Positions 1 through 64,000 of a stretch of 64,000 nt of DNA are shown here, one piece after another. The position numbers and the translations under genes are program-made. This DNA is from Flavobacteriaceae bacterium PS02334 (lineage in GTDB: Bacteria > Bacteroidota > Bacteroidia > Flavobacteriales > Flavobacteriaceae): assembly GCA_029959295.1 (NCBI GenBank), contig JASCOH010000003.1, positions 515,005 to 579,004 on the forward strand, written 5' to 3'. Under the pieces are notes generated by a model. The model made no database searches, was not told the DNA's origin, and saw only the letters and a program-made list of their open reading frames with translations. Position 1 is the stretch's first letter, and each line of letters opens with the position of its first letter.

Positions 1-2
1 AA

Positions 3-104
3 GAAGAGCCTGCTGAAAAGACTGAGAAAAAGGAACAAAACCAAAATATTTCGGAAGCCATTGTAAGAACAAAAGGCGTCCACATACCAAGGGGTGTGTT
101 GTGA
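3..104 (+). CDS. C-terminal end of an unidentified ICE protein
   Basis: An open frame enters from the left edge and stops with TGA at 102-104. The visible 33 residues are charged and rich in Glu and Lys, then end in a short segment with the residues VRTKGVHIPRGVL. This tail resembles the C-termini of long DUF3945/DUF4099-type proteins that often lie beside rteC in these elements, but that is memory of the family, not proof. The gene converges on rteC and shares a bidirectional terminator with it. Confidence 0.5.
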   Translation, partial: EEPAEKTEKKEQNQNISEAIVRTKGVHIPRGVL

Positions 105-125
105 AACGGAACTGACTTACAATGT

Positions 126-167
126 AAAAAGTAAACGTAGACTATCATAAATCAACGTTTACTTTTT
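126..167. terminator. Bidirectional terminator between the left-edge gene and rteC
   Basis: A perfect 13-bp inverted repeat (126-138 and 155-167) with a 16-nt loop. The A-run on the left arm and T-run on the right arm give a U-tract in both directions. It lies between two convergent genes. Confidence 0.8.
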
Positions 168-180
168 TGTTTAGTTGGTA

Positions 181-1011
181 TTATACCTTTTCATCCTGTT
201 CATCCATTTTTCTGATTAAAGCATCGCGTAAGCTATCAATGAATTTTGTACGGTTTATTTTTCGGGATTTAAGTTCCATAAAAGTATGATAGAAATCTCC
301 TAGATCAACATTAAAGATGCTTTCAAATGTTTTTGCTATTTCTTTTATGTCGGCATTTCCGTTATTAAAAACATTTTGTGAATACAGAGCATAAATTAAT
401 TCGGTTAATGCAGTTTTATTGGCAGTCCATTTTAAAGGATTATCATCAAATGATTTTTTAGGGGTTCGGGTATTTAGCTGATCTTCAAGATATACCTGTA
501 TCAGGTCATTTGCAATAATTTTGGCTACTTTATAGTCGTGTGAAGTTGTAAAATTGTGATCTGCTTCGAAATAAAACGTGTCAAGGCTCAATTTAATATC
601 ATGTTTTCCACGTACAAAATATTTGTGGTCCAAATAGGTGCTGTTAGTTCTGTAATATTTATAAAAATCGAGATTGTTATCAAAATACCTTTTCAACTTT
701 GAAAGTTCATTATCGATATATTTTTTAATGGCTTTCCCATTGCCATAAGGCTTTTTTGTTTCTATTTTGTAAACAGCATTGTGATAAATAAGTTTTGAAA
801 GAATGACAGGCTTTAAATGCTTAAAGAAATATATTTCCTCTTCTGTACTATTAAAGCCTCGTTCTGCCACAAACTTTTTCAAATCTGCCATGTTATTAAT
901 CAGAAGTTCAATAATCTCCTGCGCCAGCAAAATTGGATTTTCCATTTCCATTGTCAACTCAATAATTTTTTCCTCGACGTTTCGAATACATTCTCTATAG
1001 CATTTTTCCAT
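181..1011 (-). CDS. rteC: RteC-family regulator
   Basis: This 276-residue protein matches the RteC family of Bacteroidota conjugative transposons. The C-terminal part carries the typical stretch LKWTANKTALTELIYALY followed by FNNGNADIKEIA and FNVDLGDFYHTF. In CTnDOT, RteC acts downstream of the RteA/RteB two-component system and activates excision genes; no rteA or rteB is in this window. The predicted fold is all-helical, with no membrane segment. It is on the minus strand with its end near the terminator at 126-167. The gap to the TlpA-like gene upstream (1012-1084) is short, so rteC could be read from the efflux operon as well as from its own promoter. Confidence 0.88.
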   Translation of the reverse strand: MEKCYRECIRNVEEKIIELTMEMENPILLAQEIIELLINNMADLKKFVAERGFNSTEEEIYFFKHLKPVILSKLIYHNAVYKIETKKPYGNGKAIKKYIDNELSKLKRYFDNNLDFYKYYRTNSTYLDHKYFVRGKHDIKLSLDTFYFEADHNFTTSHDYKVAKIIANDLIQVYLEDQLNTRTPKKSFDDNPLKWTANKTALTELIYALYSQNVFNNGNADIKEIAKTFESIFNVDLGDFYHTFMELKSRKINRTKFIDSLRDALIRKMDEQDEKV

Positions 1012-1084
1012 TCGGTAATTTTTTGTGGTTATATAAACAATCTATTTTGTACGGTTAATTATCAAATGGAAGACCTTTTAATTC

Positions 1085-1723
1085 TTAGTCTTCCATCAAT
1101 TCTTTCATCTGCTCTATAAACTTTTCGGAAGTATAATTAGCAAATCCTGTGTGGTGAAATCGGATTTTTCCTGTCTTATCTAATACAAGCGTTGTGGGCA
1201 ACGACCCGGCATAAATTTCTGCCGGAACATTACCACTGGATCTGTAAAGTGGAACTGAAAACTTTTCTTTATTCAAATATTCTCTTGCTACCGCTATATC
1301 GTTATCCTCATTAATTGTAAGAAAGAAAAAATCAGGATGGTCTTTGAATGTGGAATAGAGTTTTTCAATAGAAGGAAACTCAGCCCTGCAAGGCGGACAC
1401 CACGATGCCCAGAAGTTGATGAATACTACTTTTCCTCTTAATGAGGAGGTATTCACAACATTGCCTTTCTCGTCGGAAAAATTAAAATCTGCGTTTACCT
1501 GGTTCACTGTATCCGTGTCCTTTTTATCTATACTTGCATTAAAAATCCCTGTTGCCATAAGTTGTCGTAGCAGGAATGATTTTGCATCGGGGCTGACGAA
1601 CAGTACCCCGATCAAGATGACCATTAATATAGTAAAACCGTTTTTACGGATGTACTGCCAAAACTGATTTGTAGGTGGTTTTTCTTTTGAAAGCTCTTTG
1701 TTGTTCAACATAATTTCGTTCAT
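1085..1723 (-). CDS. Membrane-anchored TlpA/ResA-type thioredoxin
   Basis: This 212-residue protein has a cytoplasmic N-terminus, one membrane helix (about residues 29-44) and a thioredoxin-fold domain outside. The redox motif is WCPPC, with cysteines at about 109 and 112. The segments FINFWASW before it and GSLPTTLVLDKTGKI near the C-terminus (cis-Pro loop) are typical of TlpA/ResA proteins, which reduce or oxidise disulfides in exported proteins. It is the last gene of the efflux operon and begins 2 bp after the end of the second TlpA-like gene. The target is unknown; maturation of a pump component or relief of thiol stress are both possible. Confidence 0.85.
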   Translation of the reverse strand: MNEIMLNNKELSKEKPPTNQFWQYIRKNGFTILMVILIGVLFVSPDAKSFLLRQLMATGIFNASIDKKDTDTVNQVNADFNFSDEKGNVVNTSSLRGKVVFINFWASWCPPCRAEFPSIEKLYSTFKDHPDFFFLTINEDNDIAVAREYLNKEKFSVPLYRSSGNVPAEIYAGSLPTTLVLDKTGKIRFHHTGFANYTSEKFIEQMKELMED

Positions 1724-1725
1724 TT

Positions 1726-2313
1726 TTAGTTACTTTCCACCAATTCTTTAAGGGCTTTCACTATTTCGGGGCTTGAATAATCCCTACCACCTTCTAAACG
1801 GGCAATCATATCTCCGCTTTTGTCGAGTATAACCGTAGTCGGAATTGCACCTCCTAAATAATCGGAAGGTATATTTCCGGCTGGAACATATACAGGCAGG
1901 TCATACTTTTTCTTATTCATAAATGCAGTAGATTTTTCGATTTTGTTATCCACATCTACCATTAAAAACACGATGTCGTTATTGCCGTTAAATGATTGTT
2001 TCAGTTGGTTGATTGACGGCATTTCTTGAATACATGGCGGACACCACGTAGCCCAAAAATTGATGAATACCACCTTGCCTTTTAAGGATTTTAGCGATAC
2101 GGTTTTTCCATCCTTGTCTTTAAATACCACATCATCACCGGTCTGTTCCGGCAATGATGTATTTTCTTTTTCCGCGATTGCAGTTGGTGCGGATTGCGAC
2201 ACGGTTTTCGTTTGCTCATTGCCGTTGCAGCCCGCAAAGCAGAAGCCTCCAATTGTTACCAAAATGTACGTGAGCATCGCTCTTTTATTTAATTTCATTT
2301 TCATATCCTTCAT
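1726..2313 (-). CDS. TlpA-type thioredoxin lipoprotein
   Basis: This 195-residue protein has a signal peptide ending in a lipobox-like FAGC with the cysteine at about residue 29, so it is probably a lipoprotein. The redox motif WCPPC (cysteines about 91 and 94) and the GAIPTTVILDKSGD segment place it with TlpA/ResA thioredoxins. It is clearly a paralogue of the next gene in the operon, which is anchored by a helix instead. The first Met is followed by further Met codons at residues 4 and 6, so the exact start is uncertain by a few codons. It follows the RND adaptor gene with a 6-bp gap. Confidence 0.85.
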   Translation of the reverse strand: MKDMKMKLNKRAMLTYILVTIGGFCFAGCNGNEQTKTVSQSAPTAIAEKENTSLPEQTGDDVVFKDKDGKTVSLKSLKGKVVFINFWATWCPPCIQEMPSINQLKQSFNGNNDIVFLMVDVDNKIEKSTAFMNKKKYDLPVYVPAGNIPSDYLGGAIPTTVILDKSGDMIARLEGGRDYSSPEIVKALKELVESN

Positions 2314-2319
2314 ATTTTG

Positions 2320-3426
2320 TTAGTTTATTTTACCCTCTTTGATTTCTTCTGACGGTTTCAGAATGATATTGTCTTCGGGCGAAAGATTACCGAAAACCTC
2401 TGTCAGTGTATCTAAACGTACCCCCTCATTTACAGCAATCCGTTTTACCTCGTTGTTGTTCAACGTCAAAACATAAGTTCCCGACTGCGTATTTAGTACG
2501 CTCTTGGTCTGTACCCAATTCGACGGGCTTTTACGCTTTAATTTCAGCTTGACCTGTGCATAATCGCCTCCCTGCAATTCGCCTGACGGGTTGCTTACGT
2601 CAAACTCCAATGTAAGGGAACGGTCTTCCTGGTCAAGCAGTCCCGATGTACGGGAAAGTTTGGCATCAAACGTTTTACCGGGCTGTGAGCTAACTGTAAA
2701 TGTAGCGGGCATTCCCTGGTGTACGGATGCTGCGTGTTTTTCGGGCAGGGATAAGGTAAGGCGTAGCTTATTACTCTGTGCCATCATAAATAAAGGCGTA
2801 TTGCTTCCTGTTCCTGCCAAAGCTCCTACGGAAACATTCCTCTGGGTAATCACGCCGTCAAACGGTGCTGTGATACGGAGATACTGCGACAACTGCGAAG
2901 AATGCGCCGTACCTGCTTTGGAAGCCTCATAGGCGGATTTGGCACTCTCCATAGCACTTTTAGCCCTGTCCAGCTCAATATCGGCTACCGCTCCGGTTGT
3001 TTTGGAAGCCGTTACCAATCGGTCATACGCCTGTTTTGCGTACAGGTAATCACTATATACCTTTTGCTCTGTGGATTTGTCGGAAAGGTACTGTTGCTGC
3101 ATTTCGGGAGCTTCCAATACCGCCAAAAGCTGGCCTTTGCGAACCCTGTCGCCTCTATCTACATACATCCGTTGTACAAATCCCGTAACTTTAGCATACA
3201 CCGCTACCTGCTCAAAGGGTTTCAGTTCTGCCGGAACGGATATTTCGTATTCGGGATTGATAAACTGTACGGGAGCCGTTTTATAATTTACGGGCTTTTC
3301 CTGTACTTCCTTCACCTGTCCTTTTTCCTGCTCTTTTTGGGAACAAGCTGAAAGCATCAATACCAGCGATGTGGTCAATGCCAGTAGGATTGTTGATTTT
3401 CTATTGATTGAAATGCTGTGATACAT
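2320..3426 (-). CDS. RND efflux periplasmic adaptor (membrane fusion protein)
   Basis: This 368-residue lipoprotein has a signal peptide and lipobox LSAC (Cys about 28). It then shows the adaptor architecture: a lipoyl-like half with VYAKVTGFVQRMYVDRGDRV, a coiled-coil hairpin (about 110-165, rich in Gln, Ala and Lys), the second lipoyl half with LRITAPFDGVITQRNVS, and a beta-barrel domain. It links the inner-membrane RND pump to TolC. It lies 24 bp downstream of the RND permease gene in the same operon. The substrate cannot be read from the sequence. Confidence 0.92.
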   Translation of the reverse strand: MYHSISINRKSTILLALTTSLVLMLSACSQKEQEKGQVKEVQEKPVNYKTAPVQFINPEYEISVPAELKPFEQVAVYAKVTGFVQRMYVDRGDRVRKGQLLAVLEAPEMQQQYLSDKSTEQKVYSDYLYAKQAYDRLVTASKTTGAVADIELDRAKSAMESAKSAYEASKAGTAHSSQLSQYLRITAPFDGVITQRNVSVGALAGTGSNTPLFMMAQSNKLRLTLSLPEKHAASVHQGMPATFTVSSQPGKTFDAKLSRTSGLLDQEDRSLTLEFDVSNPSGELQGGDYAQVKLKLKRKSPSNWVQTKSVLNTQSGTYVLTLNNNEVKRIAVNEGVRLDTLTEVFGNLSPEDNIILKPSEEIKEGKIN

Positions 3427-3450
3427 TGTAATGCTAATTTTTAAAGTTTA

Positions 3451-6400
3451 TTATATCGTTTGTTTACCGGATTGTTCTGCATAATACCTGCTCTCATAAT
3501 CATCAGGGTCTAAAGACGGACTGATGACTTTAGTCCTCGACATCAGGGAAGAAAAGAAATGCGGAACCAATAAAAGAATGGTTACGGTAGAGGCAATAAG
3601 CCCGCCGATAACCGCCCTGCCCAAAGGTGCTACCTGTTCTGCTCCGTCGCCCAAGCCCATTGCCATCGGCAACATTCCGGCAAGCATTGCTGCTGCGGTC
3701 ATTATTACAGGTCTTAACCTGGACGAGGCTGCAAGCCTTGCAGCATTGGCAGGTTTCAGGAGTAATTTTTTACGGTAATATTCTGCCTGATTGACCAACA
3801 GTACCGCATTGGAAACCGATACCCCGAGCGACATAATAATACCCATATAGGATTGCAGGTTGAGCGTACTGCCCGTAAGGAATAGAATAATAAGGCTGCC
3901 CGCAATTACGGCAGGCAATACCGATAGGATAATCAATGGCACTTTGAACGACTGGTAATAAGCCGAAAGCATCAGGAATATGGCAATAATGGCTACACCC
4001 AAACCTGCCAAAAGACTGCCCAATGTGTCATCTAAGAGCTGTAATGTACCCTCTGTCCAAACAGTTGTACCTCGGGGCGGCTCTCCCGCGTCTTTAATGG
4101 CTTGCTTCACTGCATGGGAAGCTGTACCCAGATCTTTTCCGTACACATTGGCAACGATAGTTACATAACGGTTCGGTCCCTTACGGTTTACCTGTGCCGG
4201 AGCCGTGACCCTGCGTATGCTTGCTACATCTTCCAGCACAGGGCGAAGACTTCCCGCTTTCAAAGGAAGCGACCGCAGTCTTTCTTCCGACATAATGCCC
4301 TCCGGTATCTGTACCTGCGTCTGGAATACCAATCCTGATTTGGGGTCAATCCATAAATTTTTGTCCGTAAAACGGGTAGATGATGTAGCCGTGACAAGAC
4401 TGCGGGTAATATCGTGCATCGTCAGCCCGAACTGCCCGGCAAGATCACGGTTTACCTCGATTTCCATACTCGGATAAGCAATGGCTTCGGCAATGCGGAC
4501 ATCACGCAGGTAAGGCACTTTTTTAAGGTTGGCTTCAATCTTTGATGCGTGTGCATAAGCACCCTTTAACTGACCTGCACCTACTTTGACTTCAATAGGT
4601 GTCATAGCACCCTGTCCCATAATCTTTTCGGTCAGTTCCATCGGTTCAAAATTGAATGCGACTTCGGGATGCACTACGGCAATCCTTTTCCTGATGTTTT
4701 CTTTCAGCTCTTCCATCGATCCGCTATATACTTCCTGATTGACCGATACCTGTAAAACCGCCTCGTGGGAAGCACTGGTAAATAAGAAAATAGGATTGAT
4801 GGGCGTTCCTGCGGAATGCATCCCTACAAATGCGGAGGTGATGTTGATGCCGTTCTCAGGTATAAGTTCACGGATGTCTTCGGTAATATCACTGACGATC
4901 TGTTCCGTTTTTTCGATCCTGGTTCCCTGTGGTGCCTGTATCCGGAGCTGAAAATCTCCATTATTGGAAACGGGCATAACATCTGTCCCGACCACGTTCA
5001 AGAGCAGTGCGGCAATTCCTGCGGCAACGGCAACATATCCCACGAAAAGCACAAGTGATTTTTTTCCCCATTTCCGCATACGGTACGAATAATTCACACG
5101 GAACTTATCAAAGAAAGCCCGCTTTCTCGGTGTGTTAGCTTCTGTATTGTGCTTGTTCTTCATCATCCAGTTTGCCAGTATCGGTACAAAAGTCTGCGAA
5201 GCCAAAAAGGAAGCAATCATCGCAAAAGCAACCACCATAGACAAAGGCATGAACATATCTTTTGGAATGCCCGTCATAATAAACGCAGGGGTCAATACCG
5301 CAAGAATACAGAGCAATATCAGCAGTTTGGGGATAGAGATTTCGAGCAGGGCATCTACGATCGACCGCTGTTTGGGCTTGCCCATTTCCATATGCTGATG
5401 TATGTTCTCTATCGTAACGGTTGCCTCATCTACGAGGATCCCGATGGACAGGGCAAGACCGCTCAATGTCATAATATTGATGGTCTGTCCGAAAAGGTGC
5501 AAAGTCGTAACTGCCGTAAGGATGGCAATCGGAATAGTCAGTACAACAATGATCGCTCCCCGAGTATCACCTAAGAAGAGTAATATGACCAATCCTGTGA
5601 AAACCGCTCCTAGAATCCCCTCGTGGATAAGATTGGAAAGGGAACGTTCGATATAACTCGACTGGTCAAATTCATAGCTAACCTTTACATCTTCAGGCAA
5701 TTGGTCTTTCAGCATAGGAATGGCCTTTTTCAGGTTTTCCACGGCATCCAGTGTGGAAGCATCCGCCTTTTTAATAATAGGCAGGTAAACCGACCGTTTG
5801 CCGTTAATCAGGGCGTAACCGACGGTCTGGTCGGCACCGTCTTCCACACGGGCAACATCGCCAACATATACGGTGCGGTTATCACTTGTTTTTACAGGAG
5901 TTTTCAATAACTCGTCCGGTCCTTTGGCGATGGAATTAATGGGAGCCATTAGGTTTTCTTCTCCGATACGGATATTTCCGGCAGGTGACGGAAGACTGTT
6001 TTTAGTAATGGCAACCGTTATATCTTCAGGGCTTAACCCGTTCGCCTGCATCGCTTCGGGGTCAATGTTGATGACAATAGAACGGACATTTCCGCCAAAC
6101 GGAGCAGGAGAAGTAATGCCCGGAATCTGTACGAACATCGGTCTGATCTTGGTCAATGCCAATGTCTGTATTTCATTAACGGAACGCTGGTCGCTTTCAA
6201 AAACAAGGTTACCTACCGGAAGCGAACTGCCGTCGAACCTGACGACCATGGGCGGAACAGCTCCCGGTGGCAGAAATCCCATAGCCCTGTTTGTAAAGGT
6301 GGCAACTTCTCCGGCGGCTTGAGACATATCCGTTCCCGGATGAAAGGTCAGTTTCATGAGGGTCAGACCCTGTACGCTCTTGAAATCAATATTTTTTACA

Positions 6401-6627
6401 CCGCTCACAAATAGGAGTACTTTCTGGAATTCGTTTGCCATAAAGCCGTCCATATACGCCGGTGAGAGTCCTCCGTATGACATCGATATGTATATGGCAG
6501 GCAGTTCAACTTCGGGAAAAATATCTACGTTTATTTTTTTTACGCTGTTATAGGAAAAGAAAGCTATAGCCAGTACGACAACCATAATCGCAATGGGCTT
6601 CCTTAACGCAAATCTTATCATGTTCAT
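3451..6627 (-). CDS. RND efflux permease
   Basis: At 1058 residues this is the usual length for an RND pump. It has an N-terminal membrane helix, two large periplasmic loops and two clusters of membrane helices. The N-terminus (RKPIAIMVVVLA, then VDIFPEVELPAIYISMSYGG) and TM4 with GILVDEATVTIENI are typical. TM4 shows VDE where drug pumps of the AcrB type often show VDDA. The protein uses proton flow to export a substrate through adaptor and TolC. Its neighbours, two TlpA-type thioredoxins, do not identify the substrate; a detergent, drug or small organic compound is more likely than a metal, because the CusA-type metal motifs are not apparent. Confidence 0.92.
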   Translation of the reverse strand: MNMIRFALRKPIAIMVVVLAIAFFSYNSVKKINVDIFPEVELPAIYISMSYGGLSPAYMDGFMANEFQKVLLFVSGVKNIDFKSVQGLTLMKLTFHPGTDMSQAAGEVATFTNRAMGFLPPGAVPPMVVRFDGSSLPVGNLVFESDQRSVNEIQTLALTKIRPMFVQIPGITSPAPFGGNVRSIVINIDPEAMQANGLSPEDITVAITKNSLPSPAGNIRIGEENLMAPINSIAKGPDELLKTPVKTSDNRTVYVGDVARVEDGADQTVGYALINGKRSVYLPIIKKADASTLDAVENLKKAIPMLKDQLPEDVKVSYEFDQSSYIERSLSNLIHEGILGAVFTGLVILLFLGDTRGAIIVVLTIPIAILTAVTTLHLFGQTINIMTLSGLALSIGILVDEATVTIENIHQHMEMGKPKQRSIVDALLEISIPKLLILLCILAVLTPAFIMTGIPKDMFMPLSMVVAFAMIASFLASQTFVPILANWMMKNKHNTEANTPRKRAFFDKFRVNYSYRMRKWGKKSLVLFVGYVAVAAGIAALLLNVVGTDVMPVSNNGDFQLRIQAPQGTRIEKTEQIVSDITEDIRELIPENGINITSAFVGMHSAGTPINPIFLFTSASHEAVLQVSVNQEVYSGSMEELKENIRKRIAVVHPEVAFNFEPMELTEKIMGQGAMTPIEVKVGAGQLKGAYAHASKIEANLKKVPYLRDVRIAEAIAYPSMEIEVNRDLAGQFGLTMHDITRSLVTATSSTRFTDKNLWIDPKSGLVFQTQVQIPEGIMSEERLRSLPLKAGSLRPVLEDVASIRRVTAPAQVNRKGPNRYVTIVANVYGKDLGTASHAVKQAIKDAGEPPRGTTVWTEGTLQLLDDTLGSLLAGLGVAIIAIFLMLSAYYQSFKVPLIILSVLPAVIAGSLIILFLTGSTLNLQSYMGIIMSLGVSVSNAVLLVNQAEYYRKKLLLKPANAARLAASSRLRPVIMTAAAMLAGMLPMAMGLGDGAEQVAPLGRAVIGGLIASTVTILLLVPHFFSSLMSRTKVISPSLDPDDYESRYYAEQSGKQTI

Positions 6628-6637
6628 ATACGATTAT

Positions 6638-8023
6638 TTAAAGGTTGTTGAATAAAAAGTCGAAATCGGCGGTCAGTTCAGCTTCGTAAGCCAGCAATAC
6701 CCAATAATCACGGGAGGCCTCGATATGGGCGTTCTCTGCCTGTTCGAGCAGAAGGCGTATCTGTAAGAGCTCGCTCAGCGTGATCAGACCGCTCTTGTAC
6801 CTTGCCAGGTACATATTGTAGGCATCACGCGACTGCTGTACAGCAAGTTTCGTTTTTCGGAGCTGCTCGTACTGTTGAACAATTTTTGCCTGCGAAGCGG
6901 ATAAATCCGCCTGCATCGCCTGCTGGTACTGTGACTGCAATAATTTGGTACTTTCCGCTTCTTTAAAAAGCTGTTCGCCTTTCATACGGTTGGTATGCAG
7001 GCTGGTCAGGTTCCAGGTGATGCCTATGCCTGCCAGAAAGTTGTTGGTGGTATTGTTAAAGCCGTCTTTCCATGTTCCCGATACCATACCGTTTGGGCTG
7101 ATGCCCGTACCCCGATAGGCATAACCGCCCAAAAGGTTGACCGACGGTAAAGAAGACCTTTTCTGTGCTTCCCCGCTCAATGTGTAATACTCGGATTGCT
7201 TATCCAAAGCATCTAAAATAGGATGTGAGGGATTGATGGACGTTATTTTACTTAACGTATTTTCGGAGGGATTGCCAAAACGGAAGGTAGATGCCGTATA
7301 ATTGACGGTATCATTGCCGTACAGTTCCGATAGTTTAATGTAGGCGGCATTTTTAAACCCGTTCCATTTGTCGTGTTCACCCATTGCCTGCACATAGGAT
7401 GAAGAGGCGATCAGACTGTCTGCCGCAGGTCTTAAACCCGATGCGGATAATCCTGCTGTGATTTTACGGATATCGTCCAATCTTTCGGCGTTCTTCTGTG
7501 TCCATTGCAGTTTGGCATCGTTGTACAAAAGAACGATGTACCTTTCGGATAGGGTCTTTTTCAGATTAAGTATATATGCATCTTTATCGATGACCGATTT
7601 ATTGTATAGGGCATCCGCCGCTTCGTTCTGTTTTCGGAGCTTTCCAAAGGAAAATACTTCCCATTCCACGATAGCAGAACCAAAGGTATTGGCTGCTGTA
7701 GAACTGCCTTCCAATGGTGCGGCCGAACCGCTTACATTGAAAAATCCGGCCTGCGGAAAGAAGGCTCCGGCACTGCCCTGGTAAGTACCATATGTATTCT
7801 GTGCCTGTGCTTTTACCTGTGGCAGCGTATTGCCCTTAACTGCCCGTTGATTAAATTTTGCCGCGTCAATCGCCGACATTTTTGCTCCAACCCCGGGATA
7901 GTTCTCTTCTACTTTAGGCCAAAGACTGCCTAAGGTATTTTCTTGTTGCTGTTGTGCGTACAACGGTAACGCAGCAACAATGGCAAGCCACGAAAATGTG
8001 GTTGCCATAATATGTTTTATCAT
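6638..8023 (-). CDS. TolC-family outer membrane efflux protein
   Basis: This 461-residue protein has a signal peptide ending near ALPLYAQ and the long coiled-coil pattern of TolC-type channels, with two internally similar halves. The C-terminal segment contains YLARYKSGLITLSELLQIRLLLEQ split over the helix pair that is characteristic of the family. It is the outer membrane exit duct of the RND pump encoded 10 bp downstream. The small lipoprotein gene lies upstream on the same strand with a 112-bp gap that shows no clear terminator. Confidence 0.9.
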   Translation of the reverse strand: MIKHIMATTFSWLAIVAALPLYAQQQQENTLGSLWPKVEENYPGVGAKMSAIDAAKFNQRAVKGNTLPQVKAQAQNTYGTYQGSAGAFFPQAGFFNVSGSAAPLEGSSTAANTFGSAIVEWEVFSFGKLRKQNEAADALYNKSVIDKDAYILNLKKTLSERYIVLLYNDAKLQWTQKNAERLDDIRKITAGLSASGLRPAADSLIASSSYVQAMGEHDKWNGFKNAAYIKLSELYGNDTVNYTASTFRFGNPSENTLSKITSINPSHPILDALDKQSEYYTLSGEAQKRSSLPSVNLLGGYAYRGTGISPNGMVSGTWKDGFNNTTNNFLAGIGITWNLTSLHTNRMKGEQLFKEAESTKLLQSQYQQAMQADLSASQAKIVQQYEQLRKTKLAVQQSRDAYNMYLARYKSGLITLSELLQIRLLLEQAENAHIEASRDYWVLLAYEAELTADFDFLFNNL

Positions 8024-8135
8024 ATTACGATATAATTTTGGATAGGCCGTACAAAAGGCGACCGAAGATTATTTTAAAATGGAAACAATAGAAAATCAAT
8101 CTAAAAACCTGTAGGGTTGATAGATGGATAAGAGA

Positions 8136-8525
8136 TTAATGGGAGTAGTGAATGATGAGTTTCCTGTATTCCAGAAACAGAGGGATGGCATTGCGGATTT
8201 TACCGCTACTGCTGTAAAGTGGATGCTTGTTTCCTTTGGTGATGTAACGAATACCGAAAAGGAAAAGAAAAGCAGCAGTAAAAATAGCTACCGGTAGTAA
8301 ATCGGGACTACTAAGATTGTTTTGGTTTGACTGCGAATGGGTAATTTCAGTCGGGGAGCATTTTTCGAAAGTAGTTGCTGAAAAATTAGTGCCTCCCTTT
8401 GTTGGAGCCTGTTCCGTTTTAACCGGAATGCCGGCCATATTTTTTATGGCAATCTTTACAGGACAAGATGTAAGTAATACCAATAAGATTGCAGCGATTA
8501 CAAAAAAATATCGCTTACAGTTCAT
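8136..8525 (-). CDS. Small putative lipoprotein heading the efflux operon
   Basis: This is an unrecognised protein of about 129 residues from the Met codon at 8525. It has a hydrophobic signal segment ending in LLTSC (lipobox), a Ser/Thr/Asn-rich middle, a second membrane-like helix (LLPVAIFTAAFLFLFGI) and a basic tail. The frame could start at 8555, but a -7 element at 8560-8567 would put transcription start near 8553, so the downstream Met is preferred. It is the first gene of the RND operon and may be an accessory or leader protein; no function is claimed. Confidence 0.55.
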   Translation of the reverse strand: MNCKRYFFVIAAILLVLLTSCPVKIAIKNMAGIPVKTEQAPTKGGTNFSATTFEKCSPTEITHSQSNQNNLSSPDLLPVAIFTAAFLFLFGIRYITKGNKHPLYSSSGKIRNAIPLFLEYRKLIIHYSH

Positions 8526-8559
8526 TGAAATATTTGGTATAGTCCTGTTCATCAATCTA

Positions 8560-8591
8560 CAAAAATAGTTTTATTTGATCAAGGGTGCAAG
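8560..8591 (-). promoter_or_regulatory. Predicted promoter of the RND efflux operon
   Basis: On the minus strand, TATTTTTG (8560-8567) fits the Bacteroidota -7 consensus TAnnTTTG. It is preceded after exactly 20 bp by CTTG (8588-8591) as the -33 element. The spacing fits the known 19-21 bp range. Confidence 0.5.
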
Positions 8592-8677
8592 GATGAATGT
8601 CTGATTTCCGCTATTTTAACATTAAATTTTCTATTAACTTGCTTATATTGAAGTTGAATTTTATTCCAAAATAGAAA

Positions 8678-8704
8678 GTGGGAACAATTTTAATTTGTTC
8701 CCAC
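8678..8704 (-). terminator. Hairpin after the isochorismatase-type gene
   Basis: A perfect 10-bp inverted repeat (8678-8687 and 8695-8704) with a 7-nt loop starts 9 bp past the stop codon of the gene at 8713-9261. The following T-rich tract is weak, so termination efficiency is uncertain. Confidence 0.6.
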
Positions 8705-8712
8705 ATACATTT

Positions 8713-9261
8713 TTAGGCATTGATGTATTCATCTGCCGTTGTTACATTTGCATAGAAGAATGTCAAGGCTGCAATGAACGCAGTATGTACATCCTCTGCT
8801 TTAACCACTTTTCCCTGAAGCTCTTGATCTCTTGAAGCACAGGCATCACTGATAACCGTACATTCAAACCCAAGGTCTTTTGCCGCTCTTGTGGTTGCAT
8901 CAACGCACATATGCGACATCATTCCTGTTATGACCACTTCAGTAACGCCGTTGGATTTCAGGTATTCCAATAGATCGGTTTCCCTGAAGCTGTTTGGGTA
9001 ATATTTTTTTACCACTTTCTCTCCTTCGGCAGGTCTTACATTTTCGTGAATATCTGCCCCTGCTGTTCCAGGATGGAAAAATGGAATATTCCCGTCTGTT
9101 GCAAAATGCTGGATATGTGCGATAGGAAGATCGTTTGCTCTAAAATGATCGATCATTTTACGGGCCTGAAGACTTGCCTCCTCAGATCCTACAAGTTCCC
9201 ATGCTCCGTTTTTGAAATAGTCGTTCTGGATATCTATAACCAGTAATGCTTTTTTACTCAT
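8713..9261 (-). CDS. Isochorismatase-family cysteine hydrolase (first copy)
   Basis: This 182-residue single-domain hydrolase has the triad pattern of the isochorismatase/nicotinamidase fold: Asp10 in LLVIDIQNDYF, a Lys near 86 in VVKKYYPNSF, and Cys119 in SHMCVDATTRAA. It lacks the DxH-type metal-binding motif of true nicotinamidases, so nicotinamide is not a safe guess for the substrate. It forms its own transcription unit, preceded by a copy of the AraC-type site that also precedes the sirtuin operon and the flavoenzyme operon. A second, only distantly similar member lies at 14157-14699. Confidence 0.85.
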   Translation of the reverse strand: MSKKALLVIDIQNDYFKNGAWELVGSEEASLQARKMIDHFRANDLPIAHIQHFATDGNIPFFHPGTAGADIHENVRPAEGEKVVKKYYPNSFRETDLLEYLKSNGVTEVVITGMMSHMCVDATTRAAKDLGFECTVISDACASRDQELQGKVVKAEDVHTAFIAALTFFYANVTTADEYINA

Positions 9262-9298
9262 CTTTTTACAATTTATTTAACTTGTTAAACGTATGATG

Positions 9299-9366
9299 CA
9301 AAGTTCGCCAATTAAATAACCGAACCGGCTACCAAAACTTGCCCAATAACTACCATTTTGATAAAT
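9299..9366 (-). promoter_or_regulatory. AraC-type regulatory site A and promoter (first isochorismatase gene)
   Basis: The plus strand shows CTACCA at 9329-9334 and again at 9350-9355, 21 bp apart; the second copy continues into TACCATTTTGATAAA. Read toward the gene, the proximal TTTGGTA is followed after 26 bp by GAACTTTG (9299-9306), a near match to TAnnTTTG. The same arrangement recurs at 11793-11859 and 12864-12930. Confidence 0.7.
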
Positions 9367-9403
9367 ATTAAATGAATTATTGGGATGATCACGTACTTTT
9401 CCG

Positions 9404-9979
9404 TTATCTGAACTCTGATCTTGGCAGCATTTCCTTTGCCGTTTCTACCAGCTCCAGGGCTTGAGCGTTACGTAAGAACCGAACGTCAAGTCCGTTTGGG
9501 CCAAGCCGGAAACGGTCCAGTGCATCAGCATCTTTAAAAACACGGTATAACCTTATACACCCTTCGGCATTTTCTATTAAATGCGTTATGTCTGCAATAC
9601 CTTCACTGTCATCATGGTCATGGTAGGCACAGATGAGGTGTACTTCCGGAACAAAAGGTAAATTGTTGACCGTACAATAATGCCCGTAATACTCGGCCGC
9701 CCTTAGCCCGTGGCCCTTATCAAGTCCTTCATCCTCCCGTCTGGAATCGTGAAAAACGGCAGCGAGACACAGTATATCTTTCTCTCTTTCCGTTAATCCC
9801 ATTTTTTCGCTCAGTTTCAGTGCAAGGAAAAGAACCCTGCGGCAGTGCGGTCTGGCATGGAGCGGGCTGTCTTCACGGTTAAAGCTCACTTCATTCTCCA
9901 TAAAATCATACCAGTACCTGTATTTATCCGCTATAGAAATATTTTCCGGCAGATCAAGAATAGTTGTCGATGTGTTCAT
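9404..9979 (-). CDS. HD-domain hydrolase
   Basis: This 191-residue soluble protein has the HD-superfamily metal site: His45 in ARPHCRRVL, His77-Asp78 in AAVFHDSRRED, a further His in GLDKGHGLRAAEYY, and a YHDHDD segment. Such proteins are metal-dependent phosphohydrolases of nucleotides or other phosphoesters. Its start is directly adjacent to the stop of the sirtuin-like gene upstream (9980), so the two are probably translationally coupled. It is the third gene of the HD-sirtuin-sirtuin operon. A role in hydrolysing a product of the sirtuin reaction is an attractive but untested idea. Confidence 0.85.
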   Translation of the reverse strand: MNTSTTILDLPENISIADKYRYWYDFMENEVSFNREDSPLHARPHCRRVLFLALKLSEKMGLTEREKDILCLAAVFHDSRREDEGLDKGHGLRAAEYYGHYCTVNNLPFVPEVHLICAYHDHDDSEGIADITHLIENAEGCIRLYRVFKDADALDRFRLGPNGLDVRFLRNAQALELVETAKEMLPRSEFR

Positions 9980-10864
9980 TCAGGAATTTGTTTTAGCGTT
10001 ATTCCCATCTTCTTTGTTCCTGTCATTATTCTTCCCTGCAAGGACATTCAGAAATTTCGCAATATTCCCGTCCATTGCAACGGACTGTCCAGCGATCTCA
10101 CTTGGGATATAAATATCGCCCTTGTTGAACGTTACATAGGTTGCATTCGGGTGTTTATAGGTAAAGTCCATGAACGGCTGTTTGATGAGCCTGTTACGCA
10201 TCCCCACACCCAGTTCCAGCAGGACAATTTTTTTGTCCGAAGGAACTTGACAAAAATCCCTGTAAGCTGATGCACTGTCGTTCCATCTGTGGTCTTTTAC
10301 AAAATTCCGGTCGGTCTCAATATGCAATACCATCGGTCCGCCGCATTGGGGACAATTGGGTACAAGGTCTTTTGGCACCTTTCCATTTTCCTTCTGTGCG
10401 AACATCTTTATGAGCAGTTCTTCAGCTGGATAAACAGTTTCATGGCAACCTTTGCCGCACTGCATGTCGCAGCAGTTGCCCTCAATTTCAAAGAGTCTGT
10501 CCCTGTCAAACCCTGCGTGGATAAAATGGGCGTCTATATTGGATGTAACAACAAAATAATCCTTTTTTCGGATCAGGGATGTCAGGTTCTGCATAACCTC
10601 ACTCACTGGTCTGACCACGGTAAAATAATTGTACATACTGCTGTAAAAACCCCATCTTTCTTCTGCTGTACGGTAAGGAAAAAAGCAGCCGTTTATAATG
10701 TTGGGGATCCCAAGCCGATTGCGATAGTACGAAAAATGCTCCCTAAAATCTGCGTTGTCCGCAAAAATATGGATACCGCCGGATATGGAGAGCCCGTTGC
10801 TTGCCCCTATAAGCACCTTATCTGCTTCGCATATCTCCCTGTAAGTTCTTTCTATGCTCTCCAT
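9980..10864 (-). CDS. Atypical Sir2-family protein with Glu at the catalytic His position
   Basis: This 294-residue protein has the Sir2 layout: nucleotide loop LIGASNGLSISGG (about 19-30), the NAD-contact motif VVTSNIDAHF with Asn109 and Asp111, and a zinc-ribbon with cysteines near 136, 140, 171 and 174. The residue that aligns with the catalytic His of classical sirtuins (in the ELHG motif) is Glu128 in FEIEGN. The protein is paralogous to the next gene upstream; the two overlap by one base. It may bind NAD without deacylating, or use a different chemistry. No signal peptide or membrane segment is present. Confidence 0.8.
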   Translation of the reverse strand: MESIERTYREICEADKVLIGASNGLSISGGIHIFADNADFREHFSYYRNRLGIPNIINGCFFPYRTAEERWGFYSSMYNYFTVVRPVSEVMQNLTSLIRKKDYFVVTSNIDAHFIHAGFDRDRLFEIEGNCCDMQCGKGCHETVYPAEELLIKMFAQKENGKVPKDLVPNCPQCGGPMVLHIETDRNFVKDHRWNDSASAYRDFCQVPSDKKIVLLELGVGMRNRLIKQPFMDFTYKHPNATYVTFNKGDIYIPSEIAGQSVAMDGNIAKFLNVLAGKNNDRNKEDGNNAKTNS

Positions 10865-11766
10865 TAGTAAATTCTTGATGGTGTAAATACTTCATTAGGG
10901 GCATGCTTTATCATTCCTTCAGTGGATCTGCCCAATAACTGTTTCAAAGTAATGGCAATATCGTCACTGATGGCAATGCTCTTATCAGCTATTTCCTTCG
11001 GCACAATGGCATGCTGCGGATTCAGCGTCGCATAAAATGACCGCGGCCACTGGTAGACCATGTTCATAAAGGGTTCCTTGATGAACATCGGGGTCATCAT
11101 GCCCACTCCAAGTTCCAGAAAGAGGGTATTGCGTCTGGAAAATGTGCGTAGAAAATCATGATAACGATCCATTTCCTTTTGATAATAACTGCCTTGCAGA
11201 AAAGTACGCGAACGTATCCAGGGATCCATTTCCCTGCCGCATTTGGGACAGCGTGGAATCAGGTCATCGGGAAGGGCATCATTTTCTATTTTTTCATGCA
11301 GCTCATAAACCTGCTCTTTGTTATAGTAGATTTCGTCGTGGCACTTTCTTTTGCACTGCCAATAACGCCAGTCGCCCTGTATGCGGGTAATCCTGTCTTC
11401 ATCGAATACGCGAAAAAACTGTGCATCTTGATTGGTCGTGGCTATATAATAGTTCCTGCCATCGAGCAGCTCGGCCAGTTCCCTGTAGGTTTCGCCTGTT
11501 TCACAGTCAAAAATATATTTGGATACCCTGATGAGCATTGCCCAATGTTCTCCCAAAGTATGCTGACGGTCGTACAGTCCGTCAAAGAAATTGTGAAAAC
11601 CATATTTTTCCTCCAGTGAACCCGCAATCATGCGAAATACATCATCACATTGATAATAGAACTTGAAACCTGAAGCCGCGGACATTCCCGAAGCTCCGCC
11701 GACAACAATCGCATCGGCATCCTTAATTTTTTTATTAAGGAAATCTATCTGTTCCTCTGTAACCAT
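10864..11766 (-). CDS. Class M-like sirtuin (SirTM-like), probable NAD-dependent ADP-ribosyltransferase
   Basis: This 300-residue protein has a Sir2 fold with VVGGASGMSAASG (about 21-33), ATTNQDAQF with Asn112, and the zinc cysteines 138, 142, 173 and 176. The position of the catalytic His is Gln130, in the motif RIQGDWRYWQC. Class M sirtuins (SirTM) described from Staphylococcus and Streptococcus operons carry Gln there and transfer ADP-ribose to proteins, so this is the closest known analogue. There the partner genes are a macrodomain and lipoyl-related proteins; none is seen here. It is the first gene of the three-gene operon, 27 bp downstream of a -7 element at 11793-11800. Confidence 0.8.
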   Translation of the reverse strand: MVTEEQIDFLNKKIKDADAIVVGGASGMSAASGFKFYYQCDDVFRMIAGSLEEKYGFHNFFDGLYDRQHTLGEHWAMLIRVSKYIFDCETGETYRELAELLDGRNYYIATTNQDAQFFRVFDEDRITRIQGDWRYWQCKRKCHDEIYYNKEQVYELHEKIENDALPDDLIPRCPKCGREMDPWIRSRTFLQGSYYQKEMDRYHDFLRTFSRRNTLFLELGVGMMTPMFIKEPFMNMVYQWPRSFYATLNPQHAIVPKEIADKSIAISDDIAITLKQLLGRSTEGMIKHAPNEVFTPSRIY

Positions 11767-11792
11767 AAGATTCTGATAATTAAAAACGGTTA

Positions 11793-11859
11793 CAAAATTA
11801 GTTTCAGAAGATTATGGAAAGGCTACCAAAACCGATGACATAACTACCATTTTGATAAA
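11793..11859 (-). promoter_or_regulatory. AraC-type regulatory site B and promoter (sirtuin operon)
   Basis: CTACCA occurs at 11823-11828 and 11844-11849, 21 bp apart, with the second copy continuing into TACCATTTTGATAAA. Toward the sirtuin operon, TTTGGTA is followed after 26 bp by the -7 element TAATTTTG (11793-11800). No -33 element stands at the normal 19-21 bp distance, which suits an activator-dependent promoter. Confidence 0.75.
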
Positions 11860-11895
11860 AATTAATGATACTGGTCAGGAAGTGGCTTCCAGGAC

Positions 11896-12786
11896 TTACA
11901 CCAGCGCGTGCAAAGTACTTCCGGACTGGTTGTCATGGAGAAACTCACCCGTGGTCATACCTGTCTGTGTTTTGAAAAAACGCATCAGGTGATTAGGTTC
12001 TGAAAAGCTTAGTTCATAGGCAATCTCACTGACGGTGAGCTTTGAATGGATGAGATAGTTCTTGATCTCCAGCAGCAGCCGTTGTTTGAGCAGATGCGTA
12101 GCAGTCACATTAAACTGTTCTTTGACAGCTGTATTGAGGGAAACCCTGCTGATGCCGAGCATTTCCGCATAGTCCTCAACACGCTGCTTTTTTTTGATGT
12201 GTATTTCGATCAGGTGCTTGAACTGAAAAGCATAGTGGTTGCTGTTGTCCCTTTCCAAATCCAGATGGTTCCTTGTTGCATACTCCCTGTTGAGTTTCTG
12301 AAGGATATAATAGAGCAGCGAACGTACGATGTGTATGCTGTCCGGCTTGGTATGTACCAGTTCCGACTTTATTTCCGTCAGGAGGTTACAGTAGCCCTGG
12401 ATAAGCTCGGTATCCACCGCCATTTTCAATGGATAATGAAGCTGGTAGAAATATAACAGCCTGTAGGCAAAAAGTTTATCGGAGAAAAATTCATTGAGAA
12501 AATCTTCCTGAAAAAGAAGTATCGTAAAGAGCTGTTCCTTTTCTTCCTCAAAATGCCATTGACGCTTCTGATGCGGAGAAATAAAAATAAGGCTGTTATC
12601 CGTAAGCTCGATCTGTTGATGGTTCAGTATAAGGCGGCCATGTGCTTTTTTAAAGAATACAATCTCGAAAAAATCGGTATTGAAAGGCACGTTTTTAAGG
12701 TATGTTCCGTTTGCACTTTCCAGATGGATAACGTTCAGAAGGAAGTCGACCCCGCAATCCGTTTTATGAAATTTTAAAGTTTCCAT
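11896..12786 (-). CDS. AraC-family transcriptional regulator (sirtuin/flavoenzyme regulon)
   Basis: About 296 residues from the Met at 12786, which is preceded by a GGAAAAAG ribosome-binding-like sequence; an upstream Met at 12819 is possible. The N-terminal half looks like a cupin-type sensor domain (beta-rich, about residues 15-130). The C-terminal hundred residues contain the two AraC helix-turn-helix motifs, with DYAEMLGISRVSLN and EIAYELSFSEPNHLMRFF. It lies between two of the three repeated TACCA sites, so it is the obvious candidate to bind them. The inducer is unknown. Confidence 0.88.
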   Translation of the reverse strand: METLKFHKTDCGVDFLLNVIHLESANGTYLKNVPFNTDFFEIVFFKKAHGRLILNHQQIELTDNSLIFISPHQKRQWHFEEEKEQLFTILLFQEDFLNEFFSDKLFAYRLLYFYQLHYPLKMAVDTELIQGYCNLLTEIKSELVHTKPDSIHIVRSLLYYILQKLNREYATRNHLDLERDNSNHYAFQFKHLIEIHIKKKQRVEDYAEMLGISRVSLNTAVKEQFNVTATHLLKQRLLLEIKNYLIHSKLTVSEIAYELSFSEPNHLMRFFKTQTGMTTGEFLHDNQSGSTLHALV

Positions 12787-12863
12787 AGTCTTTTTCCGAA
12801 TTATAAAAATGAACTGCAATTTACAAAAACAGGAAATAAATAAAGGTATTTATAGGGGATATA

Positions 12864-12930
12864 TTTATCAAAATGGTAGTATTAGAACCTTCTTTGGTAT
12901 CCACTGAACAGGATATGCTTTCTACCTTTG
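12864..12930 (+). promoter_or_regulatory. AraC-type regulatory site C and promoter (flavoenzyme operon)
   Basis: On the plus strand TTTATCAAAATGGTA (12864-12878) is followed by a second TGGTA at 12895-12899, a 21-bp direct repeat. TTTGGTA is followed after 26 bp by TACCTTTG (12923-12930), a perfect TAnnTTTG element. The orientation relative to the gene is the same as at sites A and B. Confidence 0.75.
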
Positions 12931-13008
12931 TATTATTATTTTACAAAGATACACCGGTGAGTAACCGGAATAAACAATGATTAAAGACAATAAAAAAGGC
13001 GTATAGAG

Positions 13009-14091
13009 ATGAACAATATCAGTACAATAAAAAAACAGGGAAATGCCCCCGTTCCGCTATCCATACTGGATTGGGCAACGACCGGAAAAGGGTTTTCCGC
13101 GATAGAGGGAATTGAAAAAAGTATCGAAATGGCAAAACTTGCCGACCGCAGGGGATTTGCCCGTTACTGGGTTGCGGAACATCACTCGATGCCTGCCGTT
13201 TCTACCTCATCACCGGCAGTTATGCTCGCCCGTCTGGTCGGCGAGACAAAGCACCTCCGTTTGGGAGCCGGGGGTATGATGCTCCCAAACTTTCCGCCCC
13301 TGGTAATTGCAGAACAGTTTGGTATGTTGGAGGCAATGGCTCCCGGACGGATCGACCTTGGTATAGGCCGTGCACCCGGAACGGATGGTTTTACTGCAAC
13401 GGCTATCCGTGGTATGGGAAGCCCCGGAGCGGAGAACTACATGCAGCAGCTTGAAGAGCTGTTCCATTTTCTCGATAACGATTTCCCTGAAGGACACCCA
13501 TATAAGAATAAGGTCTGGGCGGTGCCCGGACCCGGACAGGATGCCCAGAACGGTATTGAACGTTCCATGGAAAGGCCTGCTGTATGGCTGTTGGGATCTT
13601 CTGGCCATTCTGCAAAAATAGCCGGGAAACTTGGACTGCCCTTTGCTTTTGCCGCACAGCTTTCTCCCGAAAATCTGGAAGGGGCATTTGCGGTCTATAG
13701 GGATAATTTCCAACCATCGGAAATCCTTGATAAGCCACACACTTTAGCTTGCTTTGCCGTATTTGCTGCCGACACCCAAGAAGAAGCCTTGTTGGAAACC
13801 GAAAGTTATGCACACAGCATGATGCGGATGATGAAAGGACAATCTTACGTAATGCCTTCTCCTTCAGAACTGGCCTCATTTCCATATACGCAACAGGACA
13901 GGTACCTGATGGAAAGCTGGCGGTCTAAAATGATCTATGGCACAGGACAGATGGTTGCTGACGGGTTGAACAGGGGGCAACAGGTATCGGGTGCCGATGA
14001 GCTGATGCTGGTAAACCTCGGACATTCGCCCGAGAAAATGGTACATTCAGCAAAATTGATTGCCGATGCCTATCAGATGCCGGAGCTGTAG
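13009..14091 (+). CDS. Luciferase-like (LLM class) flavin-dependent oxidoreductase
   Basis: This 360-residue protein fits the bacterial-luciferase fold. Recognisable segments are the N-terminal PLSILDWATTGKG, the RYWVAEHHSMPAVSTSSPAV motif around residues 57-76, and LGIGRAPGTDGF. Family members oxidise substrates with reduced flavin and oxygen. It is the first gene of a two-gene unit, driven from site C, with an isochorismatase-type hydrolase 65 bp downstream. As I recall, LLM oxidoreductases also accompany SirTM genes in some Gram-positive operons, which makes its co-regulation with a SirTM-like gene here more notable. Confidence 0.9.
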   Translation: MNNISTIKKQGNAPVPLSILDWATTGKGFSAIEGIEKSIEMAKLADRRGFARYWVAEHHSMPAVSTSSPAVMLARLVGETKHLRLGAGGMMLPNFPPLVIAEQFGMLEAMAPGRIDLGIGRAPGTDGFTATAIRGMGSPGAENYMQQLEELFHFLDNDFPEGHPYKNKVWAVPGPGQDAQNGIERSMERPAVWLLGSSGHSAKIAGKLGLPFAFAAQLSPENLEGAFAVYRDNFQPSEILDKPHTLACFAVFAADTQEEALLETESYAHSMMRMMKGQSYVMPSPSELASFPYTQQDRYLMESWRSKMIYGTGQMVADGLNRGQQVSGADELMLVNLGHSPEKMVHSAKLIADAYQMPEL

Positions 14092-14156
14092 GCCGCCTAA
14101 AGGTTCCGTTATTAAGTTTACATAGTTATAGTATCTTTAACCCTAATTCTTTAAAT

Positions 14157-14699
14157 ATGAAAATCATAAAGGAAAATTCAACATTACTTGTTATCGATAT
14201 TCAGGAACGGCTGTTTCCAAAGATCATCAACGGGAAAGAAGTGCTGGAAACCGCAATCTGGTCAGTTGACCTTGCTAAAAAAATAGGTATTCCGGTTTTA
14301 CTCACAGAACACTTCCCTGAAAAAATTGGGGCAACACCCGAAATTTTACGATCGAAGGTCAGTGAAAAGGATATTGTTTCCAAGACCTATTTTTCGGCCG
14401 TCCGGGAAGGTAACTTGACAAAACATTTCGCCGAAGAGCGTAAGCAGGTAATCGTTGTCGGTACGGAAACGCATATCTGCGTTCTGCAGACCGTATTGGA
14501 TCTGCTGGATGCGGGTTATGAAGTATTTATTGTAGATATGGGTGTTGGTTCCAGAACTGAAAATGACAGAACGCGTGGACTGGAACGGATGCAGCAGAAC
14601 GGTGCTGTGGTCATAACAAGGGATATGCTGGTATTCGAATGGCTGGAAAAAGCAGGTACAGACCTATTTAAAGAGGTACTGGAGACATTTATCAAATAA
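14157..14699 (+). CDS. Isochorismatase-family cysteine hydrolase (second copy)
   Basis: This 180-residue protein has the hydrolase triad Asp14 (LLVIDIQERLF), Lys76 (VSKTYFSAV) and Cys108 (TETHICVLQTVLDLL). The overall pattern is closer to the YcaC/isochorismatase-like group than to nicotinamidases. It follows the flavoenzyme gene in the same unit and ends just before a hairpin terminator. The substrate is unknown. The joint control with the first copy and the sirtuin operon suggests they act on related small molecules. Confidence 0.87.
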   Translation: MKIIKENSTLLVIDIQERLFPKIINGKEVLETAIWSVDLAKKIGIPVLLTEHFPEKIGATPEILRSKVSEKDIVSKTYFSAVREGNLTKHFAEERKQVIVVGTETHICVLQTVLDLLDAGYEVFIVDMGVGSRTENDRTRGLERMQQNGAVVITRDMLVFEWLEKAGTDLFKEVLETFIK

Positions 14700-14735
14700 T
14701 TTTTTACTCTTCAGGCAGTGGGTATGTATAACATT

Positions 14736-14760
14736 AAATGCGGGTAATAGTTCCGCATTT
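14736..14760 (+). terminator. Terminator of the flavoenzyme-isochorismatase unit
   Basis: A perfect 8-bp inverted repeat, AAATGCGG (14736-14743) and CCGCATTT (14753-14760), with a 9-nt loop, 37 bp past the stop codon. A T-rich stretch follows. Confidence 0.6.
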
Positions 14761-14919
14761 AGTTTATATTTTCCTTTATCAATCTTCTCAATTCATTTAC
14801 CGGAGACACACCTGTTTTCTAGGGTATCAAACTGTAATACATGAAAAGTGTGTTGTTTTTAGTTCGTACAAAAGACAATATAACAGCTGATTAGCGAAAA
14901 GCGTTTGTTGAAATGCCGA

Positions 14920-15306
14920 TTAAAGAAATCTAACTAGAGAACCGGCATCGATATTCTCGTGGGAAGTTGAAAAAACCACTTTCCCGTTTTTGATGACCAT
15001 GATTTGGGGAGATTGATGTTGAACGTTAAATCTTCTGGCTATTTCATTGGAAATCTCTCTGAAATGAATCAGATCCAGATAATATGCTTCTATTTTTTCT
15101 TTCGGATAATCAAATTCGTTTTCAAAGGAATTTAACACAAAACGGCTGATACTGCAACGGGTACTATGTTTAAAAATTATTATTGTCTTTTGATAAGAAT
15201 CCGTAATGATTTCTTGTAGTTGTTGCAGATCGTTTAAGGGAACCCAATCAAAATCTTTTCTGTTCGATGGTTCATCACTGCCAAAGAGTCGTTTAAAAAA
15301 GCTCAT
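14920..15306 (-). CDS. ytxJ: YtxJ-type bacillithiol-system thioredoxin-like protein
   Basis: This 128-residue cytoplasmic protein matches YtxJ: FKHSTRCSISRFVLNSF around a single active-site cysteine (Cys51), and the cis-Pro loop SPQIMVIKNGKVVFS. YtxJ proteins are monothiol thioredoxin-fold proteins proposed to remove bacillithiol from mixed disulfides. Its presence in a thiol-redox cargo is consistent with a host that makes bacillithiol, as many Bacteroidota do. It is on the same strand as the genes upstream, but the 155-bp gap to 15462 suggests its own promoter. Confidence 0.85.
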   Translation of the reverse strand: MSFFKRLFGSDEPSNRKDFDWVPLNDLQQLQEIITDSYQKTIIIFKHSTRCSISRFVLNSFENEFDYPKEKIEAYYLDLIHFREISNEIARRFNVQHQSPQIMVIKNGKVVFSTSHENIDAGSLVRFL

Positions 15307-15461
15307 ACGTATATAATTTAAGAATTTTATTGGGGCTGCTTTTTGTAAATTTTTATCTATTTACATCTTAATGAAGCTGGCATAATTACCTATGCATTAC
15401 TTAATTTTTTTAGGAATACAACTGTACCGCAGAGAAATTTAACAGTATAGGTACAGGTTTG

Positions 15462-15689
15462 TCACTGTTTGTTATTCCCTGAAATATCAAATTGTTTTTT
15501 ATCTTTTTTAAATATTGAAAATAAAAGTCCCCCCATAACCGCACCATATATAGTACTGTTTAGTGGGTTGGATGTAATGGCACAAGTACCGGAAGTACAC
15601 CCGATGAATTTCCAATATAAATAACCGGCAATGGCCCCGATAAATACACCTGCCATGGTGAGCAGATGTTTTTTAGCGAACTTCTTCAT
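15462..15689 (-). CDS. DUF6132-type small membrane protein (first copy)
   Basis: This 75-residue protein has two membrane helices, with [23 protein letters not shown] between or at them and a basic C-terminal tail. The conserved Cys pair (GCTSGTC) is typical of the DUF6132 family; its function is unknown. The start overlaps the end of the DUF2892-type gene by 17 bp. The same gene pair recurs at 20685-21163, next to a thioredoxin. Confidence 0.8.
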   Translation of the reverse strand: MKKFAKKHLLTMAGVFIGAIAGYLYWKFIGCTSGTCAITSNPLNSTIYGAVMGGLLFSIFKKDKKQFDISGNNKQ

Positions 15690-15906
15690 ACGTTATTTCT
15701 TCTGATTTTGTTCCACTTTTCGCAATGGGCGTATTGCATCCGTTTACTCCGCAGCATCCTACGTTCATCAGGGGCATCAGGGCAAACAGAGCGCCCAGTC
15801 CTGCCATCAGCCATTCATTTGCCATAATACCCTGTACCATGACAATAACACCTAATGCCAGCCTAAATACCCGCATAAAATTCCAATTTCTTAAATAGTT
15901 TTTCAT
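15673..15906 (-). CDS. DUF2892-type small membrane protein (first copy)
   Basis: This 77-residue protein has two membrane helices. It starts MKNYLRNWNFMRVFRLALG and ends the second helix in LMNVGCCGVNGC, a cysteine-rich cap (CCxxxxC). The family resembles the membrane part of YgaP-like rhodaneses. The linked DUF6132-type gene overlaps its end. A role in thiol or sulfur transfer at the membrane is inference from the cysteines and neighbours. Confidence 0.8.
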   Translation of the reverse strand: MKNYLRNWNFMRVFRLALGVIVMVQGIMANEWLMAGLGALFALMPLMNVGCCGVNGCNTPIAKSGTKSEEITYEEVR

Positions 15907-15943
15907 TATTCTACAGTTTGATTAATTTTTGAAGGCTTTGATC

Positions 15944-16510
15944 TTATTTGGCTGCTGTGCCTACTAAACGGATGCCTGACTCATTTTCAAATATAGCAAA
16001 GTCCGTAAATCCTGCTGCTGTAAACAGTTCTTTCCAGCCACGCCTGCTTCCTCCGGAAAAAGGTGTGAAGGAAGACACCAGCTTTGCACCCGGCATAAGT
16101 ACCCTGTGCAGATCTTTTAGTGCTTTGAGAGGGTCATTCCAAAAATGCATGTTGTCCATTGCGAGGGCACCGTTGAAATAACTGTCCTCAAAGGGCAGAT
16201 GATCAACCGTCCCTTTTAAGAGCTTTACCAGACCCGTTTCTATACTTATTTCATTACGCTCACCGGCAAGGCGGTGCATGAGTTCCGAAGGGTCGATACC
16301 GACAACTGATCCATGCGTTACTTTTTTTGCCAGAGTTTCCAGGCCTATTCCCGGACCAAACCCAATTTCAAGAACGCGGTCATTCTGCCCTAGCTCCAAG
16401 AGCTCCACAGCCTGACGGGCCATAGCATCTCCAGAGCCGACCATCGTTGCAGCCCCTTTTTCGCCCCACTTACCTTCGGGTATTACGAACATTCGGTACA
16501 TATCCCACAT
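15944..16510 (-). CDS. Class I SAM-dependent methyltransferase
   Basis: This 188-residue protein shows methyltransferase motif I as VLEIGFGPGIGLE (about 45-57), then VVGIDPSELM and a later DLHRVLMPGAKLV segment. No signal peptide is seen. It lies between the DsbA-like gene and the DUF2892-type gene on the same strand, with short gaps, so it belongs to the redox operon. The substrate is unknown. Confidence 0.85.
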   Translation of the reverse strand: MWDMYRMFVIPEGKWGEKGAATMVGSGDAMARQAVELLELGQNDRVLEIGFGPGIGLETLAKKVTHGSVVGIDPSELMHRLAGERNEISIETGLVKLLKGTVDHLPFEDSYFNGALAMDNMHFWNDPLKALKDLHRVLMPGAKLVSSFTPFSGGSRRGWKELFTAAGFTDFAIFENESGIRLVGTAAK

Positions 16511-16566
16511 ATTTTATTTTTTTAGGAAGAGCCATTTTGTATTAACGCCGGGTCGTTGAAATACAC

Positions 16567-17274
16567 TTATTCACACTTCCCGTCGATTGTACAGCTGCTG
16601 CCCTGTGTAACTTCCAATTTTATTTCGGGATTGGACTTTCTCCATTCCGCATAGGATTTCGACAGGGTATCCGCAAATGCTTCTGATGGCTGTGCCCCCG
16701 AAACAGCGTATTTCCTGTCAAATACGAAGAAAGGTACTCCGCTGACACCTAAACTCTGCGCTTCCTGAATATCCTGCGTCATCTCATATCTATATTTTTC
16801 GTCGTCAAATATGAGTTTTGTTTCGTTTTCGTCCAATCCGATTTCTTTGCCAAGACGAACCAAGGTGTCTAAATCCGCTATGTCTGCACCCTCTGTAAAA
16901 AAGCCACGGAACAGACGTTCCTCGGCTTCGTTACCCAGCCCTTTGGACTTTGCAAATTGTAGCAGAAGATGGGCTTTTTGCGAATTGACGATAACGGATC
17001 TATCCAGATGATATTCCAGACCGGCCTGTTTAGCCATTTCCGTTACGTTGGTGAGCATTCCCTTGACCTGTTCAGAAGGCATACCTTTTCGCTTTGTCAG
17101 GTATTCCTCATAGCTTTCAGATGCTGTTTCGGGCAAGGATGGGTCTAACTGGAAACTCTTCCAGACTACTTCTACATGATCTTTATCTGCAAACTCTTCG
17201 AGGGCTTTTTCAAAATTCCGTTTTCCGATGTAACAGAACGGACAGATAACATCGCTCCAGATTTCTATTTTCAT
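16567..17274 (-). CDS. DsbA-family (FrnE-like) cytoplasmic oxidoreductase
   Basis: This 235-residue protein begins MKIEIWSDVICPFCYIGKRN, with the CPFC active site at residues 11-14 and no signal peptide. It therefore fits the FrnE-like DsbA group in the cytoplasm rather than periplasmic DsbA. The cis-Pro loop is GVSGVPFFVFDRKYAVSGAQ. An extra Cys pair stands at the C-terminus (CTIDGKC), as in some FrnE proteins. Its operon neighbours are thioredoxin and a methyltransferase. Confidence 0.9.
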   Translation of the reverse strand: MKIEIWSDVICPFCYIGKRNFEKALEEFADKDHVEVVWKSFQLDPSLPETASESYEEYLTKRKGMPSEQVKGMLTNVTEMAKQAGLEYHLDRSVIVNSQKAHLLLQFAKSKGLGNEAEERLFRGFFTEGADIADLDTLVRLGKEIGLDENETKLIFDDEKYRYEMTQDIQEAQSLGVSGVPFFVFDRKYAVSGAQPSEAFADTLSKSYAEWRKSNPEIKLEVTQGSSCTIDGKCE

Positions 17275-17335
17275 TTCAGATTATTCTTTAGTTGAGACCT
17301 TTGGACAATCAAACCTTTGGATCTCGTTAATTAAA

Positions 17336-17629
17336 TTACAATTCTTTATTTACCAGTGACACCAATTCCGATGCGGGAAAAACGCCAGATTGTCTCCACT
17401 TCAATTCGCCCTTCTTAAAAATCATTAAGGTAGGTACACTGCGGACCTGAAGCTGTGACGCAAGCTGCTGGTTCTGATCGATATCGATTTTGATAACGGT
17501 AGCACTCTCACCGACATGCTGCTTTACCTCGTCAATGATAGGGCTCTGCATTTTGCAGGGACCGCACCAGGTTGCAAAAAAATCTACCAATACGGGTTTA
17601 TCCTGATCAATTATTTCCTGAAAAGTCAT
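17336..17629 (-). CDS. Thioredoxin (first copy)
   Basis: This 97-residue protein is a complete minimal thioredoxin with WCGPC (cysteines 22 and 25), the cis-Pro segment VRSVPTLMIFKKG and the ending [12 protein letters not shown]. It is very similar to the thioredoxin at 20414-20707. It lies between OsmC and the DsbA-like gene on the same strand, after a hairpin that may terminate or attenuate reading from OsmC. Confidence 0.92.
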   Translation of the reverse strand: MTFQEIIDQDKPVLVDFFATWCGPCKMQSPIIDEVKQHVGESATVIKIDIDQNQQLASQLQVRSVPTLMIFKKGELKWRQSGVFPASELVSLVNKEL

Positions 17630-17669
17630 ATACTGAATATTTTTAGTTTATTATTCTTTAAAAAAGAGT

Positions 17670-17688
17670 GCCGCTTTCTTAGAGCGGC
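17670..17688 (-). terminator. Hairpin between OsmC and thioredoxin genes
   Basis: A 6-bp GC-rich inverted repeat (GCCGCT at 17670-17675 and AGCGGC at 17683-17688) with a 7-nt loop. On the minus strand it is followed by a T-rich run, so it looks like an intrinsic terminator after the OsmC gene. Confidence 0.6.
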
Positions 17689-17699
17689 TTTCTCCGTTA

Positions 17700-18125
17700 T
17701 CAGATCAATGAAGCCTCTAAGCTGATCTGTACTTTTAATGCGTTTCCTACCACACACATCTCTTTTGCTTTGTCTGCAAACTTTAGGAAGCTATCCTCAT
17801 CAATACCGGTGATTTTCGCTTTGAGCTCTAGGTTGGAGTTCGTGATGACATTATTATCTATCACGAGCGAAACTTTGGTTTCAAGGTCGTCTGCCGTAAA
17901 TCCGTTTTCAGAGAGGATATAGCCCAGTGTCATCGTGTAACAGGTTGCGTGTGCAGATGCCAGCAATTCTTCCGGATTGGTAAAGTTTCCGTCATTTTTT
18001 GCAAAGACAGGCTTGAAAGCGACCTTATCTATTTCCGAATTTTCGATATTCAACTGTCCGTTTCCTTTTTTAAAACTTCCTTGCCAAACGGCTTTAACAT
18101 TTGTTTCCTTAAACTTATTTCTTAT
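17700..18125 (-). CDS. OsmC-family peroxide reductase with unclear start codon
   Basis: OsmC-type thiol peroxidase. Both redox cysteines are present, in AHATCYTMTLG and AKEMCVVGNAL. A TTG at 18053 gives only 117 residues and drops the conserved N-terminal strand. The frame stays open to stop codons at 18129-18134 and encodes the expected family start (KFKETNVKAVWQGSFKKG). No ATG, GTG or TTG lies there; the best candidates are ATA (18123-18125), one base from ATG, or ATT (18126-18128). The start may be mutated, so the gene could be poorly expressed. A -7 element at 18140-18147 is very close. Confidence 0.65.
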   Translation of the reverse strand: MRNKFKETNVKAVWQGSFKKGNGQLNIENSEIDKVAFKPVFAKNDGNFTNPEELLASAHATCYTMTLGYILSENGFTADDLETKVSLVIDNNVITNSNLELKAKITGIDEDSFLKFADKAKEMCVVGNALKVQISLEASLI

Positions 18126-18139
18126 AATTTATTACAGTA

Positions 18140-18171
18140 CAAAGTTACCGAAGGTCGGAAGCACGGACAAT
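18140..18171 (-). promoter_or_regulatory. Predicted promoter of the OsmC gene
   Basis: On the minus strand TAACTTTG (18140-18147) matches TAnnTTTG, with ATTG (18168-18171) 20 bp upstream as -33. Direct repeats of ACAATGnATA begin at 18167 and 18183 and could be a binding site for the AraC regulator encoded next to it. Confidence 0.5.
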
Positions 18172-18209
18172 GGATATAAGGTACAATGTATAGGACATTT
18201 TTCCCCGAC

Positions 18210-19058
18210 TTAATCTTTTGTCGCCTCTTTTCTGAATTCAACAGGTGATTTTCCTGTCTGTATCTTGAAAAAACGGACAAAGTAGGATTGGTCGTCATAT
18301 CCGAGCTGTCCCGATATTTCCTTTACCGAAAGGTCGGTGTTGGCCAGCAGCCGTTTTGCCTGCAGGATGATCCTGTTCTTGATGATGGTGTTGGGCGATA
18401 TTCCCTTTTCACGTACAATTTTCCTGTTCAGGGTCTTTGGACTGATATGGAGCAGCCCGGCATATTCCGCAACGCTGTGCATGCTCTGATAATGTGATTC
18501 TACCAAATGGCTGAATCTACGGCTGAGCTCGTCTTCTGTCGTTCCCATTCCTTTTTGGTCCGGTGTCCTTTCAAGCCATGACCTGCTAGCCGTGATAATG
18601 AGCTCCTTCAGTTTTGTCCTTGCCATTTCCTCCGTCCAGTAATCTTCCCTGTGCAGTTCCTGCCTTATCTCACCCATAAGTCGACTGAATGAAACATGCT
18701 CGCTCTCTGTGAGTACGATAAACGGTGTTTCAAAAACATTGTTGAACAGTACGCCATCACAGGTCAGCTCTTTGTCGTGAAAGGCGATGCAGTAAAATTC
18801 GGGATTGAAATACACAAGTTCCCCGTTGCTTTCATTGCCTATCTGAAACTGCTGCCCGATATTGAAGAAGAACAGTGTATCGCGGTCGGCTTTATATTCC
18901 ACAAAGTCAGAAATGACCGTACTGCCGTTACGGGCAAAAAGTACAACATAACAGTCCGCCGGCTTGTGGCAGGGAAACGGCAGCCGGTCGGCTCCATTGG
19001 TCGTCCCGAACGGAACGTAACCTATTTTCCTGTTTCCAAATGATCTTAAAAGTTCCAT
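18210..19058 (-). CDS. AraC-family transcriptional regulator (redox cluster)
   Basis: This 282-residue protein has an N-terminal sensor-like domain and two C-terminal helix-turn-helix motifs (EYAGLLHISPKTLNRKIV and EISGQLGYDDQSYFVRFFKIQTG). It is not closely similar to the AraC regulator at 11896-12786. It lies 7 bp downstream of the HxlR gene on the same strand and upstream of OsmC, so it probably controls part of the redox cluster. The inducer is unknown. Confidence 0.88.
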   Translation of the reverse strand: MELLRSFGNRKIGYVPFGTTNGADRLPFPCHKPADCYVVLFARNGSTVISDFVEYKADRDTLFFFNIGQQFQIGNESNGELVYFNPEFYCIAFHDKELTCDGVLFNNVFETPFIVLTESEHVSFSRLMGEIRQELHREDYWTEEMARTKLKELIITASRSWLERTPDQKGMGTTEDELSRRFSHLVESHYQSMHSVAEYAGLLHISPKTLNRKIVREKGISPNTIIKNRIILQAKRLLANTDLSVKEISGQLGYDDQSYFVRFFKIQTGKSPVEFRKEATKD

Positions 19059-19065
19059 ACAAAAT

Positions 19066-19413
19066 TTACAGGATTGGTTGTTCGTTCAGGTTCTCCAGTC
19101 CGAACGCAGCCAGCCTGTCAACGATCGGTAAAGTATTGAGACCCAATGTTGTCAATCGGTATTCTACCTTCGGAGGGATTTCGGGATAGGATTTTTTGGA
19201 CACCAGTTTATGCTCTACCAGAAAGTTCAGCTCCTGAATGAGCATCTTTTCACTGATACCCGGGATGCAGCGTTTAAGTTCACCGTACCGAAGCACTCTT
19301 TCATTGATCTGGAACAGGATTAGCAGTGTCCATTTGCCTCCCAACAGTTTCAATGATTTACGCACAGGGCAGTTCTCGTCGGACTGTCCAATATTTTTTT
19401 GACTTTTTTCCAT
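19066..19413 (-). CDS. HxlR-family transcriptional regulator
   Basis: This 115-residue winged-helix protein has the family signature: a cysteine near the N-terminus (ENCPVRKSLKLLGGKW), then RYGELKRCIPGISEKMLIQEL and YPEIPPKVEYRLTTLG. HxlR proteins often respond to thiol-reactive compounds, and this one sits in a redox cluster. It is divergent from the NTF2-like genes, with palindromic sequence between them at 19443-19469. Confidence 0.9.
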   Translation of the reverse strand: MEKSQKNIGQSDENCPVRKSLKLLGGKWTLLILFQINERVLRYGELKRCIPGISEKMLIQELNFLVEHKLVSKKSYPEIPPKVEYRLTTLGLNTLPIVDRLAAFGLENLNEQPIL

Positions 19414-19442
19414 CTGATTATCAATAATTCTAACCTAAAAGT

Positions 19443-19498
19443 AAGTACAATACCAATTGGTTTGTACTTGTACAAAAGTAAGTAATGTTTTAATTTTG
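19443..19498 (+). promoter_or_regulatory. HxlR-type operator and promoter of the NTF2-like genes
   Basis: An imperfect palindrome spans 19443-19469: outer AAGTACAA and TTGTACTT around a perfect ACCAATTGGT core. A second TTGTACAA element follows immediately. The -7 element TAATTTTG (19491-19498) is preceded after 20 bp by TTG (19468-19470), so the operator overlaps the -33 region. Binding by the adjacent HxlR protein is inferred. Confidence 0.6.
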
Positions 19499-19527
19499 TA
19501 CAATAAACAATTAAAAAAGAGCGTATT

Positions 19528-19905
19528 ATGTCGAATCATCAAGAACTTAAAAATATAGCCACAAGAGCCTATCAACGAATTTTCGGTGACCTTGATATTA
19601 CAGGGGTTGATGAATATATGGCGGACGATTTTTTACAGCATAACCCTACCATTGCAGATGGACGAGAAGGGGTGAAAAAACTTGTCGAAATGCTGATTTC
19701 GCAGGGAATTCCAAAACAAAAAATCGATTTTAAGCATGTTATGGTAGAGAATGACACCGTAGTCCTACATTCAAAGTATGAAATGGCAGGAAAAGAATGG
19801 AGGTTCATCGATATATACCGTATCAGTGACGGCAAGCTGGCAGAACACTGGGACGCGATGATGCCGATGCCCGAGCAGCCGGCAAACAATAATGGCATGT
19901 TCTAA
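19528..19905 (+). CDS. SnoaL/NTF2-like protein (first)
   Basis: This 125-residue protein has the small alpha+beta barrel pattern of SnoaL-like proteins: EYMADDFLQHNPTIADGREGVK, then a strand-rich half ending in GKLAEHWDAMMPMPE. Such proteins act as cyclases, isomerases or ligand-binding proteins, and no specific function can be read. It is divergent from HxlR and followed by a second NTF2-like gene 46 bp later. Confidence 0.8.
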   Translation: MSNHQELKNIATRAYQRIFGDLDITGVDEYMADDFLQHNPTIADGREGVKKLVEMLISQGIPKQKIDFKHVMVENDTVVLHSKYEMAGKEWRFIDIYRISDGKLAEHWDAMMPMPEQPANNNGMF

Positions 19906-19951
19906 ACAGAAAAGAATCAATCATATTTATAAATTTAAAAATAGAAAAAAG

Positions 19952-20341
19952 ATGACAGCAAAAGAAATTGTTCTGGCTTATGCACAAGCCTTGGGAAAAG
20001 GGGATGTACCTGCCGCATTTTCGTTTTTCAGTGAAGATGTAAAATGGCACCAACCGGGAAGCAACCAGTTTTCGGGCGTAAAACAGGGGGCTGACGAAAT
20101 CGGTAAGATGATCGGCGGTATGATGGAAACCTCAAAAGGAACCTTTGCACTGGCTCCCAACGGAGACCTGATGGTAAACGGTGATCTTGTTGCCATGCCG
20201 TTGCGTTTCAGCGGTACGATTGAAGACCGTAAAATGGATATGGCGGGCATTGACCTGTTCAAGGTAGAAAACGAAAAAATTACCGAAGTATGGTTGTTCT
20301 CAGAAGACCAGGAAGCGGAAAATGTTTTTTGGGGGAAATAA
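19952..20341 (+). CDS. NTF2-like protein (second)
   Basis: About 129 residues from the ATG at 19952, preceded by an AG-rich stretch; the frame is open further upstream, but that part is not conserved in pattern. It shows the NTF2-fold pattern EIVLAYAQALGKGDVPAAFSFF and VKWHQPGSNQFSGVK, with the acidic strands IDLFKVENEKITEVWLF. Likely a ligand-binding or small enzyme protein. The unit ends at the hairpin at 20377-20410. Confidence 0.78.
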   Translation: MTAKEIVLAYAQALGKGDVPAAFSFFSEDVKWHQPGSNQFSGVKQGADEIGKMIGGMMETSKGTFALAPNGDLMVNGDLVAMPLRFSGTIEDRKMDMAGIDLFKVENEKITEVWLFSEDQEAENVFWGK

Positions 20342-20376
20342 CCTCGACCCTTAAAAGATGTAAATAACAGACAGAT

Positions 20377-20420
20377 AAAGAAGCCGTTTCACAACTGAGG
20401 CGGCTTCTTTTTTTTATAGA
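20377..20420. terminator. Terminator between convergent NTF2-like and thioredoxin genes
   Basis: A perfect 10-bp inverted repeat AAAGAAGCCG (20377-20386) and CGGCTTCTTT (20401-20410) followed by a T-run. It lies between convergent genes and can act for both; the A-run on the left arm serves the minus-strand operon. Confidence 0.8.
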
Positions 20421-20707
20421 TTTTCTTTTATTAATCTTTCCAATTCGCTCGCAGGAAAAACTCCTGACTGCCTCCATTTGACTTCTCCATTTTTAAAGAT
20501 AGCCAATGTCGGAACACTACGTATTTGATATTGTGCAGCAATCTGTTGGTTTTGATCTACATCTATTTTAATAATAGTAGCTGTATCACCAATACGTTGT
20601 TTTAGTTCTTCCAATATGGGAGCCTGCATTTTGCAAGGTCCGCACCATGTAGCAAAAAAATCGACCAACACGGGTTTGTCTTGTTTAATAATTTCCTGAA
20701 ATTTCAT
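20414..20707 (-). CDS. Thioredoxin (second copy), end of the persulfide operon
   Basis: 97 residues from the Met at 20707; the longer open frame upstream is not thioredoxin-like and overlaps the neighbour. It has WCGPC at 21-25, [13 protein letters not shown] and the ending [12 protein letters not shown]. It is closely similar to the thioredoxin at 17336-17629 and forms with the next two genes a three-gene module that is also present, though spread out, in the redox cluster. It is the last gene of the eight-gene unit starting at 25481. Confidence 0.92.
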
Positions 20708-20921
20708 TCTTTTCTTTTTTATCTTTTTTATCTTTTTTGAACATTGAAAATGCCAAGCCACCAATAACCGTCTCATATAAAGCACTGTTAATAGAGCTTG
20801 ATGTGATGGCACAGGTAGCTGTATTACAGCCAATGAACTTCCAATACAGAAATCCAGCTATGGCACCCAATGGTATATCAATTAAAATCAACAGTTTTTT
20901 TCTTGTAAATGTATTCCTCAC
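20685..20921 (-). CDS. DUF6132-type small membrane protein (second copy)
   Basis: This 78-residue protein has two membrane helices, [23 protein letters not shown], and a very Lys-rich C-terminal tail. It is a paralogue of the protein at 15462-15689, with the Cys pair kept. The end overlaps the thioredoxin start by 23 bp and the start shares one base with the DUF2892-type stop, so translation is likely coupled. Confidence 0.78.
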
Positions 20922-21163
20922 TATTTCGATTTTACTTCTTCATAGGTAATATCTTCTTTTTCGATAGTTTTCCTTGCTCTATAAGTGGTATCACAGCCGG
21001 TCGTACTACAACAACCAATATTAAACAGCGGCATTAGTGTAAATAATCCACCTAAGACAACAAGCATCCATTGCTGTGCCTGAATGCCTTGAACGATGAT
21101 CACAATTCCCAGAACCAGACGGATAATCCGCATAAAATTCCAGTTGCTTAAATAGTTTTTCAT
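20921..21163 (-). CDS. DUF2892-type small membrane protein (second copy)
   Basis: This 80-residue protein has two helices and the start MKNYLSNWNFMRIIRLVLG, nearly the same as the copy at 15673-15906. The cysteine cap is CCSTTGC. In the operon it follows a membrane-anchored rhodanese, which fits the family's link to sulfur transfer. Function unproven. Confidence 0.8.
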   Translation of the reverse strand: MKNYLSNWNFMRIIRLVLGIVIIVQGIQAQQWMLVVLGGLFTLMPLFNIGCCSTTGCDTTYRARKTIEKEDITYEEVKSK

Positions 21164-21173
21164 TTGTCTGTTC

Positions 21174-21545
21174 TTAATTCTCTGTAATTACTTTCTGTAC
21201 ATTGTTCCAAGTTCCGCCATTGACAACGTTATTAAAACCGTTTTTTTCTAAAATACTCTTTGCCTGTCCGCTACGGTTGCCACTTCTGCAAAATACAACG
21301 ATGTGTTTTTTACCCTTGAATTTAGATAATTGCCCCGAAACTTTATCCAATGGAATGTTTACTGCTTCTTTTACGCTTCCGGATGCAAATTCAGAAGGCG
21401 TGCGAACATCAACCAGGAAAGCACCTTCTTTGATAACTTCTTTTAGCTGTGTATTGTCTTTCTGACCGAAAAGATTTTTAAAAATTCCTAACATAACTAC
21501 TCCGATTATAATAATGAGAATGAATTTGAAACTTTGTTTTTGCAT
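21174..21545 (-). CDS. Membrane-anchored single-domain rhodanese
   Basis: This 123-residue protein has an N-terminal membrane helix (about residues 7-25) and then a rhodanese domain with LVDVRTPSEFASGSVKEAVNIPL and the active-site loop VVFCRSGNRSGQA, including the catalytic Cys. The domain would face the periplasm. It would move sulfane sulfur between donors and acceptors. A cytoplasmic rhodanese is encoded next to it. Confidence 0.9.
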   Translation of the reverse strand: MQKQSFKFILIIIIGVVMLGIFKNLFGQKDNTQLKEVIKEGAFLVDVRTPSEFASGSVKEAVNIPLDKVSGQLSKFKGKKHIVVFCRSGNRSGQAKSILEKNGFNNVVNGGTWNNVQKVITEN

Positions 21546-21588
21546 CTTTTTTTGATTTATACCGTTGAGTGAAAAAGTGATGTGTCAT

Positions 21589-21903
21589 TTACTTTTTCTG
21601 TAATATTTCATCCAAGGCTTGCTGTACATTTTGCCACGGACCACCGTTCACTACATTTTCAAATCCGTGTTGCTGAAGGATTATTTGTGCATTTCCGCTT
21701 CTTGCTCCGCTTCGGCAGAAAACGATAATGTTTTCTTTGTTTTTAAATTGTGAAAGCTCCTGTTCCAATACACTTAATGGTATGTTTATGGCACCGTCAA
21801 CACTTCCCGAATTAAATTCTTCAGGAGTGCGTACATCAACCAAAAAAAGAAAATCTTTATCTAAAAACTTATCTTTCGAAAGTTTGTCTAATAACTCTAA
21901 CAT
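21589..21903 (-). CDS. Cytoplasmic single-domain rhodanese
   Basis: This 104-residue protein is a rhodanese domain with FLVDVRTPEEFNSGSVDGAINIPL and VVFCRSGARSGNAQII, so the catalytic Cys is present. There is no signal peptide. It is about half identical by eye to the membrane-anchored neighbour, suggesting duplication with a change in location. Its likely substrate is persulfide or thiosulfate sulfur, produced or consumed by the dioxygenases of the same operon. Confidence 0.9.
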   Translation of the reverse strand: MLELLDKLSKDKFLDKDFLFLVDVRTPEEFNSGSVDGAINIPLSVLEQELSQFKNKENIIVFCRSGARSGNAQIILQQHGFENVVNGGPWQNVQQALDEILQKK

Positions 21904-21974
21904 ATGATGTAAATATTTATGATAAGAAGACTGACCCTAAATTTGCGTAAAGCCAATCTCCTTATTCTTAATGA

Positions 21975-22622
21975 TTAAATTGATTTTTTAGCAAGGTACC
22001 AATCCACCTGTTCTAAAGTCGTATCGGCTTTACGCTCTTTCAATCCTTCCAATGTTTTTGGTGCTCCTACAATCACTTTATCGCCAGGCTGCCAGTTCAA
22101 AGGCATAGCAACTTTGTATTCATCAGATGTCTGAAGTGCTAACAATGATCGTTTGATCTCGTCCATATTACGCCCTACGTTTAAAGGGTAATACATAATC
22201 AAACGGATTTTTCCTGCCGGATCCATGATGAATACGGCACGGACAGCCGCAGTTTCGCTTTCTCCTGGTTGCAACATTCCGTACAATTTGGCTACTTTCA
22301 TATCCAAATCTGCAATAATCGGGAAGTTGAACAATACACCTGTTTTTTCATCAACCGCATTTACCCAGGCAATATGACTGTGAATACTGTCGATGCTCAA
22401 GCCCATTAGTTTGGTATTGTGTTTTCCAAAGAAATCGCTCTCGTTAGCAAATCCTGTCATTTCTGTTGTACAAACTGGTGTGAAATCCGCAGGGTGTGAG
22501 AATAAGATAACCCAGCTTCCTTTATTATATTCTGAAAATTTGATTGCTCCTGTAGTAGTCACCGCTTCAAAATCGGGTGCCATATCGCCAATTCTTGGCA
22601 TTGTATTGATTACTTGTTCCAT
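21975..22622 (-). CDS. 1-Cys peroxiredoxin (Prx6 type)
   Basis: This 215-residue protein shows the peroxidatic motif HPADFTPVCTTE with Cys51 and the arm MYYPLNVGRNMDEIKRSLLALQ typical of Prx6. Cys51 is the only cysteine, so it is a 1-Cys enzyme that needs an outside thiol for reduction. The thioredoxin at the end of the operon or bacillithiol could serve. It probably removes peroxides or polysulfide-type oxidants in a persulfide-handling pathway. Confidence 0.92.
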   Translation of the reverse strand: MEQVINTMPRIGDMAPDFEAVTTTGAIKFSEYNKGSWVILFSHPADFTPVCTTEMTGFANESDFFGKHNTKLMGLSIDSIHSHIAWVNAVDEKTGVLFNFPIIADLDMKVAKLYGMLQPGESETAAVRAVFIMDPAGKIRLIMYYPLNVGRNMDEIKRSLLALQTSDEYKVAMPLNWQPGDKVIVGAPKTLEGLKERKADTTLEQVDWYLAKKSI

Positions 22623-22652
22623 TTTATTTAATTTTTTATGAGTTGATAACTT

Positions 22653-24035
22653 TTAACTGTTCAATGCTATCCATTCTTTCATTCCGGCACTATAGTTCTT
22701 CACATTTTTGAAACCGTTTTTAGCCAACAATGATTGTGCAATTGTTGCTCTATCTCCACTTTGGCAATGGATAATGATTTGTTTGTCTTTGTTGAACTTG
22801 TCCAGATTGTCCAGTAATGTTCCCACAAAAACATGGTCTGCACCCTTTACATGGTAGGTCTCATATTCTGTCAATCCTCTTACATCTACGATTTGTGCAT
22901 TTGGATTTCCGATATACGATTTGAATTCTTCTACATCTATGATGGCTTCAGTTTCCAATTCCAATCCTAAGTCTTCTACGTTGGTAATGTATCCGTAGAT
23001 GTTATCCAAGCCTATTCGCATCAGTTTTCTGGTCAAATCTTCGATTTGATTATCATCGGCAACCAAAACGAATTGTTCCTGATAATTCAGTAACCAGCCC
23101 GCCCATGTAGAGAAAGAATTATTACCTTGGATATTGATACTTTCCGGAATAAATCCTTTCGCAAAATCTACTTTATTGCGAGCATCGATAACTTTCAATC
23201 CGTTGTTGTAGGCTGTTAAAAATTGTTCTTTCGATAATTTCGGATGTTTCGGGACCTCCACCAATAAAGGACGATTCACTTTGTTCAAGTGTTTCATCAT
23301 CGCAAAATATTTCGGTGGTTCTGGTTGTCCTTCCAAAAGATATTTCACAAAGCCCGCTTCATCATCTTCGTATTGAAATGCCCAGTTGCGGATTTTTTCA
23401 TAGCCGACAGTAGAGCTTGGTACTGCTCCCAAAGCCTTACCACAAGCCGAACCTGCTCCATGTGCCGGCCATACCTGCACGTATTCCGGCAATTCAGCAA
23501 ACCGTTGTATAGATTCATACATCTGTTTGGCTCCTTTTTCTTGTGTGCCAACCAAACCTGCCGCTTTTTCCAATAAATCAGGGCGGCCTATATCACCAAC
23601 AAAAACAAAATCTCCCGTGAATACCATTACCGGTTTATCTGTAGCCGGATGGTCTGTCAACAGAAAGCTGATGCTTTCCGGTGTGTGACCCGGTGTGTGC
23701 AATACTTCTAATGTCAAGTTTCCTACACTGATTTTGTCACCGTGTTTCAGCTTGGCATGATGCGGAAACTGGTATTCCCAATCTGACCCACCTTCGTCTG
23801 AAAGATACATTTGTGCTCCGGTCGCTGCTGCTAATTCGCGTGAACCGCAGAGAAAATCGGCATGGATATGCGTTTCCGTAATATGGGTAATTTTCATATT
23901 GTTTTGCTTCGCAATTTCCAGATATACATCTATATCACGTTGAGCATCAATAACAATGGCTTCACCTTTTGCCTGACAGCCGATAAAGTAGCTCGCCTGT
24001 GCAAGACTTTTGTCGTATACGTGTTGAAAAAACAT
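22653..24035 (-). CDS. CstB-like persulfide dioxygenase-rhodanese fusion (copy 1)
   Basis: This 460-residue protein has an N-terminal metallo-beta-lactamase-type persulfide dioxygenase domain (THIHADFLCGSREL, His56, His58, Asp60; GDFVFVGDIGRPDL; WPAHGAGSACGK). It is followed by a rhodanese-like domain without Cys (VLVADDNQIEDL) and a C-terminal rhodanese with the active loop IIHCQSGDRATIAQ. This is the three-domain order of CstB, which oxidises persulfides to thiosulfate. There is no signal peptide. It lies 30 bp upstream of the peroxiredoxin gene. Confidence 0.9.
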   Translation of the reverse strand: MFFQHVYDKSLAQASYFIGCQAKGEAIVIDAQRDIDVYLEIAKQNNMKITHITETHIHADFLCGSRELAAATGAQMYLSDEGGSDWEYQFPHHAKLKHGDKISVGNLTLEVLHTPGHTPESISFLLTDHPATDKPVMVFTGDFVFVGDIGRPDLLEKAAGLVGTQEKGAKQMYESIQRFAELPEYVQVWPAHGAGSACGKALGAVPSSTVGYEKIRNWAFQYEDDEAGFVKYLLEGQPEPPKYFAMMKHLNKVNRPLLVEVPKHPKLSKEQFLTAYNNGLKVIDARNKVDFAKGFIPESINIQGNNSFSTWAGWLLNYQEQFVLVADDNQIEDLTRKLMRIGLDNIYGYITNVEDLGLELETEAIIDVEEFKSYIGNPNAQIVDVRGLTEYETYHVKGADHVFVGTLLDNLDKFNKDKQIIIHCQSGDRATIAQSLLAKNGFKNVKNYSAGMKEWIALNS

Positions 24036-24062
24036 ATTTTTTAAATTTTTAAATGTTATTAA

Positions 24063-25481
24063 TTAAAGCATTGTGGTTGGGCAAACGTAATCGCTTACTT
24101 TGAATTTTCCAGATTCTTTGATCGCCGTAAAACCACCTTGAACATCAATCAAATTGTCATAGCCTCTTGCTCTTAATATCGAATTGAATATCATAGAACG
24201 ATAACCACCGGCGCAATGCACATAGTAAGTTTTGTCTTTGCTTACTTCGGCAATGTGTTCGTTGATATAGTCTAAAGCTATGTTTTCTGAGTCGATCATG
24301 TGTTCTGAAAAATGCTCACTCTTTTTACGTACATCTAAAATGTTCAGGTTTGGATTTTCTTCCATTCGTTTTGCTAATTCATCTACCGAAATTGATTCGA
24401 TGGTATCGGTTTCTTTTCCCGCATTTTTCCAAGCGTCAAATCCGCCTTTTAAATAGCCTATAGTATTGTCATAACCCACACGAGCCAAACGGGTAACGAT
24501 TTCTTCTTCACGACCTTCGTCTGCAATCAATAAAATGGTTTGCTTAATATCTGGAATAAGTGTTCCAACCCAGGGAGCAAAATTTCCATCGATACCAATG
24601 TTAATGGAATTCGGAATAAATCCTTTGGTAAATGTTTGTGCATCACGGGTATCCAGTAACAAAGCATCGGTTTCATTAGCAGCCACTTCAAATGCTTCTG
24701 GATTTAGAGCTTGTGTTCCCTTGTGCAACACCTCATCAATGCTTTCATACCCTTTGATGTTCAACAAAACATTTTCAGGAAAATATCCCGGAGGCGGCAT
24801 CAATCCATCCAATACTTCATCAATGAATTTTTCTTTTGTCATCGGCTGTAGGGCATAGTTGGTTTTCTTTTGGTTACCCAAGGTATCGGTAGTTTCTTTA
24901 CTCATGTTTTTACCACAAGCCGAACCGGCTCCGTGTGCGGGATATACTATTATGTCGTCAGCCAACGGAATAATTTTGTTGTGCAGTGAATCGTACAAAT
25001 GAGCGGCTAATTTCTCTTGAGTTAAGTCGGCAATTACTTTCTGTGCCAAATCCGGACGACCCACATCACCAATAAATAAGGTATCGCCAGTAAATAATCC
25101 TGTTTCTTTTCCGTTTTCATCTATTAAAAGAAAACAAGTACTTTCCATCGTATGTCCCGGTGTGTGGATTACTTTGATTTGAATATTTCCAACATTTAAA
25201 ATTTCACCGTCTTTGGCAACATGTGCGTCAAATGAAGGTTTTGCAGTAGGACCAAAAATAATCGTTGCACCGGTTTTTTTAGCCAAATCTAAATGACCGC
25301 TTACAAAATCAGCGTGAAAATGTGTTTCTAATACATATTTGATTTTGGCTCCGTCTTTTTCCGCTTTTTCGATGTAAGGCTGTACTTCACGAAGCGGATC
25401 TATTACCACGGCTTCTCCGTTACTTTCGACATAATAAGCTCCCTGAGCTAAACATCCTGTATAAATTTGTTCTACTTTCAT
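24063..25481 (-). CDS. CstB-like persulfide dioxygenase-rhodanese fusion (copy 2)
   Basis: This 472-residue protein has the same domain order as copy 1 but is clearly diverged. The dioxygenase has THFHADFVSGHLDL (His54, His56, Asp58) and GDTLFIGDVGRPDL, the middle rhodanese-like domain lacks Cys, and the last domain has YYVHCAGGYRSMI. It is cytoplasmic. It is the first gene of the eight-gene persulfide operon and is driven by the Crp-type site at 25549-25562. Two copies in one operon suggest different donor persulfides or expression advantages. Confidence 0.9.
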   Translation of the reverse strand: MKVEQIYTGCLAQGAYYVESNGEAVVIDPLREVQPYIEKAEKDGAKIKYVLETHFHADFVSGHLDLAKKTGATIIFGPTAKPSFDAHVAKDGEILNVGNIQIKVIHTPGHTMESTCFLLIDENGKETGLFTGDTLFIGDVGRPDLAQKVIADLTQEKLAAHLYDSLHNKIIPLADDIIVYPAHGAGSACGKNMSKETTDTLGNQKKTNYALQPMTKEKFIDEVLDGLMPPPGYFPENVLLNIKGYESIDEVLHKGTQALNPEAFEVAANETDALLLDTRDAQTFTKGFIPNSINIGIDGNFAPWVGTLIPDIKQTILLIADEGREEEIVTRLARVGYDNTIGYLKGGFDAWKNAGKETDTIESISVDELAKRMEENPNLNILDVRKKSEHFSEHMIDSENIALDYINEHIAEVSKDKTYYVHCAGGYRSMIFNSILRARGYDNLIDVQGGFTAIKESGKFKVSDYVCPTTML

Positions 25482-25518
25482 TTTTTATAATTTTTTAATT
25501 GTTTAAATATTAATGATA

Positions 25519-25562
25519 CAAAACTACAACCTGTTTATAACCCGTACAGTAACATAGGTTAC
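25519..25562 (-). promoter_or_regulatory. Crp/Fnr-type site 1 and promoter of the persulfide operon
   Basis: Palindrome GTAACATAGGTTAC at 25549-25562, centre 25555.5. The -7 element TAGTTTTG occupies 25519-25526 on the minus strand. The centre is 29.5 bp upstream of its first base, a position near -42 that suits a class II activator. Confidence 0.75.
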
Positions 25563-25573
25563 AAGACTGTTTT

Positions 25574-26377
25574 TTATAAGAATAATTCTTTGATAAGGAT
25601 ATAGATTCCCATAACCAGTACAAACCAACCGAATGCGGATTTGAGTTTATTTCCTTCTATTTTTTTTGACAGGAAGATTCCGATAAAAATCCCGACAACG
25701 GATAATCCGGTAAAAGTGGATAACAAAGTCCAGTCTATGGTTTCACTACCTTGTAAATCTCCGGTAAACCCTAAAAGTGATTTCGCAGCAATTATAAATA
25801 AGGAAGTTCCTACGGCTAATTTCATAGGCATTTTTGCTAATAAAACCAATGCCGGAATAATTAAAAATCCACCACCTGCACCGACTAATCCGGTTAAAGT
25901 TCCAACCAAAGCTCCTTCCAACAGAATCATTGGATAGTTGTATTTTATTTCGCCGTCATCTGCATCTTTACAATGCGGACAAGGACGTATCATGGATATC
26001 GAAGCAAATATCATTACGATGGCAAACAACACCATTAAGGCGATAGGTTTGGTAAATTCAAAACTTCCAACAGTGAAAATAACATCAGGAATCAGAGGCA
26101 TCAGATATGCTCTGGTTAAATACACTGCAACAATAGATGGAATACCAAAAATAAATACGGTTTTAAAATCTACTTTTTTATGTAGGGCATTTTGAACGCC
26201 ACCGACCAAAGATGTTGCCCCTACAACGAATAAGGAATAGGCTGTTGCCAGAATAGGATTAACACCCATCACATACACCAAAATAGGAACGGTAAGTATG
26301 GAACCTCCGCTACCTATAAGTCCTAATGAAACACCTACTAAAACGGCCAATAAATAGCCTATAAAATCTGTTGTCAT
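25574..26377 (-). CDS. TSUP-family sulfite/sulfur exporter
   Basis: This 267-residue protein has about eight membrane helices in two repeated halves, each opening with a glycine-rich turn (GLIGSGGSILTVPILV and GLVGAGGGFLIIPALV). This is the TSUP (TauE/SafE) fold, which moves sulfite, sulfonates or related sulfur anions across the membrane. The middle loop has a CPHC pair. It is its own transcription unit, driven from Crp-type site 2, and lies upstream of the persulfide operon; export of sulfite made by the dioxygenases is the natural role. Confidence 0.9.
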   Translation of the reverse strand: MTTDFIGYLLAVLVGVSLGLIGSGGSILTVPILVYVMGVNPILATAYSLFVVGATSLVGGVQNALHKKVDFKTVFIFGIPSIVAVYLTRAYLMPLIPDVIFTVGSFEFTKPIALMVLFAIVMIFASISMIRPCPHCKDADDGEIKYNYPMILLEGALVGTLTGLVGAGGGFLIIPALVLLAKMPMKLAVGTSLFIIAAKSLLGFTGDLQGSETIDWTLLSTFTGLSVVGIFIGIFLSKKIEGNKLKSAFGWFVLVMGIYILIKELFL

Positions 26378-26401
26378 AATTCTCTAATTAAATCGATAAC
26401 A

Positions 26402-26445
26402 CAAAATTAGAGGACTGTAATAACGCAGGCAGTAACAATTGTTAC
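26402..26445 (-). promoter_or_regulatory. Crp/Fnr-type site 2 and promoter of the TSUP gene
   Basis: Perfect palindrome GTAACAATTGTTAC at 26432-26445, centre 26438.5, with TAATTTTG at 26402-26409 on the minus strand. The centre-to-element distance is again 29.5 bp. Confidence 0.78.
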
Positions 26446-26531
26446 AGAGCCCTAAAAATTATAAATTATTCGATTTATGTAAAATCATTTTGTGATGAAA
26501 TGGAATTTAATGTTTATTTATTCTGTACTTT

Positions 26532-26575
26532 GTAACAAGTGTTACAATTGTTTTTGTAATTTAGAAATACTTTTA
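26532..26575 (+). promoter_or_regulatory. Crp/Fnr-type site 3 and promoter of cydAB
   Basis: GTAACAAGTGTTAC at 26532-26545, inside TGTAACAAGTGTTACA, centre 26538.5. On the plus strand, TACTTTTA at 26568-26575 matches the -7 consensus at 7 of 8 fixed and free positions and starts 29.5 bp from the centre. Confidence 0.75.
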
Positions 26576-26643
26576 CAGTAGCATATAACAGACGAATATA
26601 TTCTTATTAAAGATTTGATATTCAGTTAAATTAACCATTTCTT

Positions 26644-27981
26644 ATGGAAGATATGATTCTTTATAATCGGTTGCAATTTGCTTTCACGATTACCTTTCAC
26701 TACTTGTTTCCTCAACTCACTATGGGGCTTTCCTTGATGATTGTTTATTTTAAATGGAAATTTCTCAGAACGAAAAATGAAGACTACAATAATGCATCAA
26801 AATTCTGGATGAAGATTTTTGCATTAAACTTCGCAATGGGCGTTGTAACGGGTATTCCAATGGAATTTCAGTTCGGCACCAATTGGGCGAAGTTCTCTGA
26901 GCTTACCGGAGGTATCATCGGACAAACGTTGGCAATGGAAGGAATGTTCTCCTTCTTTTTAGAATCTTCTTTTCTGGGTATGTTTCTTTTTGGAGAAAAG
27001 CTACTTGGACAGAAACTACACTTTCTTTCGGGACTGATGGTTTTCCTCGGTTCCTGGGCAAGTGGTTTTTTGATTATTGCTACACACTCTTGGATGCAAC
27101 ATCCTGTCGGTTACGAAATTTTTGAAAACGGAAAGTTTGTATTGAACAATTTTAGTGCTCTATTCAATAATCCTTGGCTGTGGCCTTCATATCTACATAA
27201 TCAAATGGGTTCGTTAGTAACGAGTTCTTTTTTTGTGGCAGCCGTTGGAGCTTTCTATTTATTGAGTAATAAGCATAGTCGCTTTGGGAAGATTTTTGTA
27301 AAAAGCGGAGTCGTTTTCGGGGTAATTTCTTCAGTCATATTGGCTTTCCCTACGGGAGACTGGGCGGCTAAAAATGTGGTTAAATACCAGCCAGCAACAT
27401 TTGCAGCTATGGAAGGTATTTTCGAAACCGAAAAAGGAGGTTCTGAAATCGTTTTGGTAGGGCAACCCGATATGGAGAATAAAAAGCTGGATAATAAAAT
27501 CGCTGTGCCCAATGTACTTAGTTTTCTTACTTATCAGCGTTGGGATGCTGAAATTAAAGGTTTAAACGAATTTGATGAATCTATACATCCCACCAATGTT
27601 CCAGGTTTGTATTATGGTTATCATATTATGGTTGGCTTAGGAACTATTTTTATAGGAATTATGGTACTTGCATCGTTTTTGCTTTGGAAAGATAAACTGT
27701 ATAAAACGAAATGGCTGCTGTGGATTCTTATGTTTATGATCCCTTTTCCTTATATAGCCAATACAGCCGGATGGTACACGGCGGAATTAGGTAGGCAGCC
27801 CTGGCTTGTCTATAACCTGATGCGTATGGTTGATGGCGTTTCACCTACGGTATCTTCAGGAAATACATTATTTACTCTCTTGGGGTTTGTTGGACTGTAT
27901 TTGCTTCTTGGATTGCTTTTTCTTTTACTTGTTTTAAAAATCATTCGCAAAGGTCCTGAAGCTAAAATGGCCTTAAAATAA
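26644..27981 (+). CDS. cydA: Cytochrome bd quinol oxidase subunit I
   Basis: This 445-residue protein has the CydA pattern: MILYNRLQFAFTITFHYLFPQLTMG at the heme-binding N-terminus, GVVTGIPMEFQFGTNW, EGMFSFFLESSFLGMFLFGE, and a short Q-loop region. It is on the short side for the family, as in many Bacteroidota. Cytochrome bd is a high-affinity terminal oxidase that resists sulfide and nitric oxide better than heme-copper oxidases. Its place in a sulfide-handling regulon fits that property. No assembly factor (CydCD) or small CydX is seen nearby. Confidence 0.95.
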   Translation: MEDMILYNRLQFAFTITFHYLFPQLTMGLSLMIVYFKWKFLRTKNEDYNNASKFWMKIFALNFAMGVVTGIPMEFQFGTNWAKFSELTGGIIGQTLAMEGMFSFFLESSFLGMFLFGEKLLGQKLHFLSGLMVFLGSWASGFLIIATHSWMQHPVGYEIFENGKFVLNNFSALFNNPWLWPSYLHNQMGSLVTSSFFVAAVGAFYLLSNKHSRFGKIFVKSGVVFGVISSVILAFPTGDWAAKNVVKYQPATFAAMEGIFETEKGGSEIVLVGQPDMENKKLDNKIAVPNVLSFLTYQRWDAEIKGLNEFDESIHPTNVPGLYYGYHIMVGLGTIFIGIMVLASFLLWKDKLYKTKWLLWILMFMIPFPYIANTAGWYTAELGRQPWLVYNLMRMVDGVSPTVSSGNTLFTLLGFVGLYLLLGLLFLLLVLKIIRKGPEAKMALK

Positions 27982-27987
27982 TTGATT

Positions 27988-29064
27988 ATGGAGATATTTT
28001 GGTTTATTGTATTAATGGTTATGTTGGGGATTTACATTATCCTCGATGGGTATGATTTTGGAGCCGGGATTGTACATTTATTTTTGGCTAAAACCGAGGA
28101 AGAAAAAAAAGCCGTAACTAATGCTATCGGGCCTTTTTGGGATGCTAATGAAGTGTGGCTGATTGCTTCAGGAGGTGTTTTATTCTTTGCATTTCCGACG
28201 CTATATGCATCGGCTTTTAGTGGTTTTTATCTGCCTTTAATGCTGGTTTTATGGTTGTTGATTTTCAGAGCTGTAGGACTGGAATTGCGAGGACAAGTAC
28301 ATCACAAAATGTGGGAAGCTATTTGGGACAAAGCATTTGGGATTGCAAGTTTTCTGTTGGCTCTTTTCTTTGGTGCAGCACTCGGAAACGTGGTAAGAGG
28401 TGTAAACCTTGGAATGGTCGAAAATGGTATTTCTACACAAGAAGCTCATTATTTCTTTCTGGCACTTTGGAACCCTACGTTTGATCCGCTTGCAGAGCAT
28501 CAGGGGGTTATTGACTGGTTTACCTTGTTATTGGGACTTGTTGCTGTGGTAACATTAACCATTCACGGGGCTAATTGGATTATTTTGAAAACATCTACAT
28601 CACTCAACGGGCGGCTCAAAAAGGTAATTTTTAAATTGAATTTTGTATTGCTGGCACTGGTTGTTGCTTCTGCTTGTTTATGGCATTATGTAAAGCCCTT
28701 TCCTTTAAATAATCTGCAAACGCATTATTGGCTTTGGATATTCCCGATAATTGGTGCAGTAGGTCTAATCGGGTTGTTCAGAATTAACAAATTTAAAAAG
28801 GACAGCACCGGATTTTTATTTTCTTCTATGTTTATTTTCGGAAGCTTTGCCACCACTATAGCTTCTTTGTTTCCGACTTTATTACCTTCTACAAATCAAA
28901 TTAACCCATCATTGACTGTCTATAATGTGGCCGCTCACGAATACGGACTTTCAGTAGGTTTGGGATGGTTTATAGTTGCAGCTATTTTGGTTGTGATATA
29001 TTTCATCATTCAGTTCAGAGTTTTTAAAGGCAAAATGGATGATGTAGGTTACGGAGAGCATTAA
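27988..29064 (+). CDS. cydB: Cytochrome bd quinol oxidase subunit II
   Basis: About 358 residues from the ATG at 27988, 6 bp after cydA; a TTG at 27982 is possible but unnecessary. It has about nine membrane helices and the family signatures FWFIVLMVMLGIYIILDGYDFG at the start and GPFWDANEVWLI. It completes the bd oxidase. The unit ends in a strong hairpin at 29066-29106. Confidence 0.94.
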   Translation: MEIFWFIVLMVMLGIYIILDGYDFGAGIVHLFLAKTEEEKKAVTNAIGPFWDANEVWLIASGGVLFFAFPTLYASAFSGFYLPLMLVLWLLIFRAVGLELRGQVHHKMWEAIWDKAFGIASFLLALFFGAALGNVVRGVNLGMVENGISTQEAHYFFLALWNPTFDPLAEHQGVIDWFTLLLGLVAVVTLTIHGANWIILKTSTSLNGRLKKVIFKLNFVLLALVVASACLWHYVKPFPLNNLQTHYWLWIFPIIGAVGLIGLFRINKFKKDSTGFLFSSMFIFGSFATTIASLFPTLLPSTNQINPSLTVYNVAAHEYGLSVGLGWFIVAAILVVIYFIIQFRVFKGKMDDVGYGEH

Positions 29065-29065
29065 A

Positions 29066-29106
29066 AAAACTCAAAGACTAAGCATTTGACTTAGTCTTTG
29101 AGTTTT
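29066..29106. terminator. Strong bidirectional terminator between cydB and the thioesterase gene
   Basis: A perfect 17-bp inverted repeat (29066-29082 and 29090-29106) with a 7-nt loop. It begins 2 bp after the cydB stop. Its right arm contains the stop and the last five codons of the convergent thioesterase gene, so the terminator is partly coding. Confidence 0.9.
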
Positions 29107-29555
29107 ATCGCTAAAATTTCTCCTGTCGCACAAACAATTCCTTCAGCGGAAAGTGTCATATCTACCAAGATTTTTCTGCCCTCGATACTTCGGAGTTTTC
29201 CTTTTAGCTCCAGCTTTTTACCCATTGGTGTAGGTGCTTTAAAATCAACTTTAAGCGATGCTGTTACACATCTTATGGAAATAATAGCTGCATTTTCAAG
29301 ATCAATATTTTCTGCCAGACAAGCAAAAGCCGCAGCCGAACCAGTTCCGTGACAATCTAATAAGGAAGCAACTAATCCACCGTAAACACTTCCGGGAATT
29401 GCTGTAAATATTTCATCTGGTAAAAAATGGGCGATAGTTTCATCTCCCATTAAATATGTTTTTAACTGATGACCATCTGGATTATTCTTACCACATCCGT
29501 AGCAATGTGCTAGTTCATCGGGATACAAATCTTGAATTGCTTTTGATTTTTGCAT
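29091..29555 (-). CDS. Hotdog-fold (PaaI-type) thioesterase
   Basis: This 154-residue protein has the hotdog pattern with CYGCGKNNPDGHQLKTY at the N-terminus and VYGGLVASLLDCHGTGSAAAF in the central helix. The cysteine motif CYGCG near the start is typical of a subgroup of unknown substrate. It is the second gene after the exported dioxygenase-rhodanese, 20 bp downstream, and its end lies in the cydB terminator. It probably hydrolyses acyl-CoA or a related thioester. Confidence 0.82.
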   Translation of the reverse strand: MQKSKAIQDLYPDELAHCYGCGKNNPDGHQLKTYLMGDETIAHFLPDEIFTAIPGSVYGGLVASLLDCHGTGSAAAFACLAENIDLENAAIISIRCVTASLKVDFKAPTPMGKKLELKGKLRSIEGRKILVDMTLSAEGIVCATGEILAIKLKD

Positions 29556-29575
29556 TCTACTCCTAAAATTTAAAG

Positions 29576-31042
29576 TTATTTTACAAGTTCGTTATTTTTA
29601 TCTTTCCAATCATTAATTCCACCAGAATAATTCAGAATGTTTTCAAAACCGTTTTTTACAAGAATGGAATAAGCAATTGCCGCTCTTGTTCCGCTTTGGC
29701 AATGGATGATGACAGGTTCTTTTTTATTGATTTTATTAAGATTGTTTTCAAGTGTATTCAGTACTATATTTTCAACACCTTTGATATGGCCACTTTTGTA
29801 TTCGTTTTCGGTACGAACATCAATTTTCTTAATGTTTTTGTTTCCCAAATATGATTTGAAAGTATCTATATCGATGGTTTTTACATTTTGCAAAGCCAAA
29901 TTTTGTTCAGACGGATTAGTTATGTACCCATAGATATTGTCCATCCCGATACGCATCAGTTTACGGGTCAAATCCTCGATTTGATTTTCGTCTGCAACCA
30001 AAATAATCTGATTTTGATAATCAACAACCGAACCGACAAACGTGGAGAATGTTTTCATATTTTCAATCAGAAGACTCCCCGGAATATATCCTTTTCCCGA
30101 AGTTGCTTTTGGGCGGGCATCTATTACGAGTAAACCATTTTTAATCGCATCTTCTGTTTCTTTTTGATTGAGTTTAGCAAGTTTTGGAACTTCAACCAAT
30201 AGCGGACGATCTACTCTGTTCAGATGTTTCATCATCGCAAAATATTTTGGCGGAGCTGGTTGATCGTTCAAAATATAGTTTACAAAATCAGTTTCTTTTC
30301 CCGAAAATTGCAAAGCAGGATTGGTCAATTTTTCTTGTTGCAAAGTAGATTGCGGAATATTGCTCAAACTTTTGCCGCAGAAAGAACCTGCTCCGTGTCC
30401 CGGCCAGATTTCTGTGTTATCGGGTAATTTCAAAAATTTCTCAATAGAATGATAGAGTTGCTTTGCTCCAATTTCCTGCGAACCAATTTGTCCTGCTGCT
30501 TTTTCCAATAAATCGGGACGGCCGACATCGCCTACAAAAATAAAATCTCCGGTAATGGCTTTTATTGGATTTGAAGTTCCGTCTTTTACCAAAAACGTAA
30601 TGCTTTCAGGAGTATGTCCAGGTGTGTGAATGACTTCTATCGTAATACTTCCAACCGAAATTTTATCGCCATTTTTCAGTCCGGTGTGTGGAAAATCGTA
30701 TTGCCAGTCTTTTCCACCTTCGTCAGACAGATATAACGGTGCTTTGGTTACTGTTGCGAGTTCTCGTGAACCACTCAGGAAATCTGCGTGTATATGGGTC
30801 TCGGTAATTTTGGTAATTTTTAAATTATGTTTCTCTGCAATTTGCAAATAGGTATCAATGTCTCTTTTAGGATCGATGACAATCACTTCTTTGGTTTCTG
30901 CATCCCCAATCACGTAACTTGCCTGTGATAGTGTTTCGTCATAAACACGTTCAAAGAAAAGAGTTTGTGCAAATGAGGAATTGGATAGGAAGAATATTGC
31001 TACCAACCAAAGAAAACTGCTTTTTAAAAAGATGGATTTCAT
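29576..31042 (-). CDS. Exported CstB-like persulfide dioxygenase-rhodanese (copy 3)
   Basis: This 488-residue protein has a clear signal peptide (FLWLVAIFFLSNSSFAQ, cut near residue 25). It then has the same three domains as copy 1: dioxygenase with THIHADFLSGSREL (His83, His85, Asp87) and WPGHGAGSFCGK, a rhodanese-like domain without Cys, and a rhodanese with IIHCQSGTRAAIA. By eye it is closer to copy 1 than to copy 2. Export of such an enzyme is unusual, because its thiol substrates are usually cytoplasmic. It is driven by Crp-type site 4. Confidence 0.87.
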   Translation of the reverse strand: MKSIFLKSSFLWLVAIFFLSNSSFAQTLFFERVYDETLSQASYVIGDAETKEVIVIDPKRDIDTYLQIAEKHNLKITKITETHIHADFLSGSRELATVTKAPLYLSDEGGKDWQYDFPHTGLKNGDKISVGSITIEVIHTPGHTPESITFLVKDGTSNPIKAITGDFIFVGDVGRPDLLEKAAGQIGSQEIGAKQLYHSIEKFLKLPDNTEIWPGHGAGSFCGKSLSNIPQSTLQQEKLTNPALQFSGKETDFVNYILNDQPAPPKYFAMMKHLNRVDRPLLVEVPKLAKLNQKETEDAIKNGLLVIDARPKATSGKGYIPGSLLIENMKTFSTFVGSVVDYQNQIILVADENQIEDLTRKLMRIGMDNIYGYITNPSEQNLALQNVKTIDIDTFKSYLGNKNIKKIDVRTENEYKSGHIKGVENIVLNTLENNLNKINKKEPVIIHCQSGTRAAIAYSILVKNGFENILNYSGGINDWKDKNNELVK

Positions 31043-31122
31043 ATATTAATTGCTTTAAAATTTCAATGTTTTATATTTATCTACACTAACTTCGCATAGT
31101 TATATGTGATATTATAAATAGA

Positions 31123-31166
31123 CAAAATTAGCAATTCCCATTTTGGCAGAAAGTAACATAGGTTAC
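31123..31166 (-). promoter_or_regulatory. Crp/Fnr-type site 4 and promoter of the exported dioxygenase gene
   Basis: GTAACATAGGTTAC at 31153-31166, the same 14 bp as site 1, centre 31159.5. TAATTTTG lies at 31123-31130 on the minus strand, 29.5 bp from the centre. Confidence 0.78.
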
Positions 31167-31229
31167 ATAGGGGGTAGGAATAAAAAAAACATTCAAAAGC
31201 GCAGTTCCTCCATTGTTTTAATCTTTCAC

Positions 31230-31781
31230 CTATTCTTTGTTGGTGTCAAAATAGATATTCGGTCTTCCAAAAATCCATTTTACGAATGAAACAACCAATG
31301 CAATCGGAATTATGAATATAGCGGCTATAATCATTCCGTATTCATACAACAAAGAACTATCTGAATAAGGTTTCCCTTTCATTCTGGCACGCAGTGCACT
31401 CATCGGTAAGCCAATCATATTGCCCATCAGCATCAGTTGAATGGCTACCAATATAATTCTTGCCTCTTCTTTTCCGTATTCTTTTACAATGGCTTCGTAT
31501 GTTTCCTGTTCTGGCAATCCACGTGTTTCGGCATAATGTTGAGCAAATAGAATGGCTTTCGATTCTTCGGGATTGACAAAGCTTTTGTCTCCCGTAAGGA
31601 AACCCGATATTTCATCGTTATTCATTCCCATTTTTAATGCCATCTGCGTATGAGCGTATGAACATACGGCACAAGCGTTGACCTCAGTTACTGCCAGTTG
31701 TAATCTTTCTAAAAATTGCTCATCAATGGTTTTCTGCTTTTTATTTTTGATAAATATTATTGCCGACCTCGGTGCTAACAT
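31230..31781 (-). CDS. AhpD-like carboxymuconolactone decarboxylase-family protein with C-terminal membrane helix
   Basis: This 183-residue protein has the AhpD/CMD core with the redox pair CAVC (NACAVCSYAHTQMALKMG) and a C-terminal hydrophobic helix (MIIAAIFIIPIALVVSFV). The frame continues upstream of the chosen ATG for about 14 codons that read KVSLSELFRSL, similar to longer relatives, but contains no ATG, GTG or TTG. The N-terminus may be shortened. It is the last gene of the TetR-led export operon, with a 95-bp gap to the ABC ATPase. Confidence 0.78.
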   Translation of the reverse strand: MLAPRSAIIFIKNKKQKTIDEQFLERLQLAVTEVNACAVCSYAHTQMALKMGMNNDEISGFLTGDKSFVNPEESKAILFAQHYAETRGLPEQETYEAIVKEYGKEEARIILVAIQLMLMGNMIGLPMSALRARMKGKPYSDSSLLYEYGMIIAAIFIIPIALVVSFVKWIFGRPNIYFDTNKE

Positions 31782-31876
31782 TAGCGAACGAAACAGTTCT
31801 GATAAAGAAACTTTTCTTTTATACTAAGTTTGATTTTCAATGTTTTGAGGTATAGATATGTTATTATTCATTGTAC

Positions 31877-32569
31877 TTAATTTGTATGTCCGCCAATGAT
31901 GCTTCCGTCTTTCATTTCTATGGTACGGTCACTTTTCTGAGCGAATTCATCATCGTGGGTTACAGCAATAATGGTTTGTCCGAAACTGCGGGTCAGGTCT
32001 TTGAAAATATCAAAAACAATGTCTGTGTTCTTACTGTCCAAATTACCTGTTGGCTCATCACCCATAATAATCAACGGATCATTAATTAAGGCTCTGGCAA
32101 TGGCAACACGTTGTTGCTGCCCACCCGAAAGTTTATTCGCAGGTTTGAGGGCCTGATCTTCCATACCCAGCATTTTTAACTTTTCATAAGCCCGTTCTTC
32201 TATTTCCTTTGGGGAAAACTTACCCAATTTCAGTGCGGGAATCATCACATTTTTCAGGCAGGTAAATTCTGCCAGCAGGTAATGAAACTGGAATACAAAA
32301 CCTATTTTTTCGTTTCGGATTGCTGCCAGTTCATCAACCGATTTTCCTGTAATTAATTCATTATCTATCACTAAATTTCCATTATAATCTCTGTCCATAG
32401 TGGAAAGGATATAGAGCAAAGTAGATTTACCACTCCCTGACTTCCCGATAAGTGTTAGAAATTCACCTCTCTCTACTTCAAAACCAATATTTTTCAACAC
32501 CTGAAATTCTACCGGGTCATAAAAATACTTGTCGATATTTTCTGTTTTTAAAACGATATTTTTATCCAT
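31877..32569 (-). CDS. MacB/LolD-type ABC transporter ATPase
   Basis: This 230-residue ATPase has Walker A GKSGSGKSTLLY, signature LSGGQQQRVAIARAL, Walker B IIMGDEPTGNLDS and the switch His in VTHDDEFA. The pattern QFHYLLAEFTCLKNVMIP is typical of the MacB/LolD group. It powers the permease encoded 3 bp upstream. With adaptor and TolC genes in the same unit it forms a tripartite exporter. Confidence 0.93.
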   Translation of the reverse strand: MDKNIVLKTENIDKYFYDPVEFQVLKNIGFEVERGEFLTLIGKSGSGKSTLLYILSTMDRDYNGNLVIDNELITGKSVDELAAIRNEKIGFVFQFHYLLAEFTCLKNVMIPALKLGKFSPKEIEERAYEKLKMLGMEDQALKPANKLSGGQQQRVAIARALINDPLIIMGDEPTGNLDSKNTDIVFDIFKDLTRSFGQTIIAVTHDDEFAQKSDRTIEMKDGSIIGGHTN

Positions 32570-32572
32570 GAT

Positions 32573-33796
32573 TTACTTTCTAAAAATGCTGACCGGATCT
32601 ACTTTTGCTGCTTTACGGGCAGGAATGTATCCGGCAAAAAATGTAATAACTAAGCCCATAACAACTCCCTGAATGAATTTCTGCAGTTCATAATCTACAG
32701 GAAAGTATCCTATGTCACCACCGATATATACCTTTTTCAACAAGGTAATCATTAGCAATGCCATCAACATTCCGCCAACTACACCAATCAAGCCAATAGA
32801 TAATGCCTGCGTTACAAAAATCCGTATCACATCTTTCCCTTTAAAACCAATAGCTTTTAAGATGGCAATGTCATTTATTTTTTGTGAAACGGTCATGTTC
32901 AGGATATTGTAAATGCCAAAACCAGCAATGAGCATAATGGCTGTAGAGACAAAATTGATCATAATGAACCGCATTTTGCTGAGTGCCATCAGCGATTCGT
33001 TACTCTCTTTCCAATCTTCGGATTTGTATCCGGTTAACTGAGATAACTTTTCGGCAACGGCTGCCGCTTGATACGGATCTTTTACATTGACACTGATGTC
33101 TGTTACATACACATTGTTTTCTTTGAGCAATTGCTGGGCCGTGTATAGATTAACGTACGATTTGGTGTCGTCGGCAGTTGAATTAAATGATCGAAAAATA
33201 CCTGCTACACGGAGGTTCTTAGTTACACCTTTTTGTGATGTAAGATTGATATTATCACCAAGTACCAAGTTCATTTTTTCTGCTATTCCTATACCGATTA
33301 CGATGCCGTTCGGGTCGGATTTCAGGGTTTCAAATTTGCCTTCAACCATTGATGATGTAATGCTGTACATCATATCTGCTTCGTCTGGCTTTATCCCAAT
33401 GCTTAATCCACTCACCTGAGTTTTTCCGTTATTATAAAACACGCTTGTGTTGACTTGGGCTGTTACCACAGTTACTTCCTTCTGTTGTTGTACCATTTCT
33501 GCAATACCGTTCGGGTTAATGATGGTATTGACTTTGGGTACTACTTTCGGATTGGAAATCAGGTACTCGGCAGCAGTATCACTTACCAGATTTTTGCTGA
33601 TGACATCATCATTGTACAACCGAATATGTGGAGTGTTTTTGAAAATATTTTCGTCAGATGCTTTATCAAAACCAACCAGTAAACTGTTCATGAAAATATA
33701 GATTGACATTCCGAGCAATACCCCAAGAACGGCTACAGCAGTCATTTTTTTGCCTGAAAAAAGGTAAGTTCTGGCTATGTCTGTATTAATATTCAT
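32573..33796 (-). CDS. MacB-type ABC transporter permease
   Basis: This 407-residue protein has an N-terminal membrane helix, a large periplasmic domain (MacB-PCD type, about residues 45-270) and three C-terminal membrane helices of the FtsX fold (GFGIYNILNMTVSQKINDIAILKAIGFKG split over TM2 and the coupling loop). The ending RKAAKVDPVSIFRK is typical. It works with the ATPase and adaptor next to it. The substrate is unknown. Confidence 0.92.
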   Translation of the reverse strand: MNINTDIARTYLFSGKKMTAVAVLGVLLGMSIYIFMNSLLVGFDKASDENIFKNTPHIRLYNDDVISKNLVSDTAAEYLISNPKVVPKVNTIINPNGIAEMVQQQKEVTVVTAQVNTSVFYNNGKTQVSGLSIGIKPDEADMMYSITSSMVEGKFETLKSDPNGIVIGIGIAEKMNLVLGDNINLTSQKGVTKNLRVAGIFRSFNSTADDTKSYVNLYTAQQLLKENNVYVTDISVNVKDPYQAAAVAEKLSQLTGYKSEDWKESNESLMALSKMRFIMINFVSTAIMLIAGFGIYNILNMTVSQKINDIAILKAIGFKGKDVIRIFVTQALSIGLIGVVGGMLMALLMITLLKKVYIGGDIGYFPVDYELQKFIQGVVMGLVITFFAGYIPARKAAKVDPVSIFRK

Positions 33797-33800
33797 CAGT

Positions 33801-34892
33801 CTAAAGTTTTATATGTTCCAGAATATCATCTTTGCTGATTCCTTCCAATATTTCTACATATTCGGTAGAAATGATACCTGTTTTTACAACAATGGGTTCG
33901 TCTTTTCCTTTTAGCTTTACCTTATTTCCAAAGCCCAAATAGCTTCTCGGAATTAATAAAGCATTCTTCTTTTCGCTTGTCAAAATATTAGCTTCCAGTT
34001 GTGTGCCGTAAATACTACTTGCAGCTGCTTCATTCAGCAGCACTTTTACAATAAATGATTGTGTTTTTTCATCAAATGCAGCTACTACTTCACTGATTTT
34101 GCCTTCGTACACGTTGTTTTTATCTGTGTTGAACTGGATATAAACCAACTGTCTCAATTTTACTTTTCCGATGCTTTTTTCATCTACGTTCAATACCACT
34201 TCCGGTTTGCTGTCATCAGCAATTGTGGCAACAATATCTCCTTTTTTGACATAATCTCCTGTTGATTTCAGCTTGTTGACAATCGTACCATTTTGAGGTA
34301 TTATCAGTTGATTGTATCGTTCTATCACTTTGCTGTTTTGTAGCTGATTTTTGTTAGAAATCTGCTGTGTTTTGGCACGTTGCAACAGTTCTGCTTTTTG
34401 CTTTTTTAAGGCATTCAGCTGTGCCAGTGAATTTTTTGCTGCCAATTGCATATTCTCAAATTCTACCTTGGCTACACTTTGCTTTTGGAACAGTCGTTCA
34501 TAACGTTCAGCTTGTTGTTTGTCTTGCTCGTATTTGCTTTCTGCATAGCGAATGTTTTGTTCCAGTTGCTGAATGGCAGGCGAATTTTCCGTTAGGTTTT
34601 CGTTGGCAATGGTTAATTGTTCCTCTGCCGAATGCGTATTGATACGGTTAGACGGATTGTCGATAACCGCAATGACCTTTCCTGTATTCACTTTGTCTCC
34701 CACCTCAAAATTGGCTTCTGTAAGTATGCCATCTGTTTGTGCCGTGAGATGATAGGCATCATCCCAATCGAGCATTCCCGATGCAAAAACTAATTCTTTT
34801 ATATCTTTTACCACCGGCTGCGCTTCTTCCTTTGAACCACAGGATTGTAGTGTAACGAACAGTACAATGGTAACGAACAACTTTATTTTCAT
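33801..34892 (-). CDS. HlyD-type periplasmic adaptor lipoprotein of the ABC exporter
   Basis: About 363 residues from the Met at 34892, which begins a signal peptide with lipobox LQSC; the frame extends upstream but that part overlaps the TolC stop and lacks a role. It has lipoyl halves (ILTEANFEVGDKVNTGKVIA and the later GTIVNKLKSTGDYVKKGDIV), a coiled coil (about 70-150) and beta domains. It connects the permease to TolC. Confidence 0.9.
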   Translation of the reverse strand: MKIKLFVTIVLFVTLQSCGSKEEAQPVVKDIKELVFASGMLDWDDAYHLTAQTDGILTEANFEVGDKVNTGKVIAVIDNPSNRINTHSAEEQLTIANENLTENSPAIQQLEQNIRYAESKYEQDKQQAERYERLFQKQSVAKVEFENMQLAAKNSLAQLNALKKQKAELLQRAKTQQISNKNQLQNSKVIERYNQLIIPQNGTIVNKLKSTGDYVKKGDIVATIADDSKPEVVLNVDEKSIGKVKLRQLVYIQFNTDKNNVYEGKISEVVAAFDEKTQSFIVKVLLNEAAASSIYGTQLEANILTSEKKNALLIPRSYLGFGNKVKLKGKDEPIVVKTGIISTEYVEILEGISKDDILEHIKL

Positions 34893-34896
34893 ACGT

Positions 34897-36222
34897 CTAA
34901 AACTTATTATTGATGATAATTTTATTTTCACTAAATCCAATGCCTGCCAAAGCTGTAATAACATTTAGCTGGCTCAGCAGCATATCGGTTTGTGCAGTAA
35001 GTAATTTGTCTAAGGGCAGAATATTTTCCTGATATTGATCGAAGTATTTCTGATAAGTATCTTCTTTCAAGGTTTGAATTTTCTTAAAGTTTTCGAGCTG
35101 TGAAGATGCTTTTTCGTACTCCACCAACAAATTGCTATTGCGGGTTTCGTTTTCACGCAAAAAGTGAATACGATCATTTTCGGCCATTTGCCATTGCATT
35201 TTTTTCTCTTTTACCGCCGAATATTTTGAAACGGTAGTAGGTAAATCCCAACTCAAACGAAGACCAACGTAATTAAAATCAATCCAATTGGAATTTGGAT
35301 GAAAAAAGGACTCATTACTCAAGTTTTGCCAATTAAAGGAAGATACAAATCCCAAAACGGGTAACTGTTGTTTCTGTGCCGCTTTCCATTCCTGTTCTGC
35401 CATTTTTTCTCTCAGCTGATAATGGTTTACCCATAAATTGTTGTTTGCTTCTGTCAATATTTGTTTATGATCGAAATCTCGAATGTTTTGATTTAAAATG
35501 GGACTGGCTTCATTCTCAAAAAACAAAGCAAGATTTTGCTGTTGGATTTGGATATTAAATTGCAATTGCGAAAGCTGATCCTGTAATCGAATGAGGTTCA
35601 CTTCGGCTTCGTTTACATCTTGTTTTCGCACAATCCCTTCTTCAAACCTGTTGTTTACGATTGTTAAAATTTGTTTTGCAATGACGATATTCTGCTCTAC
35701 CATCTGTTGTTGTCCCTGAAACGATAAGATATTAAAGTAAATGCCGTTCAACTGGTCATAAATAGTCCATTCGTTTATTTTTTGCTGATTGGCTACCAGT
35801 TCCTGATTGGTTTTGGCAAGTTTTATACGGCTTATATTTCCAAGGTTAATAATATCGAACTGCGGTTGTATGCTGAATGTGCTGACATATTGCAACCCCA
35901 TTGTGATTTCACGAAAAGAACCGGGCAAACCGCCGAAAACTTCCGCAGGAATATAATTGGTTTGTAAATTCATATTATCAATAACCTGAGCCGATACCGG
36001 AATTCTCGGATTAAAGGCATTTCCAACTGCGGTTTTTTTGTTCAGCTCTGCTAAATTTTGCTGGATGATGTCATTCCTGAAACTGACTTTTTTCTCCTTT
36101 GCAAAGGCAAGTACTTCGTCCAGCGTATGAAATTCTTTCTTCTCCTGCGACCATACCATAACAGGCAAGAAAAGGATGACTATAAGCAATTTATGTTTGT
36201 GAATATTCACTAACTTTCTCAT
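34897..36222 (-). CDS. TolC-family outer membrane protein of the ABC exporter
   Basis: This 441-residue protein has a signal peptide (LLIVILFLPVMVWSQ) and two internal helical repeats, with RFEEGIVRKQDVNEAEVNLI and the C-terminal DQYQENILPLDKLLTAQTDML. It is the outer membrane duct for the ABC exporter. It is unrelated in detail to the TolC at 6638-8023, so the two export systems have separate ducts. Confidence 0.9.
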   Translation of the reverse strand: MRKLVNIHKHKLLIVILFLPVMVWSQEKKEFHTLDEVLAFAKEKKVSFRNDIIQQNLAELNKKTAVGNAFNPRIPVSAQVIDNMNLQTNYIPAEVFGGLPGSFREITMGLQYVSTFSIQPQFDIINLGNISRIKLAKTNQELVANQQKINEWTIYDQLNGIYFNILSFQGQQQMVEQNIVIAKQILTIVNNRFEEGIVRKQDVNEAEVNLIRLQDQLSQLQFNIQIQQQNLALFFENEASPILNQNIRDFDHKQILTEANNNLWVNHYQLREKMAEQEWKAAQKQQLPVLGFVSSFNWQNLSNESFFHPNSNWIDFNYVGLRLSWDLPTTVSKYSAVKEKKMQWQMAENDRIHFLRENETRNSNLLVEYEKASSQLENFKKIQTLKEDTYQKYFDQYQENILPLDKLLTAQTDMLLSQLNVITALAGIGFSENKIIINNKF

Positions 36223-36240
36223 TCAAAAAAATATTATAAA

Positions 36241-36822
36241 TTAGACCTTTATTAAAGCTAAAATGCTATTCATTGTTTTTTGTCCCTGAACCTCAATATC
36301 AAATTCAAAAGAAGCCAATTTCCACTTCAGCATTTGCAGCCGAAACGTACCCATAACAATATGCACAAGTTCTTCTGAAGCTATTACTGTTCTAAAAACA
36401 CCTGTCTCTTGTCCTTCCTTTATCAGGGAATTGAAACGGATGAAATTGGTTTGTAATAATTGCTGTATGGCATTTTTTACCTCATCAGAATTATCAATCA
36501 ACCCGTCTGATAAAACAATATTGATGAAGCACGGATTTTGTTTGAAATACGAAAACTGACTTTTAAAAAGTGTTGTAAACTTTTCTTCCGGTGATTGCTT
36601 TGTATTGATAATGGCATCAAAACGCTGGGTAATATTTTCTGATAAATAAGCAATTAATAGTGTTACGATTGCCTCTTTATTTTTGAAATGACGATACAAA
36701 GCACTTTCTGAAAAATGCATTTCCCGAGCCAAATTTTTAGTTGTAAGCCCTGCAATGCCGCTTTCCATCAATATTTTACCTGATGCCTTTATTATTTCCA
36801 GCTGTCTTTCAGACAAATTCAT
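36241..36822 (-). CDS. TetR-family regulator heading the ABC exporter operon
   Basis: This 193-residue protein has a TetR helix-turn-helix (TTKNLAREMHFSESALYRHFKNKEAI, about 25-50) and a ligand domain with no recognisable motif. It is the first gene of the exporter unit and would repress it; the same unit has a Crp-type site 5 upstream, so it combines activation with local repression. It could also have targets elsewhere. Confidence 0.9.
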   Translation of the reverse strand: MNLSERQLEIIKASGKILMESGIAGLTTKNLAREMHFSESALYRHFKNKEAIVTLLIAYLSENITQRFDAIINTKQSPEEKFTTLFKSQFSYFKQNPCFINIVLSDGLIDNSDEVKNAIQQLLQTNFIRFNSLIKEGQETGVFRTVIASEELVHIVMGTFRLQMLKWKLASFEFDIEVQGQKTMNSILALIKV

Positions 36823-36846
36823 TTAATCCAAACTATTTTAAAAATG

Positions 36847-36890
36847 TAAAAGTAGTTTAGCTCATTAAGCTACACTGTAACAAAGGTTAC
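36847..36890 (-). promoter_or_regulatory. Crp/Fnr-type site 5 and promoter of the TetR-exporter operon
   Basis: GTAACAAAGGTTAC at 36877-36890, centre 36883.5. TACTTTTA at 36847-36854 on the minus strand is a 7/8 match to the -7 element at the standard 29.5 bp. Confidence 0.72.
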
Positions 36891-36905
36891 ACAAATAAAA
36901 AAATT

Positions 36906-37271
36906 TTAAGCCAGGTTTTCAATTGCTTCAAACACACAATCTACTGCCATGCTAAATGCAGGCATTCCACCTGTAATCGCTGCGGTTTCGCAAACTCCAA
37001 AAAGTTCTTTCACGGTTGCTCCGGCTTTTAAGGCTCCTTTGGCGTGCAATTTTGCAGGTTCTTTGTGCATACCGCCAATCAATAGGGAAAAGTGAACCAA
37101 TTGCTGGGTTTTCTTGTCAAGTGGATTGTTGTAAATGAGTTGTTCCCGGTATTTTTCGATGATTTCTATGGCATCTGTTTCGTCTGAAAGCGCTGCCAAT
37201 TTTAATCTTTTCTCGATGTTTTCCGGAACGAAACCTAGCAGTTCTTCGTACTTTTTTCTAATGTTTTCCAT
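36906..37271 (-). CDS. Carboxymuconolactone decarboxylase-family protein
   Basis: This 121-residue protein has the AhpD/CMD helical fold, with LIGGMHKEPAKLHAKGALKAGATVKELFGVCETAAITGGMPAF. There is one Cys in the usual position but no CxxC pair, so it is not a classical AhpD disulfide reductase. Its start shares one base with the DinB-like stop, so both are translated together. Confidence 0.82.
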   Translation of the reverse strand: MENIRKKYEELLGFVPENIEKRLKLAALSDETDAIEIIEKYREQLIYNNPLDKKTQQLVHFSLLIGGMHKEPAKLHAKGALKAGATVKELFGVCETAAITGGMPAFSMAVDCVFEAIENLA

Positions 37272-37816
37272 TATCCGATTAAGGTTGAAGTGTTAGGCCA
37301 TTCCATATATTCAGCCGGATAAATTCCGTTTTGACGCATCAGCATATCCACTTGTCCTAAATGATACGAATGATGCCCGAACGTAATCCATAAAAATGCC
37401 ATTACCGTGTATTTCCGTCCCATAAAGGAAACTGTTTTGTTTAAATCTTCTTCGGTATAGCTTTTCAGGATTTCAAATCCTTTGGCAAAAACTTCTCTGT
37501 ATTTTTCCACTAATTCCTGTCCGTCTGCAATGTTTTCCAATAAAGAAGCGTTATCAGGTTTTGGAATTACCAGTCCACTTTCTCCCTCTTTCATCGCTTG
37601 AAACCAATGAATTTCTGCCAATACAAAATGACGGATTAATCCACCTATATTAATTGTATTCACACGAGTTCCGAGATACATCACTTCGTTATCAATTGGT
37701 GTACTTTTAAACACTTCATCAGGAACATCTTTCAGTAATTCCAACGTTTGAAGATAAAGTTGTTTGTGGATATTTAAGAAGCGGTTAAATTCCTGTACTG
37801 TTGTTTTATTTTCCAT
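37271..37816 (-). CDS. DinB-like metal-binding protein
   Basis: This 181-residue protein has the DinB four-helix bundle pattern, with possible metal ligands in HFVLAEIHWFQAM and FGHHSYHLGQVDMLM. Relatives include bacillithiol transferases (YfiT/BstA-like), so an action on bacillithiol conjugates is plausible but not shown. It is the first gene of a two-gene unit driven by Crp-type site 6. Confidence 0.82.
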   Translation of the reverse strand: MENKTTVQEFNRFLNIHKQLYLQTLELLKDVPDEVFKSTPIDNEVMYLGTRVNTINIGGLIRHFVLAEIHWFQAMKEGESGLVIPKPDNASLLENIADGQELVEKYREVFAKGFEILKSYTEEDLNKTVSFMGRKYTVMAFLWITFGHHSYHLGQVDMLMRQNGIYPAEYMEWPNTSTLIG

Positions 37817-37838
37817 TATTCTTGCATTTAAATTTTTG

Positions 37839-37882
37839 TAAAATTAATCGGGAACTAAAAGATACACAGTAACCATTGTTAC
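37839..37882 (-). promoter_or_regulatory. Crp/Fnr-type site 6 and promoter of the DinB-like unit
   Basis: GTAACCATTGTTAC at 37869-37882, centre 37875.5, with TAATTTTA (7/8 match) at 37839-37846 on the minus strand. Spacing 29.5 bp as at the other sites. Confidence 0.72.
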
Positions 37883-37893
37883 AGAAATAAAAC

Positions 37894-38586
37894 TTATTTC
37901 GCTTTAACAATAAATTGATACGGCAGTAAATCTACATTCACTTCAAAAGAAGTATAACCAGCTTTTTTCAATTCTGCTACTACTTCATCAATCGAAACTT
38001 TATGGTTTGTTGGAGGTCCCACCGGAACATCGGTTTTAAAGAAATCAATCACCACTAATTCTCCGTCATTTTTCAAACCTTTTTTTACTTTTGCAAAATA
38101 CTCGGCTCGATTGTCAATATGGTGATATGAATTTACGATTAACACCATATCCACTTCATTGTCTTTCAAATCAGGACTGTCAAAAGGTATTTTGCGAAGA
38201 GTGATATTCTCGATTTTGTTGTCTTCAATACGTTTTTTTAGGAAAGTCTGAAACTCATCATTTACATCGGCTGCAATTACATTTGCTCCGTGTTTGGCAA
38301 GTTTCACAGAAAAATATCCCGTTCCCGCACCAATGTCCATAATGGCTTTTCCATTGATGTCGCCTAAGTATTGCATCACCTTGTGCGGTTGCTGGTATTC
38401 GTCACGTTCTTTGGATTCGAAACGGTTAATCAAATCATCCGTAGAAGATTTGTGCATATATTCATTTGCAGAGTGTGCAGGTTTTCCGTCTCCGTGACCG
38501 TGATGCTTTTTGTTTTGATGTTCCTGTGCCATAATTGTACTGGTTGAGGCAATCGCAAGGATTGCGGTAATAATTTGTTTTTTCAT
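37894..38586 (-). CDS. Methyltransferase-fold protein with a signal peptide and His-rich segment
   Basis: This 230-residue protein begins with a signal peptide (TAILAIASTSTIMAQ), followed by a His-rich stretch (HQNKKHHGHGDGKPAHS) and a class I SAM methyltransferase domain (IMDIGAGTGYFSVKLAKHG, VIAADVNDEF, DMVLIVNSYHHI). SAM is not expected in the periplasm, so the protein may act before export, may be membrane-retained, or may have lost methyltransferase activity. It is the last gene of the TonB-receptor unit; the His-rich part could bind the copper handled there. Confidence 0.8.
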   Translation of the reverse strand: MKKQIITAILAIASTSTIMAQEHQNKKHHGHGDGKPAHSANEYMHKSSTDDLINRFESKERDEYQQPHKVMQYLGDINGKAIMDIGAGTGYFSVKLAKHGANVIAADVNDEFQTFLKKRIEDNKIENITLRKIPFDSPDLKDNEVDMVLIVNSYHHIDNRAEYFAKVKKGLKNDGELVVIDFFKTDVPVGPPTNHKVSIDEVVAELKKAGYTSFEVNVDLLPYQFIVKAK

Positions 38587-38597
38587 TTTATATTAAT

Positions 38598-39902
38598 TTA
38601 ATAATTAGACTTTTCTAATTTTTTACTCCAGAAATAAGTTCCTGTTCCAATGAGTAAATTGCTCATTCCTAATATTGTTTCAAACGGATTATTGATAAAC
38701 GCGTAGGTAATCATCCATACAGATAAAAGAATAAACACAATTTGAAACAGCGGAAATAATGGACTTTTGAAACCTTTTATTTGTTGATTTTGATTTTGCT
38801 TTCGCAATTTGAATACACCTAAAACCGTCATTAAAGAAGAAGCCGTGAGCAATATTCCGCAATAAATCATAATCTGTTCAAAGGTTCCGGTAAGCAACAA
38901 TAATGCACTGATGCCAAACTGCAACCACAAGGCTCTTTTAGGAATGCCGTTTTCCTGTGTTTGAAAGTACGACCAAAGACGATGTTCTTTTGCAATGCTT
39001 AATGTTACTCTCGAACCAACCCAGACCATAGCACTAATGCCTGAGATTAACAGTAATGAAATAGCCAACCCAAAGAAATTTCCTACTTTTTCTCCCAACA
39101 TTTGCTGTGTAGTAATGGTGCCTACGTTCAACTGTCCGGCTAAATTCTCAATCGGAACGTGTTTCAGAAAAACGTATTGCAATAAGGTGTATAAAACCGT
39201 AACCAAAACCGTTCCTCCAATAAGTGCTTTGGGTAAAGATTTTAAAGGATTTTCAAATTCTTCGGTAATATAAGCTGCCGCATTCCAGCCCGAATACGAA
39301 TAACTTACATAAATCAGTGCAATTGCAAAAGCTGTTGACGTTAATTCGGTAAAATATCCTTTTGAAGAAACAATGTCATTACCCGAATGCTCCGGCAAAA
39401 TCAAACCAACACCAATAATTATGACAATCAAAATTACTTTGAGCAAAGTACTGATGTTTTGAAATTCGGCACTCAGTTTCAAACTTCGGGTATGGATTAA
39501 TGTGATGATAGCGACCAAGGCAATACTCATCCATTTGGCATTGAAATTCCCAAATGGAAAATACTCCGAAAAAGCAATCGCAGCTAAAGCAATCGGTGCC
39601 GCAAAACCAACGGTTATCGAAATCCATCCCGAAAGATAACCGATTAAAGGATTGTAGATTTTGGACAAGAACGCATACTCTCCTCCTGATTTTGAAATAA
39701 CCGTTCCTACTTCAGCATAACTGAACGCTCCCGAGAGAGCCAAAATACCGCCTAAAACCCAAAGAGTAAGTACAACCGATGGATTATTCAAGTCTTTGAG
39801 TTGAAACCCTAAACTGGTAAATGCACCCGTGCCAATCATATTGGCAACCACAATGGCAATTCCTGTTAGCGTCGTGATTTTATGTTTGGATTTTGGCTGC
39901 AT
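38598..39902 (-). CDS. APC-family amino acid permease
   Basis: This 434-residue protein has about twelve membrane helices. The N-terminal GIAIVVANMIGTGAFTSLGF and GGILALSGAFSYAEVGTVI are typical of the APC family. It probably imports an amino acid or exchanges one. It lies between the TonB receptor and the exported methyltransferase in the unit under Crp-type site 7. The specific substrate cannot be read. Confidence 0.9.
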   Translation of the reverse strand: MQPKSKHKITTLTGIAIVVANMIGTGAFTSLGFQLKDLNNPSVVLTLWVLGGILALSGAFSYAEVGTVISKSGGEYAFLSKIYNPLIGYLSGWISITVGFAAPIALAAIAFSEYFPFGNFNAKWMSIALVAIITLIHTRSLKLSAEFQNISTLLKVILIVIIIGVGLILPEHSGNDIVSSKGYFTELTSTAFAIALIYVSYSYSGWNAAAYITEEFENPLKSLPKALIGGTVLVTVLYTLLQYVFLKHVPIENLAGQLNVGTITTQQMLGEKVGNFFGLAISLLLISGISAMVWVGSRVTLSIAKEHRLWSYFQTQENGIPKRALWLQFGISALLLLTGTFEQIMIYCGILLTASSLMTVLGVFKLRKQNQNQQIKGFKSPLFPLFQIVFILLSVWMITYAFINNPFETILGMSNLLIGTGTYFWSKKLEKSNY

Positions 39903-39905
39903 ACG

Positions 39906-41966
39906 TTAAAATTTATATTGCACGAAAACCGTAAAATTTCTACCGGCTTCATTAATCGGTACACTGGCAAAACCTTCCTGATTTCGGAATGCAAAATTTA
40001 AGTGGTTGTGGTATGTCTTATCAAAAATATTTAGCCCGGCTATTCCGATACTTAGTTTTTCAACAGGTTTATAACCCAACCGTACATCCATAGTCTGATA
40101 ACCCCCTGTTCTGATTTCTCCGAATGAATATGCCAACTCATTTTGGCTTGCTACAATGTTATACTGAATATTTCCCCAGAATTTTTCTTTTTCTATTCCT
40201 GTAGAAATACGAGCGGTGAAGGGTGGAATTAATGGTAAAGATTCATCAAAATCCTTATTTCTGGTATAGATATAAGATAAATCGGTTTTTAAGAAATAGT
40301 ATTTTCCGAAATCCAATTTAGCAGAAGCATCAATGCCTGTTTTGTAAGCATCTTTTATATTTGTAAATACTTTAGCATCAGATGCTATATCAGGCTCAAT
40401 TACTGCCGAAATATAATTTCTAAAAAAACCATAATATACAGATCCTTCAAAATGAATGGTATTGAAAAAACCATTTAGATTTTCATAACCATTTAATCCA
40501 ATTTCAAATTGATTATTTACCTCAGCTTTCAGATCTGGATTTCCGGTATAGGTATAACTATCCTGCCCGACATTGAACTGGTTGATGTATCGTTCGATCA
40601 TATTGGCAGAACGCACACCACGACCGTAAGCAAATTCTAAAAACAACCGGTCTGAAAATGCTTTTTTCACCGAAATGGTTCCACTTAGATTATGCTCTGT
40701 TCTTTTATTCAAATCATACAATGCGGAAAAATCTGCTTCCGGTTTACGAATGTCAGACATGACCATATCGTAACGTAATCCAGCGGATAAAATATAGGAA
40801 GTCAGAAAGTTCCATTTAGCTTCCGTATAAACTCCTATATCGTCAATATAAGAATCCTGCCATATAGAATTTATTCTTGTCACAGGGTTGGGTAATGGAT
40901 TACCGTTCTGCATCTTTATTAGTCTTGTGCGGTCTCCATCTCTATCAATATGCAGATAATCCATTCCGCTAAAAAAATGAAGTTTATCTGAAGTTTTCCA
41001 TTCCAATTCTGCTTTTCCACCGATAGTTGTAGAATTTACATCGGCTGCTGCTTCTGTCGCTTTTGCCGTAGTACGGTTATAATTCGTCATCAAGTGATCT
41101 ACATAACTGTAATAGGTTTTTACTTGCAGGCTTTTTAGATTTTTTCCAATATTTTCCCATTTGTAATCCAATGAAGCAATGCTGCTGTTGTCATATTCGG
41201 TATCCATAGGAAGACCTGCGTGGAGCACATCTCGTCCGAAAGCCTGTCTCCAGGACACTTGTATACGCTGGTGCGGGTTGATGTTATATCCCAGTTTGAC
41301 TCCATAATCCGTACTTCTGAATGAGGACGGAATTTCAGTGCCGTCACCATCCTTGTAATTACCATAATCTCTGTAACCAAAATTTCCGGCTACGTCAAAT
41401 TTTTGCGTTACATATTGTAGCTGAGCCATTCCTACATAGGCATTTCCATTGGTTTCGTAGCCTGAAGCCACCGAACCGTGAAAGCCGTGTTCTCCTTTTG
41501 ATGGATTGCGTGTGACCAGATTGACGATGCCCCCAAAATTTGCACCGTACCGCACACTATAGGGACCTTTAATGATTTCTATTTTCTCAATTTCTTCAGG
41601 CGAAATGTGAGAGGTAATCGGATCCATACGATTAGGACAAGCGTGCATCACTTTCAGTCCACCATCGTATTGAATATTCAATTGCTCATATTGTGCACCC
41701 CGAAATGTAGGATCCATTGCGTAATTCCCTCGTTTTATTAAAGAAAATCCATTTATGTCACTAAATAAGCCAGCTACATTTTTAGGTTGTACTATTTTTT
41801 CATTATAGTTGTTGGAAACTTTACTGAATGTGGGGTTTTCCAATCTATAACCCGTAATTATTATTTCATTGAGGATCGTTGTTTTTATAGTATCCTCTTT
41901 TTGCTCACTTTGAGCCATAGCTATATAAGGCACAATACAAAGCAAAGTCAATAGTATTGATTTCAT
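39906..41966 (-). CDS. TonB-dependent receptor of the OprC/NosA copper type
   Basis: About 686 residues from the Met at 41966, which starts a signal peptide (ILLTLLCIVPYIAMAQ). It has a plug domain and a 22-strand barrel ending in aromatic YKF. The plug carries KVMHACPNRMDPITSH: a CxxxM motif at Cys110 and Met114, which in OprC binds copper. The surrounding ACPNRMDP is typical of that receptor family. It would import copper in some form. No carboxypeptidase-like N-terminal domain of the SusC type is present. Confidence 0.85.
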   Translation of the reverse strand: MKSILLTLLCIVPYIAMAQSEQKEDTIKTTILNEIIITGYRLENPTFSKVSNNYNEKIVQPKNVAGLFSDINGFSLIKRGNYAMDPTFRGAQYEQLNIQYDGGLKVMHACPNRMDPITSHISPEEIEKIEIIKGPYSVRYGANFGGIVNLVTRNPSKGEHGFHGSVASGYETNGNAYVGMAQLQYVTQKFDVAGNFGYRDYGNYKDGDGTEIPSSFRSTDYGVKLGYNINPHQRIQVSWRQAFGRDVLHAGLPMDTEYDNSSIASLDYKWENIGKNLKSLQVKTYYSYVDHLMTNYNRTTAKATEAAADVNSTTIGGKAELEWKTSDKLHFFSGMDYLHIDRDGDRTRLIKMQNGNPLPNPVTRINSIWQDSYIDDIGVYTEAKWNFLTSYILSAGLRYDMVMSDIRKPEADFSALYDLNKRTEHNLSGTISVKKAFSDRLFLEFAYGRGVRSANMIERYINQFNVGQDSYTYTGNPDLKAEVNNQFEIGLNGYENLNGFFNTIHFEGSVYYGFFRNYISAVIEPDIASDAKVFTNIKDAYKTGIDASAKLDFGKYYFLKTDLSYIYTRNKDFDESLPLIPPFTARISTGIEKEKFWGNIQYNIVASQNELAYSFGEIRTGGYQTMDVRLGYKPVEKLSIGIAGLNIFDKTYHNHLNFAFRNQEGFASVPINEAGRNFTVFVQYKF

Positions 41967-42024
41967 TTTTTTAAAATTTGATGAATGATAAATACATTCC
42001 TTAATTAAATCAAGGAATTTCAAT

Positions 42025-42405
42025 TTAGACCATCAAATTTTCGGGTGGACGTTTGTATTTATCCAAATATGGAAAGGAATAGAAGGATTTTTTGGCAATA
42101 TTTTTATTCTTCTGTAATCTTTCGATCTTTATAAACTCTAAAGTGAATTTTTCAGTAGGAATAAAATCAGAAAAGCTGATAATAGAAATTTGTTCGGGTA
42201 TTTTTTCCTGTGTTTCTGAAGCCTCTTTTGTGGCTTTACTTAGACTGCATTTTCCATTACAATGCAGTTCCGGCTTCTCTTGATTTTCACAAAACAATTC
42301 TATATACCTTTCGGTGTCCAATAAATAAAAAGCATAATGAAACTGTGCATAGAACGTTCTAAACACTAAAGTAAAGAGGAATATGTACAAGGCTGCTTTC
42401 TTCAA
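42025..42405 (-). CDS. Small exported protein with CNGKC motif, upstream of the copper-type receptor
   Basis: This 126-residue unrecognised protein has an N-terminal signal or anchor helix (ALYIFLFTLVFRTFYA), Cys39 and a CNGKC motif (Cys49, Cys53). A similar-looking small protein often precedes metal-type TonB receptors in Bacteroidota, as I recall. A metal-binding or sensing role is possible. It is first in the unit driven from Crp-type site 7. Confidence 0.6.
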   Translation of the reverse strand: MKKAALYIFLFTLVFRTFYAQFHYAFYLLDTERYIELFCENQEKPELHCNGKCSLSKATKEASETQEKIPEQISIISFSDFIPTEKFTLEFIKIERLQKNKNIAKKSFYSFPYLDKYKRPPENLMV

Positions 42406-42433
42406 AGAAAATCTTTTGAAACCATTAATGCAA

Positions 42434-42477
42434 CAAAGTTACTTTGGCGAGATGGTATTTATTGTAACCAATGTTAC
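42434..42477 (-). promoter_or_regulatory. Crp/Fnr-type site 7 and promoter of the copper-receptor unit
   Basis: GTAACCAATGTTAC at 42464-42477, centre 42470.5, with TAACTTTG, a perfect TAnnTTTG element, at 42434-42441 on the minus strand. Spacing 29.5 bp. Confidence 0.75.
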
Positions 42478-42549
42478 AGAAGAGTACTAAGAGAGGTCTT
42501 TTCAGGCTTGTTTTTTTAAGGTCATGAGTTGCCTTTTCACAAATCACAT

Positions 42550-43797
42550 TTATTGAACTATCGTTTCTTTCATTCTTATCCAAACGATAATACCGGATAT
42601 AAGCGTAATAAACCCTGCAATGTGTACTGCCCATTCCAGTCCGAAGAAACTACCAACTATTCCAGCCATTAATGCACCGATGGCATAGCCCATATCCCGC
42701 CAAAAACGATAAACACCTAAGGATGATGCCCGCCATGTTGGATTTGCAGTATCGCTCACGGCTGCCAGTAAAGCGGGATATACCATAGCTGTACCAATAC
42801 CCAAAAATATTGAGCCAATTAAGCCCGATGTCAAAGGTTCAAACCATTCAAAACCGATAATAATATGCCCTAAAACCTGTACCAACATTCCCCAAACAAT
42901 CAAAGGTTTTCTGCCTATTTTGTCGGCTAAAGGTCCCGTAACAATTTGTCCTAATCCCCAAACCACCGGATATATGGCTTTAATCCAACCAATCCCCTCC
43001 AAACCGACTCCCATAGACATAAAAAGCAATGGAAACACACCCCAAGACATTCCGTCATTGAGATTGTTAATCATTCCTGCTTGCGAAACAGAAAACAGGT
43101 TTTTGTTTTTGAATGAAGTTTCTTTAAACACCCACCATAAGTTGGGCTTATGTGCAGTTTCGTCTGTTGATACTTGTATAGCTTCTAATTGGGCGAATTT
43201 TCGGGTGTCCCGAACCACAAAAATAGAAAGCAATAACCCAACAATGGTATAAGCTATTCCGATATAAAAAGGTTGCGGTCGTAGTCCGTAATACGATGCC
43301 AAATACCCCGTAAGCAAAGCGGTCAATCCGACGGCTCCATAACCTGCAGCTTCATTTAAGCCCATGGCTAAACCTCTGTTTTTTTTGCCTACCAAGTCAA
43401 TTTTCATATTGACGGTCATAGACCAGGCTAATCCCTGACTAATTCCAAGCAGGACATTCGCAAATAAAATCCAATTCCAAGACGGTGCAAAAGCTAAAAT
43501 AAATGGAACAGGTAAACCAAATAACCAACCCCAAATCAAAACTTTCTTTCGGGTATATTTGTCTGCCAACACACCCGAAATCAGGTTGGTAAATGCTTTG
43601 ACAACACCAAAAGCAATGATAAATGAAAAAACAACAACATCAGATTTAATATGGAATTCTTCCATTCCAACCAATGGAACAACGGTTCTTTCCAAGCCGA
43701 CCATGCCCCCCACCATCATATTGACAAGGACAAGTAAGGTGAATTGCTGCCAGTTTTCTTTTAATCCTAAGCGTATTTTTTCTTTAGTTTCAATCAT
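42550..43797 (-). CDS. MFS transporter
   Basis: This 415-residue protein has twelve membrane helices and the MFS loop motif GVLADKYTRKKVLIWG between helices 2 and 3, repeated in the second half as GPLADKIGRKPLIVWG. The substrate is unknown. It is the last gene of the YeeE-porin-Crp unit and overlaps the DUF202-type gene by 4 bp. In this setting a drug- or metabolite-exporting role is as likely as sulfur-compound transport. Confidence 0.9.
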   Translation of the reverse strand: MIETKEKIRLGLKENWQQFTLLVLVNMMVGGMVGLERTVVPLVGMEEFHIKSDVVVFSFIIAFGVVKAFTNLISGVLADKYTRKKVLIWGWLFGLPVPFILAFAPSWNWILFANVLLGISQGLAWSMTVNMKIDLVGKKNRGLAMGLNEAAGYGAVGLTALLTGYLASYYGLRPQPFYIGIAYTIVGLLLSIFVVRDTRKFAQLEAIQVSTDETAHKPNLWWVFKETSFKNKNLFSVSQAGMINNLNDGMSWGVFPLLFMSMGVGLEGIGWIKAIYPVVWGLGQIVTGPLADKIGRKPLIVWGMLVQVLGHIIIGFEWFEPLTSGLIGSIFLGIGTAMVYPALLAAVSDTANPTWRASSLGVYRFWRDMGYAIGALMAGIVGSFFGLEWAVHIAGFITLISGIIVWIRMKETIVQ

Positions 43798-44123
43798 TCT
43801 ACCTTTTCATATTTCAGCTTATAATCTCCTATATGAATTTCACTTTGTTTGATTTTTTTGTGGTTGCGGAAATAGTTGATAATGCCCACAACGAGTAAAA
43901 GCCCGGATATAACGAACAAGATATATTCAAAAATAACCGCCTCGTTACCATCAACGAGCTTGTTGACACTAAGTCCAGCCACCAAAAAATACATGGAGCT
44001 TCTTAAAAATGAAAGAAATGTCGATTGATTGGCAAGAAATGTACGTTGGATAGCTAATTCTTCTCTAAGTATCAGGTCTTTTTTGAAAGGTGAATTTATT
44101 TGTTCGCCTTTGGTTTCTTCCAT
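43794..44123 (-). CDS. DUF202 (YidH-type) membrane protein
   Basis: This 109-residue protein has two membrane helices and the family pattern ELAIQRTFLANQSTFLSFLRSSM before the first helix. Function unknown. It lies between the Crp-type regulator (4-bp gap) and the MFS gene (4-bp overlap). Confidence 0.82.
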   Translation of the reverse strand: MEETKGEQINSPFKKDLILREELAIQRTFLANQSTFLSFLRSSMYFLVAGLSVNKLVDGNEAVIFEYILFVISGLLLVVGIINYFRNHKKIKQSEIHIGDYKLKYEKVE

Positions 44124-44127
44124 AGCG

Positions 44128-44757
44128 TTAGTTTAACAATTCTATGTTATTGCGATTCAGCTTTATTTTTCCTTCATTTTCCAAAGCTTTCAACAATCGG
44201 GAAATAACCACTCTTGAACTGTTGAGTTCATAAGCAATTTCCTGGTGGGTTTTGGTAATGATATTGGAGTCGTTTATTTTACTCTTTTCAAACAAGTAAT
44301 TATAAAGTCGCTTATCCATATTAGTAAATGCTATATTGTCTATGGCTGCGAGCATCTCATTGAAACGGTTATTATAACTTTCAAAAACAAAAGCACGCCA
44401 GCTTTTATATTTACCCATCCATTCTTCCATTTTCCCTACGGGAATCATCGCTACCAAACCATTATTTTCTGCCACTGCCCGGATTTCACTTTTTTTATCG
44501 CCCATACAGCAGGTAAGTGTCATAGAGCAAGTATCTCCTTTTTCGATAAAGTATAGTAATAGTTCACCTGTATCAAAATCCTCACGCATTATTTTTATAG
44601 CACCACTAATAAGCAAAGGCATGGTTTTGATGTATTTTCCTATATCGATTAACACATCGCCTTCTTTAAATTCAACCAGCTTCGAAACTGAAATTATTTC
44701 GTCAATCAGCTCTTTTTCAAATATACCCCGATAGGTTTCACGGATTAATTCTTCCAT
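44128..44757 (-). CDS. Crp/Fnr-family regulator, candidate master of the sulfur/respiration regulon
   Basis: This 209-residue protein has an N-terminal cNMP-binding-type beta roll and a C-terminal winged helix with THQEIAYELNSSRVVISRLLKALENEGKI. The residues of a cAMP pocket are not evident. Instead the roll contains GDTCSMTLTCCMG, with cysteines at 77, 83 and 84, which could sense persulfide, metal or redox state; there is no Fnr-type four-cysteine cluster at the N-terminus. It is fourth in a unit with a Crp-type site upstream, so it is probably autoregulated. No other Crp/Fnr protein is in the window. Confidence 0.9.
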   Translation of the reverse strand: MEELIRETYRGIFEKELIDEIISVSKLVEFKEGDVLIDIGKYIKTMPLLISGAIKIMREDFDTGELLLYFIEKGDTCSMTLTCCMGDKKSEIRAVAENNGLVAMIPVGKMEEWMGKYKSWRAFVFESYNNRFNEMLAAIDNIAFTNMDKRLYNYLFEKSKINDSNIITKTHQEIAYELNSSRVVISRLLKALENEGKIKLNRNNIELLN

Positions 44758-44770
44758 AGTTATTTTGATT

Positions 44771-45184
44771 TTAATGAGGCAACTTATTTTTTATCAATCC
44801 ATATAACCAAGTGCCTAATACAGCTCCTAAAATTACAACTAAAATCGGAAAATAGCCAGCCCCTGTCATTACAAACATAGGACCCGGACATGCTCCTGCC
44901 AACGCCCAGCCCAATCCAAAAAGAATACCGCCTATTAAATAGCGTGGAATACTTTTATCCTTGTCTGCAATGACAATGCGATTGCCATTCACGTCTTTTA
45001 CTTTGTTTCTTTTGATGTACTGTACTATGATTATTCCTACGGCTAAGGCACTACCCATCAATCCATACATGTGAATGGATTGAAACTGGAACATTTCATA
45101 TATTCTGAACCAGGATGCTGCTTCGGATTTGTACATAACAATTCCGAAAAATGTTCCGATTAGTAAGTAAACTATATTTTTCAT
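44771..45184 (-). CDS. YeeE/YedE-type half transporter (small subunit)
   Basis: This 137-residue protein has about four membrane helices and the motif GWALAGACPGPMFVMTGAGY, with the conserved Cys of the YeeE/YedE (thiosulfate transport) fold. It is half the length of a full YeeE; the other half is at 46551-47108. This split arrangement resembles PmpA/PmpB. It probably takes up thiosulfate or another sulfur species. It lies between porin and Crp-type genes. Confidence 0.88.
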   Translation of the reverse strand: MKNIVYLLIGTFFGIVMYKSEAASWFRIYEMFQFQSIHMYGLMGSALAVGIIIVQYIKRNKVKDVNGNRIVIADKDKSIPRYLIGGILFGLGWALAGACPGPMFVMTGAGYFPILVVILGAVLGTWLYGLIKNKLPH

Positions 45185-45189
45185 TGCTT

Positions 45190-46545
45190 TTAAAAATTAA
45201 AATTTGTTATTAGATTGATTTGGTTGTAATCGCTTCTTTGTGCAACCAATTTTGTGTTATGCTCGCTCTTATTTTGCTTCCAGACATATAGTAACTCGAC
45301 ATGAAGCCCTTTTAAGAAATTGGAAAATTCATAATGAAGACGTGTATTGATCTGGTAATAATCATCGATATTGTATTTGTTTAATTCATAGTCATCTGTT
45401 ACTGCTCCATGGGTAGTGGTGGCATCGATATTCAAAAATAAATGTTTCCAACTGTACTGATACCCGATAGCAAAGACATCAACTCCACCCAATCCTTCGA
45501 TACGGCTTCTGGGCATGGAAGTATAAAACTGATCCCGCCCCAATTCTTTCGGGAATAAGTACCTGCCGGACTCAAAAGATTTGGTATAAGCTGCTTTAAA
45601 TTGTGATGAACCATTTTTGTATTTCAGCATACTGCTGACTACCTGTCCGTTTTCATCCGGCTGTATATACCTATTTGCGTAATCAAGCTCCTTTTGATAA
45701 GAATGCGGTATCTGATAAGAATAAATAATGCCAAGCTCCCAATTTTTTTTTGCATACTCCAATTGCAACCAGGAGGTGTTAATGAATTTATCCAAATGAA
45801 AATTCCAAAAATTGACTTTCAAATTTTTAAATTCCTTTCCCAAATGCACAATCGCTAATCCTTGTGAATGCGTTGTTTCTTTGTAATCGGCTTTTTCTCC
45901 GTTTGGTAAATAGCCGTTATCGGTAAGTCCTATAACCTCATCCATTGAAAACCATTCTGTCATTGATCTCGGGGAAACTCTATGAATCCAGGCTATATCA
46001 GCATGAAATTTTTCATCTTTTAGATGCAGCCAAGCTCCCTGAAAGGCAAAAGGCTTCATTCTTCCATCGCTTTTATTCAATAAGGGCGTATATTCTACCG
46101 GAATTTTCCCATAGGTTACGTACGAATTTTTCCAATGATATTTGATATACAGTTCCTCCAATCTGTCCAAATCTTTAAAATTGTCCTTATGATTTACATC
46201 GAATAGTTCCTGTTCCCACCGTGATGATTTATTGGTCTGATCGTAAGGTTTATTCAAATCTGATGAAAACACCTTGTAGGTAAATATCCCTGAAACACCT
46301 AACTGAAAACCCTTGTACGATTTGGTTTCATAACTTAATACACCTCCAATGGCATTGGCATGATAATCATTCCCATGATTGTTTTCTGTTGTCAGAAAAT
46401 AGTTTCGGATATGACCGCTGATTTCGCCTTCTTTCAGATATGAAACCAATGATTTATTTTCAACGGTATCTTTTGTGTGGTTTTCCTGTGCTTTTATTGG
46501 TTGAGAAAGTATAACTACAACCAGCATTACCACCAGCCTTTTCAT
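45190..46545 (-). CDS. OprD-like outer membrane porin
   Basis: This 451-residue protein has a signal peptide (MLVVVILSQPIKAQE) and a strand-rich barrel ending in an aromatic residue (NLITNFNF). The segments GHIRNYFLTTENN and AIGGVLSYETKSYKGFQLG resemble OprD-type porins. It is encoded between the two halves of a YeeE-type transporter, so it likely lets the same small sulfur anion or solute through the outer membrane. Confidence 0.78.
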   Translation of the reverse strand: MKRLVVMLVVVILSQPIKAQENHTKDTVENKSLVSYLKEGEISGHIRNYFLTTENNHGNDYHANAIGGVLSYETKSYKGFQLGVSGIFTYKVFSSDLNKPYDQTNKSSRWEQELFDVNHKDNFKDLDRLEELYIKYHWKNSYVTYGKIPVEYTPLLNKSDGRMKPFAFQGAWLHLKDEKFHADIAWIHRVSPRSMTEWFSMDEVIGLTDNGYLPNGEKADYKETTHSQGLAIVHLGKEFKNLKVNFWNFHLDKFINTSWLQLEYAKKNWELGIIYSYQIPHSYQKELDYANRYIQPDENGQVVSSMLKYKNGSSQFKAAYTKSFESGRYLFPKELGRDQFYTSMPRSRIEGLGGVDVFAIGYQYSWKHLFLNIDATTTHGAVTDDYELNKYNIDDYYQINTRLHYEFSNFLKGLHVELLYVWKQNKSEHNTKLVAQRSDYNQINLITNFNF

Positions 46546-46550
46546 CGGTA

Positions 46551-47108
46551 TTAAAAAATTAAAGGAAAAATAAGATGTACCATAATTAATCCTCCAATGA
46601 AAAATCCAATAGTAGCAATCAATGACGGTAACTGTAAATTACTGATACCTGATATGGCATGACCTGAAGTACAACCACCTGCGTAACGTGCTCCAAAACC
46701 AACCAATATACCTCCTATCAATAGTATAGCCAATGTCTTAGGATCTGAAAAAGCTTCCGGCCCAAAAAGTTCAGTTGGTACATATGCTTTCCCGGCACTT
46801 TCAAAACCTATTTCCTTTAAATGTTCAACCGTTTTTGGATTTAAGTCAGGTATTTGATTATCCGACAGATAATTTGAAGCTACAAAACCACCGATAACAG
46901 CTCCGCTCATTACCAATAAATTCCAGCGTTGTGCTTTCCAGTCAAAACAGAAAAAATCACAGGTTTTATCTGCACCGCACATGGTGCACAGTGTTCTTAA
47001 ATTAGACGACATTCCAAAATTCTTTCCTATATAAAGGAGGATAAACATCGTCATTGCAATCAATGGTCCGCTCACATACCACGGCCACGGTTCTAAAATC
47101 CATTCCAT
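46551..47108 (-). CDS. YeeE/YedE-type half transporter (large subunit)
   Basis: This 185-residue protein has four to five membrane helices and the family motif GGILVGFGARYAGGCTSGHAISGI, with the conserved Cys. An extra Cys-rich segment (CTMCGADKTCDFFCFDW) lies in a loop at about 39-56. It pairs with the small subunit at 44771-45184. It is the first gene of the unit that also encodes porin, Crp-type regulator, DUF202 protein and MFS transporter. Confidence 0.88.
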   Translation of the reverse strand: MEWILEPWPWYVSGPLIAMTMFILLYIGKNFGMSSNLRTLCTMCGADKTCDFFCFDWKAQRWNLLVMSGAVIGGFVASNYLSDNQIPDLNPKTVEHLKEIGFESAGKAYVPTELFGPEAFSDPKTLAILLIGGILVGFGARYAGGCTSGHAISGISNLQLPSLIATIGFFIGGLIMVHLIFPLIF

Positions 47109-47138
47109 AAATTAAATTGTCATTCTTTTTTATTGTCG

Positions 47139-47182
47139 CAAATTTCGGCTTATAAAAAGAGATAGTTTGTTACATAGGTTAC
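47139..47182 (-). promoter_or_regulatory. Crp/Fnr-type site 8 and promoter of the YeeE-porin-regulator unit
   Basis: GTTACATAGGTTAC at 47169-47182 (one arm varies), centre 47175.5. GAAATTTG at 47139-47146 on the minus strand is a 7/8 match to the -7 element, 29.5 bp from the centre. The unit includes the Crp/Fnr regulator gene. Confidence 0.7.
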
Positions 47183-47188
47183 ACAAGA

Positions 47189-48451
47189 CTAAACATCTTC
47201 GCCTTTCATCATTTTATGCCAATACAAATAAGGAAGCATATATTTTTTTAACAGCCACAAACGCCAGTGTTCTTTGGAACTGTCGCCAATCAGCATCATT
47301 TTGAGTTTTGGGTCGGGCGTGAATTCATTTTTGTAATTAAACTCTGCCAATACCATTTTTCCGTAACCTGTTACTAAGGGACAAGATGAATACCCTTGGT
47401 ACGATTTGTTGTCGGCAGTTTTTCCTTTTATTAGTTTAAGGATATTATCAACCACTACAGGAGCCTGTTTGCGTACGGCTGCTCCGGTTTTTGCGGTTGG
47501 TAATGCGGCTATGTCTCCAATCCCGAAAATATTCGGATATTTTTTGTGTTGAAGACTATTGATATCCACATCTAACCAACCTGCTTCATTCACCAATACA
47601 GATTCTTTTACAAACTTTGGAGCTGTTTGAGGTGGAGCTAAGTGCAACAAATCAAAAGGCATTTCAATCAATGAATCACCTTGTTGCTTTTCTCCCAAAA
47701 CATTACCTTCGTTTACAATACAGTTGTTGTCATCGGGAGCTACACTTTTGAAATAGACTATTTTTTTGTTTGCATCTATTTTAACGGGAGCATAAAAAGG
47801 TTTAAAATGTACATTGTATCGATGGATGACTTTCATCAATGTATCCGCAATCCGCTTTACGCCAAAGATGACCGTACCGGGAGTTGCAAACACTACATTT
47901 GACTTTTTGTCTAATCCATTCCTGCGAAAATAGTCTGCCGCCAGGTACATGATTTTCTGAGGAGCTCCGCCACATTTTATAGGGGTTGTAGGTTGGGTAA
48001 AAACCGCATTTCCACCCTTAAAGCTCTTTAGGCATTCCCATGTATATTTTGGATCTATATAGTTACTGCATACAATGCCTTTTTTTACGGCTTCTTCCAG
48101 TCCCTCTATTAGGGAAAGGTTATTTACTAATCCGGGAGCAACAATGAGATAACTGTAACTAATTACCTGCCCTTGTTGTGTTTTTATTTTGGCTTGCTCG
48201 GGAAAGAATTCGATCACAGAATCCCGGATCCATTCTACACCTCGCGGAATTAAATCTCTAATAGGTTTTGCCGTTTTGTCGAAATCATAAGTTCCTGCTC
48301 CGACCAATGTCCAGGCTGGTTGATAATAGTGCATCTCTGCCGGATCAATGATGACAATGTCAAGTGACTTATCCTTTTTTAAAAGCTGAGCTGCTGTCAT
48401 AATACCGGCTGTACCAGCTCCAATTATGACTATTTGATAATGTGCTTTCAT
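47189..48451 (-). CDS. sqr: Sulfide:quinone oxidoreductase
   Basis: About 420 residues from the Met at 48451. It has the FAD-binding start YQIVIIGAGTAGIMTAAQLL, Cys in GIVCSNYIDP, PIKCGGAPQKIMYLAAD, and YSSCPLVTGYGKMVLAEF near the C-terminus, all typical of SQR. It oxidises sulfide to persulfide or polysulfide and reduces quinone, feeding electrons to the bd oxidase and persulfide to the dioxygenases. A longer start at 48511 is unlikely because it would lie inside the Crp-type operator, upstream of the predicted transcription start. Confidence 0.9.
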   Translation of the reverse strand: MKAHYQIVIIGAGTAGIMTAAQLLKKDKSLDIVIIDPAEMHYYQPAWTLVGAGTYDFDKTAKPIRDLIPRGVEWIRDSVIEFFPEQAKIKTQQGQVISYSYLIVAPGLVNNLSLIEGLEEAVKKGIVCSNYIDPKYTWECLKSFKGGNAVFTQPTTPIKCGGAPQKIMYLAADYFRRNGLDKKSNVVFATPGTVIFGVKRIADTLMKVIHRYNVHFKPFYAPVKIDANKKIVYFKSVAPDDNNCIVNEGNVLGEKQQGDSLIEMPFDLLHLAPPQTAPKFVKESVLVNEAGWLDVDINSLQHKKYPNIFGIGDIAALPTAKTGAAVRKQAPVVVDNILKLIKGKTADNKSYQGYSSCPLVTGYGKMVLAEFNYKNEFTPDPKLKMMLIGDSSKEHWRLWLLKKYMLPYLYWHKMMKGEDV

Positions 48452-48474
48452 TTCCTCATTATTTAAATTATCCG

Positions 48475-48518
48475 TAAAAGTATATTTTGAATAAAAAAAA
48501 GTCTGTAACAAATGTTAC
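48475..48518 (-). promoter_or_regulatory. Crp/Fnr-type site 9 and promoter of sqr
   Basis: GTAACAAATGTTAC at 48505-48518, centre 48511.5, with TACTTTTA (7/8 match) at 48475-48482 on the minus strand. Spacing 29.5 bp. The site fixes the sqr start at 48451. Confidence 0.75.
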
Positions 48519-48581
48519 TGAAAAGCATATTTATGAAGAATAATATTAGGCTAAGTAGCTGTAGTAGTTATAATAAAGCAT

Positions 48582-48842
48582 TTATTCATTAAAAATTGAA
48601 GTATTATGAAGTACATTAAAAACATCCTTTGCATTCTTATCGAGACCGGCAGCTAATCCTACAGGATTTTTGAATGTCAAACCAAAAACTTCACGTTCGA
48701 GGCGTTTGTTTTTAATAGGTTTAGGAAATAAAACTCGTGCAAGTGTAAGCGGCAGATTTTTAAGAAGAAAAAAAGTAAAATTGTGAACCATCTCGGGATC
48801 AAATCTGAACAAAATTGGTCGGATTAATTTCTTATAAATCAT
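48582..48842 (-). pseudogene. pyrD: N-terminal fragment of dihydroorotate dehydrogenase (pyrD)
   Basis: The 86-residue frame matches the first quarter of class 2 dihydroorotate dehydrogenase: [18 protein letters not shown], then [21 protein letters not shown]. Homology ends right after the flavin-site motif [10 protein letters not shown], and a short unrelated tail follows ([14 protein letters not shown]). A full protein is about 340 residues, so roughly three quarters are missing. It marks a deletion or insertion boundary next to mobC. It is not expected to be active. Confidence 0.85.
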
Positions 48843-48980
48843 TGAAAAAATATAAAACGATATTGTTAGCGAAATCAGAATAAATAACTATTGTCATAAC
48901 AGTCTTAGAAAGTTTTGCTCAAAATTAATAAAGTACACTGAAATAATACTACTGATTATTATGACTTTGACTACTTTACC

Positions 48981-50975
48981 CTATTGTACCAAATGCTGTA
49001 AATCCGGATCGTTCTTGATACGTTCCATTTCGCTTTCAACAATTTGCAGAATATCTGCTTTTATCTGTCGGTAATTGTTTTCGATATTTAGCTTCATGTT
49101 ATCTTTTCCAGATTCATCCACAAAAGACAGAATTTGTGGTATCTTTTGATAGGCTTTGGTCTCTGAGGCTACTTTTTCATTATCTACTACAATTTCTGCA
49201 TGGAAAATCTTCTGGTCTATACGCTCGTCGAAGTTGTCCGATACAGAACCTACAAACATCCCTTGTGTAAGTGTTGAAATTTTAGAAGCAGGAATAAGGC
49301 TGTCTAATTGTGTGGATATGGACGTGGATTTATCATTACGGTTAATCGTCATACTTTGGCGTTTCTGTAATACTTTCCCGAATCGTTCTGAAAGACTTTT
49401 TGCTGTTTCGCCAACTACCTGACCGGAAAAAATATTACCCACTGTGTTCTGAATAACTTTGCTTTCCTTATCGCCATAATCCCTCGTTAATTGTGAAAAA
49501 TCCTGAAAGCCAAGGCATACTGCCACTTTGTTACTTCTCGCCGTTGCGATAAGATTATCCAGCCCTCTGAAATAAATGGTTGGCAGCTCATCTATGATAA
49601 CTGAGCTCTTTAACTGACCTTTTTTATTAATCAGCTTTACAATTCTTGAATTATACAAACCCAATGCTGCGGAATAGATATTTTGACGGTCGGGGTTGTT
49701 GCCCACACATAAAATTTTAGGTTCTTTCGGATTGTTTATGTCCAATGAAAAATCATCTCCTGTCATCACCCAATACAAACTTGGCGAAATCATTCTTGAC
49801 AAAGGAATTTTAGCAGAAGCGATCTGTCCCTGTAACTGGTCTTGGGCTCCGCCTTGCCAAGCATCCATAAATGGAGATAAGTAGTTTTCCAAATCGGGAT
49901 AAGAAGTTAAAATAGTGAAAACATCCGAGTACTTTTTGTTCAGCAATTCAATGGCATGTGGAAACGTACAATACTTACCGTTATCATAGATTTTCAGATA
50001 CCAAATAATAGCGGCCAGCAGGATAATTGGTGACTCGACGAAAAAATCCCCCTGCTTCTGGATCCACGACCTGTTAAGGTTTAACATGATAGTATAAGCT
50101 GCCTCATAAGCATCGGATATGTCCGTCATAAAATCGGGATTAAGCGGATTGCAACGGTGGCTCTTGCGTGGGTCATCAAAGTTAATAACGTAAAATTGTG
50201 GCTGAACTTTGTACTTATCCCTGTGCTTCAGCAAATGGTTATATGCAATGGTAGAAAGGTCGTCAAATTTAAAATCGTAGATGTACATGGAGAAACCTTT
50301 CTCTATCTGCTGTTTGATGTAGTTGTTTACAATAGCATAGGACTTTCCGGAACCGGGTGTTCCTAAAACTATGGTTGCTCTAAATGGATTGACGATGTTT
50401 ATCCATCCGTTGTTCCATTTGTTTTTGTAGTAGAACTTGGTAGGTAAGTTGACGGAATACTCGTTTTCCATTAGTTTGGTTTCCTGCTGAAAGCTTTCGT
50501 TTTCGTTATTGAAAACGTCATCCATCAGGTTGTTGTTCAGTAAACGATGCATCCAGACACCTGCCATCAGCAAAGCAATGTAGCCCAGACCAAGTGTAAG
50601 AATGTAAAAGAATGTGCCAACAATTGGCGAAAGTTTTAATAGTGGTGTATTCAGAAAAAATAGTAAAAAACCAACTCCTAAAGCCACATATATTTTAGAC
50701 CAGGTTATCTTTTCATTCTTTACGCCTTTGGTTCCCAAGCAGCTTAAAGCAAGCAGTACTATTGCAAAAACTTTGGTGTAAAGTGTGTGCGAAAACAGTC
50801 CTGCTGTTCTGTCGAAATTGCCTAATATCTTATTAATGATTTCCAGTGTCCATCCACGTTCTAAAAAGAAACCGTAACAATACCAATAGAGGTGCACCAG
50901 TACAATTAAAATACTTACCGCACGCATAAAAGCCATAATCTTGGCTAAACCTCTTAAATCGTCTTCTCCCTGCAT
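48981..50975 (-). CDS. mobC: MobC/TraG-type conjugation coupling ATPase
   Basis: This 664-residue protein is a VirD4/TraG-like coupling protein: N-terminal membrane helices (four, to about residue 165), Walker A GTPGSGKSYAIV near residue 206, Walker B SVIIDELPTIYFRG, and a late CLGFQDFSQL segment. It brings relaxase-bound DNA to the transfer channel. In Bacteroidota elements mobC usually follows mobA and mobB; here 6.5 kb of other genes separate it from mobB, so the original operon is interrupted. Confidence 0.92.
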   Translation of the reverse strand: MQGEDDLRGLAKIMAFMRAVSILIVLVHLYWYCYGFFLERGWTLEIINKILGNFDRTAGLFSHTLYTKVFAIVLLALSCLGTKGVKNEKITWSKIYVALGVGFLLFFLNTPLLKLSPIVGTFFYILTLGLGYIALLMAGVWMHRLLNNNLMDDVFNNENESFQQETKLMENEYSVNLPTKFYYKNKWNNGWINIVNPFRATIVLGTPGSGKSYAIVNNYIKQQIEKGFSMYIYDFKFDDLSTIAYNHLLKHRDKYKVQPQFYVINFDDPRKSHRCNPLNPDFMTDISDAYEAAYTIMLNLNRSWIQKQGDFFVESPIILLAAIIWYLKIYDNGKYCTFPHAIELLNKKYSDVFTILTSYPDLENYLSPFMDAWQGGAQDQLQGQIASAKIPLSRMISPSLYWVMTGDDFSLDINNPKEPKILCVGNNPDRQNIYSAALGLYNSRIVKLINKKGQLKSSVIIDELPTIYFRGLDNLIATARSNKVAVCLGFQDFSQLTRDYGDKESKVIQNTVGNIFSGQVVGETAKSLSERFGKVLQKRQSMTINRNDKSTSISTQLDSLIPASKISTLTQGMFVGSVSDNFDERIDQKIFHAEIVVDNEKVASETKAYQKIPQILSFVDESGKDNMKLNIENNYRQIKADILQIVESEMERIKNDPDLQHLVQ

Positions 50976-51114
50976 TTTATAAAAATTTATGTTCGGGCGT
51001 GAATTTAAGAGCTTTGAAGAGTGGCTATAGAAAAGTGGCTGTCAATGGCCGTAGGAGGCAGTGTTTGGCGTTAACGGAAATAATGGAGTTATTATAAAAG
51101 CTGATTTTCATGAA

Positions 51115-51519
51115 TTACAAAATTGCTAAAGTTGCCGAAGCTTTTGCTACAAGTTCTCTTTCACAAAAAACTTCAGCCTCACAAAAATGTAATAATTTGC
51201 CAGATTTAATTACCCGTCCTTTTCCATATAATATTTTCCCTCTCGCAGTTCTTAGAAAAGACATTTTAAGTTCGACTGTCAAGACATTCTTTTCTGAATC
51301 TGTGACTGATACACCTGCATAGCCGGCAACAGAATCTGCTAAAGTGGTCAGTAGACCTCCATGTGCAACTCCATGATGTTGAGTATATTCTTCTTTTAAT
51401 TCAAGTGAAGCTTCAACATATCCCTCTTCAATTTTTATTAGCTTAATCCCCAGATGGTTCCAAAAACCGCATTCTGCTATTTTCTTTTCGAGAGATTGCT
51501 TTGTTTCTATACTTGACAT
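51115..51519 (-). CDS. PaaI-type hotdog thioesterase
   Basis: This 134-residue protein has the PaaI pattern with EEYTQHHGVAHGGLLTTLADSVAGYAGV, where HGG and the following Asp are typical of the active site. It probably hydrolyses acyl-CoA thioesters. It lies 19 bp downstream of the DUF2000-type gene. Distinct from the thioesterase at 29091-29555. Confidence 0.85.
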   Translation of the reverse strand: MSSIETKQSLEKKIAECGFWNHLGIKLIKIEEGYVEASLELKEEYTQHHGVAHGGLLTTLADSVAGYAGVSVTDSEKNVLTVELKMSFLRTARGKILYGKGRVIKSGKLLHFCEAEVFCERELVAKASATLAIL

Positions 51520-51538
51520 TATTTAATACTTTTTAAAA

Positions 51539-51955
51539 TCACAATTTATTTATCAATTTCAAACCGCTGGTAAGTCTATTAATTTGTTTTTTAGTGCCAT
51601 AAAGTGCAATACCTAAATACTTAATATCTTCATCAGATGCGGATTCTATCAACGAAATGTATTCGTCGTATGTTCTGGCTTGTTTTGAATAATTATTAAA
51701 ATCAAAAACTAAAATCCCTGCTAGGGGATCTGTTTTTATTGTGTCTATAATCTCTGTAATTCGATTATTACTAGTTCCAAGTACCGGTATGGGTAGTTGA
51801 GTAAGTCCTTGATGCAAAAAACCATTCTTATCTTGAATATCAACACCTACTAAACCTTTAATCTTTGAACCGACTGATACAGACAATACTGCTGATACAT
51901 TAGCAATTTCACCCACAGACAACTGTTCATCTATTATTAATACGCATTTTTCCAT
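51539..51955 (-). CDS. DUF2000-type protein
   Basis: This 138-residue soluble protein resembles DUF2000: CVLIIDEQLSVGEIANVSAVLSVSVGSKI, then a middle GITQLPIPVLG-like stretch (LTQLPIPVLGTSN) and a C-terminal DIKYLGIALYGTKKQINRLTSGL. Function unknown. It is divergent from an Lrp-type regulator gene, a frequent arrangement for a regulated pair. Confidence 0.75.
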   Translation of the reverse strand: MEKCVLIIDEQLSVGEIANVSAVLSVSVGSKIKGLVGVDIQDKNGFLHQGLTQLPIPVLGTSNNRITEIIDTIKTDPLAGILVFDFNNYSKQARTYDEYISLIESASDEDIKYLGIALYGTKKQINRLTSGLKLINKL

Positions 51956-52115
51956 AGTATTCTATTTTCTTCGATTATTTTGTATAAACACAAGCAATTA
52001 TTTCCTTGCAAATTTATAAAAATGAGTAATTATTATTATTTTCAAACAATAAATAGGTAAACAGTTTTAAATATTCTTACATTTATAGGAATAATTTTTA
52101 ATAAAGACGTATATC

Positions 52116-52604
52116 ATGCAAAATACAGGAAAAAATCCTCTGAATAAACTTACTGATGTAGACAAAAGAATCTTGTCGGAACTTCAAAATGATGCAAATC
52201 CGAATATCAAAAAACTTGCAGATGAGCTCAATTTATCGAAGACACCGATTTACAATCGTATTAAACAATTTGAATCAGAAGGGTATGTAAAAAAGTATGT
52301 GGCTTTGCTGGATAACAAAAAAATGGACGTGTCTTTGGTGGTATTCTGTGCTGTATCACTTAATATTCAAAACGCTGAACATATCTCAGTATTTAAGCAG
52401 GAAATTCGCAAAATAGAAGAAATTGTAGAATGCTATTTAACTGGTGGTGTCTTTGATTTTATACTAAAGGTAATGGTGAAAGATCTTGAAGCTTATAATA
52501 ATTTTGCCTCTCATAAACTTGCAAAGATTAAAAATGTAGGTAAAATACAAAGTTCATTTGTTTTGGATGAAGTAAAAAATTCTACCGCCGTACCAATACT
52601 ATAA
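52116..52604 (+). CDS. Lrp/AsnC-family transcriptional regulator
   Basis: This 162-residue protein has the N-terminal helix-turn-helix (DVDKRILSELQNDANPNIKKLADELNLSKTPIYNRI) and a C-terminal RAM effector domain ending near VLDEVKNSTAVPIL. It is divergent from the DUF2000-thioesterase pair, which it probably controls. An amino acid ligand is usual for the family. Confidence 0.92.
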   Translation: MQNTGKNPLNKLTDVDKRILSELQNDANPNIKKLADELNLSKTPIYNRIKQFESEGYVKKYVALLDNKKMDVSLVVFCAVSLNIQNAEHISVFKQEIRKIEEIVECYLTGGVFDFILKVMVKDLEAYNNFASHKLAKIKNVGKIQSSFVLDEVKNSTAVPIL

Positions 52605-52675
52605 ATTCGTCTTTGCACATATTTTAATATCGGAGAATTAATTAGGAGAAATTAAAATAGAGTGTATTTCTGATT

Positions 52676-53221
52676 TTATCGGGAAACTTTCAGTCCCAAA
52701 GCATAACTCCAACGTAAAATTTTGGGAGCGGAAGGCGTTTTAAATTGGTAAATACTATAAATATAAAATGAAGAAAAAAGAAATGCACTCCAACTAACTA
52801 TAATACACAAGATATCCTGACGTTTTGTGATTGGAAACATACCCGCAACTATGGATTTAATAATAAATGCAGGAAAAGCACAGCACAGTAATATGCAGAT
52901 AATCCAAGGTAAAATCCATAGCTTATTATCCTCCGCTCGCAATCCGATAATGATACCTTTGAGAAAATAGACAATACAAAATAAAAAATAAGCAAACAAA
53001 AAAGACAGAATCCAAGTATTCAGTTGACCTGTATCTTCTGATAATATCTTTTGAGCTAATAAATAGCCGGCATAAATAAATATGCCAAATACGGCTGCAA
53101 TCTTTAAAAAGAAAGTGAGAAAGCCCACAAGCATAGACATTACACCCGTGGCAGCCAGTGATTCTCCATCTTTTCGAATTCTGTATTCTTCTTCCGTTTC
53201 GTTAGGGTCGTTCCAGTCCAT
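52676..53221 (-). CDS. Integral membrane protein of unknown family
   Basis: This 181-residue protein has a charged N-terminus (DWNDPNETEEEYRIRKDGESLA) and four to five membrane helices. No family was recognised. It lies downstream of the Fur-type gene on the same strand (45-bp gap) and may be part of the same unit. Confidence 0.6.
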   Translation of the reverse strand: MDWNDPNETEEEYRIRKDGESLAATGVMSMLVGFLTFFLKIAAVFGIFIYAGYLLAQKILSEDTGQLNTWILSFLFAYFLFCIVYFLKGIIIGLRAEDNKLWILPWIICILLCCAFPAFIIKSIVAGMFPITKRQDILCIIVSWSAFLFSSFYIYSIYQFKTPSAPKILRWSYALGLKVSR

Positions 53222-53266
53222 GCTATTTAGTTTTTAATTATTATTTCAAAAAGATATAAAATTATA

Positions 53267-53650
53267 TCAGGAAGAACACTCTGGGCAAATTCCGGACACC
53301 GTAAAATTTACTTCCTTGACTTGATATCTTTTAGGTAATTCAAAAGATGGTTTTACATCTTCCAAACAGGTAACAGTATGGCATTCCTCACAGCTAAAAT
53401 GAATATGATTGTGGCTGTGATGAACTGCTTCTTTATGATTGCAGCTTGCATATTTAACTCCGCCATCAATATTCACAACCTTGTGTACCAAGTCTTCTTC
53501 TACTAATCTATCTAACACCCGATAAATTGTAACCCGATCACACAGGCCATCTAAGTTATTTTGTATTTCTGAATGAGATAATGCTACTGTTGATTGACTA
53601 ATCAGTTTTAGTATCTCTGTTTTTGCTGTTGTATTTCTAGTCTGTTTCAT
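53267..53650 (-). CDS. Fur-family repressor, Zur-like by context
   Basis: 127 residues from the Met at 53650; a longer frame to 53689 is less likely because it would run across an operator and -7 element. The N-terminal winged helix has STVALSHSEIQNNL and CDRVTIYRVLDRLVEED. Metal-binding parts are SCEECHTVTCLE with two Cys, a His-rich HHSHNHIHF and the C-terminal CPEC. The divergent neighbours (FolE, COG0523 GTPase) are typical of zinc-starvation regulons, so Zur is the best guess. Fur or PerR cannot be excluded from sequence alone. Confidence 0.85.
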   Translation of the reverse strand: MKQTRNTTAKTEILKLISQSTVALSHSEIQNNLDGLCDRVTIYRVLDRLVEEDLVHKVVNIDGGVKYASCNHKEAVHHSHNHIHFSCEECHTVTCLEDVKPSFELPKRYQVKEVNFTVSGICPECSS

Positions 53651-53667
53651 CCTATCATAAAATAAAA

Positions 53668-53720
53668 TGCAACAATGTTGCAATAACAAATATAATCCTT
53701 ATTTTTGTAACAATGTTGCA
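53668..53720. promoter_or_regulatory. Paired palindromes over divergent promoters of the Fur-type gene and zinc cluster
   Basis: Two 15-bp palindromes lie 38 bp apart: TGCAACAATGTTGCA (53668-53682, perfect apart from the centre base) and TGTAACAATGTTGCA (53706-53720, one change). For the minus strand, TATATTTG (53687-53694) is a perfect -7 element between them. For the plus strand, TATTTTTG (53700-53707) is a perfect -7 element with GTTG 19 bp upstream inside the first palindrome. Repressor binding would block both promoters. Confidence 0.75.
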
Positions 53721-53767
53721 ATAACGAATTCTGATTTAAACTACCAAATATAAAAAATTTTTAAGCG

Positions 53768-53923
53768 ATGATAGCAATCGAAAACACAAGCAAGTCACTC
53801 AAGGGAAAGCAAGATATAAATGGTCTTACTCTTTCCGTAGCTGAAGGCCAAATATATGGTCAGTTGGTGCCTAACGGAGCTGGAAAGCAAACTACATTAA
53901 TTAATCTTGAAAAAATAAAATGA
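53768..53923 (+). pseudogene. N-terminal remnant of an ABC transporter ATPase gene
   Basis: The 51-residue frame reads like the start of an ABC ATPase: MIAIENTSKSLKGKQDINGL, LSVAEGQIYGQL, then a damaged Walker A (VPNGAGKQTTLIN, where GPNGAGKTT is usual). The remaining three quarters, with signature and Walker B, are missing. It directly follows the divergent promoter and ends in an ATGA overlap with the next gene, so it may survive as a leader for translation. Confidence 0.75.
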
Positions 53924-54111
53924 TCCCACAAACATTTGAAGAATGGAAAAACTGCATTATAAACGATTGTGAAATCAACCTTACCAAAGATTTCGCAAAA
54001 AAGCGTTTGGCAGTTTACGAAAATCCAACAGATAAGGAAACAGTAAGGTTTGTCAAACTTTATGGCAAAACACATTTAGAGAATATTATTTATTGGTTTA
54101 AGAAGGTATGA
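53920..54111 (+). CDS. Small hypothetical protein
   Basis: This 63-residue soluble, charged protein (MIPQTFEEWKNCI at the start; VRFVKLYGKTHLENIIYWFKKV at the end) matches the layout of small unknown proteins near MerC-type genes in Bacteroidota. It overlaps both neighbours by 4 bp, which strongly suggests translational coupling and that it is real. Function unknown. Confidence 0.65.
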   Translation: MIPQTFEEWKNCIINDCEINLTKDFAKKRLAVYENPTDKETVRFVKLYGKTHLENIIYWFKKV

Positions 54112-54503
54112 TATTAAAAATTAACGCTGATACATTCGGCATTATTTCCGGAAGTCTATGTCTGGTGCATTGTGTAGCTACACCGTTTTTATTTATAGCA
54201 AGAGCGTGTACTGATACCTGTTGTTCCAGTACGCCTGTATGGTGGCAGCTTGTTGACTATTTATTTATTGTCATATCCTTTGCGGCCATTTACTATGCCT
54301 CAAAAAACACCAATAAAAAATGGATGCAAATTGCATTGTGGTCTAGTTGGGCGGTATTACTATTTACTATACTGAATGAAACGTTTGAAACCGGACTATT
54401 ACCTGAAATGTTTATCTACTTTCCTGCATCGGCTATTGTAGGACTCCATTTTTATAACCGCAGGTACTGCAAATGTGCCAAAGATAAATGCTGTGCATCC
54501 TAA
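54108..54503 (+). CDS. MerC-domain membrane protein
   Basis: This 131-residue protein has four membrane helices. The first contains SLCLVHCVATPFLFI, and CCSST and the C-terminal CKCAKDKCC add cysteines. MerC proteins move mercuric ion, but the Bacteroidota versions are often linked to zinc- or Fur-type regulons. The position behind a Zur-like operator favours zinc or another metal. It overlaps the preceding gene by 4 bp. Confidence 0.85.
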   Translation: MILKINADTFGIISGSLCLVHCVATPFLFIARACTDTCCSSTPVWWQLVDYLFIVISFAAIYYASKNTNKKWMQIALWSSWAVLLFTILNETFETGLLPEMFIYFPASAIVGLHFYNRRYCKCAKDKCCAS

Positions 54504-54514
54504 TACGATAGAAT

Positions 54515-55186
54515 ATGCAAAACGACATTAAAGAACAAATAGAGATTGTAGGCGACAGCCATTTCTCAGCGAGCGTAGAAACGCCTTTACGAAAAGATGC
54601 TTTCGACAAATCCGATGAAGAAAAGATTGAAAACATTCAAGCTCTTTTCCATAAAATTATGGAAGAAATGGGACTGGATTTAACTGATGACAGTTTATCG
54701 GGAACCCCATACCGGGTAGCAAAAATGTACGTAAAAGAGCTTTTCTACGGATTGAACCCGAAGAACAAACCTAAACTGTCCACATTTGAGAATAAATATG
54801 GTTATGCAAAAATGTTGGTAGAACAAAATATTTTGATAGACTCTGCCTGTGAACATCATTTTCTACCAATTACCGGTTATGCTCATGTAGCTTACATCCC
54901 TTCAGACAGGGTGGTTGGTTTATCAAAAATCAACAGGTTGGTTAACTATTATGCCCATAGACCGCAAGTTCAGGAAAGACTTTGCCTACAGATAATGAAA
55001 GATTTACAACAAGCTCTGGATACGGAAAGTGTAATAGTAATGATTTCCGCAAAACACTTATGTGTTTCATCCAGAGGGATAAAAGACAAATCTAGCTTTA
55101 CGACCACTATGGAATATGGGGGCGAATTTAATAACGCAGAAACAAGAGAAGAATTCTTTAAATGCCTGAAAGCAGAGATAGATTAA
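54515..55186 (+). CDS. folE: GTP cyclohydrolase I
   Basis: This 223-residue protein has the FolE core: [19 protein letters not shown], the metal ligands in [45 protein letters not shown], and the third ligand Cys in [14 protein letters not shown]. It makes dihydroneopterin triphosphate for folate and related cofactors. A copy of folE beside COG0523 and a Zur-type regulator is a known theme of zinc starvation, where the copy replaces a zinc-poor housekeeping enzyme. Its own zinc ligands are intact. Confidence 0.93.
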
Positions 55187-55233
55187 TCTCCGCGTTTAGA
55201 GCAACATCGAATAAAATAATAGATTTAATTAAT

Positions 55234-56442
55234 ATGGTCTTAGAAAATAAGCTACCCGTTACCGTTTTAAGTGGTTTTTTGGGAGCAGGAAAAACAACGC
55301 TTCTCAATCACGTTTTGCACAATAAAGACGGACTGAAGGTAGCAGTAATTGTTAACGATATGAGCGAGGTTAACGTAGATGCCCGCTTAGTGGAAAATGA
55401 GAATACACTTTCCAGAACTGAAGAGAAATTAGTGGAAATGAGTAATGGTTGTATCTGTTGCACACTTCGGGAAGACTTAATGGTTGAAGTAGAAAAGCTG
55501 GCAAAAGAAGGACGTTTTGATTATCTGCTGATTGAGAGTACCGGTATCAGCGAACCTGTTCCCGTAGCTCAAACATTTTCTTTTGTCGACGAAGAAAACG
55601 GCATAGATCTTTCCCGTTTCAGCTATATTGATACTATGGTAACCGTGGTAGATTGTTTTAATTTCTTTAAAGATTTTGGAACTAACGAGTTATTACAAGA
55701 TCGTGAACTAACGGATATGGAGGGGGATTACCGTACAATTGTAAATCTGCTGACCGATCAGATCGAATTTGCAAATGTTATCATACTCAATAAAACAGAT
55801 TTAGTAGACACAGATACAGTAGGACTTCTAAAAGCTGCTATTCACAAGCTGAATCCGGAAGCAAAAATTCTTACTTCTGAATTTGGGAAGGTTTCGCCAA
55901 AGGAGATTTTAAATACTAAACTTTTCGATTTTGAAGAGGCGGAAAACTCAGCAGGTTGGCAGAAAGAACTACAAGCTGAAACGCATACCCCCGAAACGGA
56001 AGAATACGGTATTGGTTCATTTGTATTTCGCAATCATAAACCTTTTCATCCACATCGTTTCTGGAAATATCTGAATACAGATTATCCAATTGGGATTATT
56101 CGGGCAAAAGGCCTGTTTTGGTTGGCTTCAAGACCTAATGATGCGATTAATTTCTCACAGGCTGGCGGTTCTTCCAGGTTGGAAAGAGCCGGTGCTTGGT
56201 GGTGCAGCATGCCTTTCAACGAAAGAATGAGATATTCTTCCTTTGTCCATAATCAGGATGTGATAGAAGATCGCTGGAGTAAACAATGGGGCGACCGCAT
56301 GAATGAGCTTGTTTTCATCGGACAGGATATTGATAAGGAAAAGATGATTGATGATTTAGAGAAATGTCTGCTACAGGATAGTGAGCAGTATATGTTTGAT
56401 AAAAAAATCCTGTTTGAAGACCCTTTTCCAAAAGATATATGA
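55234..56442 (+). CDS. COG0523 (CobW-like) metallochaperone GTPase
   Basis: 402 residues from the ATG at 55234; the longer frame overlaps folE. It has Walker [16 protein letters not shown], the metal motif GCICC in [15 protein letters not shown], the ESTGISEP switch, NKTDLVD, and a CobW C-terminal domain ([19 protein letters not shown]). COG0523 proteins deliver zinc or cobalt to client proteins; the FolE gene next to it is a likely client. Expected to be induced by zinc shortage under the Fur-type regulator. Confidence 0.9.
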
Positions 56443-57452
56443 GTAATAAAATAACACGTAGAAAAATCATTAAACAAGGCGGGCTTGCGTTGACCGCATT
56501 AGCTTTGCCGTTTCCCTTAATCGCATTTACAAAATTTAATCGTATGACAGATATAAAAAACTTTGACGTAATCATCATAGGCGGAAGCTATGCAGGGCTT
56601 TCTGCTGCAATGGCATTAGGACGTTCCCTAAGAAATGTTTTGATCATTGATAGCGGCTTGCCTTGCAATCGGCAAACACCCCATTCACAAAATTTCATTA
56701 CACAAGACGGAGAAAAGCCATTTGAAATTGCAGAAAAGGCGAAAAAACAGGTGTTAAAATATGAAACCGTAAAATTCCATAATGATATTGCGGTTAATGC
56801 TAAAAAAACGACGAACGGGTTTATAATAACTACTCAAAAAGCTGAAGAGTTCCTAACAAAGAAAATTGTTTTCGCAACAGGAGTTAAAGATTTGAAGCCT
56901 GAAATTAACGGCTTTGCAGCTTGTTGGGGGATTTCAGTAATTCATTGCCCTTATTGCCACGGGTATGAGGTGAAAAATGAAAAGACGGGTATTTTAGCTA
57001 ATGGAAATTTTGCTTATCATTATGCACAATTGGTGCATAATCTTACAAAGGATCTCACTATTTTCACAAATGGAAAAGCTGATTTTACCGGAGAACAATC
57101 AGCCAAGTTCAAACAACGAAATATAGCAGTAATAGAAAAAGAGATTTCTTTGCTGAAACATCAAAATGGAAAGTTGCAACAAATTGTTTTTAAAGATCAT
57201 TCAACCTTTGATATTACAGCAATCTATTCACGACCAGCATTTGAGCAACATTGTAAAATACCTGAGGCATTGGGTTGCGAATTAACAGAACAAGGATTGC
57301 TTCAAGTGGATATGTTTCAGAAAACAACCGTAGAAAATATTTTTGCCTGTGGTGATAATGCAAGCCCCATGCGTTCGGTAGCTAATGCTGTAGCATCTGG
57401 GAACATTGCTGGAGCAATGATAAATAACATGATGACAGAAGAAGAGTTTTAA
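56439..57452 (+). CDS. Thioredoxin-reductase-like FAD/NAD(P) oxidoreductase with Tat-type signal
   Basis: This 337-residue protein starts with a twin-arginine-like signal ([20 protein letters not shown]), then FAD motif [20 protein letters not shown] and the redox pair in HCPYCHGYE. The C-terminus [27 protein letters not shown] is typical. If the first Met is used it would be exported; an internal Met at 56544 would give a cytoplasmic enzyme. It overlaps the COG0523 gene by 4 bp and converges on mobB. It likely reduces a disulfide or small molecule. Confidence 0.82.
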
Positions 57453-57463
57453 CTATCTTGACA

Positions 57464-58750
57464 TTATTGATTTCTTTTCCGTTTCTTTTTCTTCTTCATC
57501 TTATTGGCAAAATCCTGCTCTTCGTAATCTTCTCCTTGTGTTTCCGGAATAAATAATCCTCCTAAGCTCTCAATCAAACCGTCTTCGTGTTTGATTGTAT
57601 TCATAAAATCAAATAAATGATGAGGTTCTTCATTTGAGAGAACCTCATTTTTTGATAGAGAAACATTCGACTGAAACTCTTCAGCACTTTTTATCTCCGG
57701 TTTGATGTTATTGTTCCAGTAATCATTAAATGTGTTAGCAGAAAGTTCTTTACTTAGACGTGAGCCATTCCAAACCGTTTTGGAATTATGGTCAATAAAG
57801 GTCATTCCATAAATACGACCTGCATCATTTCTACGAACCACTACATTAATACCCTGTTCCCCTAATTGTCTTTTAAAACCCAACTCATCTCTTGTGGATT
57901 GCAGGGCAATAGTAACGGCAGATTGTAAAGTCTTTTGGGTTGGATGGTCTTTCAAATCTGTTTTGCATTTCGCAAAATGCAATTCTAACGCAGGAAGTCC
58001 TGCATCTTTACCAAATAACGAAGCCTTAAACGGATGTCCGGCTCGGTCGCCTTTTTCATTCAAGGGAATGTATAACAAGCCCTGTTGAGGTTTTCCCCTT
58101 AATTCCCCTTCTATTTTTTCCGTAGTGATATTAAATAGTGAAAGCAAAGCGTTGTACTCTCCCAAAGTTTGAAATTTATAGTAGTTAGGTAAGTGTCGTA
58201 CTACTGAAGCGATCTGGCTTTTTACGTCGCCTGCTTTATAATCTACCGGACGAAAAATCTTATCATTCTGATTACGCTCTTTCTCCGTTGCGGGTATCAA
58301 TCCGTGTTGCTTTTCAAGTTCACGACACAGCTTCATTGACCGCATTTTTTCGAATTTGTCCGAAATCTTTTTACCTTCTTCATCCACACAGACCGATACG
58401 ATATGAATATGTGTACGGTCAATATCCGTATGCTTGAATACGACAAAAGGCTGTTCACCATAACCCATTTCCCTCATGTATTGTTCTGCTATTTGCCGAA
58501 ATTTATCATCACTGACTGTATCTTTCGGGTCAGGATTTAAGGAAATGTGTATAGTATGCTTTTCTGTCTGGCGGTTAGCAATGAGGTAAGTAGCAAAAGA
58601 TTGGGCCAATTGTGCAACGGAATATTGCCCGTTTGCGGTTTCAATGATCTTATTGGCAAGCAAAATCTGTCCGTTTTCATGCTCAACTTTAAGATTATTG
58701 TATGCCAATGCACCGTATAAATTTGCACTTCTTCCAATCTTTGCTATCAT
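57464..58750 (-). CDS. mobB: MobB-type relaxase
   Basis: This 428-residue protein has the relaxase pattern: MIAKIGRSANLYGALAYN at the N-terminus and the metal-binding His motif in HTDIDRTHIHIVSVCVD, with KHTIHISLNP before it. It nicks at oriT and carries the strand into the recipient. It is 8 bp downstream of mobA on the same strand; the C-terminal third is Lys- and Glu-rich. mobC is 6.5 kb away behind inserted cargo. Confidence 0.92.
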   Translation of the reverse strand: MIAKIGRSANLYGALAYNNLKVEHENGQILLANKIIETANGQYSVAQLAQSFATYLIANRQTEKHTIHISLNPDPKDTVSDDKFRQIAEQYMREMGYGEQPFVVFKHTDIDRTHIHIVSVCVDEEGKKISDKFEKMRSMKLCRELEKQHGLIPATEKERNQNDKIFRPVDYKAGDVKSQIASVVRHLPNYYKFQTLGEYNALLSLFNITTEKIEGELRGKPQQGLLYIPLNEKGDRAGHPFKASLFGKDAGLPALELHFAKCKTDLKDHPTQKTLQSAVTIALQSTRDELGFKRQLGEQGINVVVRRNDAGRIYGMTFIDHNSKTVWNGSRLSKELSANTFNDYWNNNIKPEIKSAEEFQSNVSLSKNEVLSNEEPHHLFDFMNTIKHEDGLIESLGGLFIPETQGEDYEEQDFANKMKKKKKRKRNQ

Positions 58751-58758
58751 TATTACCT

Positions 58759-59193
58759 CTATTTTTTCAGGTTTTTCACTTCAAATTCATCAATCAGTTC
58801 AATGATCTGTCGGCATAACATCGCCATTTCAGTCGTCTGTTTTTCCAGTTTAAAGAGGTAGGCAGATGCCTTTTTCTCCGAAAAGTTCTTGTACAATAGC
58901 TTTACAATCTGGTTATAATTAACCCCTACATTTCGGAACTGGGTGTGAAACGATGTCAGCCGCATATAAAAATCAACCGTTCCTTTGTCAATCTGAATAG
59001 TTTTTACCGTCTTATCAAAGAGGCAGGACTTGATAAAATGTGCCTTAACCTGCATATCTGATTTGTCAAAAAGGGCTAGGAAACGGGCGTTTTCTTCCTC
59101 GTTTAAGGAAAGGGAATACCGGAATATTGCCGGATCTGTTTTAAGTGGACGACCTATGGTCTTCTTCACTTGTCTTCTGTTGTTTTCGTTCAT
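58759..59193 (-). CDS. mobA: MobA-type relaxosome accessory protein
   Basis: This 144-residue protein is basic and helical, with a ribbon-helix-helix-like N-terminus (GRPLKTDPAIFRYSLSLNEEENARFLALF) and GVNYNQIVKLLYKNFSEKKA in the C-terminal half, as in plasmid mobilisation proteins that bind oriT and help the relaxase. It lies 8 bp upstream of mobB. The region upstream (59194-59925) is the expected place for oriT. Confidence 0.88.
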   Translation of the reverse strand: MNENNRRQVKKTIGRPLKTDPAIFRYSLSLNEEENARFLALFDKSDMQVKAHFIKSCLFDKTVKTIQIDKGTVDFYMRLTSFHTQFRNVGVNYNQIVKLLYKNFSEKKASAYLFKLEKQTTEMAMLCRQIIELIDEFEVKNLKK

Positions 59194-59331
59194 AATTAAT
59201 CCATTTTTAATCTATACAAAACCTCGACTTCGGAGAGTGTTTTTCAGCCCCCGGCAGGGCAAGTTGTTCTGCATCGGAAAATACTTTTGAGATGCTGAGA
59301 ACACAACTTGCCGTGTTCTGTTGAACACAAT

Positions 59332-59353
59332 AATCCGCCCTGCGGGACGGATT
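59332..59353. repeat. Hairpin in the mobA-traA region
   Basis: AATCCGCCC and GGGACGGATT form a 9-bp stem with one bulged base and a 3-nt loop (TGC). It is the most GC-rich hairpin in the candidate oriT region and could mark the nick-site neighbourhood or act as a terminator. Confidence 0.6.
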
Positions 59354-59837
59354 AAAAGTAGCGGGGAAAAACGGCTTGATGCCGTTCCCGATTTCTTCCA
59401 ATTTGTCAAAAGATGCTCGCATAAATCTGTTAGTAAAATTCATTTTACAAAGTAAAAGCCTATTTAACAGAGTATTGCTATAACGTATTTGGACAAACAC
59501 TGCCTTTGAAAGCCAAACAGTGCCACATTGAGAAAGGCAGATAAATACTAGCTTTTCTTTGTACCTACAAACAGGCATAACGACATAGTTAGCTATGCAG
59601 GTAACAACATAAGTACGTAATCTGCTATGCAGAAAAGTACCGGTGTATAGATGAAAAAAAGTACCTATTCAGATACCTGATTATGTAGTGAGCTATTGAC
59701 AAAGGCAAGTAGATATGTCAGTAGGTGAACCTGTGAGAACCTACTTATCTAAATAGCTATATAGATGAGTGTTCAGATACATAAACAGTTTGGTACAGAG
59801 GTAATCAAGTACCTGCTTAGCTAATTGCAGATAAACA

Positions 59838-59870
59838 TACACAGGTACAAGAATACACAGGTAGCTACCT
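59838..59870. repeat. TACACAGGTA direct repeat plus palindrome
   Basis: TACACAGGTA occurs at 59838-59847 and 59854-59863, 16 bp apart, and the second copy runs into the perfect 12-bp palindrome AGGTAGCTACCT (59859-59870). Related repeats in the region are GCTATGCAG (59592, 59624), AAAAGTACC (59633, 59657), TTCAGATAC (59668, 59772) and TAGATGAGT (59762, 59890). Confidence 0.7.
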
Positions 59871-59925
59871 TTAGATGCATAGAAATAAGTAGATGAGTAT
59901 ATAAGTAATTAAAAACAGTTAAAAT

Positions 59926-60693
59926 ATGAACGCAAAACACAAAACAGTATTTGTCGCCTTTTCTTCCCAAAAAGGCGGTGTAGGCAAAAGCACTTTCACA
60001 ACGCTTGTTGCCAGTACGATGCATTATCGTTTGGGATATAATGTAGCTGTATTCGATGCGGACTTTCCACAGCACAGCCTGATGAAAATGAAAGACCGTG
60101 ATCTGAAAATGGTAATGGATAATGAGGCTTTGAAAAAGCTGGCTTACAAACAATTTACTACTATCAACAAGAAAGCCTATTCCATTATGCAGCACAAGGC
60201 AGATAGTGTCCTGGATGCAGCTCGTGAATTTATAAATGATTCTTCCGTTCCGGTGGATGTAATATTCTTCGATCTGCCCGGTACCGTAAACACACCCGGC
60301 ATACTAAAAGCACTGGCAGGAATGCACCACATTTTTACACCCATTACGGCTGACCGTGTGGTCATGGAAAGTACACTTGTTTTCTCACAGCTATTGCAGA
60401 ATATAATTATGAAACAAGGAGAAACTTCCATAGAAAGCATTAACCTGTTCTGGAATCAGGTGGATGGCAGGGAAAGCACGCCTTTATACAATGTATATAA
60501 CAACCTTATCGACGAATTAGGATTGAGCCTGATGCGGAGCCGGATTAAGAACAGCACCCGTTTTCGTAAAGAAAGTGAAGTGAACAGTAAAACTATTTTT
60601 CGCTCGACTTTAATGCCTCCTGACGAACGCCTGATGAAAGCCAGCCAGCTGGATCTGTTCATCAACGAATTTTTAAAAATCATCAAATTATAA
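59926..60693 (+). CDS. traA: ParA-type ATPase TraA
   Basis: This 255-residue protein has a deviant Walker A typical of ParA/MinD (SSQKGGVGKSTFTTLVAS) and VAVFDADFPQHSLMKM, then VDVIFFDLPGT. It matches TraA of Bacteroidota conjugative elements, the first gene of the transfer operon. It probably helps position or regulate the element. It is preceded by the repeat-rich region and followed 3 bp later by the traB-like gene. No ParB partner was recognised. Confidence 0.88.
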   Translation: MNAKHKTVFVAFSSQKGGVGKSTFTTLVASTMHYRLGYNVAVFDADFPQHSLMKMKDRDLKMVMDNEALKKLAYKQFTTINKKAYSIMQHKADSVLDAAREFINDSSVPVDVIFFDLPGTVNTPGILKALAGMHHIFTPITADRVVMESTLVFSQLLQNIIMKQGETSIESINLFWNQVDGRESTPLYNVYNNLIDELGLSLMRSRIKNSTRFRKESEVNSKTIFRSTLMPPDERLMKASQLDLFINEFLKIIKL

Positions 60694-60696
60694 CCT

Positions 60697-61134
60697 ATGG
60701 AAAAAGATAATAAAAGAAAAGCGACACCCGACATCGATGAGGAATTGATGATGAACCTAATGGTTGATGGCGTAAAAAAAGAGGGCCTGAAGCTTCCGCC
60801 CGAACCGCCTGCCAAAGCAGTCGAAAAAGAAGAGGATAAAATTGAAGAACCGACAAAGGAGAAGCCTGTAGTTAGGGAGAAGAGCAAAACTAAACGGACT
60901 AATGAAACTGATTATGAATACACATTTTTCAAAAAGTCGGAAACGAATGCCCGTGACGGAAAAACGGTTTATATCCGACCGGAGTTTCACGAAAAGCTGA
61001 CACGTATTATACAAGTAATCGGTGAAGACAAAATCAGTATCTACGCCTATCTAGACAATCTGCTGGATTACCATTTTCAGGAATTTGCTGAGCAGATTAC
61101 CAAAAGCTATAACGATAAATATAAACCCATTTAA
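60697..61134 (+). CDS. traB: DUF3408-type TraB-like protein
   Basis: This 145-residue protein has an acidic/basic disordered N-terminus and a DUF3408-like C-terminal domain (YTFFKKSETNARDGKTVYIRPEFHEKLTRIIQVIGEDKISIYAYLDNLLDYHF spread over about 70-125). The C-terminal domain looks like a ribbon-helix-helix DNA-binding fold, so it may be the DNA-binding partner of TraA. It is the second gene of the transfer operon. Confidence 0.8.
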   Translation: MEKDNKRKATPDIDEELMMNLMVDGVKKEGLKLPPEPPAKAVEKEEDKIEEPTKEKPVVREKSKTKRTNETDYEYTFFKKSETNARDGKTVYIRPEFHEKLTRIIQVIGEDKISIYAYLDNLLDYHFQEFAEQITKSYNDKYKPI

Positions 61135-61145
61135 TCATAATAATT

Positions 61146-61781
61146 ATGGAAATTGTAATAGTTATATGCCTCTTTATAGTCATCATTCTTTTAGTGAGTG
61201 AGAAAGTCGTCATTAATAAGATTAGCTATAAAAAAGAAGATAAAGTCTCTTCTGCACCCGATTTGCCCGAAATCATGGGTAAACCAAAGCCTGTAAAAAG
61301 CCTTTCGCAGTCAAACACCGCCAATGAAAGCCAAATACAGGACGCTGAGATAAATCCTGATAATTTAGACATTGAATACGACGAGAACGAAGAAGTCAAT
61401 ATTCAAATTCCGCAGGAAGAGCTGGACGATGTTTTCAGTAATATGCCTGATTTGGAGGAAGAGGAAGAAGAATGGAATAGGTACGGAATATCCAGCAGTG
61501 ATAACGGTTATGCCCAAGGGGTTACCTTTGAAGAACTAAGCTCCGTGGGGGTGTTGCTGCAAAAAGAGAATTTGGAACCAGCCCAAAAGGAAACAGCGGT
61601 AGACATAGTTCAAAGATTACAGGGAACCGAATTATTCAGCTTGTTGGAAAGTTCAATGGAGGGTGCTTCCCGAAGAATTGCCGAGCTTTTGGACAGTACT
61701 CTTTCATCTGAAACGGAAACCAGCTCTTCCACTTTGCGGAAAAGTGATTTGAATGATTTTGATATTGGGGAGTTTGTGTGA
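61146..61781 (+). CDS. traD: TraD-like conjugation protein
   Basis: This 211-residue protein has an N-terminal membrane helix (IVIVICLFIVIILLVSE) and a long acidic cytoplasmic part with a coil-prone C-terminus (LLESSMEGASRRIAELLD). This matches proteins called TraD in Bacteroidota elements by position and pattern. Its role in transfer is not defined. After it the expected traE and traF genes are missing; unrelated genes follow instead. Confidence 0.72.
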   Translation: MEIVIVICLFIVIILLVSEKVVINKISYKKEDKVSSAPDLPEIMGKPKPVKSLSQSNTANESQIQDAEINPDNLDIEYDENEEVNIQIPQEELDDVFSNMPDLEEEEEEWNRYGISSSDNGYAQGVTFEELSSVGVLLQKENLEPAQKETAVDIVQRLQGTELFSLLESSMEGASRRIAELLDSTLSSETETSSSTLRKSDLNDFDIGEFV

Positions 61782-61873
61782 AGCAAGCTCCTTTTTTGTG
61801 ATATAAAAACATATTTTGAACCTTTTCAATTGTAATTAAAAAAATCAATATCTTTACACCATATGCAATTTTT

Positions 61874-62074
61874 ATGAGTAAAAAGGCAATTAATAGACTT
61901 AAGGTAGTATTGGCAGAGAAGAATATGAGTAGCAAGTGGCTAGCTGAACAGTTAGGTAAAAATGAAGCCACTATATCAAGATGGTGTACAAATGAGGTCC
62001 AACCTCCTATTAAAACCTTTGTAAAAGTTGCTGAATTGTTAGATGTTAAGCTTACTAACCTTTTTAATGATTGA
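61874..62074 (+). CDS. Xre-family helix-turn-helix regulator
   Basis: This 66-residue protein is a single HTH domain (INRLKVVLAEKNMSSKWLAEQL, then NEATISRWCTNEVQPPIKT). Such small Cro-like proteins often sit in front of restriction or other defence genes. Its stop lies 2 bp before the Met codon of the GHKL ATPase gene. The probable pairing is regulator and regulated gene. Confidence 0.88.
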   Translation: MSKKAINRLKVVLAEKNMSSKWLAEQLGKNEATISRWCTNEVQPPIKTFVKVAELLDVKLTNLFND

Positions 62075-62076
62075 GA

Positions 62077-62868
62077 ATGGAAGACAACAATACTGATATA
62101 ATTCCATTTAAAGTTTCAGCTAGAACTGCAAGGCTAATTGGACGTGAAAATGTTGCGAGTTCAAAAGGAGCGATTATTGAACTTGTCAAAAATAGTTATG
62201 ATGCAGATAGTAAAGTTTGTATTGTCTATTTTGATAACAAGTATTCTACCTTTTTGAATGAAATAGAGGAAGAACACTTTCAGGGATTAATGAACTTTGG
62301 TGTCTCTAAAGAAATTCTTGAAGCAATTTATATTTTTAATAGCGATGAAGGTTACTATACTCTAAACCAAGAAATTGATATAACTAATTTTACAGGTCTT
62401 ATAGAACTGGGTATATCAAAAGAAACTCTTTCGACAAAGTGTGAAAGTGATGAAGATCAAAATTCTTTAAAAATTGAAATTGAAGAAAAAAAAATACAGC
62501 TATTTAAAAATCTGATATCAAAATTTGCAGCTCTCTATGTTATTGATTTTGGAGAAGGTATGACTCAGAATATTATTAGGGATCACTGGATGACTATAGG
62601 TACTGATAATAAAGCAAATAACATTTTCACTAGACAAGGAAGAGTAAAATCAGGAGCTAAAGGCATCGGTAGGTTTGCATTAGATAAATTAGGGAGTAAA
62701 TGTGAAATGACCACAATTTTCAATCCTGATCCTGAAATTCACAAACCTGACACAGATATAGAGGGTAAATTAACAAATTTCACAGGATACAATTGGGTAG
62801 TTAATTGGGAGGACTTCGAAGGTGATTTTAAAACTATAGATAAAGAGGGAATTGTATTCCTTCTCTAA
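62077..62868 (+). pseudogene. Truncated GHKL ATPase (MORC/HSP90-type N-terminal domain)
   Basis: 263 residues from the ATG at 62077. It has the GHKL ATP site: SSKGAIIELVKNSYDAD (N-box), IDFGEGMTQNIIRDHWMTIGTDNK (G1) and GRVKSGAKGIGRFALDKLG (G2). Relatives are much longer, with further domains after the ATPase part. Here the frame ends in an unrelated tail at GIVFLL, so the gene is probably cut at about 62858. It may be a defence-type ATPase; no partner nuclease is seen. Confidence 0.78.
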
Positions 62869-63049
62869 TGCTTTGATATATAAGGATTATATATTTTTTT
62901 CCTATTTTAGGGTCTCGCTTTTGCTCCTCAATTTTGAGTTGCAAATTTTGAAATCTTACAGAACAAATATAATGAAATAAAATTTACAGCCAAAAAAGGT
63001 TGAAAATTAGATGTTCAATGGTTGAACTTAATAGACATTATATTAGGTT

Positions 63050-63889
63050 TTAATTTTCAATACGCTGTTGTTCCTTCAGCATATGTTTTTTAAAATAGTA
63101 TCGATTATTATTTTTTGCTTCCTCAACTATTTCTCTAGTTAATTCTCCGGATTCATATAAATCTATAACAGAGGTTAAAACCTTAATTATTCTTAATTGC
63201 AGTTGCTTACTTTTAATTGTCGCTGGAACACCAAAAATGTAGTTGTTACTTTCCCTATTGGTTCTCGTCATAGAACCATCTGAGCCAACATTAGTTAGTA
63301 TTTCTTTAATGCCCTCAGATTTAAACACCAAGTAATTACTAAACACACTTAAAGTAAATTGCTTGACAAATTCTTCGGTTGATATTTTTTCCCTACTTTG
63401 AGAAAGAAAAATTTGATTATCCTTTCCAGTTGAAATTTTCAAACCATCGAACGGATTTTTATTCTGTTTAAATTTTAATGTGATGTAAGTAAATTGAACG
63501 TTTTTAAGAAGTTCCGATAATTTATTTACTTTATTTGGTTTAAAAATTATTTCACTAGATTTTATTTCTGACCTTAAAAATAATTCATCATTTAATATAT
63601 AGTATTCAATCACTACTTTTTTAGAATTAGTATATTCCGATAGATTACATAAAAATTGAGATGAATGAATTGCTCGCTTTTGAAAATCAGGATAGTCCTG
63701 CATATCTTTTAATTTTAAAAGCGCTATCTCATCAGTTACCACCATATCAATAACTTTAAATCCTTGAGAAGTGATTGGTGAATAAAAATCTATTAATTTA
63801 CTTTCCTCTCTTACATTAAATTTACTCCCTAATTTTTTTGTTGCTTTTTGGATTTCATTCAAATTATCAAAACTGTAAATCGTCAGCAA
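63050..63889 (-). pseudogene. Unknown protein, N-terminus cut by an insertion sequence
   Basis: The 279-residue frame has no recognised domain. It is mixed alpha/beta, Lys-rich, and contains SDGSMTRTNRESNNYIFGVPATIKS near the C-terminal third. The only start is a TTG at 63889, right beside the presumed end of the insertion sequence, so the true N-terminus is probably missing. It is convergent with the truncated ATPase gene. It could be the other half of a defence-type pair. Confidence 0.5.
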
Positions 63890-64000
63890 AAAGTGGACTG
63901 ATTTAAGTCAAAACTAAGAGAGTGTTTTCAAAATCCTTAAATTTGAATTATGAGAACACCCAAGAAAAAAACAGCAGAGAATTTCATTAAAGACATTCGC
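63890..64000 (+). mobile_element. Left end of an insertion sequence (IS3-like)
   Basis: The sequence from about 63890 changes character and leads within 60 bp into a transposase-like start codon. It abuts the interrupted gene at 63050-63889. The exact border and terminal repeat cannot be fixed, because the other end is outside the window. Confidence 0.5.
63950..64000 (+). CDS. Start of a transposase gene (orfA-like), cut by the window edge
   Basis: The 17 visible codons read MRTPKKKTAENFIKDIR, resembling the N-termini of IS3-type OrfA proteins as I recall them. The remainder is outside the window, so the family is provisional. Confidence 0.5.
   Translation, partial: MRTPKKKTAENFIKDIR

Follow-up and report, generated by a model that had tools for sequence, protein, structure and literature searches.

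The window analysed here is a stretch of 64,000 nt from Flavobacteriaceae bacterium PS02334 (GCA_029959295.1, JASCOH010000003.1, positions 515,005-579,004 of the forward strand), which ends where the contig ends and belongs to a genome of 4,585,233 bases (4.59 Mb) in total. Its central part carries a cargo of sulfide-handling, respiration and export genes surrounded by conjugation genes (Table 1). RteC, a coupling protein, a relaxase and mobilisation proteins, the genes sought for a CTnDOT-like ICE, are all present, and by these genes the cargo is assigned to a conjugative element of this kind. Mobility, proposed in an earlier note on this DNA, is further supported by 11.5 kb being 100% identical in another genome, with which identity in the rpoB region is only 85%. 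RteC, TraG, relaxase and MobC genes around a cargo are common to this element and CTnDOT-type elements, while the cargo itself, a putatively complete one-regulator sulfur regulon, sets it apart.

Table 1. Genes and predicted control elements of the window (positions are those of the window; MBL, metallo-beta-lactamase)
Feature	Position	Strand	Remarks
RteC, regulator typical of CTnDOT-like elements	181-1011	-	Left of cargo
Thioredoxin	20414-20833	-	Possibly end of persulfide operon (340-bp gap before it)
Rhodanese	21174-21545	-	
Rhodanese	21589-21903	-	
Peroxiredoxin	21975-22622	-	AhpC-TSA, 1-Cys Prx C-terminal domain
MBL + rhodanese	22653-24035	-	
MBL + rhodanese	24063-25481	-	Persulfide dioxygenase type by domain make-up
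Operator, persulfide operon (MBL-rhodanese x2, peroxiredoxin, rhodaneses)	25549-25562	-	-7 TAGTTTTG at 25519-25526
TSUP / TauE-SafE sulfur-compound transporter	25574-26377	-	
Operator, TSUP (TauE/SafE)	26432-26445	-	-7 TAATTTTG at 26402-26409
Operator, cydAB	26532-26545	+	-7 TACTTTTA at 26568-26575
Cytochrome bd oxidase	26644-29064	+	cydA 26644-27981, cydB 27982-29064
4HBT thioesterase, third MBL-rhodanese	29091-31042	-	29091-29555, 29576-31042
Operator, MBL-rhodanese / 4HBT unit	31153-31166	-	-7 TAATTTTG at 31123-31130
CMD, ABC ATPase, MacB/FtsX permease, HlyD adaptor, OEP, TetR	31230-36822	-	
Operator, TetR-OEP-HlyD-MacB/FtsX-ABC unit	36877-36890	-	-7 TACTTTTA at 36847-36854
CMD, DinB	36906-37816	-	36906-37271, 37271-37816
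Operator, DinB-CMD	37869-37882	-	-7 TAATTTTA at 37839-37846
Methyltransferase, amino-acid permease, TonB receptor, 126-aa protein	37894-42405	-	126-aa protein without family match
Operator, 126-aa protein/TonB receptor/amino-acid permease/methyltransferase unit	42464-42477	-	-7 TAACTTTG at 42434-42441
MFS transporter, DUF202	42550-44123	-	42550-43797, 43794-44123
Crp/Fnr-family regulator (P0001), 209 aa	44128-44757	-	HTH_Crp_2 33.6 bits (cut-off 27), cNMP_binding 29.0 (cut-off 27.5)
Two Sulf_transp (YeeE/YedE) halves around a 451-aa protein	44771-47108	-	Halves 44771-45184, 46551-47108
Imperfect operator (one mismatch), YeeE-channel-like-YeeE-regulator-DUF202-MFS unit	47169-47182	-	-7 GAAATTTG at 47139-47146
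Sulfide:quinone oxidoreductase-like flavoprotein	47189-48451	-	
Operator, sqr	48505-48518	-	-7 TACTTTTA at 48475-48482
TraG/MobC-type coupling protein (YWFCY + T4SS-DNA_transf)	48981-50975	-	Right of cargo
Relaxase, MobC_2	57464-59193	-	57464-58750, 58759-59193

Three gene names given earlier need qualifying. The product called sqr matches the NCBIfam model of the selenoprotein subtype of type III SQR, but at 233.2 bits, short of the cut-off of 525, and the "copper receptor" matches its NCBIfam model, but at 274.7 bits with a cut-off of 472.45. The "porin", a 451-aa protein (45190-46545), has no sequence match in Pfam, NCBIfam or PDB (PDB at E ≤ 1), although by eye its translation looks like an outer-membrane channel. 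For sqr the listed reading frame begins with TTG 48511, that is within the palindrome preceding the gene, and the true start is likely the in-frame ATG 48451.

The palindrome GTAAC-N4-GTTAC is represented in the window by eight perfect sites and one with a single mismatch (47169), each located 22 bp upstream of a Bacteroidota -7 element, and all nine positions reported earlier proved correct, as did, by strand and position, the assignment of sites to transcription units. The agreement of "7 of 8" letters claimed for the -7 elements needs rewording, because it counts both N; on the gene strand all nine actually match five or six of the six fixed letters of TAnnTTTG. Palindromes with at most one mismatch number 12 in the window, while dinucleotide shuffles contain 1.29 on average (sd 1.09, max 6) and none of 100 reaches 12. 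The three further matches of this stringency (4151, 33462 and 35361) fall inside ORFs and on either strand have no more than three of the six fixed letters at the 22-bp offset. This fixed spacing places the operator centre near -41.5 relative to an inferred start site, which is the geometry of class II Crp promoters.

In a genome-wide motif search, eight of the ten perfect palindromes of the genome are clustered within these 23 kb (binomial P ~2e-17), but the genome total is not above the 11 occurrences of the reversed control pattern, and palindromes with one mismatch give no genome-wide signal (115 versus 305 for the reversed control). It is thus clustering and the gap to the promoter, not the number of palindromes, that are unusual. 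Extended to the composite GTAAC-N4-GTTAC-N22-TAnnTTT, the pattern occurs eight times in the genome, every time in this region, and its control version never.

The same design recurs in 78 related loci (1.30 Mb), which are not independent of one another. They contain 110 palindromes, with no more than eight occurrences (median 1) for each of 59 other permutations of the half-site, and of 218 oriented sites, 85 have TAnnTTT at offset 22, as compared to at most four for any other offset between 0 and 49; at offsets 21-23 in at least one orientation it accompanies 86 of 109 palindromes. In a profile of 117 sites, bases in the centre and flanks of the palindrome are variable, and the spacer is unconserved except for the second base 3′ of the palindrome, which is G in 49%. 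A first ORF was found for 115 of 121 composites, with a median of 22 nt from the -7 element to the start codon, and is most often a member of the MBL/rhodanese group (33), TSUP (19), OEP efflux (13) or SQR-like (9) class, followed by the regulator, SulP and YgaP-like proteins (4 each), Mo oxidoreductase (3), Prx and CydA (2 each); these counts are tilted to regulator-adjacent genes, since most loci were retrieved around the regulator (L132-L161, coming from the composite search, are free of this bias), take in the module's own relatives L054 and L165 as well as at least two SQR-like proteins (L063 and L076) just 26% identical to that of the module, and bear group names checked with Pfam on one member per group.

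Co-occurrence with the regulator was assessed in 199 genomes of the family, 167 with a relative of the regulator (hit at E ≤ 1e-20) and 32 without, 12 of the latter being identified by absence from the search listing. The composite is present in 137/167 of the former and in 2/32 of the latter (Fisher P ~1e-16), a control pattern being found in 8/199; regulator-less genomes are mostly small, and a composite is present in one of the nine that reach 2.6 Mb. Among the 30 regulator-bearing genomes lacking it, ten have a best hit with no more than 29-45% identity. The palindrome taken without promoter occurs in 186/199 genomes, with a frequency often not above that of its control. The genome and locus sets overlap partly (G007/L131, G124/L115) and so are not independent. 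Confinement of the sites to the module, together with the finding that other genera keep the site, its gap and the kind of gene that follows, supports the earlier suggestion of one regulon, and the co-occurrence, with sites lying beside orthologues, points to the encoded regulator as the predicted binder. Self-regulation, also proposed earlier, is likewise predicted: the imperfect site precedes the YeeE-regulator operon with identical letters in the window, L165 and L054, and in eight of 11 further loci YeeE is preceded by a site that is perfect or has one mismatch.

The regulator carries a cNMP-binding domain and a Crp-type HTH, both above curated cut-offs, and a six-frame HTH_Crp_2 search of the genome left it, as stated before, the only Crp/Fnr protein in the window. 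At its only three cysteines, C77, C83 and C84, no exchange is seen in alignments A1 (30/30) and A2 (43/43), both of which include P0001 and the second of which is partly biased, the cysteine motif being one of two scan patterns; exactly three cysteines are present in 48 of 56 regulators checked. Assignment as a cAMP receptor was rejected, the CRP equivalog model giving 48.6 of 266 bits and the glutamate of the phosphate cassette (GEL) being replaced by M79, invariant in A2; so was the [4Fe-4S] type of FNR, as the protein has no N-terminal cysteine cluster. That C77, C83 and C84 occupy what was once the cAMP site suggests a sensor of reactive sulfur; the structure model is weakest in this very loop (residues 81-90, mean pLDDT 62). 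That all three cysteines are strictly required is contradicted by two regulators with V183, that of G167, which has palindromes in its locus and carries Y and A as residues 83 and 84, and that of G185, which has a composite before its own gene and has lost C77 and C83; the three cysteines are thus dispensable for the operator link. C77, present in 18 of 19 compared sequences, most of them distant, is not specific.

V183 of the regulator aligns with the glutamate (Glu181) of the CRP recognition helix SRETVGR. The CRP half-site is TGTGA, and the half-site linked to the present regulator is TGTAA. In the literature of the 1980s, exchange of CRP Glu181 for Val reportedly moves preference toward A:T at that base pair. 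Table 1 of PMC12531629 includes Glu181 among the base contacts. A strict code from V183 to GTAAC was rejected: E183 is found in three MAGs (L081, L083 and L085), of which L081 and L083 have a composite each, and no second relative of the regulator was found in the L081 genome. A listed homologue with E183 occurs in ten genomes, three of them (G010, G177 and G195) also having a composite, and this contrast with weak homologues is no more than suggestive, since the 18 genomes behind it were chosen by hand because their hits were weak or their composites few.

We propose that the regulator binds TGTAAC-N4-GTTACA-type palindromes as a dimer and, sitting some 41-42 bp ahead of the start site, beside or over the -33 region, would activate TAnnTTTG promoters in class II fashion; that the encoded protein binds and activates in this way is highly probable. 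Its nine targets would be its own operon and the units for sulfide/persulfide, sulfur transport, cytochrome bd and efflux, so that the cargo would form a regulon complete in itself and carried by a conjugative element. The signal may be reactive sulfur (persulfide or polysulfide), the most likely candidate, read by the three cysteines where CRP has its cAMP phosphate cassette: SQR would produce persulfides, the MBL-rhodanese enzymes would use them up, and activity of the regulator would track their level. Sensing through these cysteines is only moderately probable, while the explanation as a whole, a class II Crp/Fnr activator of a mobile regulon of nine targets responding to reactive sulfur, is a likely one judging by sequence comparison.

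With the same regulon and regulator, the signal could instead be oxygen, NO or general redox state, as for FNR, DNR or CooA, sulfide genes being included through their dependence on respiration. This unlikely, though not far-fetched, reading is in line with cydAB being targeted here and in L126, with single composites that, in other genomes, lie before a HemN-type gene and before a di-haem peroxidase, and with the haem-ligand cysteine of CooA, located in roughly the same region as the regulator cysteines, yet it is sulfur genes and efflux that make up the large target groups, FNR-type N-terminal cysteines are absent and the number of exactly three cysteines is widely kept. Improbable to a greater degree is a repressor that blocks polymerase near -33 until freed by reactive sulfur: the site is positioned to mask the -33 region, and the frequent G after the palindrome could be a -33 remnant, but repressor sites allow more positions than activator sites, and the fixed 22-bp gap of the 85 oriented sites and the otherwise unconserved spacer fit activation better. 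A repressor would have company in CstR and BigR, named as such in passages of the review PMC9774590, where FisR is an activator. Binding of the palindromes by another host protein, with the regulator incidental to the cargo, is very doubtful; the genome does have six HTH_Crp_2 matches (three above the cut-off), the regulator included, but four of the other genes encode different recognition helices, the fifth match is un-Crp-like, just two other perfect sites exist in the host genome, and composite and regulator co-occur across genera. Dispersed repeats or chance, which could appeal to the number of sites and nothing else, are practically eliminated by the shuffles, the 59 permuted palindromes, the offset profiles and the variable central and flanking bases.

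Activation by a reactive-sulfur-responsive Crp/Fnr protein, the preferred reading, may be compared with known systems. Fold and domains, the dyad operator and its centre near -41.5 (from the inferred start) are shared with class II promoters of E. coli CRP, from which the exchange of the cassette glutamate for methionine, the GTAAC half-site, the Bacteroidota promoter and the three cysteines differ. With the reactive-sulfur sensors CstR, SqrR/BigR and FisR, as presented in passages of PMC9774590, the regulator has in common sulfide/persulfide detoxification genes and multiple conserved cysteines, whereas these belong to other protein families, and the same passages name no Crp/Fnr sensor of reactive sulfur. 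The Eubacterium rectale Crp/Fnr protein 3dv8, the best sequence-profile match and first by Foldseek, though not among the best 50 of the VIA-align structure matches, has cysteines aligned to C77 and C83, but Ile at the position of C84 and the recognition helix HREVI. The Crp-like A1S_1182 of A. baumannii, belonging to the same family, is described in PMC7315123 as bearing persulfide on a cysteine in sulfide-exposed cells; it differs in being, by the same paper, 50% identical to E. coli Crp, with its cysteine opposite the ligand pocket. Among the papers listed in literature searches on sulfur regulation, the operator and CRP residue 181, covering titles and abstract openings outside preprints and most subscription papers, there was neither a Crp-type reactive-sulfur regulon of Bacteroidota nor any regulator from this phylum that governs sulfide and persulfide genes.

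Altogether, about thirty genes for sulfide handling, respiration and export apparently stand under one shared operator type, predicted to be bound by one module-encoded regulator, and since the regulator-site pair is also found in relatives, the whole response seems to move as a single unit. In broader terms, it is an evenly balanced possibility that a class of Crp-fold reactive-sulfur sensors, with C-x5-CC for the cAMP pocket, acts through one rigid promoter design on sulfide oxidation, persulfide removal, cytochrome bd and a TolC/MacB-type exporter, is widespread in Flavobacteriaceae and occurs in other Bacteroidota, and is packed by conjugative elements as a complete one-regulator regulon working on arrival in a new host. 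The conserved composite makes targets readable straight from genomes and adds the MacB/TolC-type exporter, DUF983 and YgaP-like proteins to the sulfur response. With two other perfect operators and zero other composites in the recipient genome outside the module, the locus offers a clear case of a mobile element on which a regulator, its operators and about thirty genes are carried together.

A pattern search of the window returned each of the nine palindromes (GTAAC-N4-GTTAC) reported in an earlier note, and the promoter geometry claimed to be common to them was reproduced as well: 22 bp past every palindrome, read in the direction of its gene, comes a -7 element that matches 5 or 6 of the six fixed positions in TAnnTTTG. 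The remaining three one-mismatch palindromes of the window fall within ORFs and match no more than 3 of these six positions. The transcription units are MBL-rhodanese (two genes) with peroxiredoxin, rhodaneses and thioredoxin; TSUP; cydAB, which diverges from TSUP, with separate sites for the two; a thioesterase together with the third MBL-rhodanese; TetR-OEP-HlyD-MacB-ABC-CMD; DinB-CMD; a 126-aa protein with TonB receptor, permease and methyltransferase; a YeeE half, a 451-aa outer-membrane-channel-like protein, the second YeeE half, regulator, DUF202 and MFS; and the SQR-like flavoprotein. The proposed number of about thirty genes comes to thirty, provided that the thioredoxin and the first CMD are in their operons. 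The listed start of the sqr ORF falls within the palindrome, and an in-frame ATG is found just past the -7 element, near the median of 22 nt found elsewhere.

Positions of the features in the window and in related loci
Feature	Sequence	Position	Remarks
Nine palindromes (starts)	window	25549, 26432, 26532, 31153, 36877, 37869, 42464, 47169, 48505	
Regulator P0001	window	44128-44757 (-)	
In-frame ATG of sqr	window	48451	
Second thiol-related region of cargo	window	14920-19413	monothiol bacilliredoxin BrxC, methyltransferase, DsbA, thioredoxin, OsmC, AraC and HxlR regulators; without palindrome
Perhaps a metal-related cassette	window	54108-57452 (+)	between TraG and relaxase: MerC, GTP cyclohydrolase I, CobW-type GTPase, NAD(P)-type oxidoreductase
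Genes left of the window	L162	4269-14093	sodium/bile-acid-type symporter, Lgt, VIT family protein, heavy-metal P-type ATPase, methyltransferase, esterase
Perfect palindrome outside module	source genome, C7 (L166)	3119	within a group of several half-sites (GTAAC/GTTAC) flanked by ORFs 2373-2867 (-) and 3427-3900 (+), which diverge; no -7 element at 22 bp
Perfect palindrome outside module	source genome, C68	106778	
TAnnTTT at 22 bp both ways from single palindrome	L106	18221	
Same	L117	17608	
Same	L120	16922	
Same	L126	11647	

Contig C33 of the 4.59 Mb source genome ends with the window. Perfect palindromes in this genome total ten, comparable with 11 for the reversed control, yet eight of them are clustered within the 23 kb of the module; neither of the two outside is part of a composite (palindrome, 22 bp and TAnnTTT). 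Composites number eight, all within the module, against 0 for the control pattern. Since one-mismatch palindromes occur 115 times genome-wide versus 305 for the reversed control, degenerate matches carry no signal, which resides in the cluster of perfect palindromes.

Of the family's 199 genomes, 167 encode a relative of the regulator (E<=1e-20). One or more perfect palindromes were found nearby in 20 of 28 loci of about 3.6 kb each (regulators 59-64% identical) and in 59 of 78 loci (1.30 Mb) fetched around regulator orthologues, the latter omitting two window-identical loci and overlapping in part with the genomes of the former. These 78 loci hold 110 palindromes, the next best of 60 distinct half-site permutations reaching 8 (median 1); the palindrome is located within ~300 bp after the regulator gene in 30 loci and within 500 bp before it in 12. 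TAnnTTT stands at offset 22 for 85 of 218 oriented palindromes (109 palindromes) and at any other offset for no more than 4. Single palindromes with this element on both sides (Table) could each serve as one operator for two divergent promoters. Family-wide, the composite is present in 139/199 genomes versus 8/199 for the control, and in 137/167 genomes with a regulator relative versus 2/32 without; the mostly smaller size of the latter may explain part of this contrast, one of the nine regulator-less genomes of at least 2.6 Mb having a composite. The palindrome without promoter, found in 186/199 genomes, is not diagnostic. Genome G195 has 28 perfect palindromes, one composite and a best regulator match of only 41% identity, and its palindromes may serve something else. 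In the profile of 117 composites T precedes the palindrome in 76%, the first central position is G and the last C in less than 1%, and the spacer is unconserved save for a modest preference for G (49%) at the second base past the palindrome, which leaves no more than a hint of a -33 element.

Among 121 composites surveyed, 115 are followed within 300 bp by an ORF of at least 60 aa: MBL/rhodanese group (33), TSUP (19), OEP efflux (13), SQR-like (9), DUF983 and fatty-acid-hydroxylase-type membrane protein (5 each), regulator, SulP permease and YgaP-like membrane protein (4 each), a 120-aa protein (4 composites, 3 loci), Mo oxidoreductase (3), peroxiredoxin and CydA (2 each) and 8 singletons, Pfam names for groups absent from the window being taken from one member of each. 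Sulfur genes predominate. Efflux genes recur regularly, and this speaks for counting the TetR-OEP-HlyD-MacB unit among the regulon's members. The 120-aa protein looks secreted (L147, L155 and L159, the last with two composites before the same gene), its L147 copy having no Pfam match. A contig labelled Candidatus Rokubacteria (L122), with a 61% identical regulator and a composite before TSUP, is probably mis-binned Bacteroidota.

The suggested self-regulation gains support from an imperfect predicted operator before the regulator's own (YeeE) operon, GTAACCTATGTAAC on the transcribed strand followed by GAAATTTG, with the same letters in the window, L165 and L054. Eight of 11 further YeeE loci have a site there (perfect in 2, one-mismatch in 6), all with a -7 element deviating from TA at the first or second base, and a weaker operator for this operon is plausible.

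P0001 belongs to the Crp/Fnr family and is predicted to adopt the Crp fold (pLDDT 86.8, pTM 0.62), PDB neighbours being found by structure comparison. Its identity as a cAMP receptor was ruled out by model score and cassette residue. C77, C83 and C84 are invariant in 30/30 sequences gathered by whole-protein similarity, in 43/43 of a second alignment and in all 56 regulators of a separate check (seven with S for T inside the motif). Their counterparts in the alignment with E. coli CRP are I70, F76 and E77, within the cassette holding the cAMP phosphate. Lost cysteines with retained operator in G167 and G185 count against a strict cysteine reading, as does the presence of C77 in most distant homologues (18/19). 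The CRP half-site is TGTGA, and the TGTAA found here differs at the base pair read by Glu181 of CRP, where replacement of this residue by Val reportedly favours A:T. V183 of P0001 aligns with this recognition-helix Glu, described as a base contact in PMC12531629. E183 regulators accompanied by a composite (L081, L083) count against a strict V183 reading.

Mobility of the module, also put forward earlier, is supported by the conjugative-element genes flanking the cargo and by identical stretches in a genome with divergent rpoB. RteC is encoded at one end of the window, with genes for a topoisomerase and an ORF6N protein further left, and a TraG-type coupling protein adjoins sqr directly, followed by relaxase, MobC and ParA-type genes. 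L053 (Flavobacteriaceae bacterium PS02336) is identical to the window across its whole 11,494 bp and L052 (PS02338) across 20,627 bp; PS02336, 84.9% identical to the source genome in the rpoB region, carries all eight window composites with identical letters, seven on one contig with identical spacing. Genome G030 has a module version 85-91% identical in long stretches, some genes being in pieces, and Moheibacter lacus has seven composites; regulators are 84-85% identical in Sphingobacterium and Myroides and 79% in Porphyromonas.

The original observation is confirmed and its interpretation as one regulon with the encoded regulator is upheld. The module is read as a Crp-family regulon in a mobile package, with a probable new effector.
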